Origin: Thiogranum sp.
GTDB taxonomy: Bacteria > Pseudomonadota > Gammaproteobacteria > DSM-19610
NCBI GenBank assembly: GCA_024636585.1
Contig: JAGXGS010000093.1
Location: 1-51,749, forward strand
DNA: 51,749 nt
Direction of reading: 5' to 3'
Of the stretch, positions 1 to 51,749 are shown in pieces. Position numbers and translations under genes: made by a program. Numbering within the stretch: the first letter of the stretch is position 1; the number at the start of each line of letters is the position of its first letter. The notes beneath the pieces are model-generated. The model saw only the letters and a list, made by a program, of their open reading frames with translations, made no database searches and was not told the DNA's origin.

Positions 1-368
1 ACACTGCGATGAAAGCCGAACTCGGCTGAAAAATACGCAACCAGATCATTCTGCATGTCAAAAGACGTTTCCAGCTCGGTCAGCGGACGCTCCTGCATGT
101 AGGTGTCATACGCAGACAGGACGCTATGAAAATCGCCGATGAAAATCGGATCGCGTGCCGCTTCGTCGAGCCGCTTCTGCGCCACCCGGCGTAGAAACAC
201 CTTGGGATTACTGCGACTGGCCTCCCAGGTGGGCTCGTCGAGATGCCGGAACAGCCGCCGCACGCCGCGGTTCCAGCTGTAGTAGAGATCATTGGCCAGA
301 TCCTCCAGCCGTTTGAGCCGGTCCGGCAGGATGGGTCGTATCTCGACGCTGAAGCGTGTGCCTGGCAT
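1..368 (-). CDS. glgP: Alpha-glucan (glycogen/maltodextrin) phosphorylase, N-terminal part
   Basis: This is the first 122 or so residues of a minus-strand gene whose 3' end lies beyond the left edge. The translation has the start typical of alpha-glucan family phosphorylases with a DUF3417 domain: a stretch on DRLKRLEDLANDLYYSWN, then LFRHLDEPTWEAS, NPKVFLRRV, and finally VAYFSAEFGFHRS, where the catalytic glycosyltransferase region begins. The family releases glucose-1-phosphate from glycogen or maltodextrin using phosphate, in the cytoplasm. The ATG at 368-366 is preceded by a clear GGAGGA ribosome site about 6 bases upstream. The gene diverges from the bacteriohemerythrin gene, and the FNR-type box at 518 lies in their shared 282-base gap. 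The family call is firm; the specific substrate cannot be read from this fragment. Confidence 0.85.
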   Translation of the reverse strand, partial: MPGTRFSVEIRPILPDRLKRLEDLANDLYYSWNRGVRRLFRHLDEPTWEASRSNPKVFLRRVAQKRLDEAARDPIFIGDFHSVLSAYDTYMQERPLTELETSFDMQNDLVAYFSAEFGFHRS

Positions 369-517
369 AAATGTCCTCCGCGGTTTTCTGATTATAAACA
401 CGTATCTTTATGGTCAGGATAAATAACACTGGTGCGCCTGGTGATCCATGAGCCAGATCAACCAGGGTGCCGTTGCTGCGCGCTTTGAGGTTCCACTGGC
501 TTTTTCAGGATGCTTTC

Positions 518-531
518 TTGATCCGCGTCAA
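518..531. promoter_or_regulatory. FNR/ANR-type box upstream of bacteriohemerythrin
   Basis: TTGAT-CCGC-GTCAA matches the FNR/ANR/DNR consensus TTGAT-N4-ATCAA at every conserved half-site base. It lies 120 bases before the hemerythrin start and 150 bases before the divergent glgP start. No convincing -10 sits at the class II spacing on either side. A TATAGT at 582-587 would put the box near -70, a class I-like position. The rest of the 369-650 gap shows nothing else I can name. Confidence 0.6.
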
Positions 532-650
532 AGATCTGGCAAGCAATGCATCCACGACATCACGCACTTCGGAATTCCGTCTATAGTGAGGATAAGAAAC
601 AGAAAAAAAACGGACAGCTCGATGCACAACCCAGCCGGCGAGGGGCCAGC

Positions 651-1169
651 ATGGAAAGCACATTCAAATGGCGTGACGAGTGGTTACTCGGTATTCCGAC
701 CCTGGACAACCAGCATCAGAAACTTGCCGACTGTCTCCATCGACTGGTCACTGAATGTACAAGGCTGCATGGGCAAAATGGCAACGACAACGGCAGCGAA
801 AACGATACTGAAACCAGGGAGGCGCTAATGAAGTTGCTCGATGAGCTTTGCGCGCGCACGCGGGCACATTTCAGCATCGAAGAAGACATGATGCTCGCTG
901 CGAACTACCCGCGTTACGCGGATCACCGGCGTGAACACGTTATGTTGCTTGCGGAGCTGACATCCACGTTTGCCGCGCCCATCAAAGACGGCCGCTGCAA
1001 TATGAATCCGGAGATACTGGGCGCGCTGAAGTCCTGGTTTATCGTCCATGTCGCGCACAGTGACCGGCAGTTCGCCAACTGGCTAAAAAGGGATATACAC
1101 ACAGCCGCCGCGCACGACCCGACCGGCGGCAGCGACAACGTACTTTCACTAAACGACAACAGAGATTAG
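651..1169 (+). CDS. Bacteriohemerythrin
   Basis: A 172-residue single-domain hemerythrin, a non-haem di-iron protein that binds O2 (or NO) reversibly in the cytoplasm. The expected ligands are visible: His22 in DNQHQKL, His73 and Glu77 in HFSIEED, His92 and His96 in the DHRREH segment, and His133 and Asp138 in HVAHSD. The N-terminal WRDEWLLGIPTLD is typical of the family. The reading frame stays open upstream to 546, but that extension is not hemerythrin-like. The ATG at 651 has a GAGG-containing ribosome site (about 641-644). An acidic Gly/Asn/Asp linker at residues 41-55 is a small insertion. The FNR-type box at 518 fits an oxygen-linked role. Function as O2 carrier, sensor or NO scavenger is not decided by sequence. 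Confidence 0.9.
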   Translation: MESTFKWRDEWLLGIPTLDNQHQKLADCLHRLVTECTRLHGQNGNDNGSENDTETREALMKLLDELCARTRAHFSIEEDMMLAANYPRYADHRREHVMLLAELTSTFAAPIKDGRCNMNPEILGALKSWFIVHVAHSDRQFANWLKRDIHTAAAHDPTGGSDNVLSLNDNRD

Positions 1170-1274
1170 ATATAACCGACCACAATCGACACGCTGATTC
1201 TGCGTGCCGTTATGCCGAATCAGTAGCTGAGCATCCCCTGTGCAATGGAGTGCAGTTATGAGCGACTTTCGCTG

Positions 1275-2255
1275 ATGGACCGCGGTAACGACAGCGAGGT
1301 GCTGTCCACCGCTCTCGGGTGGCTGAACAATGGCAGTCCGGTCACGCTGGTCACCGTGGCGAAGACCTGGGGTTCCGCGCCCCGCCGACCCGGCGCGCTG
1401 ATGGCGATTCACCCGGACGGTTGTTTCACCGGTTCGGTCAGTGGCGGTTGTGTGGAAGATGAACTGGTACAGAAAGTTCTGCGTGGCGAACTGGAGAACC
1501 AACTGCCGATGCTGCTGGAATACGGTGTCACCCGTCGGCAGGTCCAGCGCGTCGGTCTGCCCTGTGGCGGGCGCCTGTCGCTGGTGGCGGAATACATTAA
1601 AACACCGGCACAGCTGTCTACCCTGTGGCGGCGCATCGCGGCGCGCGAGGTGGTGACCCGGCACCTGTGCCTGGCGACTGGTGAAGCAAGTCTGGGTCGC
1701 GCTTCCGGTGACATTGATTTCCGCTTCGACGGCGCCAGTCTGGTCAAGGTATTCGGCCCGCACTGGCGCCTGCTGATCATTGGCGCCGGTGAACTCGGGC
1801 GGCGCGTGGCGCAGCTGGCACTGACTCTGGACTACGGCGTCACCCTGTGCGATCCGCGCCCTGAGTACGCTGCCGGCTGGCAGGTCGAGGGCACAGAGTT
1901 CATTGCCCGTGCACCGGAGGATGCGGTTCGGGAGTTTCATCCGGATGCCCGCACCGCGGTACTGGCGCTCTCGCACACCCCCGCACTGGACGATGCCGCG
2001 CTGGCGGTAGCGCTGCAAAGCGAAGCCTTTTACGTTGGCGCCCTCGGTTCCGTAAATAACCAGCAGGCGCGTTGCAGACGCCTGCAGAAACTCGGCGTGA
2101 CGTCTGCCGCTCTGGCACGACTGCACGGCCCGGTGGGTCTGGATATCGGCAGCCGCACACCGGCGGAAATCGCCATCGCCATTATCGGTGCGCTGGTCGC
2201 CGAACGTAGCGCCAGTCGCCGGCCGGCGACGCTGTCGCAGTCGGCGCATGGCTGA
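1275..2255 (+). CDS. xdhC: XdhC/CoxI family molybdenum hydroxylase maturation factor
   Basis: A 326-residue protein of the XdhC family. Members bind molybdenum cofactor, promote its sulfuration and deliver it to xanthine dehydrogenase or CO dehydrogenase-type enzymes. The N-terminal domain shows TVAKTWGSAPRRPGALM and GSVSGGCVEDELV, including the family cysteine, then GLPCGG. The C-terminal half is a Rossmann-like domain starting at LLIIGAGELGRRVA and ending with GLDIGSRTPAEIAIAI. I prefer the ATG at 1275; an in-frame ATG at 1245 adds ten poorly conserved residues, and neither has a strong ribosome site. A five-codon reading frame (MSDFR) starts at 1258 and ends in TGATGG across the 1275 start, so coupled initiation is possible. 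The last 8 bases overlap mocA. No molybdenum hydroxylase structural gene is in the window, so its client must be elsewhere. Confidence 0.9.
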   Translation: MDRGNDSEVLSTALGWLNNGSPVTLVTVAKTWGSAPRRPGALMAIHPDGCFTGSVSGGCVEDELVQKVLRGELENQLPMLLEYGVTRRQVQRVGLPCGGRLSLVAEYIKTPAQLSTLWRRIAAREVVTRHLCLATGEASLGRASGDIDFRFDGASLVKVFGPHWRLLIIGAGELGRRVAQLALTLDYGVTLCDPRPEYAAGWQVEGTEFIARAPEDAVREFHPDARTAVLALSHTPALDDAALAVALQSEAFYVGALGSVNNQQARCRRLQKLGVTSAALARLHGPVGLDIGSRTPAEIAIAIIGALVAERSASRRPATLSQSAHG

Positions 2256-2814
2256 TATCACCGGGCTGTTACTGGCCGCCGGTGCCAGCCGGCGCTTTGG
2301 CGGCAACAAGCTACTGGCGCTGTACCGGCAGCGGCCGCTGGTGTTGCACAGCGCCGCGGCACTCTCCCCCTGTCGACGCATCATTGCGGTCATCAGACCC
2401 GATGACCTGGAGCTGCAGCAGGTTCTGCAGACAGCAGGCATCGAGACGCTGATCAATCAACACGCCGAAGCTGGCATGGGCACAACGATCGGGTGCGGCG
2501 TCGGCGCCACTGCCGACAGCGACGGCTGGTGCATTCTGGCGGCTGACATGCCCAATGTCCCCGCTGAGATTACCGCCCGCATCGTCACCGCGCTGGGCGA
2601 CGGTGCAGCGCTGGTCGCACCTTTCCATGCTGGCAAACGCGGGCATCCGGTCGGCTTTGCACGGAACTTCGCCGCGGCTTTGCAAAGCCTGCAGGGCGAT
2701 CAGGGTGCGCGCAGCATTCTGGCGAAACACGCGCCTGACCTGGTGCAGCTGGATACCGGATCGGAAGGCATATTCGAAGATATCGACAGTCCGGAGCAAC
2801 TGGTGCGTTACTGA
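2248..2814 (+). CDS. mocA: Molybdenum cofactor cytidylyltransferase-like (MocA/MobA family NTP transferase)
   Basis: A 188-residue nucleotidyltransferase. The N-terminal GLLLAAGASRRFGGNK is the nucleotide-binding signature of MobA/MocA proteins, followed by WCILAADMPNVP with the metal-binding aspartate and a GKRGHPVGFAR segment. MocA transfers CMP from CTP to molybdopterin-Mo, giving the MCD cofactor used by xanthine dehydrogenase-class enzymes. The XdhC partner directly upstream favours MocA over MobA, which makes the guanine form. The ATG at 2248 lies inside the end of xdhC (ATGGCTGA), so the two are translationally coupled. The 3' end overlaps the convergent large mechanosensitive channel gene by 7 bases, with stops on opposite strands and no terminator between them. 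Confidence 0.87.
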   Translation: MADITGLLLAAGASRRFGGNKLLALYRQRPLVLHSAAALSPCRRIIAVIRPDDLELQQVLQTAGIETLINQHAEAGMGTTIGCGVGATADSDGWCILAADMPNVPAEITARIVTALGDGAALVAPFHAGKRGHPVGFARNFAAALQSLQGDQGARSILAKHAPDLVQLDTGSEGIFEDIDSPEQLVRY

Positions 2815-5800
2815 GCGTCCGGCGCCGCATCCAGGTGTTCGCGCCGGATGCGGATATCCAGCGGTCGGCTGGTATCCAGATGCACATCCTGTTGCGGGAA
2901 TGCAATGACCAGCCCGGCTTCGTTGAACTTCTGATTGATCGCCTCGTGCAGCGAACTGATGGTTTCAATTCGATAGTCCATGGAGCCGACGAAGCAGCGC
3001 AGCTTCAATGACAGGCTGCTGTCCCCGAAAGCATCGAACACCACCGACGGGATCGGGTCATCCAGAACCTCTGGATTTTCCACCGCGGCATCCAGCAACA
3101 ACTGCATCGCCTTGCTGACATCGCCCCCATAAGTAAGTCCTACCGGAATCACGATGCGGCTGAGTGGATCCGACAGCGTCCAGTTGAGCAGCCGCGAGGT
3201 AATGAACTCCTTGTTCGGCACCAGCAGTTCCTTGCCATCCCAGTTGCGTATGGTGGTGGCGCGTATCTGGATGCGTGTCACCACACCGTCAGTCTCGCCC
3301 ACCGTCACGGTATCCCCGACCCGGATCGGTCGCTCGAACAGAATGATGATGCCGCTGATGAAATTCGCCACGATTTCCTGCAGACCGAAACCGATGCCGA
3401 CACCCAGCGCTGCAACCAGCCACTGAACACTCGACCAGCTCACTCCGAGGCTGCTGAAGGCCAGAAGCACACCCACCGCGACTATCGCATAGCGGGCCAG
3501 CGTGGTGGTTGCATAACGTCCGCCCGGGCTCATCTTCAGATGCTGCAGCAGGCTGATCTCCAGCAGCGCCGGCGAACGCCGCGTCGCGATTACTGTCAGA
3601 ACGACGATCAGCACCACCAGTCCGGCATCAGCCAGGCTCACCGGTACCAGCTGTTCCTGACCCGCAACCACAGCCGTCCGATGCCAGAGGGTGATGTCAT
3701 TGAATATAGCGAACGCCGGCAGCACCCCGGACCATATCAGCCAGGTGCCGACGATACCGATGATGTCGATCACCAGGTTCAGCAGCTTGCGGCTGTCAGT
3801 GCTCAGCGCCTGCAAATCGACTATCGGTTCTTCGATCTGGTCAGATACGCTTTCGCTACCGACCACCAGGTCATCGTCCGCACGCGAGCGGAGCGCGGCT
3901 TCACGACGTTCCAGTGCGGCCTGTAAAGCCAGTCTGCGACGCGACAGCAGTAACCAGCGGATCACCAGTTGCTGCGCCACCACCAGCACCAGAATCAACC
4001 ACAGCGTATCGATGAAGCTGCGGGTCAGGGTTCCGGCGGTATACAGGTAACCGAACATCGCCATGCCCGCCAGCATCAGCGGCACGGCGACCGCCAGCGT
4101 CAGCCAGACATAGCGCAGCCGCGTCAACGGACTGTGCGGGTTGCGGTCCATGTACGGACGCAGCACGCCACTGGCAGGATCGAACATGCGGTAAAAAAAT
4201 ACCGCCAGCGCAATCAGCACGATGACAAATGCCAGGCGCCCCAACCCCCCGCCCATGGTCTGCGACTCGACCGTAATGACAGCCAGCGCCACGAATCCTG
4301 CCGGCAGCATGGTCAGCATCAGACTGGCGACGCCGCGTCGCAATTGTCTGAGACTGCGGTCCGGCCAGCGAAAGTGCACGGCGGCAAGTCCGCCCGGCAG
4401 GCACAGAACACGCAGTGCTTCGAGATAGAAACCCGTGCCCGCCACCCATAGCAGACCATCCGCGATGGCCTTGGAAAATTCGTTTGCCTGCAGCGACAGC
4501 GCCAGTTGCCAGCCCAGAGACGCCAGCAGCACTGGCCAGGGCGCCGCCAGCAACAGCGTCAGGATGAGCGCCTGAAACGTGTAAACAAACCGATCGTTCC
4601 TGACATTGCCGAGCCTGCTGCCGGTCATGCGCAGCAGCACCCGCATGTGACGTTTCTTCCACATCAGTACGGCGAACAGCAGCAGGCCGAGCAGCAGATA
4701 TGGCGATTCGGGCATTTCGTCGATCATCACCGCCAGCAGTCCGCTCCAGCTGCGCGGATCAATCAGCTGCGCGAACTGTTCGGGTATCGCCATCAGCATC
4801 GGCAGCGAAGGTGCCGGCGAGCTGCGAATCCACAGCAGGCGTTCGTTCAGGAAGGTTCGATAGTCGCTGACCACGTTCACCAGGTGCCGGCGCGCCACGT
4901 CCAGCTCGCCGAGCGCGCGCACCAGAAACTGATCAGTGGCGATAGCCTTGTCGAGCAGCACCCGCCGGGTTTCGGCAAGCTCCTCCAGCTCGCTTCGCAG
5001 CTGCGCGGCGTCAGCTTCCAGATAAGGCTCTGTCAGGCGAGCCAGATAGCCGGTAAGGCTGTCCAGGTGGCGACGCTCTTCTTCATCGCGCATCAGGCGC
5101 AGGCCCGCTTCGGCGATCTCCGGTTCCAGGGCCGCGGCACGCCGACTGATCAGTCGTGCGTCGGGCAGGCTGCGCCGCTGCTCCAGCAACACCTGTCCGA
5201 GTGCCTGGCTGAGGCCGGCCAGTTCCAGTTTCTGCCTGGTGCTGCGAAACTCATCTTCGATAACTTGCGCCCGGGCGCTCGCGGACGCCTCTTCGGCCGT
5301 GACTTTTTCCAGGTCCGCCGCCAGCGTTCGCAGCTGTTCGCTGAGCATGGCATTGTCCCTCGCCAGCTCCTGCACCAGCGGGTGCTTGCCACTCGCCTCG
5401 AGCACCGCCTGCTCAGTCTCCGACCGCGCTTTCTCGGCTTCGGAAAGACGCTTGCTGCTCAGCATTTTTTCCAGCATCTGAACTCGCGCATCGATGCGAT
5501 CCAGCGCCAGTGCCGACTGGTCGCGCCTGGCCTTGAGTAACTGGATGCGCATCGGCTGGCTCAGCAGTTCTTCATCGAGCATTTTGAGCTGCGCACTCAG
5601 CGCCCGGCCCTCGGCCTGCAGCACCCACTTGCGTGCCTCGGTTACCAACAGCGGTTCATTGGCCGGAGGCGGCGCTGCCAGCGCAGCATCGCGCGCTTCC
5701 TTGCGCTGGGTGATCTGACTGATTTCCTCGCGGATAACGGTTGGCCGGTCCGCTTCGATCGCCAGTTGGTCCCGGAGTTCGGAAAGCTTCGCAGCCACTG

Positions 5801-6245
5801 CCGAACGATTGGCCTTTTCTTTCAACAGCCGTTGCTCGATATCCTCAACCGGACTGGTATCCGACACCTCCAGGCTGTCGAGCACCGGCTTGCGGGCAGT
5901 GACCTCGATTTCGGCGCGGATCGCTTCAGCTTTCGCGGCAGCGTTCTGTTGCGCCTGCCTGAATTCCGCGCTGGCGTTCTGGCTCGACTGCTCGGTCTCC
6001 AGGTGGCTCAGCGCCTTTCGGTACATTTCGATCAGCCGGCCCCGCAGCGCTTCCTCCATGTCGGTCGCGGCTTCGGTTTCCCTGATCTTTGAATCCAGCA
6101 CATCGGAGCTGATTGCAGCAGCCCCTGGCTCGGCAGCCGGAAAGCCGGGGAAAATCAGCATAAACAACAATGGAAATAGCGGGAATAGGTTGCGCAAAAC
6201 TCTCATACCGAACGATCCAGAACGACGTGCCGGTATGATACGCAT
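2808..6245 (-). CDS. Large MscK/KefA-type mechanosensitive channel
   Basis: A protein of about 1145 residues, the size and architecture of MscK/MscM-type channels. It starts with a signal peptide (FPLFPLLFMLIFPGFPAAE). A long periplasmic coiled-coil region rich in Glu, Arg, Ala and Leu runs to about residue 490, then many membrane helices to about residue 960. The C-terminal MscS pore and beta domain begins near residue 947 with LGVGIGFGLQEIVANFISG and continues with RPIRVGDTVTV and LLVPNKEFITSRLLNW. Such channels open under membrane tension to release solutes during osmotic downshock. A second ATG at 6206 begins MRVLRNLF, directly before the hydrophobic signal, and may be the true start; neither has a good ribosome site. 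The gene is convergent with mocA and divergent from the small MscS gene at 6430. Confidence 0.92.
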   Translation of the reverse strand: MRIIPARRSGSFGMRVLRNLFPLFPLLFMLIFPGFPAAEPGAAAISSDVLDSKIRETEAATDMEEALRGRLIEMYRKALSHLETEQSSQNASAEFRQAQQNAAAKAEAIRAEIEVTARKPVLDSLEVSDTSPVEDIEQRLLKEKANRSAVAAKLSELRDQLAIEADRPTVIREEISQITQRKEARDAALAAPPPANEPLLVTEARKWVLQAEGRALSAQLKMLDEELLSQPMRIQLLKARRDQSALALDRIDARVQMLEKMLSSKRLSEAEKARSETEQAVLEASGKHPLVQELARDNAMLSEQLRTLAADLEKVTAEEASASARAQVIEDEFRSTRQKLELAGLSQALGQVLLEQRRSLPDARLISRRAAALEPEIAEAGLRLMRDEEERRHLDSLTGYLARLTEPYLEADAAQLRSELEELAETRRVLLDKAIATDQFLVRALGELDVARRHLVNVVSDYRTFLNERLLWIRSSPAPSLPMLMAIPEQFAQLIDPRSWSGLLAVMIDEMPESPYLLLGLLLFAVLMWKKRHMRVLLRMTGSRLGNVRNDRFVYTFQALILTLLLAAPWPVLLASLGWQLALSLQANEFSKAIADGLLWVAGTGFYLEALRVLCLPGGLAAVHFRWPDRSLRQLRRGVASLMLTMLPAGFVALAVITVESQTMGGGLGRLAFVIVLIALAVFFYRMFDPASGVLRPYMDRNPHSPLTRLRYVWLTLAVAVPLMLAGMAMFGYLYTAGTLTRSFIDTLWLILVLVVAQQLVIRWLLLSRRRLALQAALERREAALRSRADDDLVVGSESVSDQIEEPIVDLQALSTDSRKLLNLVIDIIGIVGTWLIWSGVLPAFAIFNDITLWHRTAVVAGQEQLVPVSLADAGLVVLIVVLTVIATRRSPALLEISLLQHLKMSPGGRYATTTLARYAIVAVGVLLAFSSLGVSWSSVQWLVAALGVGIGFGLQEIVANFISGIIILFERPIRVGDTVTVGETDGVVTRIQIRATTIRNWDGKELLVPNKEFITSRLLNWTLSDPLSRIVIPVGLTYGGDVSKAMQLLLDAAVENPEVLDDPIPSVVFDAFGDSSLSLKLRCFVGSMDYRIETISSLHEAINQKFNEAGLVIAFPQQDVHLDTSRPLDIRIRREHLDAAPDAQ

Positions 6246-6429
6246 GTGTAACAGCCTGCGCTCGTGAACTCGAAAAAAATTTCCGCAAGCACCGCAACCA
6301 GACGCTGCCTCCGCGGCTTTGTTATGCTTTATATACCCGCGTCACGCGAACAAGCGTCGCAAACAGGCGACGACTCCTGATGGAGACACATGCCGAATCA
6401 CGATAACTTTGAACATAAAGGGGCCCGGT

Positions 6430-7527
6430 ATGCATGAATGGATCACCGATTTCTTCCGCGATACATTTCAGCTCGACCTGTCGGACAAACCGGTCGAACT
6501 CTGGCTGCTGGCGGCTGCGGTCGCCGTCACAAGTTACCTGGTGCTGCGGTTACTGGTCGGTCTGGTCGGCTATCGGCTTGGCTCCATCGCCGAGCGAGCC
6601 GAGTCACCGACGGCCGGAGCCATTGCAGAGCTGATCAAAAAGACCAGGTGGTGGCTTCTGTTGCTGGTCGCACTGTTTGCCGGTTCCATGGTGGTAGAGC
6701 TTTCCGCGCGAGTGCAGTCGACCCTGCAGAGCGTCATCGTCATTGCGCTGCTGGTGCAACTTGGCATCTGGGCCAACGCGGCACTGGGCTTCACACTCGA
6801 ACATTATCGCCAGCAACAGATTAAAAAAGATCCGGCCAGTGTCACGGCGCTGAACGCCATCGGCTGGTTCGGCAGCCTGCTGTTGTGGCTGGCGGTGTTA
6901 CTGCTGGCCCTCGATAACCTCGGCTTCGATGTTACGGCACTGATCGCCGGACTCGGCGTAGGCGGCATTGCCGTCGCACTGGCGGTACAGAGTATCCTCG
7001 GCGACCTGTTCGCATCCCTGTCGATCCTCATCGACAAACCATTCGTAGTTGGCGATTTTCTCATCATCGATGACTACCTGGGCAGCGTCGAACACGTCGG
7101 ATTGAAAACTACCCGCATACGCAGCCTGTCGGGCGAACAACTGGTGTTTTCCAATTCCGATCTGCTCAACAGCCGGCTGCGCAATTACGGCCGTATGTTC
7201 GAGCGACGCGTTGCCTTCACCATCGGTGTGACCTATCAGACGCCGCGCGACAAGCTGAAGCAGATTCCAGGCATCATGCGCTCGGCGATCGAGGCACTGG
7301 ACAAGACCCGTTTCGATCGCTCTCATTTCAGTAAATACGGTGATTTTTCTCTCAACTTTGAAACCGTCTATTACGTACAGGGTCCCGACTACAACCTCTA
7401 CATGGACATTCAGCAGGCCATCAATCTGTATGTACACGAGCAGTTTGAAAAGGCCGGAATCGAATTCGCCTATCCTACCCAGACGTTGTTTGTTCAACGC
7501 GGCGATGCGGTCGAGAGCAATGCCTGA
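6430..7527 (+). CDS. MscS family small-conductance mechanosensitive channel
   Basis: A 365-residue MscS homologue with several N-terminal membrane helices (AAAVAVTSYLVLRLLVGLVG; WLLLLVALFAGSMVVEL). The pore-lining helix carries GLGVGGIAVALAVQSILGD, followed by the beta domain KPFVVGDFLIIDD, LKTTRIRSLSGEQLVFSNSDL and a C-terminal alpha/beta domain. It would release ions and small solutes during hypo-osmotic shock. The ATG at 6430 has an AAAGGGG ribosome site 6 bases upstream, so the open frame upstream to 6319 is probably untranslated. It is divergent from the much larger MscK-like gene, so two different tension channels share one intergenic region. A strong stem-loop follows the stop. Confidence 0.93.
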   Translation: MHEWITDFFRDTFQLDLSDKPVELWLLAAAVAVTSYLVLRLLVGLVGYRLGSIAERAESPTAGAIAELIKKTRWWLLLLVALFAGSMVVELSARVQSTLQSVIVIALLVQLGIWANAALGFTLEHYRQQQIKKDPASVTALNAIGWFGSLLLWLAVLLLALDNLGFDVTALIAGLGVGGIAVALAVQSILGDLFASLSILIDKPFVVGDFLIIDDYLGSVEHVGLKTTRIRSLSGEQLVFSNSDLLNSRLRNYGRMFERRVAFTIGVTYQTPRDKLKQIPGIMRSAIEALDKTRFDRSHFSKYGDFSLNFETVYYVQGPDYNLYMDIQQAINLYVHEQFEKAGIEFAYPTQTLFVQRGDAVESNA

Positions 7528-7533
7528 GACAGT

Positions 7534-7561
7534 CGGTAACCCGCATTCAGTCGGGCTACCG
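7534..7561 (+). terminator. Stem-loop after the mscS-like gene
   Basis: CGGTAACCCG and CGGGCTACCG form an interrupted 10-base inverted repeat around an 8-base loop, 7 bases after the stop at 7527. There is no T-tract, so this is either a weak terminator or an RNA-stabilising 3' hairpin. I see no supported gene in 7528-7902; the part from 7562 to 7815 holds nothing I recognise, and the FNR-type box is at 7816. Confidence 0.4.
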
Positions 7562-7815
7562 GTCCGATCCTGTCGATCAGGTCGCACTTTTGCAGGCGAT
7601 GAAATTCACCGACTGTATGAACAGATGCTTCGCAGAGTTCAGATGAGGGTCGTCAGCGCAGCGCCGATGCGCGCGCCCTGCTGTTCGGTGACCATGCTGC
7701 CGAGGATGCCGGAAAAGCGCGGCTCCTGGACACCCACGCAGCAGGCCCTGTTCGACTGGTGGGCAATAGCGTGCATTCCCTCTATACCTGCCCTGCCCGC
7801 GGCGCGTCGTTCCGG

Positions 7816-7833
7816 CATTGACGTTTTTCAATG
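7816..7833 (+). promoter_or_regulatory. FNR-type extended palindrome upstream of degP
   Basis: CATTGA-CGTTTT-TCAATG is a perfect 6+6 inverted repeat containing TTGA-N6-TCAA, the spacing of FNR/ANR/DNR sites. Its centre is 78 bases before the degP start. A poor -10 candidate, TACGCT, lies at 7855-7860, near the class II distance. Confidence 0.6.
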
Positions 7834-7902
7834 CTGCGCAAGCGCGTCGACGTTTACGCTCTTTGGGGCAGTACTTTTTATCACTCTGCGGGGTAATCAG
7901 AC

Positions 7903-9366
7903 ATGAATCACAAGATCGCGGCAATCAGGACAAACCAGCTTCTGGCACTGCTGTGGATAGCGCTGGTGAGCGCGCCGGCCTATGCCGCCGACAGCGGCGT
8001 CGAAGAGCTGCGACAGACCAGCAATGCTTTCGCCTCAGTGGCCCGGGAAGTGTCGCCTTCAGTGGTATTCGTGCAGGTGGAAGGCGCCGTGGAGGTTGGA
8101 CCCACGCGTTCGCCATTCGGTGGCGACCGCTCTCTGGAGGAAGAATTCTTCAGACGCTTTTTCGGGGCACCGCCACCGCAGCAGGACCCGCGCGAGCGCC
8201 GCGCCGTCAATCAGGGATCGGGCTTCGCCTTCGCGCCGAGAAACGGGGCAGTGGCCGGGAAGACCTATGTACTCACCAACAGTCACGTGCTGGAGAATGC
8301 CGAAGCCATCAACATCCATCTCGAGGATGGTCGCCAGTTCGATGCAGAGATAAAGGGAACCGATCCGCAGTCGGACGTCGCGGTACTCGAAATCGAGGGC
8401 GACCAGGTGTTGCCAACCCTGGAATGGGGTGATTCCGCTGCGCTAAATGTCGGCGAATGGGTGATCGCGATCGGCAGCCCCTTCGGCCTGCAGCATACCT
8501 TGACTGTGGGCGTGGTCAGCGCCAAGGGTCGCACCGCGCTTGGCATCAGCGACTACGAGGACTTCATCCAGACTGACGCTGCCATCAATCCCGGCAACTC
8601 CGGCGGTCCGCTGGTCAACCTGGACGGCAAGGTCATAGGCATGAACACCGCTATCTTCAGCCGCAGCGGCGGCTACATGGGACTGGGCTTCGCCATTCCG
8701 AGCAATCTCGCCAGAACCATCGCTGAACAACTGATAGAAACCGGTCAGGTGGTGCGTGGATTTCTGGGTGTCGTGATTCAGCCACTCACGCCTGAGCTGG
8801 CCGAGTCGTTCGGCCTCGATCAATCGCAGGGTATCCTGGTCTCCGAAGTGACCGTAGACTCTCCTGCCGCGGAGGCCGGAATCCAGGTCGGTGATGTAGT
8901 GGTCGCCTACCGTGGCAAACCGGTCAGCGATATCGGCCATTTCCGCAACCAGGTTTCGCTGACAGCGCCTGGCACCCGACAGAACCTCACCGTGATCCGT
9001 GATGGCGAGCGTCGTGAAATCGAGGTCGAGATCGGCAGACTCGACCAGCTGCAGACAGTCGCCGGAGACAGCTCGGCCGAAAGCGCGCAGGAACTGGGAC
9101 TGGCTGTACAAACCCTCACGCCCGAACTGGCAAGGCAACTGGATACGCAACCGGGACAGGGTGTGGTAGTCACTAAAGTAGACCCCGGCTCCAACACCGC
9201 GCGCGCCGGAATCGAAACCGGCAACATCATTCTGCAGGTCAACCGAAAGCCGGTGAACAGCGCAGATGAATTTCGCAGCGCCATCGAACAGACTCGCAAA
9301 GCAGGCCGTGCATTGCTGTTGCTGCGCGCCGGTGACGTGCAGCGTTACGTGGTCCTGAGCTGGTAA
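7903..9366 (+). CDS. degP: DegP/HtrA-type periplasmic serine protease
   Basis: A 487-residue Do-family protease and chaperone for misfolded envelope proteins. A signal peptide (LLALLWIALVSAPAYAA) is followed by the trypsin-like domain. The catalytic triad is His128 in TNSHVLE, Asp158 in SDVAVLE and Ser233 in GNSGGPL. Two PDZ domains follow, the first from about GFLGVVIQPLTPE and the second from about LGLAVQTLTPE to the C-terminus, giving the full DegP/MucD length. The N-terminal loop with FFRRFFGAP resembles the DegP LA loop. The gene is preceded by an FNR-type palindrome and followed after 56 bases by cbpA and cbpM, so envelope and cytoplasmic protein quality control are linked in one cluster. 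DegQ or MucD would be equally good names. Confidence 0.93.
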   Translation: MNHKIAAIRTNQLLALLWIALVSAPAYAADSGVEELRQTSNAFASVAREVSPSVVFVQVEGAVEVGPTRSPFGGDRSLEEEFFRRFFGAPPPQQDPRERRAVNQGSGFAFAPRNGAVAGKTYVLTNSHVLENAEAINIHLEDGRQFDAEIKGTDPQSDVAVLEIEGDQVLPTLEWGDSAALNVGEWVIAIGSPFGLQHTLTVGVVSAKGRTALGISDYEDFIQTDAAINPGNSGGPLVNLDGKVIGMNTAIFSRSGGYMGLGFAIPSNLARTIAEQLIETGQVVRGFLGVVIQPLTPELAESFGLDQSQGILVSEVTVDSPAAEAGIQVGDVVVAYRGKPVSDIGHFRNQVSLTAPGTRQNLTVIRDGERREIEVEIGRLDQLQTVAGDSSAESAQELGLAVQTLTPELARQLDTQPGQGVVVTKVDPGSNTARAGIETGNIILQVNRKPVNSADEFRSAIEQTRKAGRALLLLRAGDVQRYVVLSW

Positions 9367-9422
9367 GCGAGCCGGCCATGCATAAATCGCGCTACAACGC
9401 TGTGTCCAGGCGGTAACCGGTC

Positions 9423-10355
9423 GTGGAGTACAAGGACTATTATAAAATCATGGGCGTGGCGCGCGACGCGTCACAGGAAGAGATCAAGCGCGCCTATCGC
9501 AAGCTGGCGCGCAAGTATCATCCCGATGTAAGCAAGGAACCTGATGCAGAAGCGCTCTTCAAGGAACTGGGCGAAGCCTACGAAGTTTTGAAGGATCCGG
9601 AGAAACGTCAGGCATACGAACAGCTCGGTCAGCAGCAACACGGCGCCGAGTTCCGTCCACCACCGGACTGGGATCAGGGCTTTGAATTCCACGGCGACGC
9701 GTTCGGCTTCAGCGATTTCTTTGACTCAATGTTCGGACGCGCTGGCTCCCAGACAGGTTTCGGTGAAGGTGCGCCGCGGGCACCTCACGCACGTGGCCAG
9801 GATACCCATGCAAAAATTCTTATCGACCTGGAGGACGCCTGGCATGGCGCCACCCGCACCCTGAACCTCAAACATACCGAGCTGGGCAGTGACGGCCGCC
9901 CTCACCTGAAAGAACGAAACCTGAACGTACGTATTCCGAAGGGCGTATACCAGGGCCAGCACATTCGGCTGACCGGACAGGGCAGCCCCGGCATCGGCAC
10001 CGGCGAGACCGGTGATCTCTATCTGGAGGTGGAATTCCGGCCGCACCCTTTTTATCACGTCGAAAAACGGGCCGTTTACATGGAGTTGCCGGTGGCACCC
10101 TGGGAAGCGGCGCTGGGCGCACGGGTAAAAATGCCCACACCCGACGGCACGCTGGATCTGAAAATCCCTGCGAATTCGGCGGCCGGTCGCACCCTGCGAC
10201 TCAAGGGACGCGGCATCCCCGGCCATCCGCCGGGCGACCTGTATGTGATCCTGAAGATCGCATTGCCGCCGGCAGATACGGAAGCAGCCAAACAGAGCTA
10301 TCGAGAAATGGAACGGGCGCTGAAGTTCAATCCACGCGCCCATCTGCGGGTATGA
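9423..10355 (+). CDS. cbpA: CbpA-type DnaJ co-chaperone
   Basis: A 310-residue Hsp40 without the cysteine-rich zinc domain. The J domain occupies residues 1-70 with HPD at 33-35 (KYHPDVS). A Gly/Phe-rich linker follows (FEFHGDAFGFSDFFDSMFG), then two beta-sandwich substrate-binding domains with the conserved IRLTGQG, GDLYLEV and LRLKGRGIPG. It would stimulate DnaK ATPase and can bind DNA in stationary phase, as known for E. coli CbpA. The start is a GTG at 9423, with an AGGCGGT-like ribosome site before it; this is where the J-domain consensus (YKDYYKIMGV) begins. It is followed after 6 bases by cbpM, its usual partner. Confidence 0.93.
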   Translation: MEYKDYYKIMGVARDASQEEIKRAYRKLARKYHPDVSKEPDAEALFKELGEAYEVLKDPEKRQAYEQLGQQQHGAEFRPPPDWDQGFEFHGDAFGFSDFFDSMFGRAGSQTGFGEGAPRAPHARGQDTHAKILIDLEDAWHGATRTLNLKHTELGSDGRPHLKERNLNVRIPKGVYQGQHIRLTGQGSPGIGTGETGDLYLEVEFRPHPFYHVEKRAVYMELPVAPWEAALGARVKMPTPDGTLDLKIPANSAAGRTLRLKGRGIPGHPPGDLYVILKIALPPADTEAAKQSYREMERALKFNPRAHLRV

Positions 10356-10361
10356 ATCATC

Positions 10362-10700
10362 ATGACTGATAATCCTATGCAACCAGTCCAAAGCGAAGTG
10401 CTCGAAGACAATCCCGATTTGTCGGTGGACGATGTATGCCGGGTGTGCCGGGTGTCGATCGAGGAGATCCATATTATCGTCGACGAAGGTATTGTGGAAC
10501 CGGTCGGACGTACTGCCGGCCACTGGCGGTTTCGCGCCACCAGCGTGCAGCGCATCCGCAGTGCCGCACAACTGCACCAGGACCTCAGAATCGACTGGGC
10601 CGGTGCGGCGCTGGCACTGGACCTGTTAGACGAGTTGCGCGAGCTGCGCGCGCGTCTGCGCCGTCTGGAGGGTCATTGCCGATCGAAGGTCATCCCGTAA
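10362..10700 (+). CDS. cbpM: CbpM-type chaperone modulator (MerR-like)
   Basis: A 112-residue MerR-like helix-turn-helix protein of the CbpM family, which binds the J domain of CbpA and inhibits its co-chaperone and DNA-binding activity. The sequence shows LSVDDVCRVCRVSIEEIHIIVDEGIV, then HWRFRATSVQRIRSAAQLHQDL and a C-terminal coiled-coil with DLLDELRELRARLRRLE. It lies 6 bases after cbpA, the standard arrangement. Its last 28 bases overlap the 3' end of the convergent PRC-barrel gene, so the two transcripts would be complementary there. Confidence 0.88.
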   Translation: MTDNPMQPVQSEVLEDNPDLSVDDVCRVCRVSIEEIHIIVDEGIVEPVGRTAGHWRFRATSVQRIRSAAQLHQDLRIDWAGAALALDLLDELRELRARLRRLEGHCRSKVIP

Positions 10701-11407
10701 TGCCTGTACAGTGCCAGTTCGTAGTCGCGGCTGATCGGCTCGGACGCATCATAGGCCGGTGCTGTTTTGATCGACTCCACGTTGAGATCGACTGTCACCT
10801 CTTTGGCCGTCCAGCTGACCTGTTCGATCCAGCCCGGCGCGAGCAGCACGTTTTTGCCCGGTAGCCATTTTCGGGTGTCGAGCTCCAGCCAGGCGATCTT
10901 CCAGTCCACTTCTTCCAGAATGAAATCTTCTATCTGGCCGATCTGGCCATCGCGGGCGTGGATACTATAGCCGGTAACTTCGTCGCTGCTGCGCAGGTGC
11001 GGGTGCGGCGGTTCGTGATGCGGTTCGCTCACCGTTGAAGGCGGCATGGCCGGACCCGGTGTAAACAAAGGATCGCCGGTCCAGTACGGCTCCCAGCCGT
11101 AGTAGCGGTGATACTCCTGTTCGTAGTGCAGGGACACCGGCATCGCCTTCTCCACCGGTGGGCAGCCCCGGATCTGGTCCAGGTCCAGGTCGACCTCCAG
11201 ACGCCAGTCCGATTCGTCGACACCGGTGATAACCGATGGCACGATCAGAACGTCCCGCCCCAGCAGCCAGCTGCCCGTATGTACCACGAAATAGCGAGTG
11301 CTCCAGTGCCGGTCATCGAAATAGATTTCTTTCAGTTTGCCGATTTCGCCGTCGCGCGCGCGCAGGCGATAGCCGCTCATGCTTTCCAGTTTTCGCAGTT
11401 CTTGCAT
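10673..11407 (-). CDS. Tandem PRC-barrel domain protein
   Basis: A 244-residue protein with two PRC-barrel domains. The first covers residues 1-80 (MSGYRLRARDGEIGKLKEIYFDD) and the second begins near residue 140 (EVTGYSIHARDGQIGQIEDFILEE). They are joined by a Pro/His-rich linker. Each domain ends in a WLPG- or LLGRDV-like strand, as is common in stress-associated PRC-barrel proteins. The family folds like the 16S rRNA processing factor RimM; the role of these stand-alone tandem forms is not established. The ATG at 11407 has a strong AAGGAG site 7 bases upstream, so the 16-residue extension to 11455 is unlikely. It is last in a minus-strand operon after two small genes. Confidence 0.82.
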   Translation of the reverse strand: MQELRKLESMSGYRLRARDGEIGKLKEIYFDDRHWSTRYFVVHTGSWLLGRDVLIVPSVITGVDESDWRLEVDLDLDQIRGCPPVEKAMPVSLHYEQEYHRYYGWEPYWTGDPLFTPGPAMPPSTVSEPHHEPPHPHLRSSDEVTGYSIHARDGQIGQIEDFILEEVDWKIAWLELDTRKWLPGKNVLLAPGWIEQVSWTAKEVTVDLNVESIKTAPAYDASEPISRDYELALYRHYGMTFDRQ

Positions 11408-11420
11408 CGGATGCTCCTTA

Positions 11421-11540
11421 TTATTGACTGCTCGCTCTTTCGAGGATCGATTCAATCTCCGCCGATTCTAGAGCCTCCTTTTTGAACAGCGGAGCACCGC
11501 GCAGGTCGCGCCTGGCATTTTCCAGCCCGCCACGGGTCAT
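11421..11540 (-). CDS. Small 39-residue protein, translationally coupled
   Basis: A short reading frame encoding 39 residues, beginning MTRGGLENARRDLRGAPLF and ending in ESILERASSQ. Its ATG overlaps the TGA of the upstream 96-residue gene as ATGA (11540-11537), and its stop is 13 bases before the PRC-barrel start, just before that gene's ribosome site. This spacing is what makes it credible. The peptide has a basic N-terminal half and an acidic, probably helical C-terminal half, with no membrane segment. I do not recognise a family. It could be a small partner of either neighbour. Confidence 0.5.
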   Translation of the reverse strand: MTRGGLENARRDLRGAPLFKKEALESAEIESILERASSQ

Positions 11541-11827
11541 GTCAGAGTGGGCGTGGCGGTATCTTTCCGGCACGCCTGCAGCTGTTTGCGCCATGAGGCC
11601 AGCAACCGTTCGCGCACCTCCGGGTCCTTGGTACTCTGCTGCAACAGGTCAGCCTCGACCCCGAAATGGGTGCTCATCCAGCCTTCGTCGATTGCACATT
11701 CCACGTGTACCACCCACTGATCGCTATCGGGGGCCACCTCAAACTGATAAGCCGTCAACCCGAGTGCATCAAGCAAATCGTTGGCCGCTTGCTTGGCCGT
11801 TGCGAATTCTGCCACTGATAAGGTCAT
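11537..11827 (-). CDS. Conserved small protein of unknown function (96 aa)
   Basis: A 96-residue soluble alpha/beta protein with no signal or membrane segment. An N-terminal helix (VAEFATAKQAANDLLDALG) is followed by strands (AYQFEVAPDSDQWVVHVECAIDEGW) and a C-terminal basic helix ending RLLASWRKQLQACRKD. I cannot assign a function. The ATG at 11827 has GGAG 6-7 bases upstream; the frame continues to 11899, but that would overlap the FNR-type box at 11897. It is first in an operon with the 39-residue gene and the PRC-barrel gene. A TATTCT -10 at 11871-11876 sits exactly 29.5 bases from the box centre, so low-oxygen induction is likely. Confidence 0.65.
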   Translation of the reverse strand: MTLSVAEFATAKQAANDLLDALGLTAYQFEVAPDSDQWVVHVECAIDEGWMSTHFGVEADLLQQSTKDPEVRERLLASWRKQLQACRKDTATPTLT

Positions 11828-11870
11828 GATGACTCCGTGCGCGAGAGCGCGGTTGCTTGCAGGCGTTTCG

Positions 11871-11914
11871 AGAATAGCCGCGGCCGCCTGCCGCGACATT
11901 GAGATTTTTCAATG
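11871..11914 (-). promoter_or_regulatory. FNR-type palindrome with -10 for the small-gene/PRC-barrel operon
   Basis: CATTGA-GATTTT-TCAATG at 11897-11914 is a perfect 6+6 palindrome containing TTGA-N6-TCAA. On the minus strand, TATTCT (11876-11871) matches TATAAT at 4 of 6 and begins 29.5 bases from the centre, the class II FNR geometry. On the plus strand a poorer CAGTAT (11935-11940) sits at the matching distance before the broken apgM, so the site may have served both directions. Confidence 0.6.
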
Positions 11915-11969
11915 CCGTACGTCAGCACCACGATCAGTATCCAGAACTCTTCAGCGTGCGAGCCAGAAC

Positions 11970-12702
11970 ATGACCAGGGATGTTTCGGAAGTCTGGGAAG
12001 AACTCATCGTCGAGGGCAAGCGGATCGTTTATCTGGTGCTGGATGGCGCCGGCGGTCTGCCGGCCGCACCGCACGGACAGACGGCACTACAGGCCGCGCG
12101 CACTCCCAACCTGGATCGTCTCGCGGCCGCCTCCTCCTGCGGCATGCTGGAACTGGTTGGCCCCGGCATCACGCCGGGAAGCGGCCCCGGACACCTGGCG
12201 CTGTTCGGCTATGATCCGCTACGCTTTCGCATCGGCCGCGGCGTGCTGGCCGCTCTCGGCATCGACTTCGAACTGCAACCGGGTGACCTGGCTGCGCGCC
12301 TGAATTTCGCCACTCTGGATGCGCAGGGAAAGATCACTGTATGGGGACCAGCACGATTTTTACTTTCTGCACGTCAAGGGCACCGACAGCAGCGGCGAGA
12401 ACGCCGATTTCAAGGGCAAGGTGCAGGTGCTTGAGCAGGTCGACCGGCTGCTGCCGCGGCTGCTGGAGGCGCAACCCGATGTACTTGCCATCACCACCGA
12501 TCATTCCACGCCGGCGTTGATGGCAGCGCATAGCTGGCACCCGGTGCCGGTGCTGCTGCACTCTCCGCTGGTACGCAGCAACGGTGTCGAAGGTTTCGAC
12601 GAGTATGCCTGTTCCAGAGGCATGCTGGGATTACGTCCGGGCGTCCACCTGATGGGGCTGGCGCTGGCGAATGCCGGACGGCTGCGCAAATTCGGCGCCT
12701 GA
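11970..12702 (+). pseudogene. apgM: Cofactor-independent phosphoglycerate mutase, archaeal type (ApgM), internally deleted and frameshifted
   Basis: Two parts of one ApgM protein lie in different frames. The first (from 11970) has VYLVLDGAGGLP with a metal-binding Asp, ARTPNLDRLA, and PGITPGSGPGHLALFGYDP with the catalytic serine region, and continues to NFATLDAQGKI at about 12340. The second frame picks up at about 12345 with DFYFLHVKGTDSSGE, then TTDHSTP and the normal C-terminus ending RKFGA at 12702. The homologous parts total about 243 codons, whereas the family is about 400, so roughly 160 internal residues are missing and the frame shifts by one at the junction. The enzyme interconverts 2- and 3-phosphoglycerate. 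Both ends are well preserved, so the lesion is recent or is an assembly error. An FNR-type palindrome lies upstream. Confidence 0.8.
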
Positions 12703-12710
12703 ACCTGGCG

Positions 12711-13127
12711 CTACATTTCAAAGTCCGCGATGCCGTCGAGCTCTTCCGGGGCGGCAGGCGCGCGGAACCAGATCAACGCGCTTTCCTGCTCTTCCCCGAT
12801 CAGGCTGTCGATGCGCAGTCCCTGATGTGCGCCATCGACAGTAAGCACGAACAGCGCGGTGATTCCGTCCAGCCGGTGTTCAACCAGTGCTCCGCCGCTC
12901 GGCGTGTCAGTGGCGATACCGCAGCGACCCCGGGCGACATCCAGCTCCACCCGCTGCAGACGCACATTATCAACGATGATCTGCCAGTGCGCAGTCGCCT
13001 GGTCCGGTTCAGCCTGCAATAGCGGCGTGGGCAAAGTCGCCAGCGTCACCAGCCAGCCATGGTGTGCCCGACTGAAACCGGCGCAGTAACTCTCCCACTC
13101 CGCCGCAGGAATCTCAACCTGCTCCAC
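12711..13127 (-). CDS. DUF5335-like small protein
   Basis: A 138-residue soluble protein. It begins VEIPAAEWESYCAGFSRAHHGWLVTL, a pattern I associate with the DUF5335 family, and is followed by beta-rich sequence with IIVDNVRLQRVELDV and LRIDSLIGEEQESALIWFR. No catalytic motif is apparent, and the family's function is not known to me. The start lies 5 bases after the stop of the upstream phosphoribosyltransferase, so the two are one operon. Its 3' end is convergent with the broken apgM, 8 bases away. The family assignment comes from memory of the pattern and is moderately secure. Confidence 0.6.
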   Translation of the reverse strand: MEQVEIPAAEWESYCAGFSRAHHGWLVTLATLPTPLLQAEPDQATAHWQIIVDNVRLQRVELDVARGRCGIATDTPSGGALVEHRLDGITALFVLTVDGAHQGLRIDSLIGEEQESALIWFRAPAAPEELDGIADFEM

Positions 13128-13132
13128 ACCGG

Positions 13133-13807
13133 TTACCCGTGCGAGACCGATTCGTGCTCAACGGCCCAGGCAGCGCCCAGAAGTCGCGTTACTTCCGCAT
13201 CCGTGACCTGATGAAAATCCGTGTACCAGCGGCTGATGGCTACGAAAGGCTCGGGCGTGGCCAGGCAGACCGCCTCGTCGGCAGCACCGCGCAACACCTC
13301 GAGAGTATTCGGCGGTGACACCGGCACGGCGACGACGATCCGCGCCGCATTCTGTTCACGCAACGCCGCAATCCCGGCCCGCACACTGGCGCCTGTCGCC
13401 ACGCCGTCATCCACCAGAATGACGCACTTACCCGCGATTTCAGGACGCGATTGATCCCCGCGATACACCTGCTCCTGACGCTCCAGCTCCCGCTGTTCCG
13501 CAGAGGCGACCGTTTCCACTGCTTCTTTGGGAATCGTCAGCGAACGCAGAACATGATCGTTGAGCACCCGGATGCCGCCACTGGCAATCGCGCCCATGGC
13601 TACCTGCTCCTGCCCGGGTGCGCCCAGTTTTCGCACCAGCATCAGGTCCAGCGGCAGGTTCAGATCAGTGGCGATTTCATACGCCACCGGCACTCCGCCG
13701 CGCGCCAGACCCAGCACCAGCACATCCTCCTGGTCACGATAGCTGTGCAGTAACTGAGCCAGTGCTCGTCCCGCCATCGCTCGATCTTTTATCGGTAATT
13801 CCATCAA
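13133..13807 (-). CDS. Phosphoribosyltransferase family protein
   Basis: A 224-residue type I PRTase-fold protein. The PRPP-binding signature is VILVDDGVATGAS near residues 129-141. The N-terminal half has LVLGLARGGVPVAYEIA and LMLVRKLGAPGQEQVAMGAIA, typical of the large family often found in stress clusters beside universal stress proteins, Hsp20 and PRC-barrel proteins. The substrate is unknown; these proteins are distinct from classical purine or pyrimidine PRTases. Alternative ATGs lie at 13807 and 13804. It heads a two-gene operon with the DUF5335-like gene. Confidence 0.83.
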   Translation of the reverse strand: MMELPIKDRAMAGRALAQLLHSYRDQEDVLVLGLARGGVPVAYEIATDLNLPLDLMLVRKLGAPGQEQVAMGAIASGGIRVLNDHVLRSLTIPKEAVETVASAEQRELERQEQVYRGDQSRPEIAGKCVILVDDGVATGASVRAGIAALREQNAARIVVAVPVSPPNTLEVLRGAADEAVCLATPEPFVAISRWYTDFHQVTDAEVTRLLGAAWAVEHESVSHG

Positions 13808-13825
13808 CCTGTTCCTTCTGCTTTC

Positions 13826-14137
13826 TCAGTGATCCGCATGCTCACCGATTTCGTGCTCCGCCTCGAGCCAGTCCTGCAAGTCGAAACCCGGTTCAAAATT
13901 ACGTTTCTGTGCCTTGTAGTACGCTGCCTCGGCAACTTTTTCGCCATGCGGCTTGGTGCGTGTTCTGGGATCTTCGGTAACCTTTGCGGTGGCGGGCGAT
14001 TCCGTCGTCGCTTTTGCTGCGGGTTTACCGGGAGCAGGTTTCGCTGCAGCTTTATTCTCGGCCGGTTTTGCTGCGACTTTTTTCCTCACCGATGTCGCTG
14101 CGGCTTTGACTTTGGCTTTAACTTTTTCCTTCACCAT
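13826..14137 (-). CDS. Lys/Ala-rich histone-like protein with C-terminal DUF2934
   Basis: A 103-residue protein. The first 60 residues are a low-complexity Lys/Ala/Pro tail (VKEKVKAKVKAAATSVRKK, then AAKPAPGKPAAKA) resembling bacterial histone H1-like proteins and AlgP tails. The C-terminal 35 residues, with KVAEAAYYKAQKRNFEPG followed by DLQDWLEAEHEI, fit the DUF2934 helical motif. DNA or RNA binding by the basic tail is an inference. The ATG at 14137 has GGGAG 6 bases upstream; an open frame extends to 14212 but has no start signal. The promoter is probably the weak FNR-type site at 14224 with TATGCT at 14202-14197. Confidence 0.75.
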   Translation of the reverse strand: MVKEKVKAKVKAAATSVRKKVAAKPAENKAAAKPAPGKPAAKATTESPATAKVTEDPRTRTKPHGEKVAEAAYYKAQKRNFEPGFDLQDWLEAEHEIGEHADH

Positions 14138-14196
14138 TACATCTCCCTCAAACAATTCAGAGTTGCGTTTGCCAACTCGTGTACACTGCGAGTCGC

Positions 14197-14241
14197 AGCA
14201 TACGGACTGCAAGCGCCGTGGAGCATTGAGAAATCACAATT
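14197..14241 (-). promoter_or_regulatory. Weak FNR-type site with -10 for the DUF2934 gene
   Basis: CATTGA-GAAATC-ACAATT at 14224-14241 has one perfect half-site and one with a T-to-A change. TATGCT on the minus strand (14202-14197) lies 30.5 bases from its centre. It is one of two neighbouring boxes, this one facing the minus-strand gene and the one at 14257 facing the plus-strand gene. Confidence 0.4.
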
Positions 14242-14256
14242 CCGCGTACCCGCCCG

Positions 14257-14274
14257 CATTGATTTTTTTCAATG
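14257..14274 (+). promoter_or_regulatory. FNR-type extended palindrome upstream of the YqjD-like gene
   Basis: CATTGA-TTTTTT-TCAATG is a perfect palindrome containing TTGAT and TCAA with FNR spacing. It is 80 bases before the ATG at 14354. A weak CAAGCT lies at the expected -10 position, 14295-14300. Confidence 0.6.
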
Positions 14275-14353
14275 CTGCGAGTCGGACGTCCGGGCAAGCT
14301 GTTCATGGATATGGCGGAACATCGCCACCCCCCGAAGCGATGGAGAAAAGAAA

Positions 14354-14635
14354 ATGGCAAGTAATGTAGACGACGAGATGGCCAAACTGCGGCACGACTT
14401 CGATCAACTGCGCGCGGATATGCAGTCGCTGATGAAAACGATGAAAGACACCGGCACCCGCCGCAGTCGCGAGGCGTGGGAGAAGGCTCAACAGACCGGC
14501 GAGTCTCTGACTGAAGAAGTCGATGAGCTGCAGAAACGCGCCGAGAAGAAAATCGGCGACTATCCGATGACCAGTGTGTTGTCATCATTCGGTCTGGGAT
14601 TCCTGATCGGCATACTGCTGGACCGGCGGCACTGA
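14354..14635 (+). CDS. ElaB/YqjD-like (DUF883) ribosome- or membrane-associated protein
   Basis: A 93-residue protein: a long amphipathic N-terminal coiled coil with MAKLRHDFDQLRADMQSLM, a central helix ending VDELQKRAEKKIGDYP, and a C-terminal membrane anchor, SVLSSFGLGFLIGILLDRR. This is the DUF883 architecture of E. coli ElaB and YqjD, stationary-phase proteins tied to the inner membrane that bind ribosomes. The GGAG ribosome site is 8 bases before ATG 14354. It is followed after 9 bases by a YqjE-like gene, matching the yqjD-yqjE order in enterics. An FNR-type palindrome lies upstream. Confidence 0.85.
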   Translation: MASNVDDEMAKLRHDFDQLRADMQSLMKTMKDTGTRRSREAWEKAQQTGESLTEEVDELQKRAEKKIGDYPMTSVLSSFGLGFLIGILLDRRH

Positions 14636-14644
14636 CAGATCGCC

Positions 14645-15139
14645 ATGTTCAACCCTTCACATCTGGTCCGCGAATTGATCGCCACCGGAACCGCAAAGCT
14701 GCGGCTGAGCCTGTACGATTTCGGTAGTGCCCTGGTTCTGCTGATCATTGCGGCGTCCGTTTGCCTGTTGGGGCTGGTGTTCCTGTTGTACGGCATCTAC
14801 CAGTCACTGTTGTTGGCGACACTGCCGCCCTGGATGGCAGGCGGTACTATCGCCCTGGCAGCCTTACTGGTTGCACTGCTGTTTCTGTTACTGGCACGGC
14901 GGCGACTGGCGGGAACACGGCATCCACCGCCTCCCGCCAGCCGACTGATTGCAGAAATGTCCGAACAACTCAACGAAGCGACTGAACGCGGCATCAAGGC
15001 CGGCGAGCAACTCAGCCGCAGTGTGAAACCGATCGACCTTGCGCTGTCGGCCTTCATTGCGGGCATGATCGCGAGCAAGGCCAGTCGTGACGCGCGCGGC
15101 CGGAAAGCCCGTTCAGGTAACGGGAGTCCACCATGCTGA
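14645..15139 (+). CDS. YqjE-like membrane protein (phage holin superfamily)
   Basis: A 164-residue protein with two membrane segments, ALVLLIIAASVCLLGLVFLL and TIALAALLVALLFLLL, then a basic turn (ARRRLAG) and an amphipathic cytoplasmic tail with SEQLNEATERGIKAGEQLS. The two-helix hairpin and its position after a DUF883 gene fit the YqjE / putative holin superfamily proteins. Function is unknown; an inner-membrane partner for the YqjD-like protein is the simplest inference. The C-terminus is basic (SRDARGRKARSG). Confidence 0.7.
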   Translation: MFNPSHLVRELIATGTAKLRLSLYDFGSALVLLIIAASVCLLGLVFLLYGIYQSLLLATLPPWMAGGTIALAALLVALLFLLLARRRLAGTRHPPPPASRLIAEMSEQLNEATERGIKAGEQLSRSVKPIDLALSAFIAGMIASKASRDARGRKARSGNGSPPC

Positions 15140-15182
15140 GAGACCAGAGAGTGACCGCTGAGGCATGCATTGCACCCGCGGT

Positions 15183-15198
15183 CGGGGCCATTGCCCCG
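15183..15198 (+). terminator. Short GC hairpin after the yqjD/yqjE-like pair
   Basis: CGGGGC-CATT-GCCCCG is a perfect 6-base stem with a 4-base loop, 44 bases after the stop. Only a weak T-rich stretch (TTCTTT) follows, so termination is uncertain. Confidence 0.35.
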
Positions 15199-15283
15199 GG
15201 GCTGGGTTCTTTCACCCTGCCAACAGATCACCACTCCGTGGTTCGATTACATGTTTTTCCAGAAAATCAATCACTTGGTATAT

Positions 15284-15299
15284 TGGCACGGTGACTGCA
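15284..15299 (+). promoter_or_regulatory. Sigma-54 promoter for the EF-hand gene
   Basis: TGGCACG-GTGA-CTGCA matches the sigma-54 consensus TGGCACG-N4-TTGCA at all but one position, with the GG and GC at the correct spacing. A start of transcription near 15310 leaves a leader of about 50 bases to the ATG at 15362. The NtrC-type activator at 17737 is the closest candidate activator. Confidence 0.65.
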
Positions 15300-15361
15300 A
15301 CGGACTCCGGTGAGCAAGACGTTCACGATCATTAATTGAGATCATTGATAGGAGATCAAAT

Positions 15362-15727
15362 ATGAATACACGGATTATCACTGCTGCAATTCTCGCCGGT
15401 CTGTTTTCAGGTTCCGCAGTCGCGGCAGGCATGGAAAGCGATGCAAAAATGGGCGGCCAGGCACAACAGTCCGGCTCCTTGGGTACCAGCTTCAGCGAGC
15501 TTGACACCAATCAGGACGGAGTGATTTCACGCTCGGAAGCCGCGGAGCAGCCGAAGCTCGTCGATAGCTGGGATCAGGCCGATAACGATAGCGATGGGAA
15601 ACTGGACCGGGCGGAATTCTCGGCGTTTGAGGGATCCCATCAGGAATCCGGAGATACATTCCGCGGAACATCCGATCCGGGCATGCCTGCTGAGCAGATG
15701 GAAGACACCTACCAGCCGCAGCCCTAA
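15362..15727 (+). CDS. Exported EF-hand calcium-binding protein
   Basis: A 121-residue protein with a signal peptide (MNTRIITAAILAGLFSGSAVAAG) and two canonical EF-hand loops, DTNQDGVISRSE and DNDSDGKLDRAE, near residues 48-59 and 73-84. Both loops have Asp at positions 1, 3 or 5 and Glu at 12, so both should bind Ca2+. The C-terminal tail is Pro/Gln-rich and probably disordered. Periplasmic location is inferred. A GGAG ribosome site lies before ATG 15362. The near-consensus sigma-54 promoter and a strong terminator make this a single-gene unit. Its role (calcium buffering or sensing) is open. Confidence 0.85.
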   Translation: MNTRIITAAILAGLFSGSAVAAGMESDAKMGGQAQQSGSLGTSFSELDTNQDGVISRSEAAEQPKLVDSWDQADNDSDGKLDRAEFSAFEGSHQESGDTFRGTSDPGMPAEQMEDTYQPQP

Positions 15728-15770
15728 TTACCGGTAGTAAGCAGGGAGAAGACCCGCACAGGGAAGGCAG

Positions 15771-15803
15771 ACACCCGGTCACGGAAGGCCGGGTGTTTTT
15801 TTA
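15771..15803 (+). terminator. Rho-independent terminator after the EF-hand gene
   Basis: ACACCCGG and CCGGGTGT form an 8-base stem closed by a 10-base loop, followed directly by a run of seven Ts. It lies 44 bases past the EF-hand stop. Confidence 0.85.
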
Positions 15804-15826
15804 TGTGCGGAAAACGACCTCTCTAT

Positions 15827-16010
15827 GAGCTTGCATCCGGATCGTCAGACAGGTTGCAAACGGTGGGAGATTGCCGCGCTGCGCCCATAGAACCCCTCCG
15901 GGCTTCATTGCGGGTACCTCACCCTTCGGGTCAAGGCATCGCAATGACTGATTTATCCACGCCATTGCGAGGAACGTAGTGACGCGGCAATCTGGGTGAG
16001 CTTGCAACCG
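15827..16010. repeat. MITE/REP-like palindromic element
   Basis: GATTGCCGCG (15869-15878) and its inverse CGCGGCAATC (15983-15992) bound about 124 bases. Inside are further inverted pieces: CATTGCGGG, GCATCGCAATGAC and CCATTGCGAGGAACGTAGTG. The unit is flanked by a 13-base direct repeat, GAGCTTGCATCCG and GAGCTTGCAACCG, identical at 12 positions. A shorter copy of the same motif occurs at 49749-49772. Dispersed repeats built on CATTGCGAGNNNCG...CGGCAATC are known in many proteobacterial genomes. It occupies most of the 420-base gap before the histidine kinase gene; the part from 16011 to 16200 holds nothing else I can assign. Confidence 0.6.
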
Positions 16011-16223
16011 CGCGGTGCCGCCGGGTTTTATCGCCCTCCACGCGGGGCAAAATCCCCGCCTGCACACCCGCTCCAGGCGCGTAGACGTGAAACAGGCACC
16101 TTCTGCACGGGATCCCGTCCTGGCCCTGTTCTTGCGGCTCAATATAAAGGGCGCCGCGCGTCAACCGGCATCCAGCAGGCCCCCATAGGGGTTTCCCTGA
16201 TCTATAAACTGTGCAGAGGCGTT

Positions 16224-17736
16224 ATGCTGTATCGCAAATTGGCAGAGATGGACACAGGTTGGCGTTCCGGTTCCACGGGGCACAGCGACGTTCCTATGCG
16301 TGGATTGCGATTCTTTCTTACCCGTGCCGTCTGGTTGCTATCGGGCGCGGCGTTGATGCTGCTCGTCTTCAGCCTGGCGCTTTTCGTCTATAGCTCATGG
16401 CGCTATGTCGATCGCATCGACGCGGTTCAGCAACAGCTGCGCTACCTGGTGGATGTCGAAAATGCCGAGGGCAGCGTACGCATGCAGCTGGTGAATCTTC
16501 TGGAGTCGCCGACCGGCTATCTTCCAACCGAAGATCTTGATCCGCTACGCGAACAACTGCGCACGCTGCGCGCATCCGGCGCCCATCTCATGTCCAGCAC
16601 ACCCGCTGCCCTGACGCACGCCCTCGACCAACTGGCGGAGTTTGAAGGCAGCATTCGCCATCCACTCAACCAGGCTTTGTACGCAGTGAGAGATGCACTC
16701 AATCAGGAGCTTTTTGCGCATCAAGCCATGGTGACAGCCTATCAGCGCGAGGCACAGCGCAGCTGGCACATCGCCGTCAGCCTGGCGATCGGGCTACTGG
16801 TTATTTCGGGGCTGCTGTGGATGATGGTTCGTCAGCGTATTCTGGAGCCACTCAACAAACTGGCCGACCAGATGACGCTGCTGGCGCGGCACGACTACAC
16901 CGAGCTGCCGGTAGTCGATACCGATCCGATGCTGTATCCAATGATCACAAACTATAACCGCACGACTCAACGTCTGAGAGAACTGGAGCAGATTCAGCAG
17001 GAGCGCCAGGCAACCCTGACTGAAGAGGTGCGCGACGCGACCTACATGCTCATGCAACAACAACGCCGCCTTGCGCAGGCCGAACGCCTCGGGGCGGTGG
17101 GTGAAGTCGCCGCCGGCGTCGCGCATGAATTGCGCAATCCATTGACCACCGTACAGATGGCGCTGGAAAACCTGCGCCGCGAAGTCGCAGACCCGGAAGT
17201 CTCTGAACGACTGGCGATGGTGGCGGACGAAGTCAAACGCGTAACCCGGCAGCTCAATCAGTTGCTCGACCAGGCCAGGCAGAGGCCGGAAAAGCGAGTC
17301 ACACTGGACGTTGCCGAAGAACTCGACAATCTGGTATCGCTGGCGGTGTATCAGCTGCGGGAAAATATATCCGTGCACTTCACCAGCCACGAGGCACTGT
17401 TCTGTTCACTGCCGCGTTCCCGGCTGCGGCAGGCACTGCTTAATCTGATCCTGAACGCCGGGCAGTTTCTCGGTGACACTGGAGGAGACATTTTCTTGAA
17501 TGCACAACGACACGACAACAACCTCGAGATTAGCGTCGCCGATAGCGGTCCCGGCTTTCCACCGGAAATGCTGGAAGTTGGCGTACAGGCATTCTTCTCG
17601 CTGCGCGCCGGCGGCACCGGCCTGGGCCTGGTGATTGTGCGGCGTTTTGTTACTGATCTCGGTGGCGAGCTACTGTTGAGCAACCGTGACGAGGGCGGCG
17701 CCTGCGCAACCCTGCGGCTGCCGTGTAATGGCTCCG

Positions 17737-17744
<8 letters not shown>
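16224..17744 (+). CDS. NtrB-like membrane sensor histidine kinase
   Basis: A 506-residue sensor kinase. The first membrane helix lies near residues 35-60 (VWLLSGAALMLLVFSLALF). A periplasmic domain of about 130 residues follows, then a second helix (IAVSLAIGLLVISGLLWMM) and a HAMP-like linker. The HisKA box with the phosphoacceptor His near residue 300 is GVAHELRNPLTTV. The ATPase domain has an N box (LLNLILNAGQF), DSGPGF and GTGLGLVIVRR. It should phosphorylate the sigma-54 regulator whose ATG overlaps its last 8 bases. The ATG at 16224 has AGAGG 6 bases upstream. A TATAAA near 16202 may be its -10. The signal is unknown; no PAS domain is obvious. Confidence 0.9.
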
Positions 17745-19166
<1,422 letters not shown>

Positions 19167-19170
<4 letters not shown>

Positions 19171-19304
19171 TTCCTTACATCATCAGCCTTTTCCTGAACC
19201 GCTTCGCCACCGGCTTCGACATCCTCGCCCATGCCCTCGATGGTATTACACCCGGCCAATGCAAATACGGCCATCAAAATCATCAGGTAAAAATTTTTCA
19301 TCAT
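19167..19304 (-). CDS. Entericidin-like small lipoprotein
   Basis: A 45-residue protein beginning MMKNFYLMILMAVFALAGC, with the lipobox LAGC at residues 16-19 followed by NTIEGMGEDVEAGGEAVQ. This is the EcnA/EcnB entericidin pattern: a very short lipoprotein whose mature part is an acidic amphipathic helix. Enteric entericidins affect cell lysis in stationary phase and after envelope stress. AAGGAT lies 6 bases before the first ATG (19304); a second ATG is at 19301. Its TAG and the response regulator's TAG share the palindrome CTAG at 19167-19170. A TTGA-N6-TCAA box is only 17 bases upstream of the ATG, too close for standard class II activation from this start. Confidence 0.8.
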
Positions 19305-19320
19305 CGCTATCCTTGCATTA

Positions 19321-19334
19321 TTGACAGACATCAA
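19321..19334. promoter_or_regulatory. FNR-type site next to the entericidin-like gene
   Basis: TTGAC-AGAC-ATCAA fits the FNR/DNR half-site pattern fully. It sits 17 bases before the lipoprotein ATG, so on that strand the class II -10 would fall inside the gene. It may repress, act on a downstream start, or be a chance match. The surrounding gap 19305-19578 shows no supported gene. Confidence 0.4.
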
Positions 19335-19578
19335 ACCTTCAAGCCTTTACAGAGGTGACCCATCCGCGCCGTTCCTGATCATCGGCAATGCATAACGGCT
19401 TTCGGGAAAGCCACTCAGAACCAGCACGCCGACCCGGTGAAAACTTCGCCGGATCGCACGCAGTATGTCCACAACGCTCGCCTCGGGAAGCGAGATGCAC
19501 GATCTCATGGTCGTCAGCTATGGCGATTCTTACCGGACCGGACGTGCTTCCTGTTTGTATCGCCATATGCCGTGGCGA

Positions 19579-20100
19579 CTAGAAGTTGAAGCCAACTCCG
19601 AGCCCGTAAAATATCGCTCCGTCGTCAAAGGTGTCATCAATATCGTCCGAGTCCTCAAACAGGAACTGGTATTCTGCTGAGAAGTTGACAAAGGTTTTGT
19701 CCATGACGTAGTACTTCAGTCCAACCTCAGGTCCGGCACTGAACGTTTCCTTGGTATTGTCACCGTAGATATAACCGACACTGGCACCCACATACGGCGC
19801 CCAGCGATCGGTTACGAAATGCCAGTCATAGAAGAGCCGGGTGGAGGCGCTGGACCTTAAATTATCTTCCTCGGTCTCGGAAATCGCGATCGACTGCCGG
19901 ATACCCCACTCGGCCTGATCGTTCATGAACCAGCCATAGCTGCCACTGGCGGAAAAGGAATTGTTATCGAAGTCTTTATCGCTGGTGCCGAGGCCCTGGA
20001 TGGTAATTTCCCTATCGCCTGCGGCAGGTGCAGCCTGGGCAACAGATAACGGACTAAGGCCTGCGAACAGAGCGCAAGCCAGATAAGTATTTATACGCAT
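19579..20100 (-). CDS. Small outer membrane beta-barrel protein
   Basis: A 173-residue protein with a signal peptide (MRINTYLACALFAGLSPLSVAQA) and alternating-residue beta strands such as SASGSYGWFMND, WAPYVGASVGYIYGD and FVNFSAEYQFLFED. It ends in GLGVGFNF, the C-terminal phenylalanine signature for outer membrane insertion. The size suits an eight-stranded barrel of the OmpX/OmpA-like or Opacity-type fold. Acidic loops (SETEEDN; EDSDDIDDTFDD) suggest cation-rich surface loops. The ATG at 20100 has GGAG 6 bases upstream. A poor sigma-54-like sequence (TGGAACG with TTGT) lies at 20150-20136. It sits between two small lipoprotein genes on the same strand. Confidence 0.8.
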   Translation of the reverse strand: MRINTYLACALFAGLSPLSVAQAAPAAGDREITIQGLGTSDKDFDNNSFSASGSYGWFMNDQAEWGIRQSIAISETEEDNLRSSASTRLFYDWHFVTDRWAPYVGASVGYIYGDNTKETFSAGPEVGLKYYVMDKTFVNFSAEYQFLFEDSDDIDDTFDDGAIFYGLGVGFNF

Positions 20101-20218
20101 ATTTCTCTCCATGACAGTTAAAGCATTAATTTGCGACAAGTCGCGTTCCATTGCATAACAAGCTTAGACCAGAAACAGATAACCACTCAAGCGCACCTGT
20201 TTCGCTGCGCCGTTCGAG

Positions 20219-20401
20219 TTACTGCCGAATTGCTTTTTCTGTGTCCTCGGCCGCCTCGCCGATATTCTCACCGGCTTCATCCATAGTCTCGCCTACTTCC
20301 TCGCCGGCCTCTTCCATCGGACCTTCCTGCTCACAGGCCACAACGCCGATCGCCAGTAACAGGGCAAATATCCATCGCGTCAATTTGGGCATGAAATCCA
20401 T
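20219..20401 (-). CDS. Small acidic lipoprotein with heptad-like repeats
   Basis: A 60-residue lipoprotein. The signal ends in the lipobox GVVAC at about residue 23. The mature part is a strongly acidic helix with repeated units: EEAGEEVGETMDEAGENIG, then EAAEDTEKA. Length, lipobox and acidic amphipathic helix resemble the entericidin-like gene at 19304, suggesting related roles in the envelope. AAGGAG lies 7 bases before ATG 20401; an internal ATG at 20392 is also possible. Its promoter is the best-formed FNR-type unit in the window (20449-20492). Confidence 0.75.
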   Translation of the reverse strand: MDFMPKLTRWIFALLLAIGVVACEQEGPMEEAGEEVGETMDEAGENIGEAAEDTEKAIRQ

Positions 20402-20448
20402 ATTGCATCTCCTTTTTAATATCCGACAACGTGTCAGGCAGAGACGTA

Positions 20449-20492
20449 ATCATACTGGCGGGGCGGATCTACAACATTGAGAATTCGCAATG
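20449..20492 (-). promoter_or_regulatory. FNR-type promoter of the acidic lipoprotein gene
   Basis: CATTGA-GAATTC-GCAATG at 20475-20492 is a near-perfect palindrome with one half-site reduced to GCAA. TATGAT on the minus strand (20454-20449, 5 of 6 to TATAAT) begins exactly 29.5 bases from its centre, as in class II FNR promoters. Transcription would start near 20442, about 40 bases before the ATG at 20401. Confidence 0.6.
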
Positions 20493-20496
20493 GCGT

Positions 20497-21249
20497 TCAG
20501 GAGTCAGTTTCAATATACGCGGGGTGTCCGGCGCGCAAGCGGCTGCCGTCGGGATCAAAAGACACGCGCAGCAGATATTGACCACGCGCGTCAGGTTCGC
20601 TGCCAATACCGGCTATCCTGCCTGCATAGCGACGCCCGTCTATGCGCACGTCAATCGGCTGCCCTGGCGCCAGACCGGCCAGTGCGCTGGCATCGAGTGC
20701 CGCCTGCGCCACCATGGACCGGTCATTCGCCAGCACCACCATAGGCTGCGCCCGTTCGGTATTGATCACCGTTTCACCAGCGTTCACGGGAATCGCCAGC
20801 ACCAGACCCGCAAACGGTGCGCGAATGACGCTGTACTCCCGGTCCAGCTGTGCGGCTTCCAGCGCTGCCCGGGCACTGGCATAGTCAGCCGCGGCGCTGG
20901 CGAAAGCGATTTCCTCCAGCTGCAGGTCGTGTACCGAGATGACCCGGCGCTCGAACAGCTCGCGAGCCCGCTCCAGTTCACGTTCGGCCTCATCACGCTG
21001 CAGCCGATGCTTCTTCTCCTGCGCCGCCGCATGCTGCAGCGCAGTGTTGAAAGGCCGCTCATCGAGGCTCAGCAATACCTGATCTGCAGTGACCCGGTCG
21101 CCCGCCGACACCGCGACTGTGGCAACGATTCCAGATACCGGCGTGCTCAACGTCGTCCGTTGCTGCCAATCCAGCACGGCTGGATATTCGGCGCCCGATG
21201 CAGCGCTGCTCAGCAGCGCGATAGCAAGACTAGCGATCACTGTTTTCAT
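20497..21249 (-). CDS. Periplasmic adaptor (membrane fusion) protein of an efflux system
   Basis: A 250-residue HlyD/RND-type adaptor. A signal peptide (MKTVIASLAIALLSSAASGA) precedes a first biotinyl-lipoyl half (VSGIVATVAVSAGDRVTADQVLLSLD). A short helical hairpin (AAAQEKKHRLQRDEAERELERAR) is followed by the second lipoyl half (SVIRAPFAGLVLAIPVNAGETV) and a beta-barrel domain. It is shorter than usual because the C-terminal membrane-proximal domain is reduced. Its start overlaps the end of the TolC-like gene by 20 bases. No inner-membrane pump gene follows, so its transport partner is missing from this locus. Confidence 0.87.
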   Translation of the reverse strand: MKTVIASLAIALLSSAASGAEYPAVLDWQQRTTLSTPVSGIVATVAVSAGDRVTADQVLLSLDERPFNTALQHAAAQEKKHRLQRDEAERELERARELFERRVISVHDLQLEEIAFASAAADYASARAALEAAQLDREYSVIRAPFAGLVLAIPVNAGETVINTERAQPMVVLANDRSMVAQAALDASALAGLAPGQPIDVRIDGRRYAGRIAGIGSEPDARGQYLLRVSFDPDGSRLRAGHPAYIETDS

Positions 21250-22582
21250 CAGAATGATTCCCGGGTTGTACAGATGAGGCCGGCATCTGCAGGAAAGGCG
21301 AATAATTTTCGCCGGTCAGCGCGCTGAGACGTGCCCAGCCGAGCGCCAGTGCGAATTCGGTTCTGGCATCCAGCAGCGCGGCCTTCGACTGCCCGACCAG
21401 CGCGTTACCGAAATCAGTAGTCACCTCGAGTTCGTACAGCGCCTGGGCCCGATCGAAATCGAGACTGCGAAACTCCGCATTCACACTGACCTGTTCGCGC
21501 TGCGCCCGCAGTGCCTGCATATCCAGCCAGATCTCCAGCAGATCCTGGCGCAGGTCGTATTCGAACTGTTGCACGGCCGCCGCCAGCCGGTGCATTTCGG
21601 CTTGCGCCCCGGCGACTTCAGCATTGACGCGATTGCCCCTGAACAGGGGTATGTCGAGGCGCAGTTCCGCTTCCAGGGGATTACGCGAACTTACCTCTCG
21701 TTCAGCGGAAGTGCCGATCACCGAACCACTCAGCACCGGTCGTCGGCCGGCGCGCTCGGCCCTGATGTTCTGGCGCGCAGCCTCCAGTTCGGCACGCAGC
21801 GACAGCACCCGCGGATTAGCCGCCAATGCCGACTCGACAAGCTGTTCGTATTCCGGCAACGGCCGATCGTTTTCCGCCAGCGTCGGTGGCGCCAGGTTTA
21901 CCGGCAGGTCGTCGGGCCGGTTGAGCAACTGCGCCAGCCTCGCCCGGGTACTGCGCTGTCGCGACTGCGACCGCAGGCGCTGGATACGCAATGCCTGGTA
22001 AGCATCTTCCTGCTTCAAAAGCTGGACGTCTGCCACCTGTCCCAGTTCATTGCGGTCGCGGAGGCGGTCGGCTTCGACATAGGCGACTGCCATGCTCTCG
22101 TTGTCACGCGCATACTCGAGGTCGGCCAGAAGTACATCGAAAAACGCCCGCATCACGGCAATCCGGTACTGTGCCAGGTCGGCACTGTAGCGCAGCCGGC
22201 CGCCGGTAAGCTGGGTGGCAGCCGCCGCTTCCAGGGCGCTGGTGCGCCCGAAATCATAGAGCCGTTTACGCGCAAACAATTCAGCACGAGAATCATTGCT
22301 GCTCTGATCGAGCGCCGCGTCCGAGGGTTCGATCAGGCGTGCGGCGAGACGCGCACCGATGTCGATATCATCGCGCGCCTCGATGCGTGCCGCGGCTGCT
22401 TCCAGCTGTTCGAGCTCGGCGCGGCCGGCTGTCAGCAGCGGATGGCTGGTGCCGGCCAGTTCCAGGGCATCCTGCAAGTGCAACGGTTCGGGAAAAGGTT
22501 GCGCCGCCGCCGCGGCATGCAACAGCAGGCAAGCTATGGCTAGGCAGCGCCGGCTGGCGCGCGTCCTGGCGCCGCCGGTCAT
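21230..22582 (-). CDS. TolC-family outer membrane efflux protein
   Basis: A 450-residue outer membrane factor with a signal peptide (CLAIACLLLHAAAAAQ). Two repeats of about 200 residues are rich in long amphipathic helices, for example AELEQLEAAAARIEARDDI, ALAANPRVLSLRAELEAARQ and QQFEYDLRQDLLEIWLDMQALR. It would form a trimeric channel through outer membrane and periplasm for export with the adaptor encoded next. The ATG overlaps the upstream thioredoxin-like gene's TGA as ATGA, and its 3' end overlaps the adaptor, so all three are tightly coupled. The substrate is not indicated. Confidence 0.88.
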   Translation of the reverse strand: MTGGARTRASRRCLAIACLLLHAAAAAQPFPEPLHLQDALELAGTSHPLLTAGRAELEQLEAAAARIEARDDIDIGARLAARLIEPSDAALDQSSNDSRAELFARKRLYDFGRTSALEAAAATQLTGGRLRYSADLAQYRIAVMRAFFDVLLADLEYARDNESMAVAYVEADRLRDRNELGQVADVQLLKQEDAYQALRIQRLRSQSRQRSTRARLAQLLNRPDDLPVNLAPPTLAENDRPLPEYEQLVESALAANPRVLSLRAELEAARQNIRAERAGRRPVLSGSVIGTSAEREVSSRNPLEAELRLDIPLFRGNRVNAEVAGAQAEMHRLAAAVQQFEYDLRQDLLEIWLDMQALRAQREQVSVNAEFRSLDFDRAQALYELEVTTDFGNALVGQSKAALLDARTEFALALGWARLSALTGENYSPFLQMPASSVQPGNHSDENSDR

Positions 22583-23109
22583 TGCCCGGCTGACTGGGAT
22601 CTGTCGCGTTTGAAACTCGCGAAACTTTGGGTCCGGTAATGACCATCAACGACATATTCGCCAAGCCGGAGGAATTCCCCCACATCGCGGGTGGGTCCGG
22701 TATAACGGGCGATCAACTCGCCATCGAGATTAAAAAACGCGAATACCGGTGTCGCCCGAACCCGATGTTGTGCGAAGGCAAACTCCTGTTGAGTCGTCTG
22801 GCGCCCCTGGAAATCGGTAATTTCGACAGCACCCTCGACATCGACACTGAAGATGCGGAAATGCGCCCGGTAGTAGTCCTGGACTTCCGGCTGGTTGAGC
22901 ACCGTGGTTTTCATGCGATGGCAGAATGGACAGTCGTCCATCTGAAAAAATATCAGAACAGCCTGCTTGCCATCCTCGCGGGCCAGTTCGAGCTCTTCCT
23001 GAAAGTCGCCGAAAGTTTCTTCAAAAAAATGTTCGCCGGGATCGCGCGGGGCGGCATGGACCAGCGCCGACATGAATACGCTGAAGACCAGGATCACTAC
23101 ACGAAGCAT
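22579..23109 (-). CDS. Periplasmic thioredoxin-like protein (CPFC)
   Basis: A 176-residue protein with a signal peptide (MLRVVILVFSVFMSALVHA) and a thioredoxin fold. The redox motif is MDDCPFCHRM with CPFC near residues 60-63. The cis-proline region is RATPVFAFFNLDGE, followed by a C-terminal helix. It resembles SoxW and DUF255/thioredoxin_7-type periplasmic proteins that reduce or exchange disulfides. It heads an operon with the TolC-like and adaptor genes, an unusual association. It diverges from the DsrE-like gene, so redox or sulfur functions lie on both sides of the 217-base gap. No strong ribosome site is visible before 23109. Confidence 0.8.
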   Translation of the reverse strand: MLRVVILVFSVFMSALVHAAPRDPGEHFFEETFGDFQEELELAREDGKQAVLIFFQMDDCPFCHRMKTTVLNQPEVQDYYRAHFRIFSVDVEGAVEITDFQGRQTTQQEFAFAQHRVRATPVFAFFNLDGELIARYTGPTRDVGEFLRLGEYVVDGHYRTQSFASFKRDRSQSAGQ

Positions 23110-23293
23110 AATTTCCGAATCACCCCTGTTCGTCGTTAGCGGCGCACATATACACCTGCACCGCCATTGTTACAGTACGGTCCGACCTGCTGCGGGTCAA
23201 GGACACCCCGGGTTAAGACGGCGCAACAGCAGGTTTTGTTCCGTGCAACGTCACTGGAAGCCGAATGACGCCATGCGGTTACCATTCATACGA

Positions 23294-23299
23294 TATACT
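23294..23299 (+). promoter_or_regulatory. Candidate -10 of the DsrE-like gene
   Basis: TATACT lies 28 bases before the ribosome site of the gene at 23327 and matches TATAAT at 5 of 6. No good -35 is seen 17 bases upstream, so activation may be needed. Confidence 0.4.
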
Positions 23300-23326
23300 G
23301 TTTATTAAATCGTGAAGGAGAGAAAC

Positions 23327-23812
23327 ATGTCTCATCATTCAACTGGACTGCTGTTGATGCTGTTCGCACTGCTGTTACCCGGCACCGCGCCCGCCGACCC
23401 CGCTGCACCCTGGGGCAAGGCCTTCTCGCTGTCGGTCAATTATGCACCGCAAAAAGTGGTCTATGATGTCGCCGTGCAGAGCGAGGAACAGTTTTCACGG
23501 GCGCTCGATCGTGTCAGTTACCTGAACAATTTGTACGGTGCCGACCCCTTCGCCGCCTCGATCGTGCTGGTACTGCACGGCCAGGAGATGCTGTTTTTCG
23601 CGATCGACAACTATGATAAATACAAGGAGCTCATGACCCGCGCCCAGAGTCTCACAGTGGGCGGCACGATCGAAATAAGAATGTGCGAGACAGCCGCCAG
23701 AAGCTATGGACTGACGCCCGCCGAAATCCATGGCTTTATCGACATGGTGCCCATGGCCGATGCGGAGATCGTACGCCTGCAACAGGAGAGTGGTTATGCC
23801 TATATGCAATAA
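23327..23812 (+). CDS. Periplasmic DsrE-like protein
   Basis: A 161-residue protein with a signal peptide (LLLMLFALLLPGTAPA) followed by a DsrE/DsrF-like fold. The strands VVYDVAVQSEEQF, ASIVLVLHGQEMLFFA and TIEIRMCETAARSYGL carry the family's single conserved cysteine (MCETAA). The C-terminus (MADAEIVRLQQESGYAYMQ) is typical of the exported DsrE-like group. DsrE-family cysteines carry persulfide in sulfur-oxidising bacteria; for exported members this is inference. AAGGAG 6 bases before ATG 23327 decides the start. Its last 17 bases overlap the metallo-hydrolase gene, so the two are co-translated. Confidence 0.82.
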   Translation: MSHHSTGLLLMLFALLLPGTAPADPAAPWGKAFSLSVNYAPQKVVYDVAVQSEEQFSRALDRVSYLNNLYGADPFAASIVLVLHGQEMLFFAIDNYDKYKELMTRAQSLTVGGTIEIRMCETAARSYGLTPAEIHGFIDMVPMADAEIVRLQQESGYAYMQ

Positions 23813-24827
23813 AGCGCGCCGCGTATTGCCGCTGATTCCCTGGCTGGTGGGACTGGCACTGCTTGCAGGAGCGGTTCGGGCGGAGCCGGTAGCAACGCCT
23901 TATGGCGCAGTGAGCCTGCCTTTTGAGTTGCACCAGGTTCCCGACGCGCCGGTGTATTACGTGATCGGACTGTCAGGCGTGCCGGATGCCGAGAACGAAG
24001 GCCATACCTCCAACGCGGGCTTTGTGGTCACGGACGGTGGCGTGGTGGTCTTCGATGCGTTGGGCACCCCGGCGCTCGGGTACCGTCTGCTGCAACGCAT
24101 CCGCGAAGTCACCGATCAACCGATCGAACGAATCATTGTCAGTCATTACCACGCCGATCATATCTATGGATTGCAGGCCTTCAAAGAGCATGCCGGTGAT
24201 CCGCCGGTGTGGGCCCAGGCCAGGGCACTCGGTTATGCCGGCGGCAGTGCCGCCAGTCAGGGCGAGGATGCGGAGCGACGCCTGGAGCAACGGCGCGAAG
24301 CCCTGTTTCCCTGGGTGGATGAAGACACCTACGTTGTTCTGCCAGACAAGGTTTTTGTCGAGGGCACGAGTTTCGAAGTGGGTGATATGAGCTTCGAGGT
24401 TCTGCACATGGGGCCGGCGCACGCGCCCGGTGACAGCATTATGCTGGTGAAGGATTCCGGCGTCCTGTTCAGTGGCGATGTCATCTACAAAGGCCGGGTG
24501 CCGTTTCTCGACAGCCCCCAAACCGATACACAGCACTGGCTGAAGGGACTGGAGGCGCTGTCGCAACTGGAACCGGAACCACGCTTCGTCATTCCCGGAC
24601 ACGGGCAGCCTTCTGAGGATCTTGAGGGGGCTATCGCCCTGACCCGCGACTACATCCGCTACGTGCGCGAAGTTATGGCGGAGGCGGTTGCTGACTTTGT
24701 TCCTTTCGACGAAGCCTATGAGCAGGCCGACTGGTCGCGCTATCACGATTTGCCGGCGTTCGAAGCCAGCAACCGCGGCAATGCATATCGTATTTATCTG
24801 GAACTGGAAGACCAGTCGCTCCAATGA
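23796..24827 (+). CDS. Exported metallo-beta-lactamase-fold hydrolase
   Basis: A 343-residue protein with a signal peptide (IPWLVGLALLAGAVRA). The zinc motif HYHADH lies near residues 117-122, followed by GPAHAPGD, LFSGDVIYKG and VIPGHG, so all metal ligands expected for the fold appear present. It resembles SoxH/quinoprotein-relay-type and other periplasmic MBL hydrolases; thiol, persulfide or glutathione-type substrates are plausible given the DsrE-like partner. The ATG at 23796 has AGGAG 8 bases upstream and lies inside the DsrE-like gene. True beta-lactamase activity is not implied. Confidence 0.85.
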   Translation: MPICNKARRVLPLIPWLVGLALLAGAVRAEPVATPYGAVSLPFELHQVPDAPVYYVIGLSGVPDAENEGHTSNAGFVVTDGGVVVFDALGTPALGYRLLQRIREVTDQPIERIIVSHYHADHIYGLQAFKEHAGDPPVWAQARALGYAGGSAASQGEDAERRLEQRREALFPWVDEDTYVVLPDKVFVEGTSFEVGDMSFEVLHMGPAHAPGDSIMLVKDSGVLFSGDVIYKGRVPFLDSPQTDTQHWLKGLEALSQLEPEPRFVIPGHGQPSEDLEGAIALTRDYIRYVREVMAEAVADFVPFDEAYEQADWSRYHDLPAFEASNRGNAYRIYLELEDQSLQ

Positions 24828-24958
24828 GACGAATGTGGAGATCTGTCGCTTCGTGGCGACGGATAGCACGCGCCACACAGTCGAATAGCGACCTCCAGAC
24901 ATTCTCGATTCCCAGCAACCGCGCGATTCTTCACCTGGCCGGCCGCCGCTTCAGGCTG

Positions 24959-24974
24959 TGGCGCAAGATTTGCT
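24959..24974 (+). promoter_or_regulatory. Candidate sigma-54 promoter for the diguanylate cyclase
   Basis: TGGCGC-AAGAT-TTGCT has one mismatch in the -24 block and a full TTGC at the correct spacing. It lies 93 bases before the first possible start (25052) of the PAS-GGDEF gene. Confidence 0.45.
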
Positions 24975-25051
24975 GTAAATGCCTGCAGGCGAATGCCGGA
25001 GCCAATTCACAGAACCGCTCCCGCAGATGACCTACCATCTCTGCTCAACAA

Positions 25052-26014
25052 ATGACAAGAATCTACAGAGTGCCTGCTTGTATGAATGATGTTAAATCAG
25101 ACCTGGAATCGGGCACCGGTCAACGCGGTCTCGCCGAGACCATCATTGAGTCGACGCACCAGGCGGTCGTGGTAATGGACAAACACCGGCGCCGCGTTAT
25201 CTATGCCAATCCGGCATTTGTCACCATCACCGGCTACACCATCGATGAGATCACCGGCAAATCGCTTGCCCACTTCCGATCCGAACGGCATAACAACGCG
25301 TTCTACAAGCAAATATGGAATTCACTGGAAGAAAAAGGACAGTGGTCCGGTGAAATCTGGGGACGCCGCAAGAACGGCGAGGAATACCCTACCCTGCACA
25401 CCATCAGTCCGATCTTCGACAGCAGGTTCGGGCGTGTCAGGTACTACGTGTCTATATTCAGTGACATCACCGCAATCAAGCGGCAACAGTCCAGCCTCGG
25501 CGACCTGGCTTACCAGGATCCGCTGACCGGCCTGCCGAATCGGCTGTTGCTGGTCGACCGTCTGCAGCATGCACTGCGCACGCATACCCGTAATAATACT
25601 CAGCTGGCGGTTATGTTTCTGGATCTCGATAATTTCAAGACAATCAACGACACGCTGGGACATGCAGCCGGCGATCAGCTTCTGCAGGCAGTCGCCGGAC
25701 GCCTTCAGACGATACTGCGTACTGAAGACACTGTCGCCAGACTGGGCGGTGACGAATTCGTGATCGTGGCGGAATCCTGTCCCTCGCGGCGCGGCATTAT
25801 CCGGATCGCCGAGAAAGCCCTGCAGACGATCACCGAGCCATTGCGCATCGCTGATCAGGATGTTGCTGTCCAGGCCAGTATCGGCATTGCGGTTTTCCCG
25901 GATGATGGCAAGGATGTCGATGCAATCCTTCAGGCCGCCGACCAGGCCATGTATCAGGCTAAAATCACTGAAGGCAGCAGCTACTGTTTTTATACGAGTC
26001 GCAGTAAAAGCTGA
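25052..26014 (+). CDS. PAS-GGDEF diguanylate cyclase
   Basis: A 320-residue protein that should make cyclic di-GMP from two GTP. A PAS domain with PAC occupies residues 26-145 (YANPAFVTITGYTIDEITGK and VSIFSDITAIKRQQ). The GGDEF domain follows (DPLTGLPNRLLLVDRL; FLDLDNFKTINDTLGHAAGD) with an intact GGDEF motif at 232-236. The inhibitory I-site RTED is five residues before it, so the enzyme should be active and product-inhibited. There is no membrane segment or EAL domain. A second in-frame ATG at 25082 is possible; neither start has a clear ribosome site. A sigma-54-like promoter lies upstream. C-di-GMP output may reach the pilus genes further right, but this is inference. Confidence 0.92.
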   Translation: MTRIYRVPACMNDVKSDLESGTGQRGLAETIIESTHQAVVVMDKHRRRVIYANPAFVTITGYTIDEITGKSLAHFRSERHNNAFYKQIWNSLEEKGQWSGEIWGRRKNGEEYPTLHTISPIFDSRFGRVRYYVSIFSDITAIKRQQSSLGDLAYQDPLTGLPNRLLLVDRLQHALRTHTRNNTQLAVMFLDLDNFKTINDTLGHAAGDQLLQAVAGRLQTILRTEDTVARLGGDEFVIVAESCPSRRGIIRIAEKALQTITEPLRIADQDVAVQASIGIAVFPDDGKDVDAILQAADQAMYQAKITEGSSYCFYTSRSKS

Positions 26015-26132
26015 ACCCGCATGGGAAGAAAAAAGGCTTATACTATAGCGAGCTAAACAAAATCAATTGCTGTTATACAGGGGAAAAGCCAATGCGTGGG
26101 GCCAAATCGCTACGTTATTTTCGGGACAGGTC

Positions 26133-28433
26133 ATGTACGAGCCGTTTTACAACCTGACTACTGACGCTTTCCGACTCACTCCTGATCCGAGCTTTTGTTT
26201 TGCTCACGCGAGCCACGTTCAGGCACACGCCTACCTGGAATATGCGCTCAAGCTCGGCGAAGGCTTCATCATGATCACCGGCCGCCCCGGCACCGGCAAG
26301 ACCACTCTCATCGAGGCGTTCATAAACCAGATTGACCGGGAAAGCGTAGTCGCCGAGAGTATTGCCGCATACAGTCTCGAAGCAACCGAGTTATTGCGTG
26401 CCGTGGCGTACGCTTACGGCATTGATGCTGAAGGTCTCGACAAGGCAACCCTGCGGCGACGCATCCAGCAGTTTTTCACCGCGCATGCGCAGGCCGGACG
26501 TCGCGGACTGCTGGTGATCGATGAGGCACAGGGCCTTTCGCATGCGGCTATCGAAGAGTTGCGCCTGCTGTCGGATCTGCGCTTGGGGTCGCGCCCGTTG
26601 CTGCAACTGTTTCTGGTTGGGCAGGATTCATTGCGCGACGTCATGCGCGCACCCGAAATAGAACAGTTCCAGCAGCGGGTGGTGGGCACCTGCCGGCTCG
26701 AGCCGCTGGATCTGCAGGACACCAGGGGCTACATAGAATACCGCCTGCGCCGCGCCGGCTGGAGCGGCGATCCACAGATTACCGGGCGCGCTGTCGTCGC
26801 TGTTCATGAACACAGCCACGGGGTACCGCGGCATATCAACAAGATTGCAACACGTTTACTGCTGCATGGATTCATGGAGCAGAAGCACGAACTCGATGAA
26901 CGCGACGTGCTGCTGATTGCCGCTGAATTGCGCGATGAGCAATTGGGTCCGATGGAGGCTCAGGCCGTAGAACCCAGGGGCAAGTGGCCACCCAGGCCAG
27001 CGGATCACCGCATAGCCGACCCGCCCGCCAGTGCCGAAGATCCTGCGGATTTGTCCAGATCCCGCAGCGCAACGCCGCCAGACAACAAGACGCACCGCAG
27101 CGCTTCATTCGACCGGATGAGTCGCAACAACGAACCGGCCGCTGCGCGTAAGCCCGCACACCGCGAAGAAGCAAAGACAGGCGCGTGGCACCTGGGCCTG
27201 CCCAGGAAAGCGGCCGTGTTTGTAGCCGTGGTGCTGTCCACTGCCGCTTTGACCACCTGGTTCGACCGCGACAGCAATGACCACAGCGGTGTATTCGCAG
27301 TGTCTCCGGAATCGGCTGAGCCATTGGCTGCACGGCCCGACACTCGGGAGGCTCCCGCGTCGCAGGTTTTTCAGATATGGCGAAATGAACCGATGCCGAA
27401 TCTGATCGAACCCCGTAGCAACACGGGTGAACCTCAGTCGCCCGCTCCGGAACCGGCGGAAACATCACTTGCCAGGGCAGAGATGCCACGCGCTGCGTCT
27501 AGTCGAACCGATAGCGCTACCGATGCGAATCGACCCGCAGACATCGAAGCGGCCGATGAGGCGGCGGATGCGCTGGCCGGAAAGCGCGATGCGCCGCGCG
27601 AGCCAGTCGACCAAAAATTGGCCCGGGCACCTGCCGAGGCTTCGGCTGATAACGCCGAAGTTGCACCGGTGAGGCCGCCGGAGAATGCGGGCAAAGTTGA
27701 ACAGGAAAAGCTCGCATCGCAAGAAGATGTCATGACAGAACAGCCTGAAATGCCGTCGAAACGCGCGACCAGGGAACTCGCGGCCCTGACGCCGATCGCG
27801 GAGCCACAAAAGCCGTCGCCGGAAACCCGGGCGGAAGTCCAGTCAGGATCAAAAGCAGAACCAACGGCGGAACCGGAGGCAGTGACAGATTCTCCAGATC
27901 CAGCCGCGGAAGCCCCGGAAGCCGCCGTGGCCGCCGAGGCTGCCGCAATCAAACAAAGCCAGGAAATTGAAAAATTGCTGGACCTCGCCGAGCGGGCACT
28001 GCAACAGGATCGCCTGCTCATTCCAGCCGATAACAACGCCCATGATTACTATCAGCAGGTGCTGGCGCTGGATGCGGACAGCACCGCCGCCCGTACCGGT
28101 CTCGAGCAGATTGTGCGGCGCTACGCGTTCTTCGCTGAACGCGCACTCGATCAACATGACGAAGCAAAGACCCGGCTGTACATTGAACGCGGCCTGCGAG
28201 TTCAACCGGGAAACGCGCAGCTCCTTGCACTGCAGAAAGACCTGAACATCTGGCTGGCGAAACTCGAAGCCGAAGCACAGAAGCCGGTCGCCGCACCATT
28301 GCCGCCGCCATCGCCACAGAAGGTCAGCGAGCCACCCGCGCAGAAACCCGAGACGTTTATTTCGGTGCTGAGAACGTTCCTGGGCGTGGATCGAACTGCA
28401 GAGGCGGACAAAGATAACGGACCAGGTGAATGA
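26133..28433 (+). CDS. ExeA/MshM-like AAA ATPase with long periplasmic tail
   Basis: A 766-residue protein. Residues 1-280 form an ExeA-type ATPase: the signature YEPFYNLTTDAFRLTPDPSF, Walker A GRPGTGKT (50-57), Walker B LLVIDEAQ (about 127-133), and the HGVPRHINKIATRLLLHGF sensor region. A membrane helix lies near 358-377 (VFVAVVLSTAALTTW). About 230 residues of Pro/Ala/Glu-rich low-complexity sequence follow, then a helical TPR-like region at about 610-720 (HDYYQQVLALDADSTAARTGL). ExeA-family ATPases help assemble secretin or pilus complexes through the peptidoglycan, here probably with the tail in the periplasm instead of a peptidoglycan-binding domain. ATG 26133 starts the family signature. 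It stands alone, although a pilus operon is 7 kb away. Confidence 0.85.
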   Translation: MYEPFYNLTTDAFRLTPDPSFCFAHASHVQAHAYLEYALKLGEGFIMITGRPGTGKTTLIEAFINQIDRESVVAESIAAYSLEATELLRAVAYAYGIDAEGLDKATLRRRIQQFFTAHAQAGRRGLLVIDEAQGLSHAAIEELRLLSDLRLGSRPLLQLFLVGQDSLRDVMRAPEIEQFQQRVVGTCRLEPLDLQDTRGYIEYRLRRAGWSGDPQITGRAVVAVHEHSHGVPRHINKIATRLLLHGFMEQKHELDERDVLLIAAELRDEQLGPMEAQAVEPRGKWPPRPADHRIADPPASAEDPADLSRSRSATPPDNKTHRSASFDRMSRNNEPAAARKPAHREEAKTGAWHLGLPRKAAVFVAVVLSTAALTTWFDRDSNDHSGVFAVSPESAEPLAARPDTREAPASQVFQIWRNEPMPNLIEPRSNTGEPQSPAPEPAETSLARAEMPRAASSRTDSATDANRPADIEAADEAADALAGKRDAPREPVDQKLARAPAEASADNAEVAPVRPPENAGKVEQEKLASQEDVMTEQPEMPSKRATRELAALTPIAEPQKPSPETRAEVQSGSKAEPTAEPEAVTDSPDPAAEAPEAAVAAEAAAIKQSQEIEKLLDLAERALQQDRLLIPADNNAHDYYQQVLALDADSTAARTGLEQIVRRYAFFAERALDQHDEAKTRLYIERGLRVQPGNAQLLALQKDLNIWLAKLEAEAQKPVAAPLPPPSPQKVSEPPAQKPETFISVLRTFLGVDRTAEADKDNGPGE

Positions 28434-28485
28434 GGAATCTCGGCACAACGCAGCGACTGCCAAAAATGTGCTTTAGTGTTTCACA

Positions 28486-30573
28486 TTAACCAATCTCGCC
28501 GCGCACCGCTGCCAGCAGCAATTCCAGTGAACCATCCTTGCTGAGGAACAGCGTGGCGCCCGCCTTTCGCATCTGGTCTCCCGCGCCCACCTGATCATGC
28601 ATGGACAGGCCAATGATCCGGATCCAGGGCATTTCCGCGCCGATGCGCCGGGTCGCTTCGACGCCGTCCATCACCGGCATTGTCACGTCCATAACAACTA
28701 CCTGGGGCCGATGAAGGCGGGCCAGTTCCAGCGCCTCGGCACCGTTGCTGGCCTGAGCGATCACCTCGATATCGGCTTCTTCCTTGAGCAGTGCCGCAAG
28801 ACCCTCGCGCATCACTTTGAAGTCATCCGCCAGCAGCACGCGGATCGCTTCGCCATCGCGCCGGGTTAATGCCTTTTCTCTGATGATCGGCTGATCGGCC
28901 AGGTCTTCGGCGCGCCGACGCTTTTGGGCGTCCGGAGTCGATACGATTTCCGCAACCAGCGTAATGCAGGTGCCCTGACCCGGGTTGCTGTCAATCTGCA
29001 TCCGGCCACCGAGCAGATCAAGCCGTTCGCGAATGCTGAACAGGCCGAAACCGCCCACTATCTGCCGATCGATGCTACTGGCATCGAATCCCCCGCCTTC
29101 ATCCCTGACCTCGAGAAACAGTTCGTTCCCAGCCTGCCATACCTGGATATGCGCGGCACCGACACCGGCATGTTTCTGTACGTTCAGCAGCAGTTCCCGC
29201 ACCGCCTGAAACAGGAACGAGCTCACCGTCTGGGGCAGATCGCAGGCCAGATCGTCCGCCGTAACCGTCAGTGCAAAATCATGTTTGTCCCGCATCTGGG
29301 AAACCAGCCAGTGCAGCGCAGGTACCAGCCCGCTCTGGTACAGCACCGTTGGGCTCAGTTCGTGACAGAGCGACCGTGAACTGCTGATGCACTCGTCGAT
29401 CAGTTCGCTGAGTTGCTCGGTGGCGACAGCGATGTCGGGATTATCCTGGGCCCTGGCGCGGATGACGCGGGTGCTGAGCTGCGCACCTACCAGCAACTGC
29501 TGCAGGCCGTCGTGCAGCACCTGCGCCATGCGCCGGCGCTCGCTTTCCTCGGCCTGAGTCAGTTGCAGGGTCACCGCCTGAAGCTGGGTGGCCCGCTGCT
29601 CGGCCTGAAAAGTCCGCTCCCTGACCTGCCGTTCCAGGTCTTCCATCAACTGCTCAAGTTGCTGACTGGTGCGCTTGCGTTCGGTGATATCGACACAGGC
29701 TCCGATCAGTCCCAGAAACACCCCCTTATCGGACCGGCGCGGGCTCACGAATGATTCTATCCACCGCCACTGCCCATCGGCATGACGGACCCGCAGTTCC
29801 GTATGAAATGACTTCTGTTCGCGCAGACCGGCCTGGAACTGCGACAGATAGAATTCACCATCATCAGGATGCAGAATCGATTCCCAGCGACCGTCGCAGG
29901 TCCAGCCCCTGTCCCTGCCGAAGTAGGTGCGGAAGGTCCGGTTGACGAACAGCTGCCGGCCCTGCGGATCATGCACAGTCACCATCAGCGGCAGGCCATC
30001 AGCCATGCTACGGAACCGCGCTTCGCTCTCGCGCAGAAGCTCTTCGGCCTGTTTCTTTTCGGTCACGTCAAGCTCGACACCGATGGTACGAACCGGCTGA
30101 CGCGCTTCGCCCTCGCCCAGGAAAACCGTCTGAGAACATTCGCTGATCCAGCGCACCGAATCATCGGGGCAGATAATCCGGTACTCGGAACTGAGACTGC
30201 CATCACTGTTCGGGCTCCGGGCGCGCTGGAGCGCCGCCAGGTACGCTTCCCGATCCTCACTGTGCACAGCTTTCAACACTTCTGCCGCATCCGGTTCCCT
30301 GTCCTCCAGCCAGTTACGCATGCGGTACATCTCAGGCGACCAGTGCAGCGTACCGGTCAGATGATTATGGTCGGTTAATCCGAAGCCGAAAATCCGTTGC
30401 GCCTGGCGGAGCCGTTCTTCGCTCAGGCGCAGCGCCTGTTCGACTTCCCTGAGACGCAAAACAAAAGCACCGCGCTTACCGACCACCGCATCGATCTGAT
30501 CGTTTTGCAGAGCATCGACAATCGCCTCGGCCTGCTCCATGCGGGTACGCTGGTCTCGAGTATCATCAGCCAT
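28486..30573 (-). CDS. PAS-PAS hybrid histidine kinase (HisKA_3) with C-terminal receiver
   Basis: A 695-residue soluble kinase. Two PAS/PAC units occupy about residues 60-175 and 185-300, ending in VTEKKQAEELL and DITERKRTSQQL. A coiled coil leads to a NarX-type dimerisation domain with phosphoacceptor His354 (MAQVLHDGLQQLLVGAQ). The ATPase domain has VRELLLNVQKHAG and DEGGGF. A NarL-type receiver ends the protein with Asp near residue 630 (VVVMDVTMPVMDG). There is no HTH, so output must pass to a partner. It starts 5 bases after kaiB and is last in the kaiC-kaiB operon. It is a paralogue of the kinase at 32534-34894. Confidence 0.92.
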   Translation of the reverse strand: MADDTRDQRTRMEQAEAIVDALQNDQIDAVVGKRGAFVLRLREVEQALRLSEERLRQAQRIFGFGLTDHNHLTGTLHWSPEMYRMRNWLEDREPDAAEVLKAVHSEDREAYLAALQRARSPNSDGSLSSEYRIICPDDSVRWISECSQTVFLGEGEARQPVRTIGVELDVTEKKQAEELLRESEARFRSMADGLPLMVTVHDPQGRQLFVNRTFRTYFGRDRGWTCDGRWESILHPDDGEFYLSQFQAGLREQKSFHTELRVRHADGQWRWIESFVSPRRSDKGVFLGLIGACVDITERKRTSQQLEQLMEDLERQVRERTFQAEQRATQLQAVTLQLTQAEESERRRMAQVLHDGLQQLLVGAQLSTRVIRARAQDNPDIAVATEQLSELIDECISSSRSLCHELSPTVLYQSGLVPALHWLVSQMRDKHDFALTVTADDLACDLPQTVSSFLFQAVRELLLNVQKHAGVGAAHIQVWQAGNELFLEVRDEGGGFDASSIDRQIVGGFGLFSIRERLDLLGGRMQIDSNPGQGTCITLVAEIVSTPDAQKRRRAEDLADQPIIREKALTRRDGEAIRVLLADDFKVMREGLAALLKEEADIEVIAQASNGAEALELARLHRPQVVVMDVTMPVMDGVEATRRIGAEMPWIRIIGLSMHDQVGAGDQMRKAGATLFLSKDGSLELLLAAVRGEIG

Positions 30574-30578
30574 GGCAT

Positions 30579-30911
30579 CTAGCCCTGAATCCCGAGCGCA
30601 GCTCGGACGCCGGCCGTATCGCTGAGATCCCCGATGATTGAAATAACCCGGCCATCATGATCGGCGATCAGCGTAGGTGTCACCAGCACACCGTGGTTCA
30701 CCGCCGCCGTGAAATCATCGAGCACATCGATAACCTCGACGCGGCAGCGTCCCCGCAAACTGCTTTCACACAGGATAAAAAGATTATTGCGTGCGGCGCG
30801 CGAATTGAATTCATTACCGGCGACAAACAGTGTGAAGGTATATTCCGCAACCGCGTAAGCCGGATGTGCAGACGACTCGGCCATGTTTATCCGATGCTCG
30901 TTGTCACTCAC
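30579..30911 (-). CDS. kaiB: KaiB-like protein
   Basis: A 110-residue KaiB-family protein with a thioredoxin-like fold. It shows YTFTLFVAGNEFNSRAARNNL, an RCRVEVIDVLDDFTAAVNHGVLVTPTLIAD core with the TPTL segment, and a short C-terminal end, DLSDTAGVRAALG. In cyanobacteria KaiB binds phosphorylated KaiC and switches fold; here it could modulate KaiC in a non-circadian or hourglass timer. The N-terminus is about 20 residues longer than in the cyanobacterial protein. Its ATG overlaps the kaiC stop as ATGA, and the downstream kinase starts 5 bases after its stop. No kaiA is present. Confidence 0.9.
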   Translation of the reverse strand: MSDNEHRINMAESSAHPAYAVAEYTFTLFVAGNEFNSRAARNNLFILCESSLRGRCRVEVIDVLDDFTAAVNHGVLVTPTLIADHDGRVISIIGDLSDTAGVRAALGIQG

Positions 30912-32383
30912 AATCCACCCCCTTCCTGCAGCCTCTCCGGGCCGTCCGGCACGGTCGCGATAAAAAATCCCTGTCCGGTTATTCTCATATTGTGATAAGC
31001 CATGGAATGATTCGAACCACGCGACTTTATAACCAGCAATCGACGCTGTACCTCAGTGCCCTGATCGGCATACTGCAGGCTCACCAGCGTATCCACCAGT
31101 GAACTGATCCCCTGCCCGCTGAGATCGTTGACGCTGGATCGCTGCTCAGTCTGATTAGTCAGCAGACAGGTCACGCTTCGTTGTTTGCACGCGGTCAGCA
31201 GGCGAACCAGGAAATCAAAGGCGGCCTTTGGTGAGCCCATACGTTGGCAGGCAGAGATCGCGTCCACCACCACATGCGCGGGATCGTCAGCCACGATTGC
31301 ATCGAGCATCCGCAACAGGTGCTGTTCCACACCACTGGATTCTGGCAGGGCTGTCAGCACCTTCAGGGTCCCGGCTTCAAGATCCGGGCGCAGATCGATT
31401 CCGACATTCAGGGTGTTCTCGATCAGAGACAGGGTGGATTCTTCGAAGCTGACATAAAGCACCTTTTCTCCACGTTCAGCGGCTGCGCGAGCGAAGGTGC
31501 AGGCCAGCAGGGTCTTGCCGGCACCGCTGGGACCCGCCAGCAACACACAGGAAGCGCGGCGATAGCCACCGCCGAGAATACGATCCAGCGTTGCATGGCC
31601 GCTGGAGATGCGCTCGGCAGTGGCGATATCCGGCAGCGACACGGAGGAGACGGGCATGAAAACCATGCCCGCAGCGGACAGGATGTAGGGGTATTCATTG
31701 CTCAGGAAAGCGGAACCGCGATACTTGGTAATGCTCAGCCGCCGGGTTCGCACCTCACCGTCCATCCGCTGGTCGAGGCTGATCACGCAATCCGCCATGT
31801 AATCCAGAAAAGGATACAGTTGCTGGCGGTCGGTGTCGGCTTTAACGGTGATAATGGTAGTGAGCTCGCGGTCCCGAAGCCAGTTATGCAGCGTGTAAAG
31901 CTCCTCACGTTCGCGCGCCGGATCGCCGAAGATCCGCATCAACACATCGATCGCATCGAGTACGATCCGGTTAGCCCCCACCGTCTGCAGACTCCCTTCG
32001 ATGAGCGAAATCAGGCCACCGATATTGAAATCACCTGCTTTTATCGCCCCGTGCGGCACATTTGCATGGACGAGTTTCAGCGTGTTCTGCTGCTCCAGTT
32101 CCGCCAGATCCATGCCTGCAGCACCAGCGTTCGCCCGCAGATCCGCACTGCGTTCCTCAAAAGACACCAGCACGCCGGGCGCGCCCGCCTGGGCGCCACG
32201 GCAGAGGAATTCGGTCACCAGCATGGTCTTGCCCGAACCGGGGCCGCCGCTGAGCACTGTGATCCGGCCGGCGGGCAATCCCCCCATCAGAATTTCGTCC
32301 ATCCCGCGAATGGCGGTTGCGATTTTCGGAATAGGCACGACCTCCGCCCGGTTTCCAGGCAGCCCCTCCGTTTGCGTCCACAT
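30908..32383 (-). CDS. kaiC: KaiC-like double-domain ATPase/autokinase
   Basis: A 491-residue RecA-type protein with two KaiC domains. CI has Walker A GGPGSGKT (46-53) and catalytic Glu76-Glu77 (VSFEERS). CII has Walker A GPSGAGKT (284-291) and Glu314-Glu315 (VSFEEST). The CII phosphorylation site aligns as ISSLVDTLVSLQY with Ser427-Ser428, where Synechococcus has Ser431-Thr432. Downstream RRLLVIKSRGSNHS matches the conserved basic segment. KaiC is an ATPase and autokinase whose phosphorylation state sets timing or stress outputs. ATG 32383 lacks a close ribosome site; GGAGG is 14 bases upstream. It heads a kaiC-kaiB-kinase operon and follows another hybrid kinase after 150 bases. Confidence 0.93.
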   Translation of the reverse strand: MWTQTEGLPGNRAEVVPIPKIATAIRGMDEILMGGLPAGRITVLSGGPGSGKTMLVTEFLCRGAQAGAPGVLVSFEERSADLRANAGAAGMDLAELEQQNTLKLVHANVPHGAIKAGDFNIGGLISLIEGSLQTVGANRIVLDAIDVLMRIFGDPAREREELYTLHNWLRDRELTTIITVKADTDRQQLYPFLDYMADCVISLDQRMDGEVRTRRLSITKYRGSAFLSNEYPYILSAAGMVFMPVSSVSLPDIATAERISSGHATLDRILGGGYRRASCVLLAGPSGAGKTLLACTFARAAAERGEKVLYVSFEESTLSLIENTLNVGIDLRPDLEAGTLKVLTALPESSGVEQHLLRMLDAIVADDPAHVVVDAISACQRMGSPKAAFDFLVRLLTACKQRSVTCLLTNQTEQRSSVNDLSGQGISSLVDTLVSLQYADQGTEVQRRLLVIKSRGSNHSMAYHNMRITGQGFFIATVPDGPERLQEGGGL

Positions 32384-32533
32384 GATAGTTAAGAATGCCT
32401 CCGCTGTTTATTGCGGGCGCGGGAAATAGCTTCCCGTCCCGGGACCGTTAGATTTTTTTTTCGGTCCACGCGAAGTGTAGATCAGATTTGGAGGTGGCGC
32501 TTGCCCGTCCCCTGGGGACAGGTGGCCGGCTGA

Positions 32534-34894
32534 TCAGCGAATTGCCAGCAGCAGTGCCTCGATGTCGCCGCTCTTGGTGAAATAGGCATCCGCCCCGGCA
32601 GCGATCATGGCCGAGGCACGATCGGCTTCCGCGTATACTGAGAGTCCAATGATGCGCGTATGCGGCAATTCGGAGCGGATGATCCGCGTGGCATCCACCC
32701 CGTCCATACGGGGCATGGAGAAATCCATCAGAATGACATCCGGCCGCAGGTCGCGCGCTTTTTCGACCGCGTCGAGTCCATCAGTCGCCTCGGCGATGAC
32801 TTCGATATCCGGCTCGTCCTCGAGCAGTGACAGCAGACCCTGACGCACTACCGCGTGGTCGTCGACAAGCAAGACCCGCAACACATCCTGATAAGGCGCC
32901 AACGCGCCGCTGGCCGGCGCGGGCGCCCTGCAAGGCCGCGCTTCAAGCTCCGGCAGCGCATCGCCGAGCCTGGCGGGGACGCACAATGTAAAACACGCGC
33001 CCTGGCCCGGGGCACTGCGAATGTTCATCTGGCCGCCCAGCCTTTCCAGGCGTTCGCGAATGCTGACCAGGCCAAAGCCGCCATCCGTTTCACAGGCCCG
33101 GCTCCACATCTGGCCGCAATCAAATCCGCTCCCGCTGTCGCGGACGGTTACCCTGATCTGATCGTTCTCGTGCGCCAGCACCACGCCGGCACGATCGACG
33201 CCGGCGTGTTTGACGATATTGAACAACAGCTCGCGTACCGACTGAAACAGCAGGATCTTCACCTCGTCACAAACCTTGAGCCGACGTGCATCCAGATCCA
33301 GATCAACAATCAGCCCGTACTTGTCCCGCTTCCGGCGCGCCAGCCATTCCAGCCCGGCGGCCAGACCGCCCTCATGCAGAATCGGCGGCGACAGCTCCAC
33401 CGTCAGGTCGCGCGAGGCATCGATCGCTTCATTCAACAGGTTGCTGATCTGTGTAACCTGTTTCTGCTGGGTTGATCCGCTACGGCGCATCAGCATTTCC
33501 AGGCCATATTGCGCAGCCACCAGCAGTTGCTGAAGGTGATCGTGCAGCACCTGGGCCAGGCGGCGACGTTCGCGCTGCTCTACCAACGTCAATTCGCTGG
33601 TCAGCCGTGCCAGTTGATCAGCCCGTTGCTGGAGTTGCGCGGTACGCTCGAGCACCCGCTGTTCCAGCTGGTCTCGAGCCTGTCGCATCTGTTCTTCAGC
33701 GCGTTTCCGATCGGTGGTATCCATGAATGCCGAGATGGCGCCGCGAACCCTTCCACCCGAATCATGCAGCGGACTGGCGCTGCCCCAGATGGTGATCCGT
33801 CGGCCGGAGGGCAGGAGCACGTCCAGTTCTTCGTCGCGGATGTCCTTGCCGGTTTTCGCCGCCATTTGCATGGGCAGTTCCTGCGCAGACAACTCGCGAC
33901 CGTTCTGAAAGAACCGCCTGCAGTTGGTGACGTTGGCGGAAATATTTTCATGGTCTTCCGCCTCGTAAAATTCGTTGGCACGACGATTACCCGTCACCTG
34001 CTCACAGGCACGATCCGGGGACACCCAGATAGCGGCGGGAATCAGGTCCATCAAGGTACCCAGCTCCTCCGCACGCTGACGCAAATTCTCCTCGGTGATT
34101 TTACTTTCGGTAAGGTCGAGGCTGGTACCGACGATGCGCACCGGGCGCCGCGCGGTGTCCGCGCCTTCCATGATGACCACACCACGGTTGTGCAGCCACC
34201 GGATCTGGCCATCCGGCCGGAGTATCCGGCAGTCGATCTGGTATGCCCCGGTCCCGGCCGGCTCGCAGGCCGTGGCGATACTTTTCTGGACGGTCTCGCG
34301 ATCGGCAGGATGCACCGCGGTCAGCAGGTCCTGCAGTGGAATATTCTGCGGGCCGGTTGCACCGAGCAGCTCCCAGGCGCGCTCATCCCGATACACCAGT
34401 CCGCTGGCAAGATCGATTTCCCAGGTCCCGATGCGGGTCGATTCCAATGCCAGACGCAGGCGCTGTTCGCTTTTCGACAGCCTGCGCGCGGTTTCTGTCC
34501 AGGCGGTAATATCCCGGCTGATGATAAGGCCGTGAGTGATTTGCCCCGCATCGTCTGCCACGGGCAGGTATCGCGAAGCGAAAATGCGTCCGCGGAATTC
34601 GGTCTCATAATTCTGGGTCTCGCCCGCCAGCGTCCGGCGGCAACGCGGCTCGAGCAGCTGCGCCAGCTCCGGATCGAGGTCGTGAAGCGTGAGGCCTTCA
34701 GCCATGTCGCGACTCAGGCCGACCAGAGCCAGTGCCGGCCCCTCGATCATGGAGAACCGCAAATCGCAATCGAACAACACCAGGGTGACGCCCGGCAAAT
34801 TCGCGGCAATGAGCCGATGCAGATTCGCCGGAGCACCATTCGCCGCCGGCTGATCCATGCGGGGGAGCTGTGGCTCCAATGAATCGTATCGCAT
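32534..34894 (-). CDS. Multi-PAS hybrid histidine kinase (HisKA_3) with C-terminal receiver
   Basis: A 786-residue soluble kinase upstream of kaiC. Three PAS-like regions cover about residues 25-135, 145-270 and 275-400, ending in ISRDITAWTETARRL, SLDLTESKITEENL and FMDTTDRKRAEEQM. The phosphoacceptor is His451 (LAQVLHDHLQQLLVAAQ), followed by an ATPase domain (VRELLFNIVKHAG; DSGSGFD) and a NarL-type receiver with Asp near 723 (VILMDFSMPRMDG). It has no output domain. It is strongly similar in layout to the kinase at 28486, so they look like duplicates bracketing kaiCB. GGGAGG lies 5-6 bases before ATG 34894. It is divergent from the pilus operon. Confidence 0.92.
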   Translation of the reverse strand: MRYDSLEPQLPRMDQPAANGAPANLHRLIAANLPGVTLVLFDCDLRFSMIEGPALALVGLSRDMAEGLTLHDLDPELAQLLEPRCRRTLAGETQNYETEFRGRIFASRYLPVADDAGQITHGLIISRDITAWTETARRLSKSEQRLRLALESTRIGTWEIDLASGLVYRDERAWELLGATGPQNIPLQDLLTAVHPADRETVQKSIATACEPAGTGAYQIDCRILRPDGQIRWLHNRGVVIMEGADTARRPVRIVGTSLDLTESKITEENLRQRAEELGTLMDLIPAAIWVSPDRACEQVTGNRRANEFYEAEDHENISANVTNCRRFFQNGRELSAQELPMQMAAKTGKDIRDEELDVLLPSGRRITIWGSASPLHDSGGRVRGAISAFMDTTDRKRAEEQMRQARDQLEQRVLERTAQLQQRADQLARLTSELTLVEQRERRRLAQVLHDHLQQLLVAAQYGLEMLMRRSGSTQQKQVTQISNLLNEAIDASRDLTVELSPPILHEGGLAAGLEWLARRKRDKYGLIVDLDLDARRLKVCDEVKILLFQSVRELLFNIVKHAGVDRAGVVLAHENDQIRVTVRDSGSGFDCGQMWSRACETDGGFGLVSIRERLERLGGQMNIRSAPGQGACFTLCVPARLGDALPELEARPCRAPAPASGALAPYQDVLRVLLVDDHAVVRQGLLSLLEDEPDIEVIAEATDGLDAVEKARDLRPDVILMDFSMPRMDGVDATRIIRSELPHTRIIGLSVYAEADRASAMIAAGADAYFTKSGDIEALLLAIR

Positions 34895-35064
34895 GCCAAC
34901 CTCCCTGGAGATGCGAACCGCAGATAATAAGGAACCTTAATCTTGAAGTCCATTTGCACCCGCGTCATTTCATCCACTACGTTGTCGCGGTTTTGGCGCT
35001 TCTGCCACTGGTTAGCCATTAACGGCTCAGGGCTCCCTTGAGCGAAGCATCTGCCTGATATACA

Positions 35065-35080
35065 TGGCATATCAGCTGCC
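35065..35080 (+). promoter_or_regulatory. Candidate sigma-54 promoter of the pilE operon
   Basis: TGGCAT-ATCAG-CTGCC keeps the GG and GC of a sigma-54 promoter at the right distance. It lies 83-98 bases before the two possible pilE starts. Type IV pilin genes in Pseudomonas are sigma-54-dependent, which supports the call. The rest of the 34895-35147 gap shows no other named element. Confidence 0.4.
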
Positions 35081-35162
35081 CGGCTACTTTCAGCTTTTTC
35101 CTGTGCTGCCGTTACAACTGTGAACACCGTCACAGTTAGACAAAATCGTGGATAAAGACAAC

Positions 35163-35561
35163 ATGTATCAAGGGAAACAAGCCGGGTTCTCACTCATTGA
35201 GCTGATGATTGTAGTCGCGATCATCGGCATATTGGCGGCCTTCGCCTATCCTTCGTATCAGGATCACGTCAGGCGCACCAACCGTTCGGAAGCGCAGCAG
35301 TTTCTGGTCGACCTGGCCAATCGACAGCAGCAATACCTGATGGATGCGCGCGCTTACGCGACCAGCCCGGAGCAGCTGAATGTATCTCTGCCCGCCCGCT
35401 TCGACAAGTTCTATACCCTGACCATCGGGCCGGCCTCAGCGACCGTGCCGCCGAGTTTCACACTGACCGCCACGCCACGCAGCGGCACGTCACAGACCGT
35501 CGACGACGCCCTGAGCCTGAATAATCTCGGCACCAGAACACCGGCGGACAAATGGAAATGA
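35163..35561 (+). CDS. pilE: Type IV (minor) pilin PilE
   Basis: A 132-residue prepilin. The type III signal is [21 protein letters not shown], with cleavage after Gly and Glu5 present. The domain continues [19 protein letters not shown], typical of PilE, and a C-terminal globular part ending [11 protein letters not shown]. PilE is an accessory pilin in the tip or priming complex. A GTG at 35148 would add five residues (MDKDN); the ATG at 35163 is taken because it directly precedes the signal. First gene of a six-gene minor pilin operon; its stop overlaps fimT. Confidence 0.9.
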
Positions 35562-36034
35562 CCAGTTCCGGACGCCGTATGCCAGACAACGGATTCACAC
35601 TGGTGGAACTGATGGTCACAGTGGCTGTGATGTCTATCCTGCTGGTCGTCGGAATACCGAATTTCAAAAGCTTCGTGCTGAATCAGCGTGTCAAAACCAC
35701 GGCCTACGAACTGGTTGCCAGTCTCAATTACGCTCGCAGCGAGGCGATCAAGCAAAACCGCAACGCGGTGCTGCAGGGCATGGACATAAATGGATCGCGT
35801 AGCTGGGTCCTGCAGATCAACGGCGCTGATTTACGAACCTTCGTCATACCGACCAATGTCGATATCGATGTTCCTGTCAGCAGCATTACCTTTGGACCAG
35901 ACGGACGCTCAACCGCATCGGCGGTGTTCGTCATCTGCGACCAGGCCGGCAGCGCTGCCGTGACCAGCCGCAGGATCCGGCTGGACGTCAGCGGCCGACC
36001 GAGTCTGACCCGGGGTAGCGATTGTGACAGCTGA
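35552..36034 (+). CDS. fimT: FimT/GspH-family minor pilin
   Basis: A 160-residue prepilin with the signal [23 protein letters not shown], then [32 protein letters not shown], the helix and strand pattern of GspH/FimT/FimU proteins. It ends with a variable region and Cys-containing C-terminus (VFVICDQAG). The ATG at 35552, or 35558 for an ATGA overlap, lies inside the end of pilE. FimT-type pilins help assemble the tip complex and in some bacteria bind DNA in transformation; which role applies here is unknown. Confidence 0.87.
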
Positions 36035-36560
36035 TACAAACAACAGACAGCGCGGCGTCAGTCTGCTCGAAGTACTGATCACTCTGCTGGTACTTTCGGT
36101 CGGCATGCTGGGCATGGCCGCCCTTCAGGCGCGCGGACAGCAGGCGGAGATGGAATCCTACCAACGCTCACAGGCGCTGATCCTGCTCGAGGACATGGCC
36201 AATCGCATGAACTCGAACCGAAAATTCCGCGACTGCTATAACCTGGCGACCTATGTTGGCACCTCCTCGACCTATACGGCATCGGCATGCGATACGCGCA
36301 GCGACACTGATATCGCCGCCTGGCAGACGTTGCTTCAGGGTGCCGCCGAGCAACTGGACGGTGCCGATGTCGGCGCGATGCTCGGAGCGCGTGGCTGCAT
36401 CGTTCGACTGGCCAACAACCTCTTCGAAATCACCGTCGCCTGGCAAGGTCTGACAGCGACCCTGGCACCCCCCACCAACACCTGCGCACAAAACCTGTAT
36501 GGCGATGAGACATTGCGCAGGGTCGTCACCCGCACTGTGCGCTTTGCGACACTTAATTGA
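36024..36560 (+). CDS. pilV: Minor pilin PilV
   Basis: A 178-residue prepilin with the signal QRGVSLLEVLITLLVLSVGM, then LGMAALQARGQQAEMESYQRSQAL, the conserved PilV stretch. Cysteines (CYNLA; ARGCIVR; NTCAQN) could form disulfides in the globular domain. The start is a GTG at 36024, which gives an 11-base overlap with fimT. It would function with PilW, PilX and PilY1 in the pilus tip complex. Confidence 0.88.
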   Translation: MTADTNNRQRGVSLLEVLITLLVLSVGMLGMAALQARGQQAEMESYQRSQALILLEDMANRMNSNRKFRDCYNLATYVGTSSTYTASACDTRSDTDIAAWQTLLQGAAEQLDGADVGAMLGARGCIVRLANNLFEITVAWQGLTATLAPPTNTCAQNLYGDETLRRVVTRTVRFATLN

Positions 36561-36564
36561 TCCG

Positions 36565-37548
36565 ATGAGTAAAATGCACACGATCTCGAACAACATTGAT
36601 TACGCACCGACGCCCGCAGGCTGCGCCGGATTTTCGCTGATCGAACTGATGATAGCCATGACGCTCGGACTTCTCCTGATGGCCGGCATAGGTTCCATCG
36701 TTGCGAACAGCAGCACCAGTCATCGGGAACTGGACAAGACCAGCCGGCAACTCGAAAACGGACGTTATGCCGTGCAGGCCCTGCGGGATGACGTACGGCA
36801 CGCCGGCTTCTTTGGCGAGTTTCACTATCTGATTGTGCCTACTGCCACCCCCTCGCCCTGCGCAACCGCCGTCGCCGATATCCTGACTGGCATGGATCTT
36901 CCGGTCCAGGGTTATGCCGGTGCCGCCAGTGCTCCGCTGACCTGCCTGTCGAATTATGTTGCCAACACCGATGTTCTGGCGATCCGGCGCGCTTCAACCG
37001 CGGTAACTCCTGTCGCCAGCCTGGTGGCCACAGACATCTATTTGCAAACCCGATCGGATCGCCTGGTGCTTGACACCGGCGCCGATGCGACGCTATTCGA
37101 TCTCACCCAGCGCGATGGTGTGACGGCTGCTGACATACGCAAGTACATTGTACACATCTACTATATCCGCTCCTGCAGCGACTGTTCAGGCGGTGGCGAC
37201 GGCATACCCACGCTGGCACGCGTGGAACTCAACAATGGCAATCTGAATACCATAGCCCCGCTAGCCGAAGGCATAGAAAATCTGCAACTGAGGTATGGAC
37301 TGGATGACAGCGGCAACGGTACACCGGATCGCTATGTTGCACTGCCCGCCGATCTGACCGAGTGGAGCAATGTCGTCACTGTGGATGCCAGCATACTGGC
37401 GCGAAATGTCGAAACCACCCAGGGCTATACAGATACCAAAAGCTATATCCTTGGCGATGTCACAGACACCCCGGGCGGCAACTTTAAACGTCACGTGTTC
37501 ACCAACCTCGCACGTGTGGTCAACACCAGCGGCCGGAGAGAAGAGTAA
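36565..37548 (+). CDS. pilW: Minor pilin PilW
   Basis: A 327-residue prepilin, the largest of the minor pilins. The signal is [21 protein letters not shown], followed by SSTSHRELDKTSRQLENGRYAVQALRDDVRHAGFFGE, characteristic of PilW. The C-terminal half is a beta-rich globular region with cysteine pairs (RSCSDCSGGG). The ATG at 36565 lies 4 bases after pilV; its last base is shared with the start of pilX. Confidence 0.9.
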   Translation: MSKMHTISNNIDYAPTPAGCAGFSLIELMIAMTLGLLLMAGIGSIVANSSTSHRELDKTSRQLENGRYAVQALRDDVRHAGFFGEFHYLIVPTATPSPCATAVADILTGMDLPVQGYAGAASAPLTCLSNYVANTDVLAIRRASTAVTPVASLVATDIYLQTRSDRLVLDTGADATLFDLTQRDGVTAADIRKYIVHIYYIRSCSDCSGGGDGIPTLARVELNNGNLNTIAPLAEGIENLQLRYGLDDSGNGTPDRYVALPADLTEWSNVVTVDASILARNVETTQGYTDTKSYILGDVTDTPGGNFKRHVFTNLARVVNTSGRREE

Positions 37549-37994
37549 TGTCCCCGTTACAGAGCCAGAAAGGTGCGGCACTGGTGGTCGCCATGTTGAT
37601 GCTCGCAGTGCTCGCGTTACTGGGAGTAACTTCGGTCAACAACAGCACCATGAATCTTCGTGTGACCCAAAACCTGCAGGCGCGGCAGGATGTGGAAGCT
37701 GCCGCCCAGAACGCGATTGAACAGGTGATCAGCAGCATCGCATCATTCAACACGCCAACAGCTTTAACCGTCAACGGAGATGGCACGGCCATTCCGGTCG
37801 GAACAAATGTCGTGGTCGACGCACCAGTCTGCACCGAAGCCAGGCCGTCGGAAGGTTATTCAGCCACCTTTACTCTCGCCCCGGAAGACACGCACTGGGA
37901 TGTCGTAGCCAATGCAACGGATACCGTCACAGCCGCGCGCACTACACTGCGCCAGGGCGTCGTCATCGTAATGCCTGCGGGCTCCTGCCCCTAA
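37548..37994 (+). CDS. pilX: Minor pilin PilX
   Basis: A 148-residue PilX-type protein. The signal is QKGAALVVAMLMLAVLALLG, without the Glu5 of other pilins, as is usual for PilX/GspK-type tip pilins. It continues SVNNSTMNLRVTQNLQARQDVEAAAQNAIEQ. The start overlaps the pilW stop (TAATG). PilX would cap the tip complex and cooperate with PilY1. Confidence 0.87.
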   Translation: MSPLQSQKGAALVVAMLMLAVLALLGVTSVNNSTMNLRVTQNLQARQDVEAAAQNAIEQVISSIASFNTPTALTVNGDGTAIPVGTNVVVDAPVCTEARPSEGYSATFTLAPEDTHWDVVANATDTVTAARTTLRQGVVIVMPAGSCP

Positions 37995-38012
37995 GCAACA
38001 AGGAATACTGAC

Positions 38013-40973
38013 ATGAAATTCGTGAACCCACTCGCTGCCCTGATCCTGTGCATATTCACCGGCACTAACTCGGTCAGCCATGCGCAGGACACGGACCTGT
38101 TCATGACCACCTCGCCCGCCAGTACGGCGCTCCCGAATGTTCTTATGATTCTGGACAACACGGCAAACTGGTCGTCATCGACCGATGGTGGCAGCAAATT
38201 TGAAATGGAGCAGATTGCACTCGCCTCGATCGTTTCAGGGCTGGACGTTAATGAATTCAACATCGGACTGATGATGTTTTCAGAAACCGGTTCCGGGAAC
38301 GGGAATCCGAGCGGCGGCTATGTTCGCTCCGCGATACGTGAGATGACTGCCGACAATAAGGCCCATCTGGTTACGCTGATTAATAACCTGACTCAGAATG
38401 GCGACAAGGGAAACGGCGCCGAATACGCTCTCGCCATGCACGAAGCTTATCTGTATTTTCAGGGTCTGGAAGCACGCGCCGGCCACAACAAGGTCAAACA
38501 TGACCCCGAGGCGTTTTCGCCAATCCCCAGGAAGTATAAGAGCCCGAGAAGCAACGCTTGCGCGAAGAACTACATTATCTTTATTTCCAATGGCGCACCG
38601 GACAATGGTGAAAATACCGATGCCGCCAGTCTGCTCGATAGCCTGAACGGCAAACTGGCTGGCGATCCGATCTCCCTGAATCCAAGCGGCCGCCAGGCTA
38701 ACTGGGCAGACGAGTATGCGCGGTTTATGGCGAGCAAAGACATTCTGACATATACCATCGATGTGAATCCTGCCGACAACGGCCAGGGACCCGATAACAC
38801 CGAACTACTGAAGAGTATGGGAGGCCAGGGCAAGCGGTACTATGAAGTGCGCACCGGAGAGGACTTCGAGTTCGCTTTCAACGACGCATTCGATGAGATA
38901 CAGGCCGTCAACAGCGTCTTTGCTGCGACTGCGCTGCCAGTCAGTGTCAACGTACGTGGCACCTTCCTGAATGAAGTATACATGGCCGTGTTCCGCCCAG
39001 ATGCGAGCGCCAATCCGCGCTGGCTCGGTAATCTCAAAGTGTTTCAGCTTGTCGTGGATCAAAGCACGAATTCGCTTTTCCTGGCAGACGCCAATGGTAA
39101 TGACGCACAAAGCACGACGACGGGCTTTATCAACAACAGTGCCGTCAGTTTCTGGACAGACACCTCCGACTACTGGGCGCATGCACCGAGCGGCACCCCG
39201 CCATCCGCCTCCGATTCACCGGACGGTGAAATCGTCGAAAAAGGTGGTAGCGCCCAGGAACAGCGTAGCGACTGGCCAACGCGCAATCTCTACACCTGCA
39301 CAACCGGCTGTTCAGCCGGCGACCTGCTGTCCGGAACTGCATTCAACACAACCAATGCAAGCATTACTGCTGCCGACCTGGGCGTTGCCGATGCGGACCG
39401 GTCAGCATTGATCGACTGGGTCCGGGGCGAAGACAACTTTACCACGCCCGAACGCACAGCCGGGGAAGTGCGTCCTTCCCTGCATGGCGACGTGGTCCAT
39501 TCCCGGCCGGCCGTGGTCAACTACAATCGCACTGGCAATGACGATGACATCGTGGTCTTTTACGGCGCCAACGACGGTGTGTTCCGGGCTATTCGTGGTG
39601 GCAAGGCCGTAGTAGAAGGCGGCAGTGAACTCTGGGGCTTCGTGGCGCCGGAGTTCTTCGGTCAACTCAACCGGTTGCGCGAGGATTCGCCTGCCATTAA
39701 TGTGCCTTCGCTCGCGACCATTGATGATCCGGATCTGAACAAACCGTATTTCGCGGATGGTGTGGTCAGCATTTACACCCATGATGCCAACAGTGATGGC
39801 CGCATCAACGCCGATGATGGTGATCTTGCCTATATCTACGCCACCATGCGTCGCGGCGGCCGCTTTATCTACGCCTTCGATGTCACGACACCGGAAACGC
39901 CCTCACTTCTGTGGAAACGCAGCAGCAATGACACAGACTACAGCGAACTGGCGCAGAGCTGGTCCGAAGCCAAGGTTGCAACCATCAATCTGAATGGCAC
40001 CGCGACTCCGGTAGTTATCATGGGCGCCGGCTACGATCCTGCTGCGGAAGATCAGCATCCAGCCGGGACGGTCAGCATGGGGCGCGGTGTCTTCGTGATC
40101 AATGCCGTAAACGGCGAGGTCATCTGGCAGGCGGGCACTGCGGATGGCCTGGCGCACAGCGTTGCGGCCGATGTCACGGTTATCGACCGCAACCGGAACG
40201 GCTATGCGGACCGCCTGTACGCCGCCGACACAGGCGGTAACATCTGGCGCATCGACATAGGCGACGCGGATACCGATAATTGGGCGATCAACAAGCTCGC
40301 TTCACTGGGTGGTTCCGGCGCCGACGCACGTAAATTTCTTTTCCCTGCCGATGTCGTGTACAGCCGCGATGCCAATGGGCCTTACGACGCTGTGCTCATC
40401 GGGTCCGGTGATCGCGAGAAGCCATTCGATGAGGACGTGACCCATCATTTTTATATGATCAAGGACCGCCATGTTTATACGACCGGCACTGGCCAGGCCA
40501 CGATCCCGCTGAGCGAACTCTACAATGCGAGCGCCAATCTGGTGCAGGATGGAACCGAGGCTGAGCAGACCACCGCGCAGACCAGCCTGTTAGAAGATAA
40601 AGGCTGGTATTTCACACTGGATTCCGGTGAAAAAGTCGTCGGTGGCGCGGTAGCGATCGGCGGCACGTTATTCTTCAGCACCAATCAACCCGATGACAGC
40701 AGCTGCAGCAATCTCGGTGTCGCCCGCGTCTACGCCATCGACTACCGGGATGCCAGCGCCACTATAAACTTCGACGCTATCGGAGACCTGACCATTACCG
40801 ATCGCTCCACTACCGTGCCCGGCGGCGGCTATTTGCCAAGCCCCACCCCGGTAGTCACAGAAATTGACGGGAAAAAGTATCAGACCGTGTGCTTTGGCCC
40901 GACCTGTGTTCAACCACCGGATGTCGTATTCGAAGCGCGTCGCCGGGTGTTCTGGCACAAGAGCATCGACTAG
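38013..40973 (+). CDS. pilY1: PilY1-type pilus tip adhesin
   Basis: A 986-residue exported protein with a signal peptide (ALILCIFTGTNSVSHA). The N-terminal third is a von Willebrand A-like domain; its metal-site motif reads LDNTANWSS rather than the usual DxSxS. The C-terminal PilY1 beta-propeller contains a putative calcium loop, DRNRNGYADRLYAADTGG, and another EF-hand-like loop, DANSDGRINADD. PilY1 promotes pilus extension, adhesion and surface sensing. AAGGAA precedes the ATG, 18 bases after pilX. The gene ends against the convergent DksA/TraR-like gene with no gap and no visible terminator. Confidence 0.92.
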   Translation: MKFVNPLAALILCIFTGTNSVSHAQDTDLFMTTSPASTALPNVLMILDNTANWSSSTDGGSKFEMEQIALASIVSGLDVNEFNIGLMMFSETGSGNGNPSGGYVRSAIREMTADNKAHLVTLINNLTQNGDKGNGAEYALAMHEAYLYFQGLEARAGHNKVKHDPEAFSPIPRKYKSPRSNACAKNYIIFISNGAPDNGENTDAASLLDSLNGKLAGDPISLNPSGRQANWADEYARFMASKDILTYTIDVNPADNGQGPDNTELLKSMGGQGKRYYEVRTGEDFEFAFNDAFDEIQAVNSVFAATALPVSVNVRGTFLNEVYMAVFRPDASANPRWLGNLKVFQLVVDQSTNSLFLADANGNDAQSTTTGFINNSAVSFWTDTSDYWAHAPSGTPPSASDSPDGEIVEKGGSAQEQRSDWPTRNLYTCTTGCSAGDLLSGTAFNTTNASITAADLGVADADRSALIDWVRGEDNFTTPERTAGEVRPSLHGDVVHSRPAVVNYNRTGNDDDIVVFYGANDGVFRAIRGGKAVVEGGSELWGFVAPEFFGQLNRLREDSPAINVPSLATIDDPDLNKPYFADGVVSIYTHDANSDGRINADDGDLAYIYATMRRGGRFIYAFDVTTPETPSLLWKRSSNDTDYSELAQSWSEAKVATINLNGTATPVVIMGAGYDPAAEDQHPAGTVSMGRGVFVINAVNGEVIWQAGTADGLAHSVAADVTVIDRNRNGYADRLYAADTGGNIWRIDIGDADTDNWAINKLASLGGSGADARKFLFPADVVYSRDANGPYDAVLIGSGDREKPFDEDVTHHFYMIKDRHVYTTGTGQATIPLSELYNASANLVQDGTEAEQTTAQTSLLEDKGWYFTLDSGEKVVGGAVAIGGTLFFSTNQPDDSSCSNLGVARVYAIDYRDASATINFDAIGDLTITDRSTTVPGGGYLPSPTPVVTEIDGKKYQTVCFGPTCVQPPDVVFEARRRVFWHKSID

Positions 40974-41330
40974 TCAGATCGGTCCTTCCCGCTTGCTCGC
41001 GCAGCTGATACACAGCGTCGCAGACGGATCGGATTCCAGACGGCGTGGATCGATCGGCTCATCGCACTCCCGGCAGTCTCCGTAGCTGCCTTCGTCAAGG
41101 CGGCGCAGTGCCGCCGTGATGCGCACCAGCTCCTGTTCGGCCCGCTGCCGGTTGTCCTGCGCCATCGCCTGTTGCTGGAGGGCGTCCATGCGCGACAGCC
41201 GCCCGACCGCGCACTGATCCAGCTTTACGGGCGCGGCCGAGACATTGCGGCTTTCCCGTAGCGACAGGATCTCATCACGCGCCTGGAGAAGTCGGGATCT
41301 GAAGTGTTCCACATCGAGCGAATCAGGCAT
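40974..41330 (-). CDS. DksA/TraR-like zinc finger protein
   Basis: A 118-residue protein with an N-terminal helical hairpin and a C-terminal DksA/TraR zinc finger. The four cysteines lie in YGDCRECDEPI and ATLCISCA, the CxxC-x17-CxxC arrangement. TraR/DksA proteins bind RNA polymerase and adjust promoter activity with ppGpp. The coiled-coil region is shorter than in DksA and lacks an obvious DxxDxA tip motif, so it may be a TraR-like variant. It is a downstream neighbour of a universal stress protein gene on the same strand, 20 bases away. Confidence 0.82.
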   Translation of the reverse strand: MPDSLDVEHFRSRLLQARDEILSLRESRNVSAAPVKLDQCAVGRLSRMDALQQQAMAQDNRQRAEQELVRITAALRRLDEGSYGDCRECDEPIDPRRLESDPSATLCISCASKREGPI

Positions 41331-41350
41331 GAGGTTAGCTCCTCAGAGTG

Positions 41351-42193
41351 TCAACGCAACAACAACACCGGCACTGTTGCATCGCGAATCACGGTAGTGG
41401 TAGTGCTGCCGACCAGGAAGCGGCGGATTACCGAGTGGCCGTAGGCACCCATGACCAGCAGATCGATGTCGTGCTCGCGGCGGTATTCACACAGGGTCCG
41501 TTCAACATCGCCGGCACGCAGTGCGGTCACCGCCTCGAAACCGGCGGCCGCAAGTGTAACGCGACTCCAGTCCAGTTGTTTCCGGTGTTCATCGTTATCC
41601 GCACCCACCATCAATACATGGCATGCCAGGCCACGGAACAGCGGGCTGGCGGCGATCATCTCGACACCCTTGCGCGTAGTGGCGCTGCCATCGAAAGCGA
41701 TCATGATGCGCCGAGGCGTGGAGAATGCCGGCGTGGTGACCAGGATCGGACGGTGCATGGTACGCACGACATTTTCCAGTCGACTGCCGACATGTTCGCC
41801 GAGATTCTCGTCGTGCTTGCCCATCACCAGCAGGCGAATCTGATCTTCCATTTCCAGCAGCGTTTCCACTAATCCGCCATGCCGCTGCAGCGCCACAGGA
41901 TCAGTGACACCATCCAGTACCGCCCGTTCCTGCGCTGCTTCCAGCATCAGCCTGCCCTGTTCCAGAGCCAGCTTGCCGCGTTTTTCATCGAGCGCGGCAA
42001 GCTCCTCAAGCAGCGCCTCGCGGCTGCCCAGGCCGATATTGCCACTCAGATCAGGCTGAACCGGATACTCGGATTTGTCCAGCACGTGCAGAAATGTCAG
42101 CGGCGCGTCGAGACGCAGACTGGCCCAGGCTGCGTAGTCGCACACCGCGGGAGCGATGTTGGTGCCATCGATACAGGCGATTATCTTGCTCAT
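41351..42193 (-). CDS. Universal stress protein with two Usp domains
   Basis: A 280-residue tandem UspA protein. The first domain begins MSKIIACIDGTNIAPAVC and ends RPILVTT; the second begins RRIMIAFDGSATTRKGVEM and ends VPVLLLR. The second carries the ATP-binding pattern MGAYGHSVIRRFLVGST, while the first has a degenerate version (MGKHDENLGEHVGS). Such proteins bind ATP and support survival under low oxygen, energy or envelope stress. It is 13 bases after the SulP transporter gene, so they are probably one transcript. Confidence 0.9.
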   Translation of the reverse strand: MSKIIACIDGTNIAPAVCDYAAWASLRLDAPLTFLHVLDKSEYPVQPDLSGNIGLGSREALLEELAALDEKRGKLALEQGRLMLEAAQERAVLDGVTDPVALQRHGGLVETLLEMEDQIRLLVMGKHDENLGEHVGSRLENVVRTMHRPILVTTPAFSTPRRIMIAFDGSATTRKGVEMIAASPLFRGLACHVLMVGADNDEHRKQLDWSRVTLAAAGFEAVTALRAGDVERTLCEYRREHDIDLLVMGAYGHSVIRRFLVGSTTTTVIRDATVPVLLLR

Positions 42194-42206
42194 TATGATC
42201 CCTCTG

Positions 42207-43685
42207 TCAGTGGCCCATCAGTTCGGAAACGGCTTCCGGTTTATCATGTACCGCAAAGCGGTCAACGATAGTGGCGCTGGCCTCGTTGAGACCCAGCAGT
42301 TCCACCTCTGTTCCTTCGCGACGGAACTTCAGGACCACCTTGTCGAGCGCACTGACGGCAGTGATGTCCCAGAAGTGGGCCTGACACAAATCGATCACGA
42401 CCTTGTCGATGGCTTCCCTGAAATCGAAAAACTCGACGAACTTGTCCGCCGAGGCAAAGAACACCTGGCCCACTACCCGATAGGTTCGCTGGGTGCCTTC
42501 CGCGTTGATCTCCGAAGACACGTATTTGAACTGGCCCACCTTGTTCGCGAAGAACATCGCCGCCAGCAGCACGCCGACGAACACACCATAAGCGAGATTA
42601 TGAGTGGCCACTACCACCACCACAGTGGAGACCATAACGATACTGCTGCTGGGCGGGTGTTTCTTCAGATTACGCAACGAATCCCAGCTGAAGGTACCGA
42701 TAGATACCATGATCATCACCGCCACCAGTGCGGCCATCGGGATTTGCGCGACGCTGTCGCCGAGGAACACCACCATCAGCAGCAGAAACACGCCGGCCGT
42801 GAGGGTGGACAGGCGGGTGCGGCCGCCGGATTTTACGTTGATCACCGACTGGCCGATCATCGCGCAGCCGGCCATGCCGCCCAGCAGGCCGGAGGCGATA
42901 TTGGCCACACCCTGGCCGCCGCATTCCCGGTTCTTGTCGCTGGAGGTGTCGGTCAGGTCGTCGATGATGGTTGCGGTCATGAGCGATTCCAGCAGGCCGA
43001 CCACCGCCAGGGAAATCGAGTAGGGAAAAATGATCGCCAGCGTTTCGAGCGTAAGCGGCACGTCCGGCCACAGGAACACCGGCAGAGTATCGGGCAGTTC
43101 ACCCATATCGCCCACCGTGCGAATGTCCAGGTCGAGCAGCATCGCAATCGCGGTCAGCACCACGATGGTCACCAGCGGCGAAGGCACCGCTTTAGTCAGA
43201 TAGGGAAACAGGTAAATGATCGCCAGACCGCCGGCGGTCATGGCATAGACATGCCAGGTGACGTTGGTCAGCTCCGGCAACTGGGCCAGGAAGATCAGGA
43301 TCGCCAGCGCATTGACGAAGCCGGTCACCACCGAGCGAGACACGAAGCGCATCAGTGAGCCCAGTTTCAGATAACCGGCAAGAATCTGCAGCACGCCCGT
43401 CAACAGGGTGGCTGCCAGCAGGTATTCCAGCCCGTGGTCCTTGACCAGCGTGATCATCAACAGCGCCATGGCGCCGGTGGCGGCCGAGATCATGCCCGGT
43501 CGCCCGCCGACGAAAGCGATCACGACGGCGATACAGAAAGACGCGTACAGACCCACCTTGGGATCGACGCCGGCGATGACGGAAAAAGCGATGGCCTCGG
43601 GAATCAGCGCCAGCGCCACCACAAGCCCCGCCAGCACATCACCACGAATGTTGGAAAACCAGTTATGTCGAACCGATGAAATCAT
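42207..43685 (-). CDS. SulP family anion transporter with STAS domain
   Basis: A 492-residue transporter. About 10-12 membrane helices begin [24 protein letters not shown], a SulP signature, and include [22 protein letters not shown]. The C-terminal STAS domain begins near residue 385 ([19 protein letters not shown]) and contains [20 protein letters not shown]. Substrates could be sulfate, bicarbonate or dicarboxylates; the sequence does not decide. GGAAG lies 8 bases before ATG 43685. A strong sigma-70 promoter lies about 200 bases upstream, giving a long structured leader. Its operon continues with the double Usp and DksA/TraR-like genes. Confidence 0.9.
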
Positions 43686-43879
43686 TTAAATTCTTCCAGA
43701 GCGCCACGTGCAGGTCGTGGACTCAGTATTGCTGGGGCCCGGACTGTAATCAGCCGGAAGCCGGTCAGGCACAAGTGCAGGGAAATTGCATACGCAGACG
43801 CAACGCTGACCGCCTGACGGCATGCAAGTACGTGCGAAGGGAGTCGGGGAAAGGCTACGGCGGGCTGCTATGCATAAGC
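43686..43879 (-). other. Long 5' leader of the SulP gene (candidate cis-regulatory RNA)
   Basis: From the predicted start near 43879 to the ATG the leader is about 190 bases. It contains several possible stems, for example CCACG/CGTGG around 43703-43719, and GC-rich inverted segments (GACCGGCTTCCGG). It has no open frame of note. I do not recognise a known riboswitch class. It may control the transporter, but only the length and the promoter support this. Confidence 0.35.
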
Positions 43880-43885
43880 CGACGG

Positions 43886-43915
43886 ATTATAGATGAATTT
43901 AGCCAGGTTTTTCAA
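43886..43915 (-). promoter_or_regulatory. Sigma-70 promoter of the SulP operon
   Basis: On the minus strand TTGAAA (43915-43910) and TATAAT (43891-43886) are separated by 18 bases. The -10 is perfect and the -35 matches 4 or 5 of 6. It is the best sigma-70 promoter in the window. Confidence 0.7.
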
Positions 43916-43986
43916 GATACGAAATCCATTCGCCCTCGCGTTTCTCTGTTCCCCGCAAAGCATAAGCCGGGTAAGCTAGCGCCATA

Positions 43987-46787
<2,801 letters not shown>

Positions 46788-46788
<1 letters not shown>

Positions 46789-47120
46789 TGATGGAAGCAC
46801 TCGTGGCGCTGGTGATCGGAGTGCTGACCGCCTGCGGAGTCTATCTGACGCTGCGCGCCCGCACCTTTCCGGTGGTACTGGGGCTGACTTTCCTGTCCTA
46901 CGCCGTGAATCTGTTTCTCTTTACCATGGGTCGTCTCACCATCGGCCGGCCACCCATCATTCACGGGACTGCCGCCGGCTATGCGGACCCGTTGCCGCAG
47001 GCGCTGGTGCTGACCGCTATCGTCATCAGTTTCGCCATGACCGCTTTCGTCATCATGCTTTCCCTCAAGGCGCGTGAAGAACTCGGCAACGACCACGTCG
47101 ACGGCAAGGACGACGCATGA
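46788..47120 (+). CDS. mrpC: Mrp antiporter subunit C (NuoK-like)
   Basis: A 110-residue protein with three membrane helices: VALVIGVLTACGVYLTLRA, VVLGLTFLSYAVNLFLFTMG and ALVLTAIVISFAMTAFVIML. The second and third helices carry the NuoK/MrpC pattern, and the C-terminus is hydrophilic and acidic (NDHVDGKDD). ATG 46788 and 46791 are both possible. Its stop overlaps mrpD as ATGA (47117-47120). Confidence 0.9.
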
Positions 47121-48628
47121 ACCACCTGGTTATCGCTCCGGTCCTGCTGCCGCTGTTCGCCGGCGTGCTCCTGCTGCTGTTGCGTTCCATACTCCCTGTC
47201 AGGGTGCACCGGACGCTCAGCGTGATCGCGGTGGCCGGCCAGATCGGCCTGGCAATCGCGCTGCTGCTCCGGGTGCATAGCGGTGAAATTCTTACCTACA
47301 TGCTGGGCGGCTGGATGCCGCCCTTCGGCATCGTGCTGGTTGCGGACCGGTTGAGCGTCTGGATGCTGCTGATCACTACGCTGCTGGCGTTCCTGGCATT
47401 GCTGCACAGCGTGCGCGGCACCGACACCCGTGGAAGACATTTCCATGTGCTGTTCCAGTGGCAACTGTTCGGCCTCAGCGGCGCCTTCCTCACCGGCGAC
47501 CTGTTCAACCTGTTCGTGTTTTTCGAGATTCTGTTGCTGGCTTCCTATGGCCTGTTGCTACATGGAGGCGGCCGTCTGCGCACCCGTGCCGGGCTGCATT
47601 TCGTGGTCATCAACCTGGCCGGCTCGACTCTGTTTCTGTTCGCCGTCGGCACCCTCTATGGTGTCCTGGGCACGCTCAATATGGCGGACCTGGCGCGCCA
47701 GGTGGCGCTGGTGCCGGCCGAGCACCTCGGCCCCGTGAAGGCCGCCGGCCTGTTGCTCTTCGGCGTGTTCATGCTCAAGAGCGCGGTGATCCCGCTGCAT
47801 CTGTGGCTGCCAGCGGCCTACGCGCACACCAGCGCGCCGGTGGCTGCATTGTTCGCGATCATGACCAAGCTCGGCGCCTATGCCATCCTGCGCGTCGACA
47901 CGTTGATATTCGGCGGCGGCGCCGGCGCACTGGCCGGCATGATCGACGTATGGCTGTTGCCACTGGCTCTGCTCACACTGGTCATCGGAATGCTTGGAGT
48001 GGTCGCGGCCAATGCCTTGCGCCAGCAGATTGCCTATTTGGTAGTGGCGTCAGTAGGTTCGTTACTCACGGCTTTCGCACTGGGCTCCGAGGCCGGAATT
48101 GCCGCGGGACTTTATTATCTGCCGCATGCCGCTTTTACCGCCGGTGCATTTTTTCTGCTCGCGGATGCCATTGCCAGCCGACGCGGCGAATTTGACGATC
48201 GCTTTGAACCCGGCGTGGTGCTGGCCGATCGCAAGTTGCTCGGCGGGCTGTTTTTCGTGGTCGCCATGCTCAGTGTCGGGCTGCCGCCGCTGTCCGGCTT
48301 CATCGGCAAATGGATGACGCTTCAGGCCGCCCTGCCGCATCCATCGCTACCCTGGATCATGGCCAGCATTCTGGGCACCAGCCTGCTCGGCATCATTGCA
48401 ATGGCGCGTTCCGGCAGCGTCCTGTTCTATCGTGCCGAAGCGCCATCTGTCGACAGCCCGCCGGTGCGCGACGGAACCCGGACCCGCGAGCTACTGCCCG
48501 CAACCGGGCTCCTGCTGCTGTGCCTGGCGCTGGTGATCTGGGCCGGACCGGTGGATGAATTTGCCCGTGCCACCGCGGCCCAGCTCCTGCAACCCGAGGA
48601 CTACATTCGCGCGGTGCTTGTGCCATGA
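47117..48628 (+). CDS. mrpD: Mrp antiporter subunit D (NuoN/NuoM-like)
   Basis: A 503-residue NuoN/NuoM-like subunit with about 14 membrane helices. The key residues of the proton channel are in FVFFEILLLASYGLLLHG and in KSAVIPLHLWLPAAYAHTSA with the following IMTKLGAYAILR. It is one of the two antiporter-like channels of the Mrp complex. The start overlaps mrpC, and the stop overlaps mrpE as ATGA at 48625-48628. Confidence 0.92.
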   Translation: MNHLVIAPVLLPLFAGVLLLLLRSILPVRVHRTLSVIAVAGQIGLAIALLLRVHSGEILTYMLGGWMPPFGIVLVADRLSVWMLLITTLLAFLALLHSVRGTDTRGRHFHVLFQWQLFGLSGAFLTGDLFNLFVFFEILLLASYGLLLHGGGRLRTRAGLHFVVINLAGSTLFLFAVGTLYGVLGTLNMADLARQVALVPAEHLGPVKAAGLLLFGVFMLKSAVIPLHLWLPAAYAHTSAPVAALFAIMTKLGAYAILRVDTLIFGGGAGALAGMIDVWLLPLALLTLVIGMLGVVAANALRQQIAYLVVASVGSLLTAFALGSEAGIAAGLYYLPHAAFTAGAFFLLADAIASRRGEFDDRFEPGVVLADRKLLGGLFFVVAMLSVGLPPLSGFIGKWMTLQAALPHPSLPWIMASILGTSLLGIIAMARSGSVLFYRAEAPSVDSPPVRDGTRTRELLPATGLLLLCLALVIWAGPVDEFARATAAQLLQPEDYIRAVLVP

Positions 48629-49116
48629 ACAGACGCCTGTTTCCCCATCCCTGGCTGACCATCACACTCGCCCTGGTGTGGGTGCTGCTGGTGAATGCAC
48701 TGAATCCCGGAACTGTCATCCTCGGCCTGTTGCTGGGCTGGGCGATTCCCCTGTTCACGCTGCGCTTCTGGCCAGAGCCGGTGCCGGTCCGCCGGCCCCT
48801 GACGCTGCTGCGTTTTCTGGCTGTGGTGCTGACCGATATCCTCATTGCCAATTTCATCGTAGCCACTCTGATCCTGCGCGGACCAAAACCGCTTAAACCG
48901 GCATTCGTGCGACTGCCCCTGGATCTGAAGTCTGAACTCGCCATCAGCCTGCTGGCCAATACCATCTGTCTTACGCCTGGCACAGTCTCGGCGGAACTGT
49001 CGCCCGCTCATGATCACCTGCTGGTGCATTCACTCAACACCGATGACCCCGATGCCCTCGTACGAACAATCAAACAGCGTTATGAGGCACCGCTGAAAGA
49101 GGTTTTCGAACCATGA
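48625..49116 (+). CDS. mrpE: Mrp antiporter subunit E
   Basis: A 163-residue protein with two N-terminal membrane helices (LTITLALVWVLLVNALN; VILGLLLGWAIPLFTLRFW) and a cytoplasmic domain with SLLANTICLTPGTVSAEL, the MrpE signature, and HSLNTDDPDALVRTIKQRYE. It overlaps mrpD and mrpF by 4 bases each, so the operon is translationally coupled. Confidence 0.9.
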   Translation: MNRRLFPHPWLTITLALVWVLLVNALNPGTVILGLLLGWAIPLFTLRFWPEPVPVRRPLTLLRFLAVVLTDILIANFIVATLILRGPKPLKPAFVRLPLDLKSELAISLLANTICLTPGTVSAELSPAHDHLLVHSLNTDDPDALVRTIKQRYEAPLKEVFEP

Positions 49117-49382
49117 TCCACACTGCACTGCTAGTCGCATTCACGCTGGTCGGACTGGCCGTGGCATTCGCCTTCTGGCGCCTGTTGCACGGACCCAGCG
49201 CGCCTGATCGCATTCTTGCCCTCGACACTTTATATGTGAACACCATCGCGCTGCTGGTGTTGCTCGGCATACACCTCGACAGCAATATTTATTTTGAAGC
49301 TGCACTGCTGATCGCGCTGATGGGCTTTGTTGGAACCGTCGCCTTATGCAAATACCTGTTGCGTGGCGACATCATTGAATGA
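49113..49382 (+). CDS. mrpF: Mrp antiporter subunit F
   Basis: An 89-residue protein with three membrane helices and the MrpF motif RLLHGPSAPDRILALDTLYVN; the rest is IALLVLLGIHL and YFEAALLIALMGFVGTVALCKYLLRGD. It is followed after 10 bases by mrpG. Confidence 0.9.
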   Translation: MIHTALLVAFTLVGLAVAFAFWRLLHGPSAPDRILALDTLYVNTIALLVLLGIHLDSNIYFEAALLIALMGFVGTVALCKYLLRGDIIE

Positions 49383-49392
49383 GGTACTGGTC

Positions 49393-49722
49393 ATGGATCT
49401 GCTGATAGCTTTTCTGATCGTAACCGGCGCGGCATTTATGTTCATCGGTTCGTTGGGCCTTGTGCGCCTGAAGGACTTTTACACGCGCCTGCACGGCCCG
49501 ACCAAAGCCACCACCCTCGGCGTGGGCGCCATACTGATCGCCTCAGCCACCCACTTCAGCAATCAGCAAGCCGGCATCAGTGTGCATGAAATACTGGTCA
49601 CCATATTTCTTTTCATCACCGCACCGGTGAGCGCGCACCTGATGTCGAAAGCCGCCCTGCACCTGAAACTTCACTCGCTGGCTCCGCCCCCGGTAATCGG
49701 GAAGGACGACCGGCACAGCTAG
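49393..49722 (+). CDS. mrpG: Mrp antiporter subunit G
   Basis: A 109-residue protein with three membrane helices, the MrpG signature GSLGLVRLKDFYTRLHGPTK, and ILVTIFLFITAPVSAHLMSKAA. The ATG at 49393 is chosen because it starts the family sequence MDLLIAFLIVTGAAFMF. It ends the antiporter operon; the repeat at 49749 and the ppsA FNR-type box follow. Confidence 0.9.
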   Translation: MDLLIAFLIVTGAAFMFIGSLGLVRLKDFYTRLHGPTKATTLGVGAILIASATHFSNQQAGISVHEILVTIFLFITAPVSAHLMSKAALHLKLHSLAPPPVIGKDDRHS

Positions 49723-49748
49723 ATCGAGCCGCTGAACGCTGCGCCTGT

Positions 49749-49772
49749 CATTGCGAGCGTAGCGCGGCAATC
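49749..49772. repeat. Short copy of the CATTGCGAG repeat
   Basis: CATTGCGAGCG and CGCGGCAATC frame a 24-base inverted-repeat unit, a compact copy of the element at 15869-15992. It lies between the Mrp operon and ppsA, 5 bases before the FNR-type box, and could form a hairpin after mrpG. Confidence 0.55.
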
Positions 49773-49776
49773 CCCT

Positions 49777-49794
49777 GATTGACGTTTCTCAATG
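49777..49794 (+). promoter_or_regulatory. FNR-type palindrome upstream of ppsA
   Basis: GATTGA-CGTTTC-TCAATG contains TTGA-N6-TCAA and is palindromic except for one outer base. It lies 58 bases before ATG 49852. A weak GATGTT is at the expected -10 position (49815-49820). A separate TTGTGA-N17-TATAAA (49820-49848) would start only past 49852 and would imply the later ATG at 49876. Confidence 0.55.
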
Positions 49795-49851
49795 ACCACC
49801 AGCGCTCTCAGAGCGATGTTTGTGACACGCCAACTTGGGGCCTATAAATCC

Positions 49852-51749
49852 ATGGAATCCAGCCAACCTTTAACAATGCAGTTGTCCCAGGTAACCAATG
49901 CCGATGTCGGAAAAGTGGGCGGCAAGAATGCCTCGCTGGGCGAAATGATCCAGCGTCTGCAGGAAGCCGGTATACGGGTGCCGGATGGTTTCGCCACCAC
50001 GGCACAGGCGTACTGGCAGTTTCTGGACAGTAATGACTTGCGCTCACGCATCAGTGAGAAGCTGGAGGATCTGAACAAGGACAGCGACGCGTTGAAAGAG
50101 ACCGGCAACGCGATTCGCAGCCTTATCCGCAAGGCCAGATTTCCGGACGACCTCACCGCGGCAATACGTTCGGACTATCAGGCACTGGCGGAGTCGATGG
50201 GTGAGGATAATCCCGCTGTGGCCGTGCGCAGCAGCGCGACCGCCGAGGATCTGCCAGAGGCGAGTTTCGCGGGGCAGCAGGAAACATTTCTCAATGTCCG
50301 CGGTGAAAAAGCTCTGCTCGATGCCTGTCGGCGTTGCATGGCTTCGCTGTTCAGCGACCGCGCCATCATTTACCGCCGCAACCACGACATCGATCACATG
50401 GATGTCGCCTTGTCGGTCGGGGTACAGCGCATGGTGCACGCGGATACCGGCGGTGCCGGCGTGATGTTTTCAATCGATACCGAAACCGGTTTCAAGAATG
50501 CCATACTCATCAATGCCAACTGGGGCCTGGGTGAAACCGTGGTGCAGGGCAGCGTCGATCCGGATGAATATATGGTCTTCAAGCCACTGCTGGAAAACAG
50601 AGACGTGCGTCCGATCATCGAAAAATCCATCGGCCGCAAGGAGAAAAAGCTGGTCTACAGCGACAGCAGGAGGAATCCGACTCGCACCGAGAAAACCAGT
50701 GCTGCAGAACGTATCCAGGCGGTGCTCGATGACGAGGCGATTCTTACCCTGGCCCGCTGGGCGGTCTCCATCGAGAATCATTACCAGCGTCCCATGGATA
50801 TGGAATGGGCCAGGGATGGCAAGACCGATGAAATTTTTATTGTCCAGGCGCGGCCCGAAACCGTTCAGTCTGCCAGGGAGCCCGGCGCGCTGAAAAGTTA
50901 CACACTCAAGGACCGGGGCCAGCGCCTGGTCAGTGGCCTGAGCATTGGCGACGGTATCGCCGCAGGCAAGGTCTGCAAGTTGCGCTCAGCCTCGGAGATC
51001 GGAAAGTTCAAGGACGATGGAATACTGGTGACGGGCATGACGGACCCGGACTGGGTTCCGATCATGAAACGCGCCGCCGCCATTGTGACCGATCATGGCG
51101 GGCGCACCTCACACGCCGCGATCGTCAGTCGCGAACTGGGGCTGCCGGCGATTGTCGGGACCGGCAATGCCACCGAGACACTGAACAACAATCAGGAGGT
51201 CACAGTGTCCTGCGCGGAAGGCGACGAAGGTTTCGTCTACGAGGGTGTCGCAGAGTTCGAGGCACATGATGTCGATCTCGATAATATCCCCGAAACCCGC
51301 GCAGCCGTGATGCTCAACCTTGCAAATCCGGCCGCCGCATTGCGCTGGTGGCGATTGCCCGCCGACGGCGTGGGACTGGCGCGCATGGAATTCATCATCA
51401 ATAACATCATCAAAATTCATCCCATGGCGCTGATTCATCCGGACCGGGTCGAGGACCGGAAGGCGCGCAAGGAAATCGACAGGATCACCGCCGGCTGGGA
51501 GGATAAAACCCGCTACTTCATCGACACCCTCGCCTACGGCGTTGCGCGTATCGCCGCATCCCAGCATCCGAATCCGGTCATCGTGCGCATGAGCGATTTC
51601 AAGACCAATGAATACGCGCAGCTCATCGGCGGTGCCGCCTTCGAACCGAAAGAAGCCAATCCGATGCTGGGCTGGCGTGGCGCCAGTCGTTATTACAGTG
51701 ATGAATACCGAGAGGCATTCGCCATGGAATGCCGGGCGATCCGCAAGGC
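49852..51749 (+). CDS. ppsA: Phosphoenolpyruvate synthase (N-terminal 632 residues)
   Basis: A gene that runs off the right edge. PpsA converts pyruvate and ATP to PEP, AMP and phosphate. The N-terminal ATP-grasp domain begins VGKVGGKNASLGEMIQRLQ, with VRSSATAEDLPEASFAGQQET and later FIVQARPETVQS. The phosphohistidine domain carries the catalytic His in VTDHGGRTSHAAIVSREL. The PEP/pyruvate-binding barrel then starts (VGLARMEFIINN; VIVRMSDFKTNEYA). Two starts are possible, 49852 and 49876; the later fits the family length better if the TATAAA promoter is used. The FNR-type box fits low-oxygen control. With glgP at the other end of the window, PEP and glycogen metabolism bracket the stress genes. 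Confidence 0.93.
   Translation, partial: MESSQPLTMQLSQVTNADVGKVGGKNASLGEMIQRLQEAGIRVPDGFATTAQAYWQFLDSNDLRSRISEKLEDLNKDSDALKETGNAIRSLIRKARFPDDLTAAIRSDYQALAESMGEDNPAVAVRSSATAEDLPEASFAGQQETFLNVRGEKALLDACRRCMASLFSDRAIIYRRNHDIDHMDVALSVGVQRMVHADTGGAGVMFSIDTETGFKNAILINANWGLGETVVQGSVDPDEYMVFKPLLENRDVRPIIEKSIGRKEKKLVYSDSRRNPTRTEKTSAAERIQAVLDDEAILTLARWAVSIENHYQRPMDMEWARDGKTDEIFIVQARPETVQSAREPGALKSYTLKDRGQRLVSGLSIGDGIAAGKVCKLRSASEIGKFKDDGILVTGMTDPDWVPIMKRAAAIVTDHGGRTSHAAIVSRELGLPAIVGTGNATETLNNNQEVTVSCAEGDEGFVYEGVAEFEAHDVDLDNIPETRAAVMLNLANPAAALRWWRLPADGVGLARMEFIINNIIKIHPMALIHPDRVEDRKARKEIDRITAGWEDKTRYFIDTLAYGVARIAASQHPNPVIVRMSDFKTNEYAQLIGGAAFEPKEANPMLGWRGASRYYSDEYREAFAMECRAIRK

What the first reader, a model, noticed from the sequence alone, without database searches (positions are those of the whole stretch)
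518..49794. A recurring FNR-type palindrome links stress, oxygen and PEP genes across the window
TTGA-N6-TCAA occurs in intergenic DNA at 518, 7816, 11897, 14257 and 49777, with weaker versions at 14224 and 20475. Four are extended to CATTGA-N6-TCAATG or one base short of it. The palindrome is seen directly; half-site sequence and spacing equal the known FNR/ANR/DNR consensus TTGAT-N4-ATCAA. At 11897 (minus), 14224 (minus) and 20475 (minus), -10 hexamers TATTCT, TATGCT and TATGAT sit 29.5-30.5 bases from the centre, as in class II promoters. Targets: hemerythrin, degP-cbpA-cbpM, a small-gene/PRC-barrel operon, a DUF2934 protein, YqjD/YqjE-like proteins, a lipoprotein and ppsA. I infer one low-oxygen or energy-stress regulon. 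Which regulator is used is unknown, as no FNR-family gene is in the window.
Basis: partly seen in the sequence, partly recalled or inferred. Interest (0 to 1): 0.75.

Follow-up and report, generated by a model that had tools for sequence, protein, structure and literature searches.

The report
Stress regulon of cluster-less FNR-like regulators
A repeated DNA palindrome marks the switches of dozens of stress and carbon-storage genes in a little-studied bacterium, and it probably binds a pair of oxygen-sensor-like proteins that have lost the iron-sulphur part with which such sensors normally feel oxygen.

Summary
The palindrome is real: 6 TTGA-N6-TCAA matches in the window, 0.55 expected. Genome-wide, CATTGA-N6-TCAATG occurs 11 times exactly (reversed control 0) and 130 against 16 times at up to 2 mismatches. 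Of 34 sites with at most one mismatch, 28 are intergenic; a -10-like hexamer starts 27-30 bases from the centre in 31 of 38 oriented promoters. A finished genome, G259, repeats both facts.

It is not the classical TTGAT-N4-ATCAA box: the spacer is an A-tract and an outer CA/TG is kept. The best candidate regulators are two paralogous CRP/FNR proteins outside the window, within site clusters. Their clade lacks the Fe-S cysteines kept by its sister proteins. In the order, 6 of 6 genomes with the clade have exact sites, 3 of 14 without.

Targets overlap the Bradyrhizobium FixK2 regulon (phosphoketolase, ppsA, J-domain protein; passages). I read it as a FixK-like class II activator regulon for low oxygen or energy stress. 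Binding and signal are inferred. Sites 518 (hemerythrin) and 19321 do not fit; per-gene conservation is partial.

The parts
7816..7833 (.). operator, 12 of 12 positions, upstream of degP; -10-like TACGCT at 7855-7860 (+)
7903..9366 (+). DegP-like serine protease (Trypsin_2, PDZ)
   Evidence: Pfam
9423..10355 (+). CbpA-like DnaJ protein
   Evidence: Pfam DnaJ and DnaJ_C
10377..10700 (+). CbpM-like small protein (MerR_2)
   Evidence: Pfam; the name CbpM is recalled
11897..11914 (.). operator, 12 of 12; -10 TATTCT at 11871-11876 (-)
11537..11827 (-). small protein without a Pfam match, first gene behind the operator; a 47% identical relative in L058 also has a site (11 of 12) 60 bases upstream
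10673..11407 (-). PRC-barrel protein, next gene on the minus strand
14224..14241 (.). weaker operator, 10 of 12; -10 TATGCT at 14197-14202 (-)
13826..14137 (-). DUF2934 protein
14257..14274 (.). operator, 12 of 12; -10-like CAAGCT at 14295-14300 (+)
20475..20492 (.). operator, 11 of 12; -10 TATGAT at 20449-20454 (-)
20219..20401 (-). small lipoprotein-like protein (60 aa), no Pfam match
49777..49794 (.). operator, 11 of 12; -10-like GATGTT at 49815-49820 (+)
49876..51747 (+). PEP synthase (ppsA), runs to the window end
518..531 (.). TTGATCCGCGTCAA before the hemerythrin gene; no CA/TG extension, no A-tract, no -10 at 27-30: not counted as a member
19321..19334 (.). TTGACAGACATCAA about 23 bases before a small lipoprotein-like ORF: probably chance or another regulon

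Best explanation
The palindromes are operators of a CRP/FNR-superfamily activator of a distinct clade, two copies of which lie outside the window (contig C45:79640-80359 and C51:17885-18607). A dimer binds CATTGA-N6-TCAATG, helped by an A-tract spacer, centred about 41.5 bases before the start of transcription, and recruits RNA polymerase as a class II activator, so that a degenerate -10 element is enough. Unlike FNR and its own sister proteins the clade has no N-terminal cysteine ligands, so it cannot sense oxygen through an FNR-type 4Fe-4S cluster; like FixK2 it is probably controlled by its supply (in some relatives through a neighbouring histidine kinase and a FixJ-like response regulator) or by an unknown ligand. 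The output is a low-oxygen or energy-stress programme: protein quality control, glycogen and sugar-phosphate metabolism, phosphoketolase, PEP synthase, peroxidase, superoxide dismutase, universal-stress-type small proteins. Shown: sites, promoter geometry, linkage to and co-occurrence with the clade, loss of cysteines. Inferred: binding, activation, signal.
For: Enrichment in the window and genome (63 against 12; 130 against 16). 28 of the 34 sites with at most one mismatch are intergenic (27 of 31; one of the other three). A at 2 and T at 6 of a hexamer starting 27-30 bases from the centre in 31 of 38 promoters, mean of other 4-wide windows 6.0, largest 11; offset 29 alone 18 of 38 against a mean of 1.5. 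Replicated in G259: 41 sites against 0, 34 of them read, 32 intergenic, offset 29 in 19 of 43 against a mean of 1.9. Both own clade members lie within site clusters, and the C45 copy has a site 62 bases upstream. Order: 6 of 6 carriers and 3 of 14 non-carriers have exact sites (Fisher p 0.002). Class sample of 369: the two highest counts, 11 and 10, are carriers. In 15 loci fetched by the regulator alone the half-sites pair at gap 6 fifteen times, at each of 14 other gaps 0-2 times. Clade monophyletic, 100/100; the C-x2-C and third cysteine columns are C in 20 of 20 sister rows, and 0 of 19 clade rows has the set.
Against: No binding or expression data. Conservation per gene is partial: of ten own genes with a strong site and a relative in the 15 loci, I count three whose relative also has a site; phosphoketolase and ppsA of the other regulator-bearing genomes in the order have none. 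Carriers G002 and G264 have only 1 and 2 exact sites. G250 has 48 sites (at most one mismatch, control 3) but no regulator at E 1e-30. Autoregulation is not general: 3 of 12 upstream regions checked hold a site of 11 or 12. Named loci and order genomes overlap in part (same regulator sequences in L038/L054, L039/L056, L045/L057), so they are not fully independent. Gene calls are from a simple script of mine.
Confidence: 0.8

Rival explanations
1. One reading: classical Fe-S FNR/ANR sites of an oxygen-sensing FNR.
For: Same TTGA-N6-TCAA core; FNR proteins with the cysteine motif exist in G001, G002 and G016 of the order (L041, L047, L042); the own assembly is only 83% complete.
Against: None of seven own CRP/FNR proteins shows the N-terminal FNR cysteines; no window site is TTGATN4ATCAA; the spacer preference differs. 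G001, G003 and G016 give FNR-type hits but no exact extended site.
Confidence: 0.06
2. The DNR-like protein on C11 (L021, ETLSR helix) reads these sites, as part of a nitric-oxide regulon.
For: It has an FNR-type recognition helix and the genome has TTGA-N6-TCAA boxes around it.
Against: The four C11 boxes read (TTGACTTAAATCAA, TTGATATACATCAA, TTGATATACCTCAA, TTGATCTATATCAA) lack the CA/TG pair and three of four begin TTGATATA/TTGATCTA; they precede genes that look like nirS, SUMT, a cytochrome-linked gene and hemerythrin-nnrS (names recalled from sequence). These are another set of genes.
Confidence: 0.05
3. A regulator of another family binds the palindrome and the CRP/FNR clade only travels with the same island.
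For: No binding was shown; in G259 the genes and regulators share a region of about 110 kb; G250 has many sites without the clade.
Against: Core, gap of 6, palindromy and the ESxSR helix fit the FNR superfamily (code recalled); sites also lie far from the island in G259, and 4 read contigs besides the two with a clade gene carry strong intergenic sites in the own genome (C32, C42, C49, C57).
Confidence: 0.06
4. Not regulatory: terminators, dispersed repeats or chance.
For: The palindrome could form a 7-bp stem; loose matching is at chance level in the window.
Against: Sites sit before start codons with a fixed -10 distance in two genomes; the flanks I read are not alike, unlike a dispersed repeat.
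Confidence: 0.02

Closest known systems
FixK2 regulon, Bradyrhizobium diazoefficiens (PMC9104804, passages seen)
   Same: CRP/FNR protein without a known cofactor; box TTGA/C-N6-T/GCAA; supplied through FixLJ; listed targets include phosphoketolase with acetate kinase, ppsA, a J-domain protein, a universal stress protein, Hsp20, HAD hydrolase.
   Different: Not an orthologue by score (FixK model 43.7 to 64.0 bits, cut-off 300; FixK2 structure 4i2o E 0.00018); the redox cysteine C183 has no counterpart in the C51 protein, which has no cysteine; narrower operator with CA/TG ends and A-tract; here in Gammaproteobacteria.
FNR / ANR
   Same: Superfamily, E-x-x-SR type helix, TTGA-N6-TCAA core, class II position.
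   Different: No Fe-S cysteines; half-site extended outward (CATTGA), not inward (TTGAT).
DNR / NnrR
   Same: Superfamily and core of the site; no Fe-S cysteines.
   Different: A separate DNR-like protein with its own boxes exists in the same genome.
Low-oxygen-activated (lxa) locus, Burkholderia cenocepacia (passages in PMC9104464 and PMC3759415; original paper PMC3721108 not held)
   Same: A large locus of stress, transport and metabolic genes induced at low oxygen, with universal stress proteins.
   Different: Its operator and regulator could not be compared here.

Membership tests
FNR (Fe-S oxygen sensor) | N-terminal cysteine ligands plus a distant cysteine | tested here: not met
   The C-x2-C and third cysteine columns: 0 of 19 clade rows have the set, 20 of 20 sister rows do
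FNR (Fe-S oxygen sensor) | Operator TTGATN4ATCAA | tested here: not met
   Core and gap agree, inner T/A pair does not: A 20 of 27 at position 7, T 1 of 27, in A-oriented sites
FNR (Fe-S oxygen sensor) | NCBIfam Fnr model above cut-off | tested here: not met
   44.7, 27.1 and 37.0 bits, cut-off 228
FixK | CRP/FNR protein without Fe-S ligands, TTGA-N6-TCAA-type box | tested here: met
FixK | Sequence model FixK above cut-off | tested here: not met
   43.7 to 64.0 bits, cut-off 300; the model is from Caulobacter
FixK | Expression under a FixLJ-type pair | tested here: inconclusive
   HK and FixJ-like RR adjacent in L058, L059 and one G259 copy; not adjacent to either own copy; a FixJ-like RR (47%) is at C45:117524
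FixK | Redox cysteine near the DNA-binding domain (C183 of FixK2) | tested here: not met
   C51 protein has no cysteine; the C45 protein has only C230 and C233 near its end
CRP/FNR class II activator | Site centre near -41.5 | tested here: met
   -10-like hexamer starts 29 bases from the centre, in two genomes; start sites themselves not mapped
CRP/FNR class II activator | Activation by the bound protein | not testable with these tools
   needs an experiment
DNR/NnrR | Haem-dependent NO sensing | not testable with these tools
   no assay possible

The most novel reading that the evidence does not exclude
An oxygen-sensing FNR-type ancestor lost its iron-sulphur ligands once, at the base of this clade, and became a FixK-like relay: a histidine kinase and a FixJ-like regulator (in places with a PilZ protein between) control its supply, and it switches on a large stress and energy-conservation island in sulphur-oxidiser-type Gammaproteobacteria. 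The rhizobial FixLJ-FixK2 circuit, with overlapping targets, would then have arisen a second time, with one palindrome often serving two divergent class II promoters.
Probability: 0.35. Interest if true: 0.65.

Novelty: new variant of a known kind. Interest (0 to 1): 0.52.

Why it matters
It turns a window-level motif into a defined, testable regulon with a named operator, promoter geometry, candidate regulators and sister proteins that keep the Fe-S ligands. That makes a direct question testable: how does an FNR-type regulator keep its promoters and swap its sensor? It also gives a handle on how uncultured sulphur-oxidiser relatives may survive oxygen or energy shortage, and lets sites be used to predict function for small proteins without Pfam matches (for example 11537-11827).

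Tried and rejected
Classical FNR consensus: tested in the window, not above chance. Loose matching of the extended motif: chance level. General autoregulation: 3 of 12 upstream regions. Conservation of the phosphoketolase and ppsA sites in the order: of 18 phosphoketolase and 19 ppsA loci only the own one has a site of 11 or 12; one ppsA locus of G003, a non-carrier, has a 10 of 12 box of classical type. A FixLJ remnant in the gap before the C51 regulator: none found, best tblastn E 1.2; the gap holds a PilZ-like ORF instead. Plasmid relatives: 61 records, the first seven listed being Azospirillum at about 37%. Prior print: seven searches whose listings showed no report of this operator or clade; only listings were seen, apart from passages of four papers, and most subscription papers are not held. 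Structure prediction was not used.

Rows dropped before counts: sites with 10 of 12 matches were left out of the promoter statistics (so 14224 is not among the 38); directions with no start codon 30-220 bases away were left out; L049 (short), L057 and L066 were left out of the tree, and rows over 280 aa were cut to their last 250. In the class search only up to 7 candidates a genome were scored, so carriers may be missed. Seven of the 41 G259 sites were not read.
Full report
OBSERVATION. The window holds six TTGA-N6-TCAA matches, 0.55 expected. Three are exact CATTGA-N6-TCAATG (7816, 11897, 14257), two are one base off (20475, 49777), one is two bases off (14224). With up to three mismatches the extended motif is at chance level (20 against 20.7), so only strong sites are informative. 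The classical TTGATN4ATCAA is not enriched.

GENOME. The window is contig C32 of a 2.61-Mb assembly of 93 contigs, 83% complete. TTGA-N6-TCAA: 63 against 12 for the reversed control. CATTGA-N6-TCAATG: 11 exact, control 0; 130 at up to two mismatches, control 16. The 34 sites with at most one mismatch (counted from the list) gather on C32, C42, C45, C49, C51 and C57. I read the surroundings of all 34: 27 of 31 intergenic, where 9.6% of the 179,855 bases read is intergenic, and one intergenic (C63) and two coding (C58, C70). So 28 of 34; the six in genes are probably chance. Gene calls are from my own codon-score script.

MOTIF. The 27 intergenic sites, oriented by their A-rich side, read CATTGA-AAAAYN-TCAATG; the spacer is 81.5% A+T. 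The orientation step itself adds to the apparent asymmetry. By contrast four boxes on contig C11 (L004-L007) lack the CA/TG pair and precede genes that look, from recall, like nirS, SUMT, a cytochrome-linked gene and hemerythrin-nnrS, near an ETLSR-type CRP/FNR protein, L021. I take these for a separate DNR-type regulon.

PROMOTERS. From each intergenic site I took every direction with a start codon 30-220 bases away: 38 promoters. A hexamer with A at position 2 and T at position 6 starts 27-30 bases from the centre in 31 of 38; other 4-wide windows give 6.0 on average and 11 at most; offset 29 alone gives 18, other offsets 1.5 on average. With the stricter demand of 4 of 6 matches to TATAAT it is 14 of 38 against 0-5 in the other windows. 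This puts the centre near -41.5, the class II position (recalled from FNR and CRP). The six window operators each have such a hexamer at 29 or 30 (7816+, 11897-, 14224-, 14257+, 20475-, 49777+); 518 has none in either direction. Twelve of 27 sites lie between divergent genes less than 150 bases away on both sides; in six of those twelve both directions have the hexamer.

REPLICATION. I read 34 of them: 32 intergenic, where 15% of the DNA read is intergenic, and offset 29 holds the hexamer in 19 of 43 promoters against 1.9 on average elsewhere. Many sites fall in a region of about 110 kb (2.70-2.81 Mb) with ppsA, transaldolase-, GlgC-, GlgX- and GH65-like genes (named by eye except ppsA).

REGULATORS. 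The own genome has seven HTH_Crp_2 matches, none in the window. One is CRP itself (360.8 bits, cut-off 266). Two paralogues lie among sites: C45:79640-80359, with a site 62 bases upstream shared with a divergent superoxide dismutase gene, and C51:17885-18607. Both have an ESxSR helix and pass no NCBIfam equivalog cut-off. In a tree of 43 rows their clade (18 rows) has support 100/100 and sits within a larger family (root by midpoint, some long branches flagged). In a wider alignment the cysteine pair and the third cysteine are present in 20 of 20 sister rows, and the set is in 0 of 19 clade rows; one clade row has a single cysteine at one of the columns. I infer one loss of an FNR-type cluster.

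CO-OCCURRENCE. In the 20 genomes of the order the clade is in six; all six have an exact site, as do 3 of 14 others, with one each of non-A-tract spacer (p 0.002). In 369 genomes of the class 18 have a relative at E 1e-30: four are clade members (11, 1, 10 and 2 exact sites), 14 have the cysteine-bearing sister (9 sites in all, 6 of 14 genomes with any); 125 of 369 genomes have at least one exact site. The two highest counts are carriers. The third, G250 (7 exact, 48 with one mismatch, control 3, mixed spacers), has no relative at that threshold and is unexplained. In 15 loci fetched by regulator similarity alone (L048-L062) the half-sites pair at gap 6 fifteen times and at 14 other gaps 0-2 times each. 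These loci are not fully independent of the order genomes: several regulator sequences are the same (L038/L054, L039/L056, L045/L057), which also suggests that the window's genus is that of records titled Thiogranum sp.

TARGETS. Pfam gives, directly behind own sites: DegP and DnaJ proteins, DUF2934, PPDK_N; Fe/Mn superoxide dismutase, MgtC/DUF4010, fumarase, di-haem peroxidase, CMAS, a trehalose-phosphatase/HAD protein, dodecin; sodium/proton exchanger, class I aldolase, BON, DsrC-like, M50-CBS, GlgB-type CBM48, phosphoketolase; TrkH, sulphur transport, a second di-haem peroxidase, transaldolase, a second phosphoketolase-like protein. The passages of PMC9104804 that I saw list phosphoketolase with acetate kinase, ppsA, a J-domain protein, a universal stress protein, Hsp20 and a HAD hydrolase as FixK2-dependent genes with TTGA-N6-TCAA-type boxes. 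That overlap is the main ground for reading the signal as low oxygen or energy stress.

CONSERVATION, MIXED. Of 80 gene-locus pairs, 46 are neither regulator nor kinase/response-regulator rows; 10 of these 46 have a site (10 of 12 or better) 10-260 bases upstream. Among ten own genes that have a strong site (11 or 12) directly upstream and a relative there, I count three with a site in the relative too (11537-11827 of the window, C51_26288, C51_41330); two more genes (C51_16347, C51_41644) have weaker own sites and conserved ones elsewhere. Phosphoketolase and ppsA of the other carriers in the order have no site. The regulon is therefore stable in operator and geometry but fluid in membership.

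INPUT. In L058, L059 and at one G259 copy a histidine kinase and a FixJ-like response regulator adjoin the regulator; in G259 a PilZ protein lies between. The own C51 copy has a PilZ-like ORF before it but no kinase pair; the nearest FixJ-like protein is 38 kb from the C45 copy. Supply control is thus plausible, not shown.

VERDICT. A real regulon of a known kind (CRP/FNR class II), with a distinct operator and a distinct cluster-less clade.

Noticed in passing
   Followed up: partly
own genome C11, loci L004-L007, and regulator L021: A second TTGA-N6-TCAA regulon beside genes that look like nirS, SUMT and hemerythrin-nnrS and a DNR-like regulator.
   Followed up: partly
window 11912-12702: The 127-aa ORF at 12319 matches only the end of the Metalloenzyme profile (145-249 of 252); it looks like the tail of an independent phosphoglycerate mutase whose front is not in the same frame.
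   Followed up: no
G259 C1:2784790-2789025 (L119): 1411-aa CheB-CheR-PAS-histidine kinase in line with a FixJ-like regulator, a PilZ protein and the clade regulator.
   Followed up: partly
G259 C1:2707754-2715632 (L115): An extra ATP-synthase-like operon inside the island, by eye of the N-ATPase kind.
   Followed up: no
window 16356-19170: Histidine kinase and sigma-54-type response regulator pair next to small lipoprotein genes.
   Followed up: no
own genome C63:42363 (L068): Intergenic one-mismatch site CGTTGATTTGTATCAATG before a gene that looks like hemN; by spacer closer to a classical FNR/DNR box.
   Followed up: no
own genome C77:2413-5969: Three tandem CRP-like genes with an RREGVT-type helix instead of ESxSR.
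   Followed up: no
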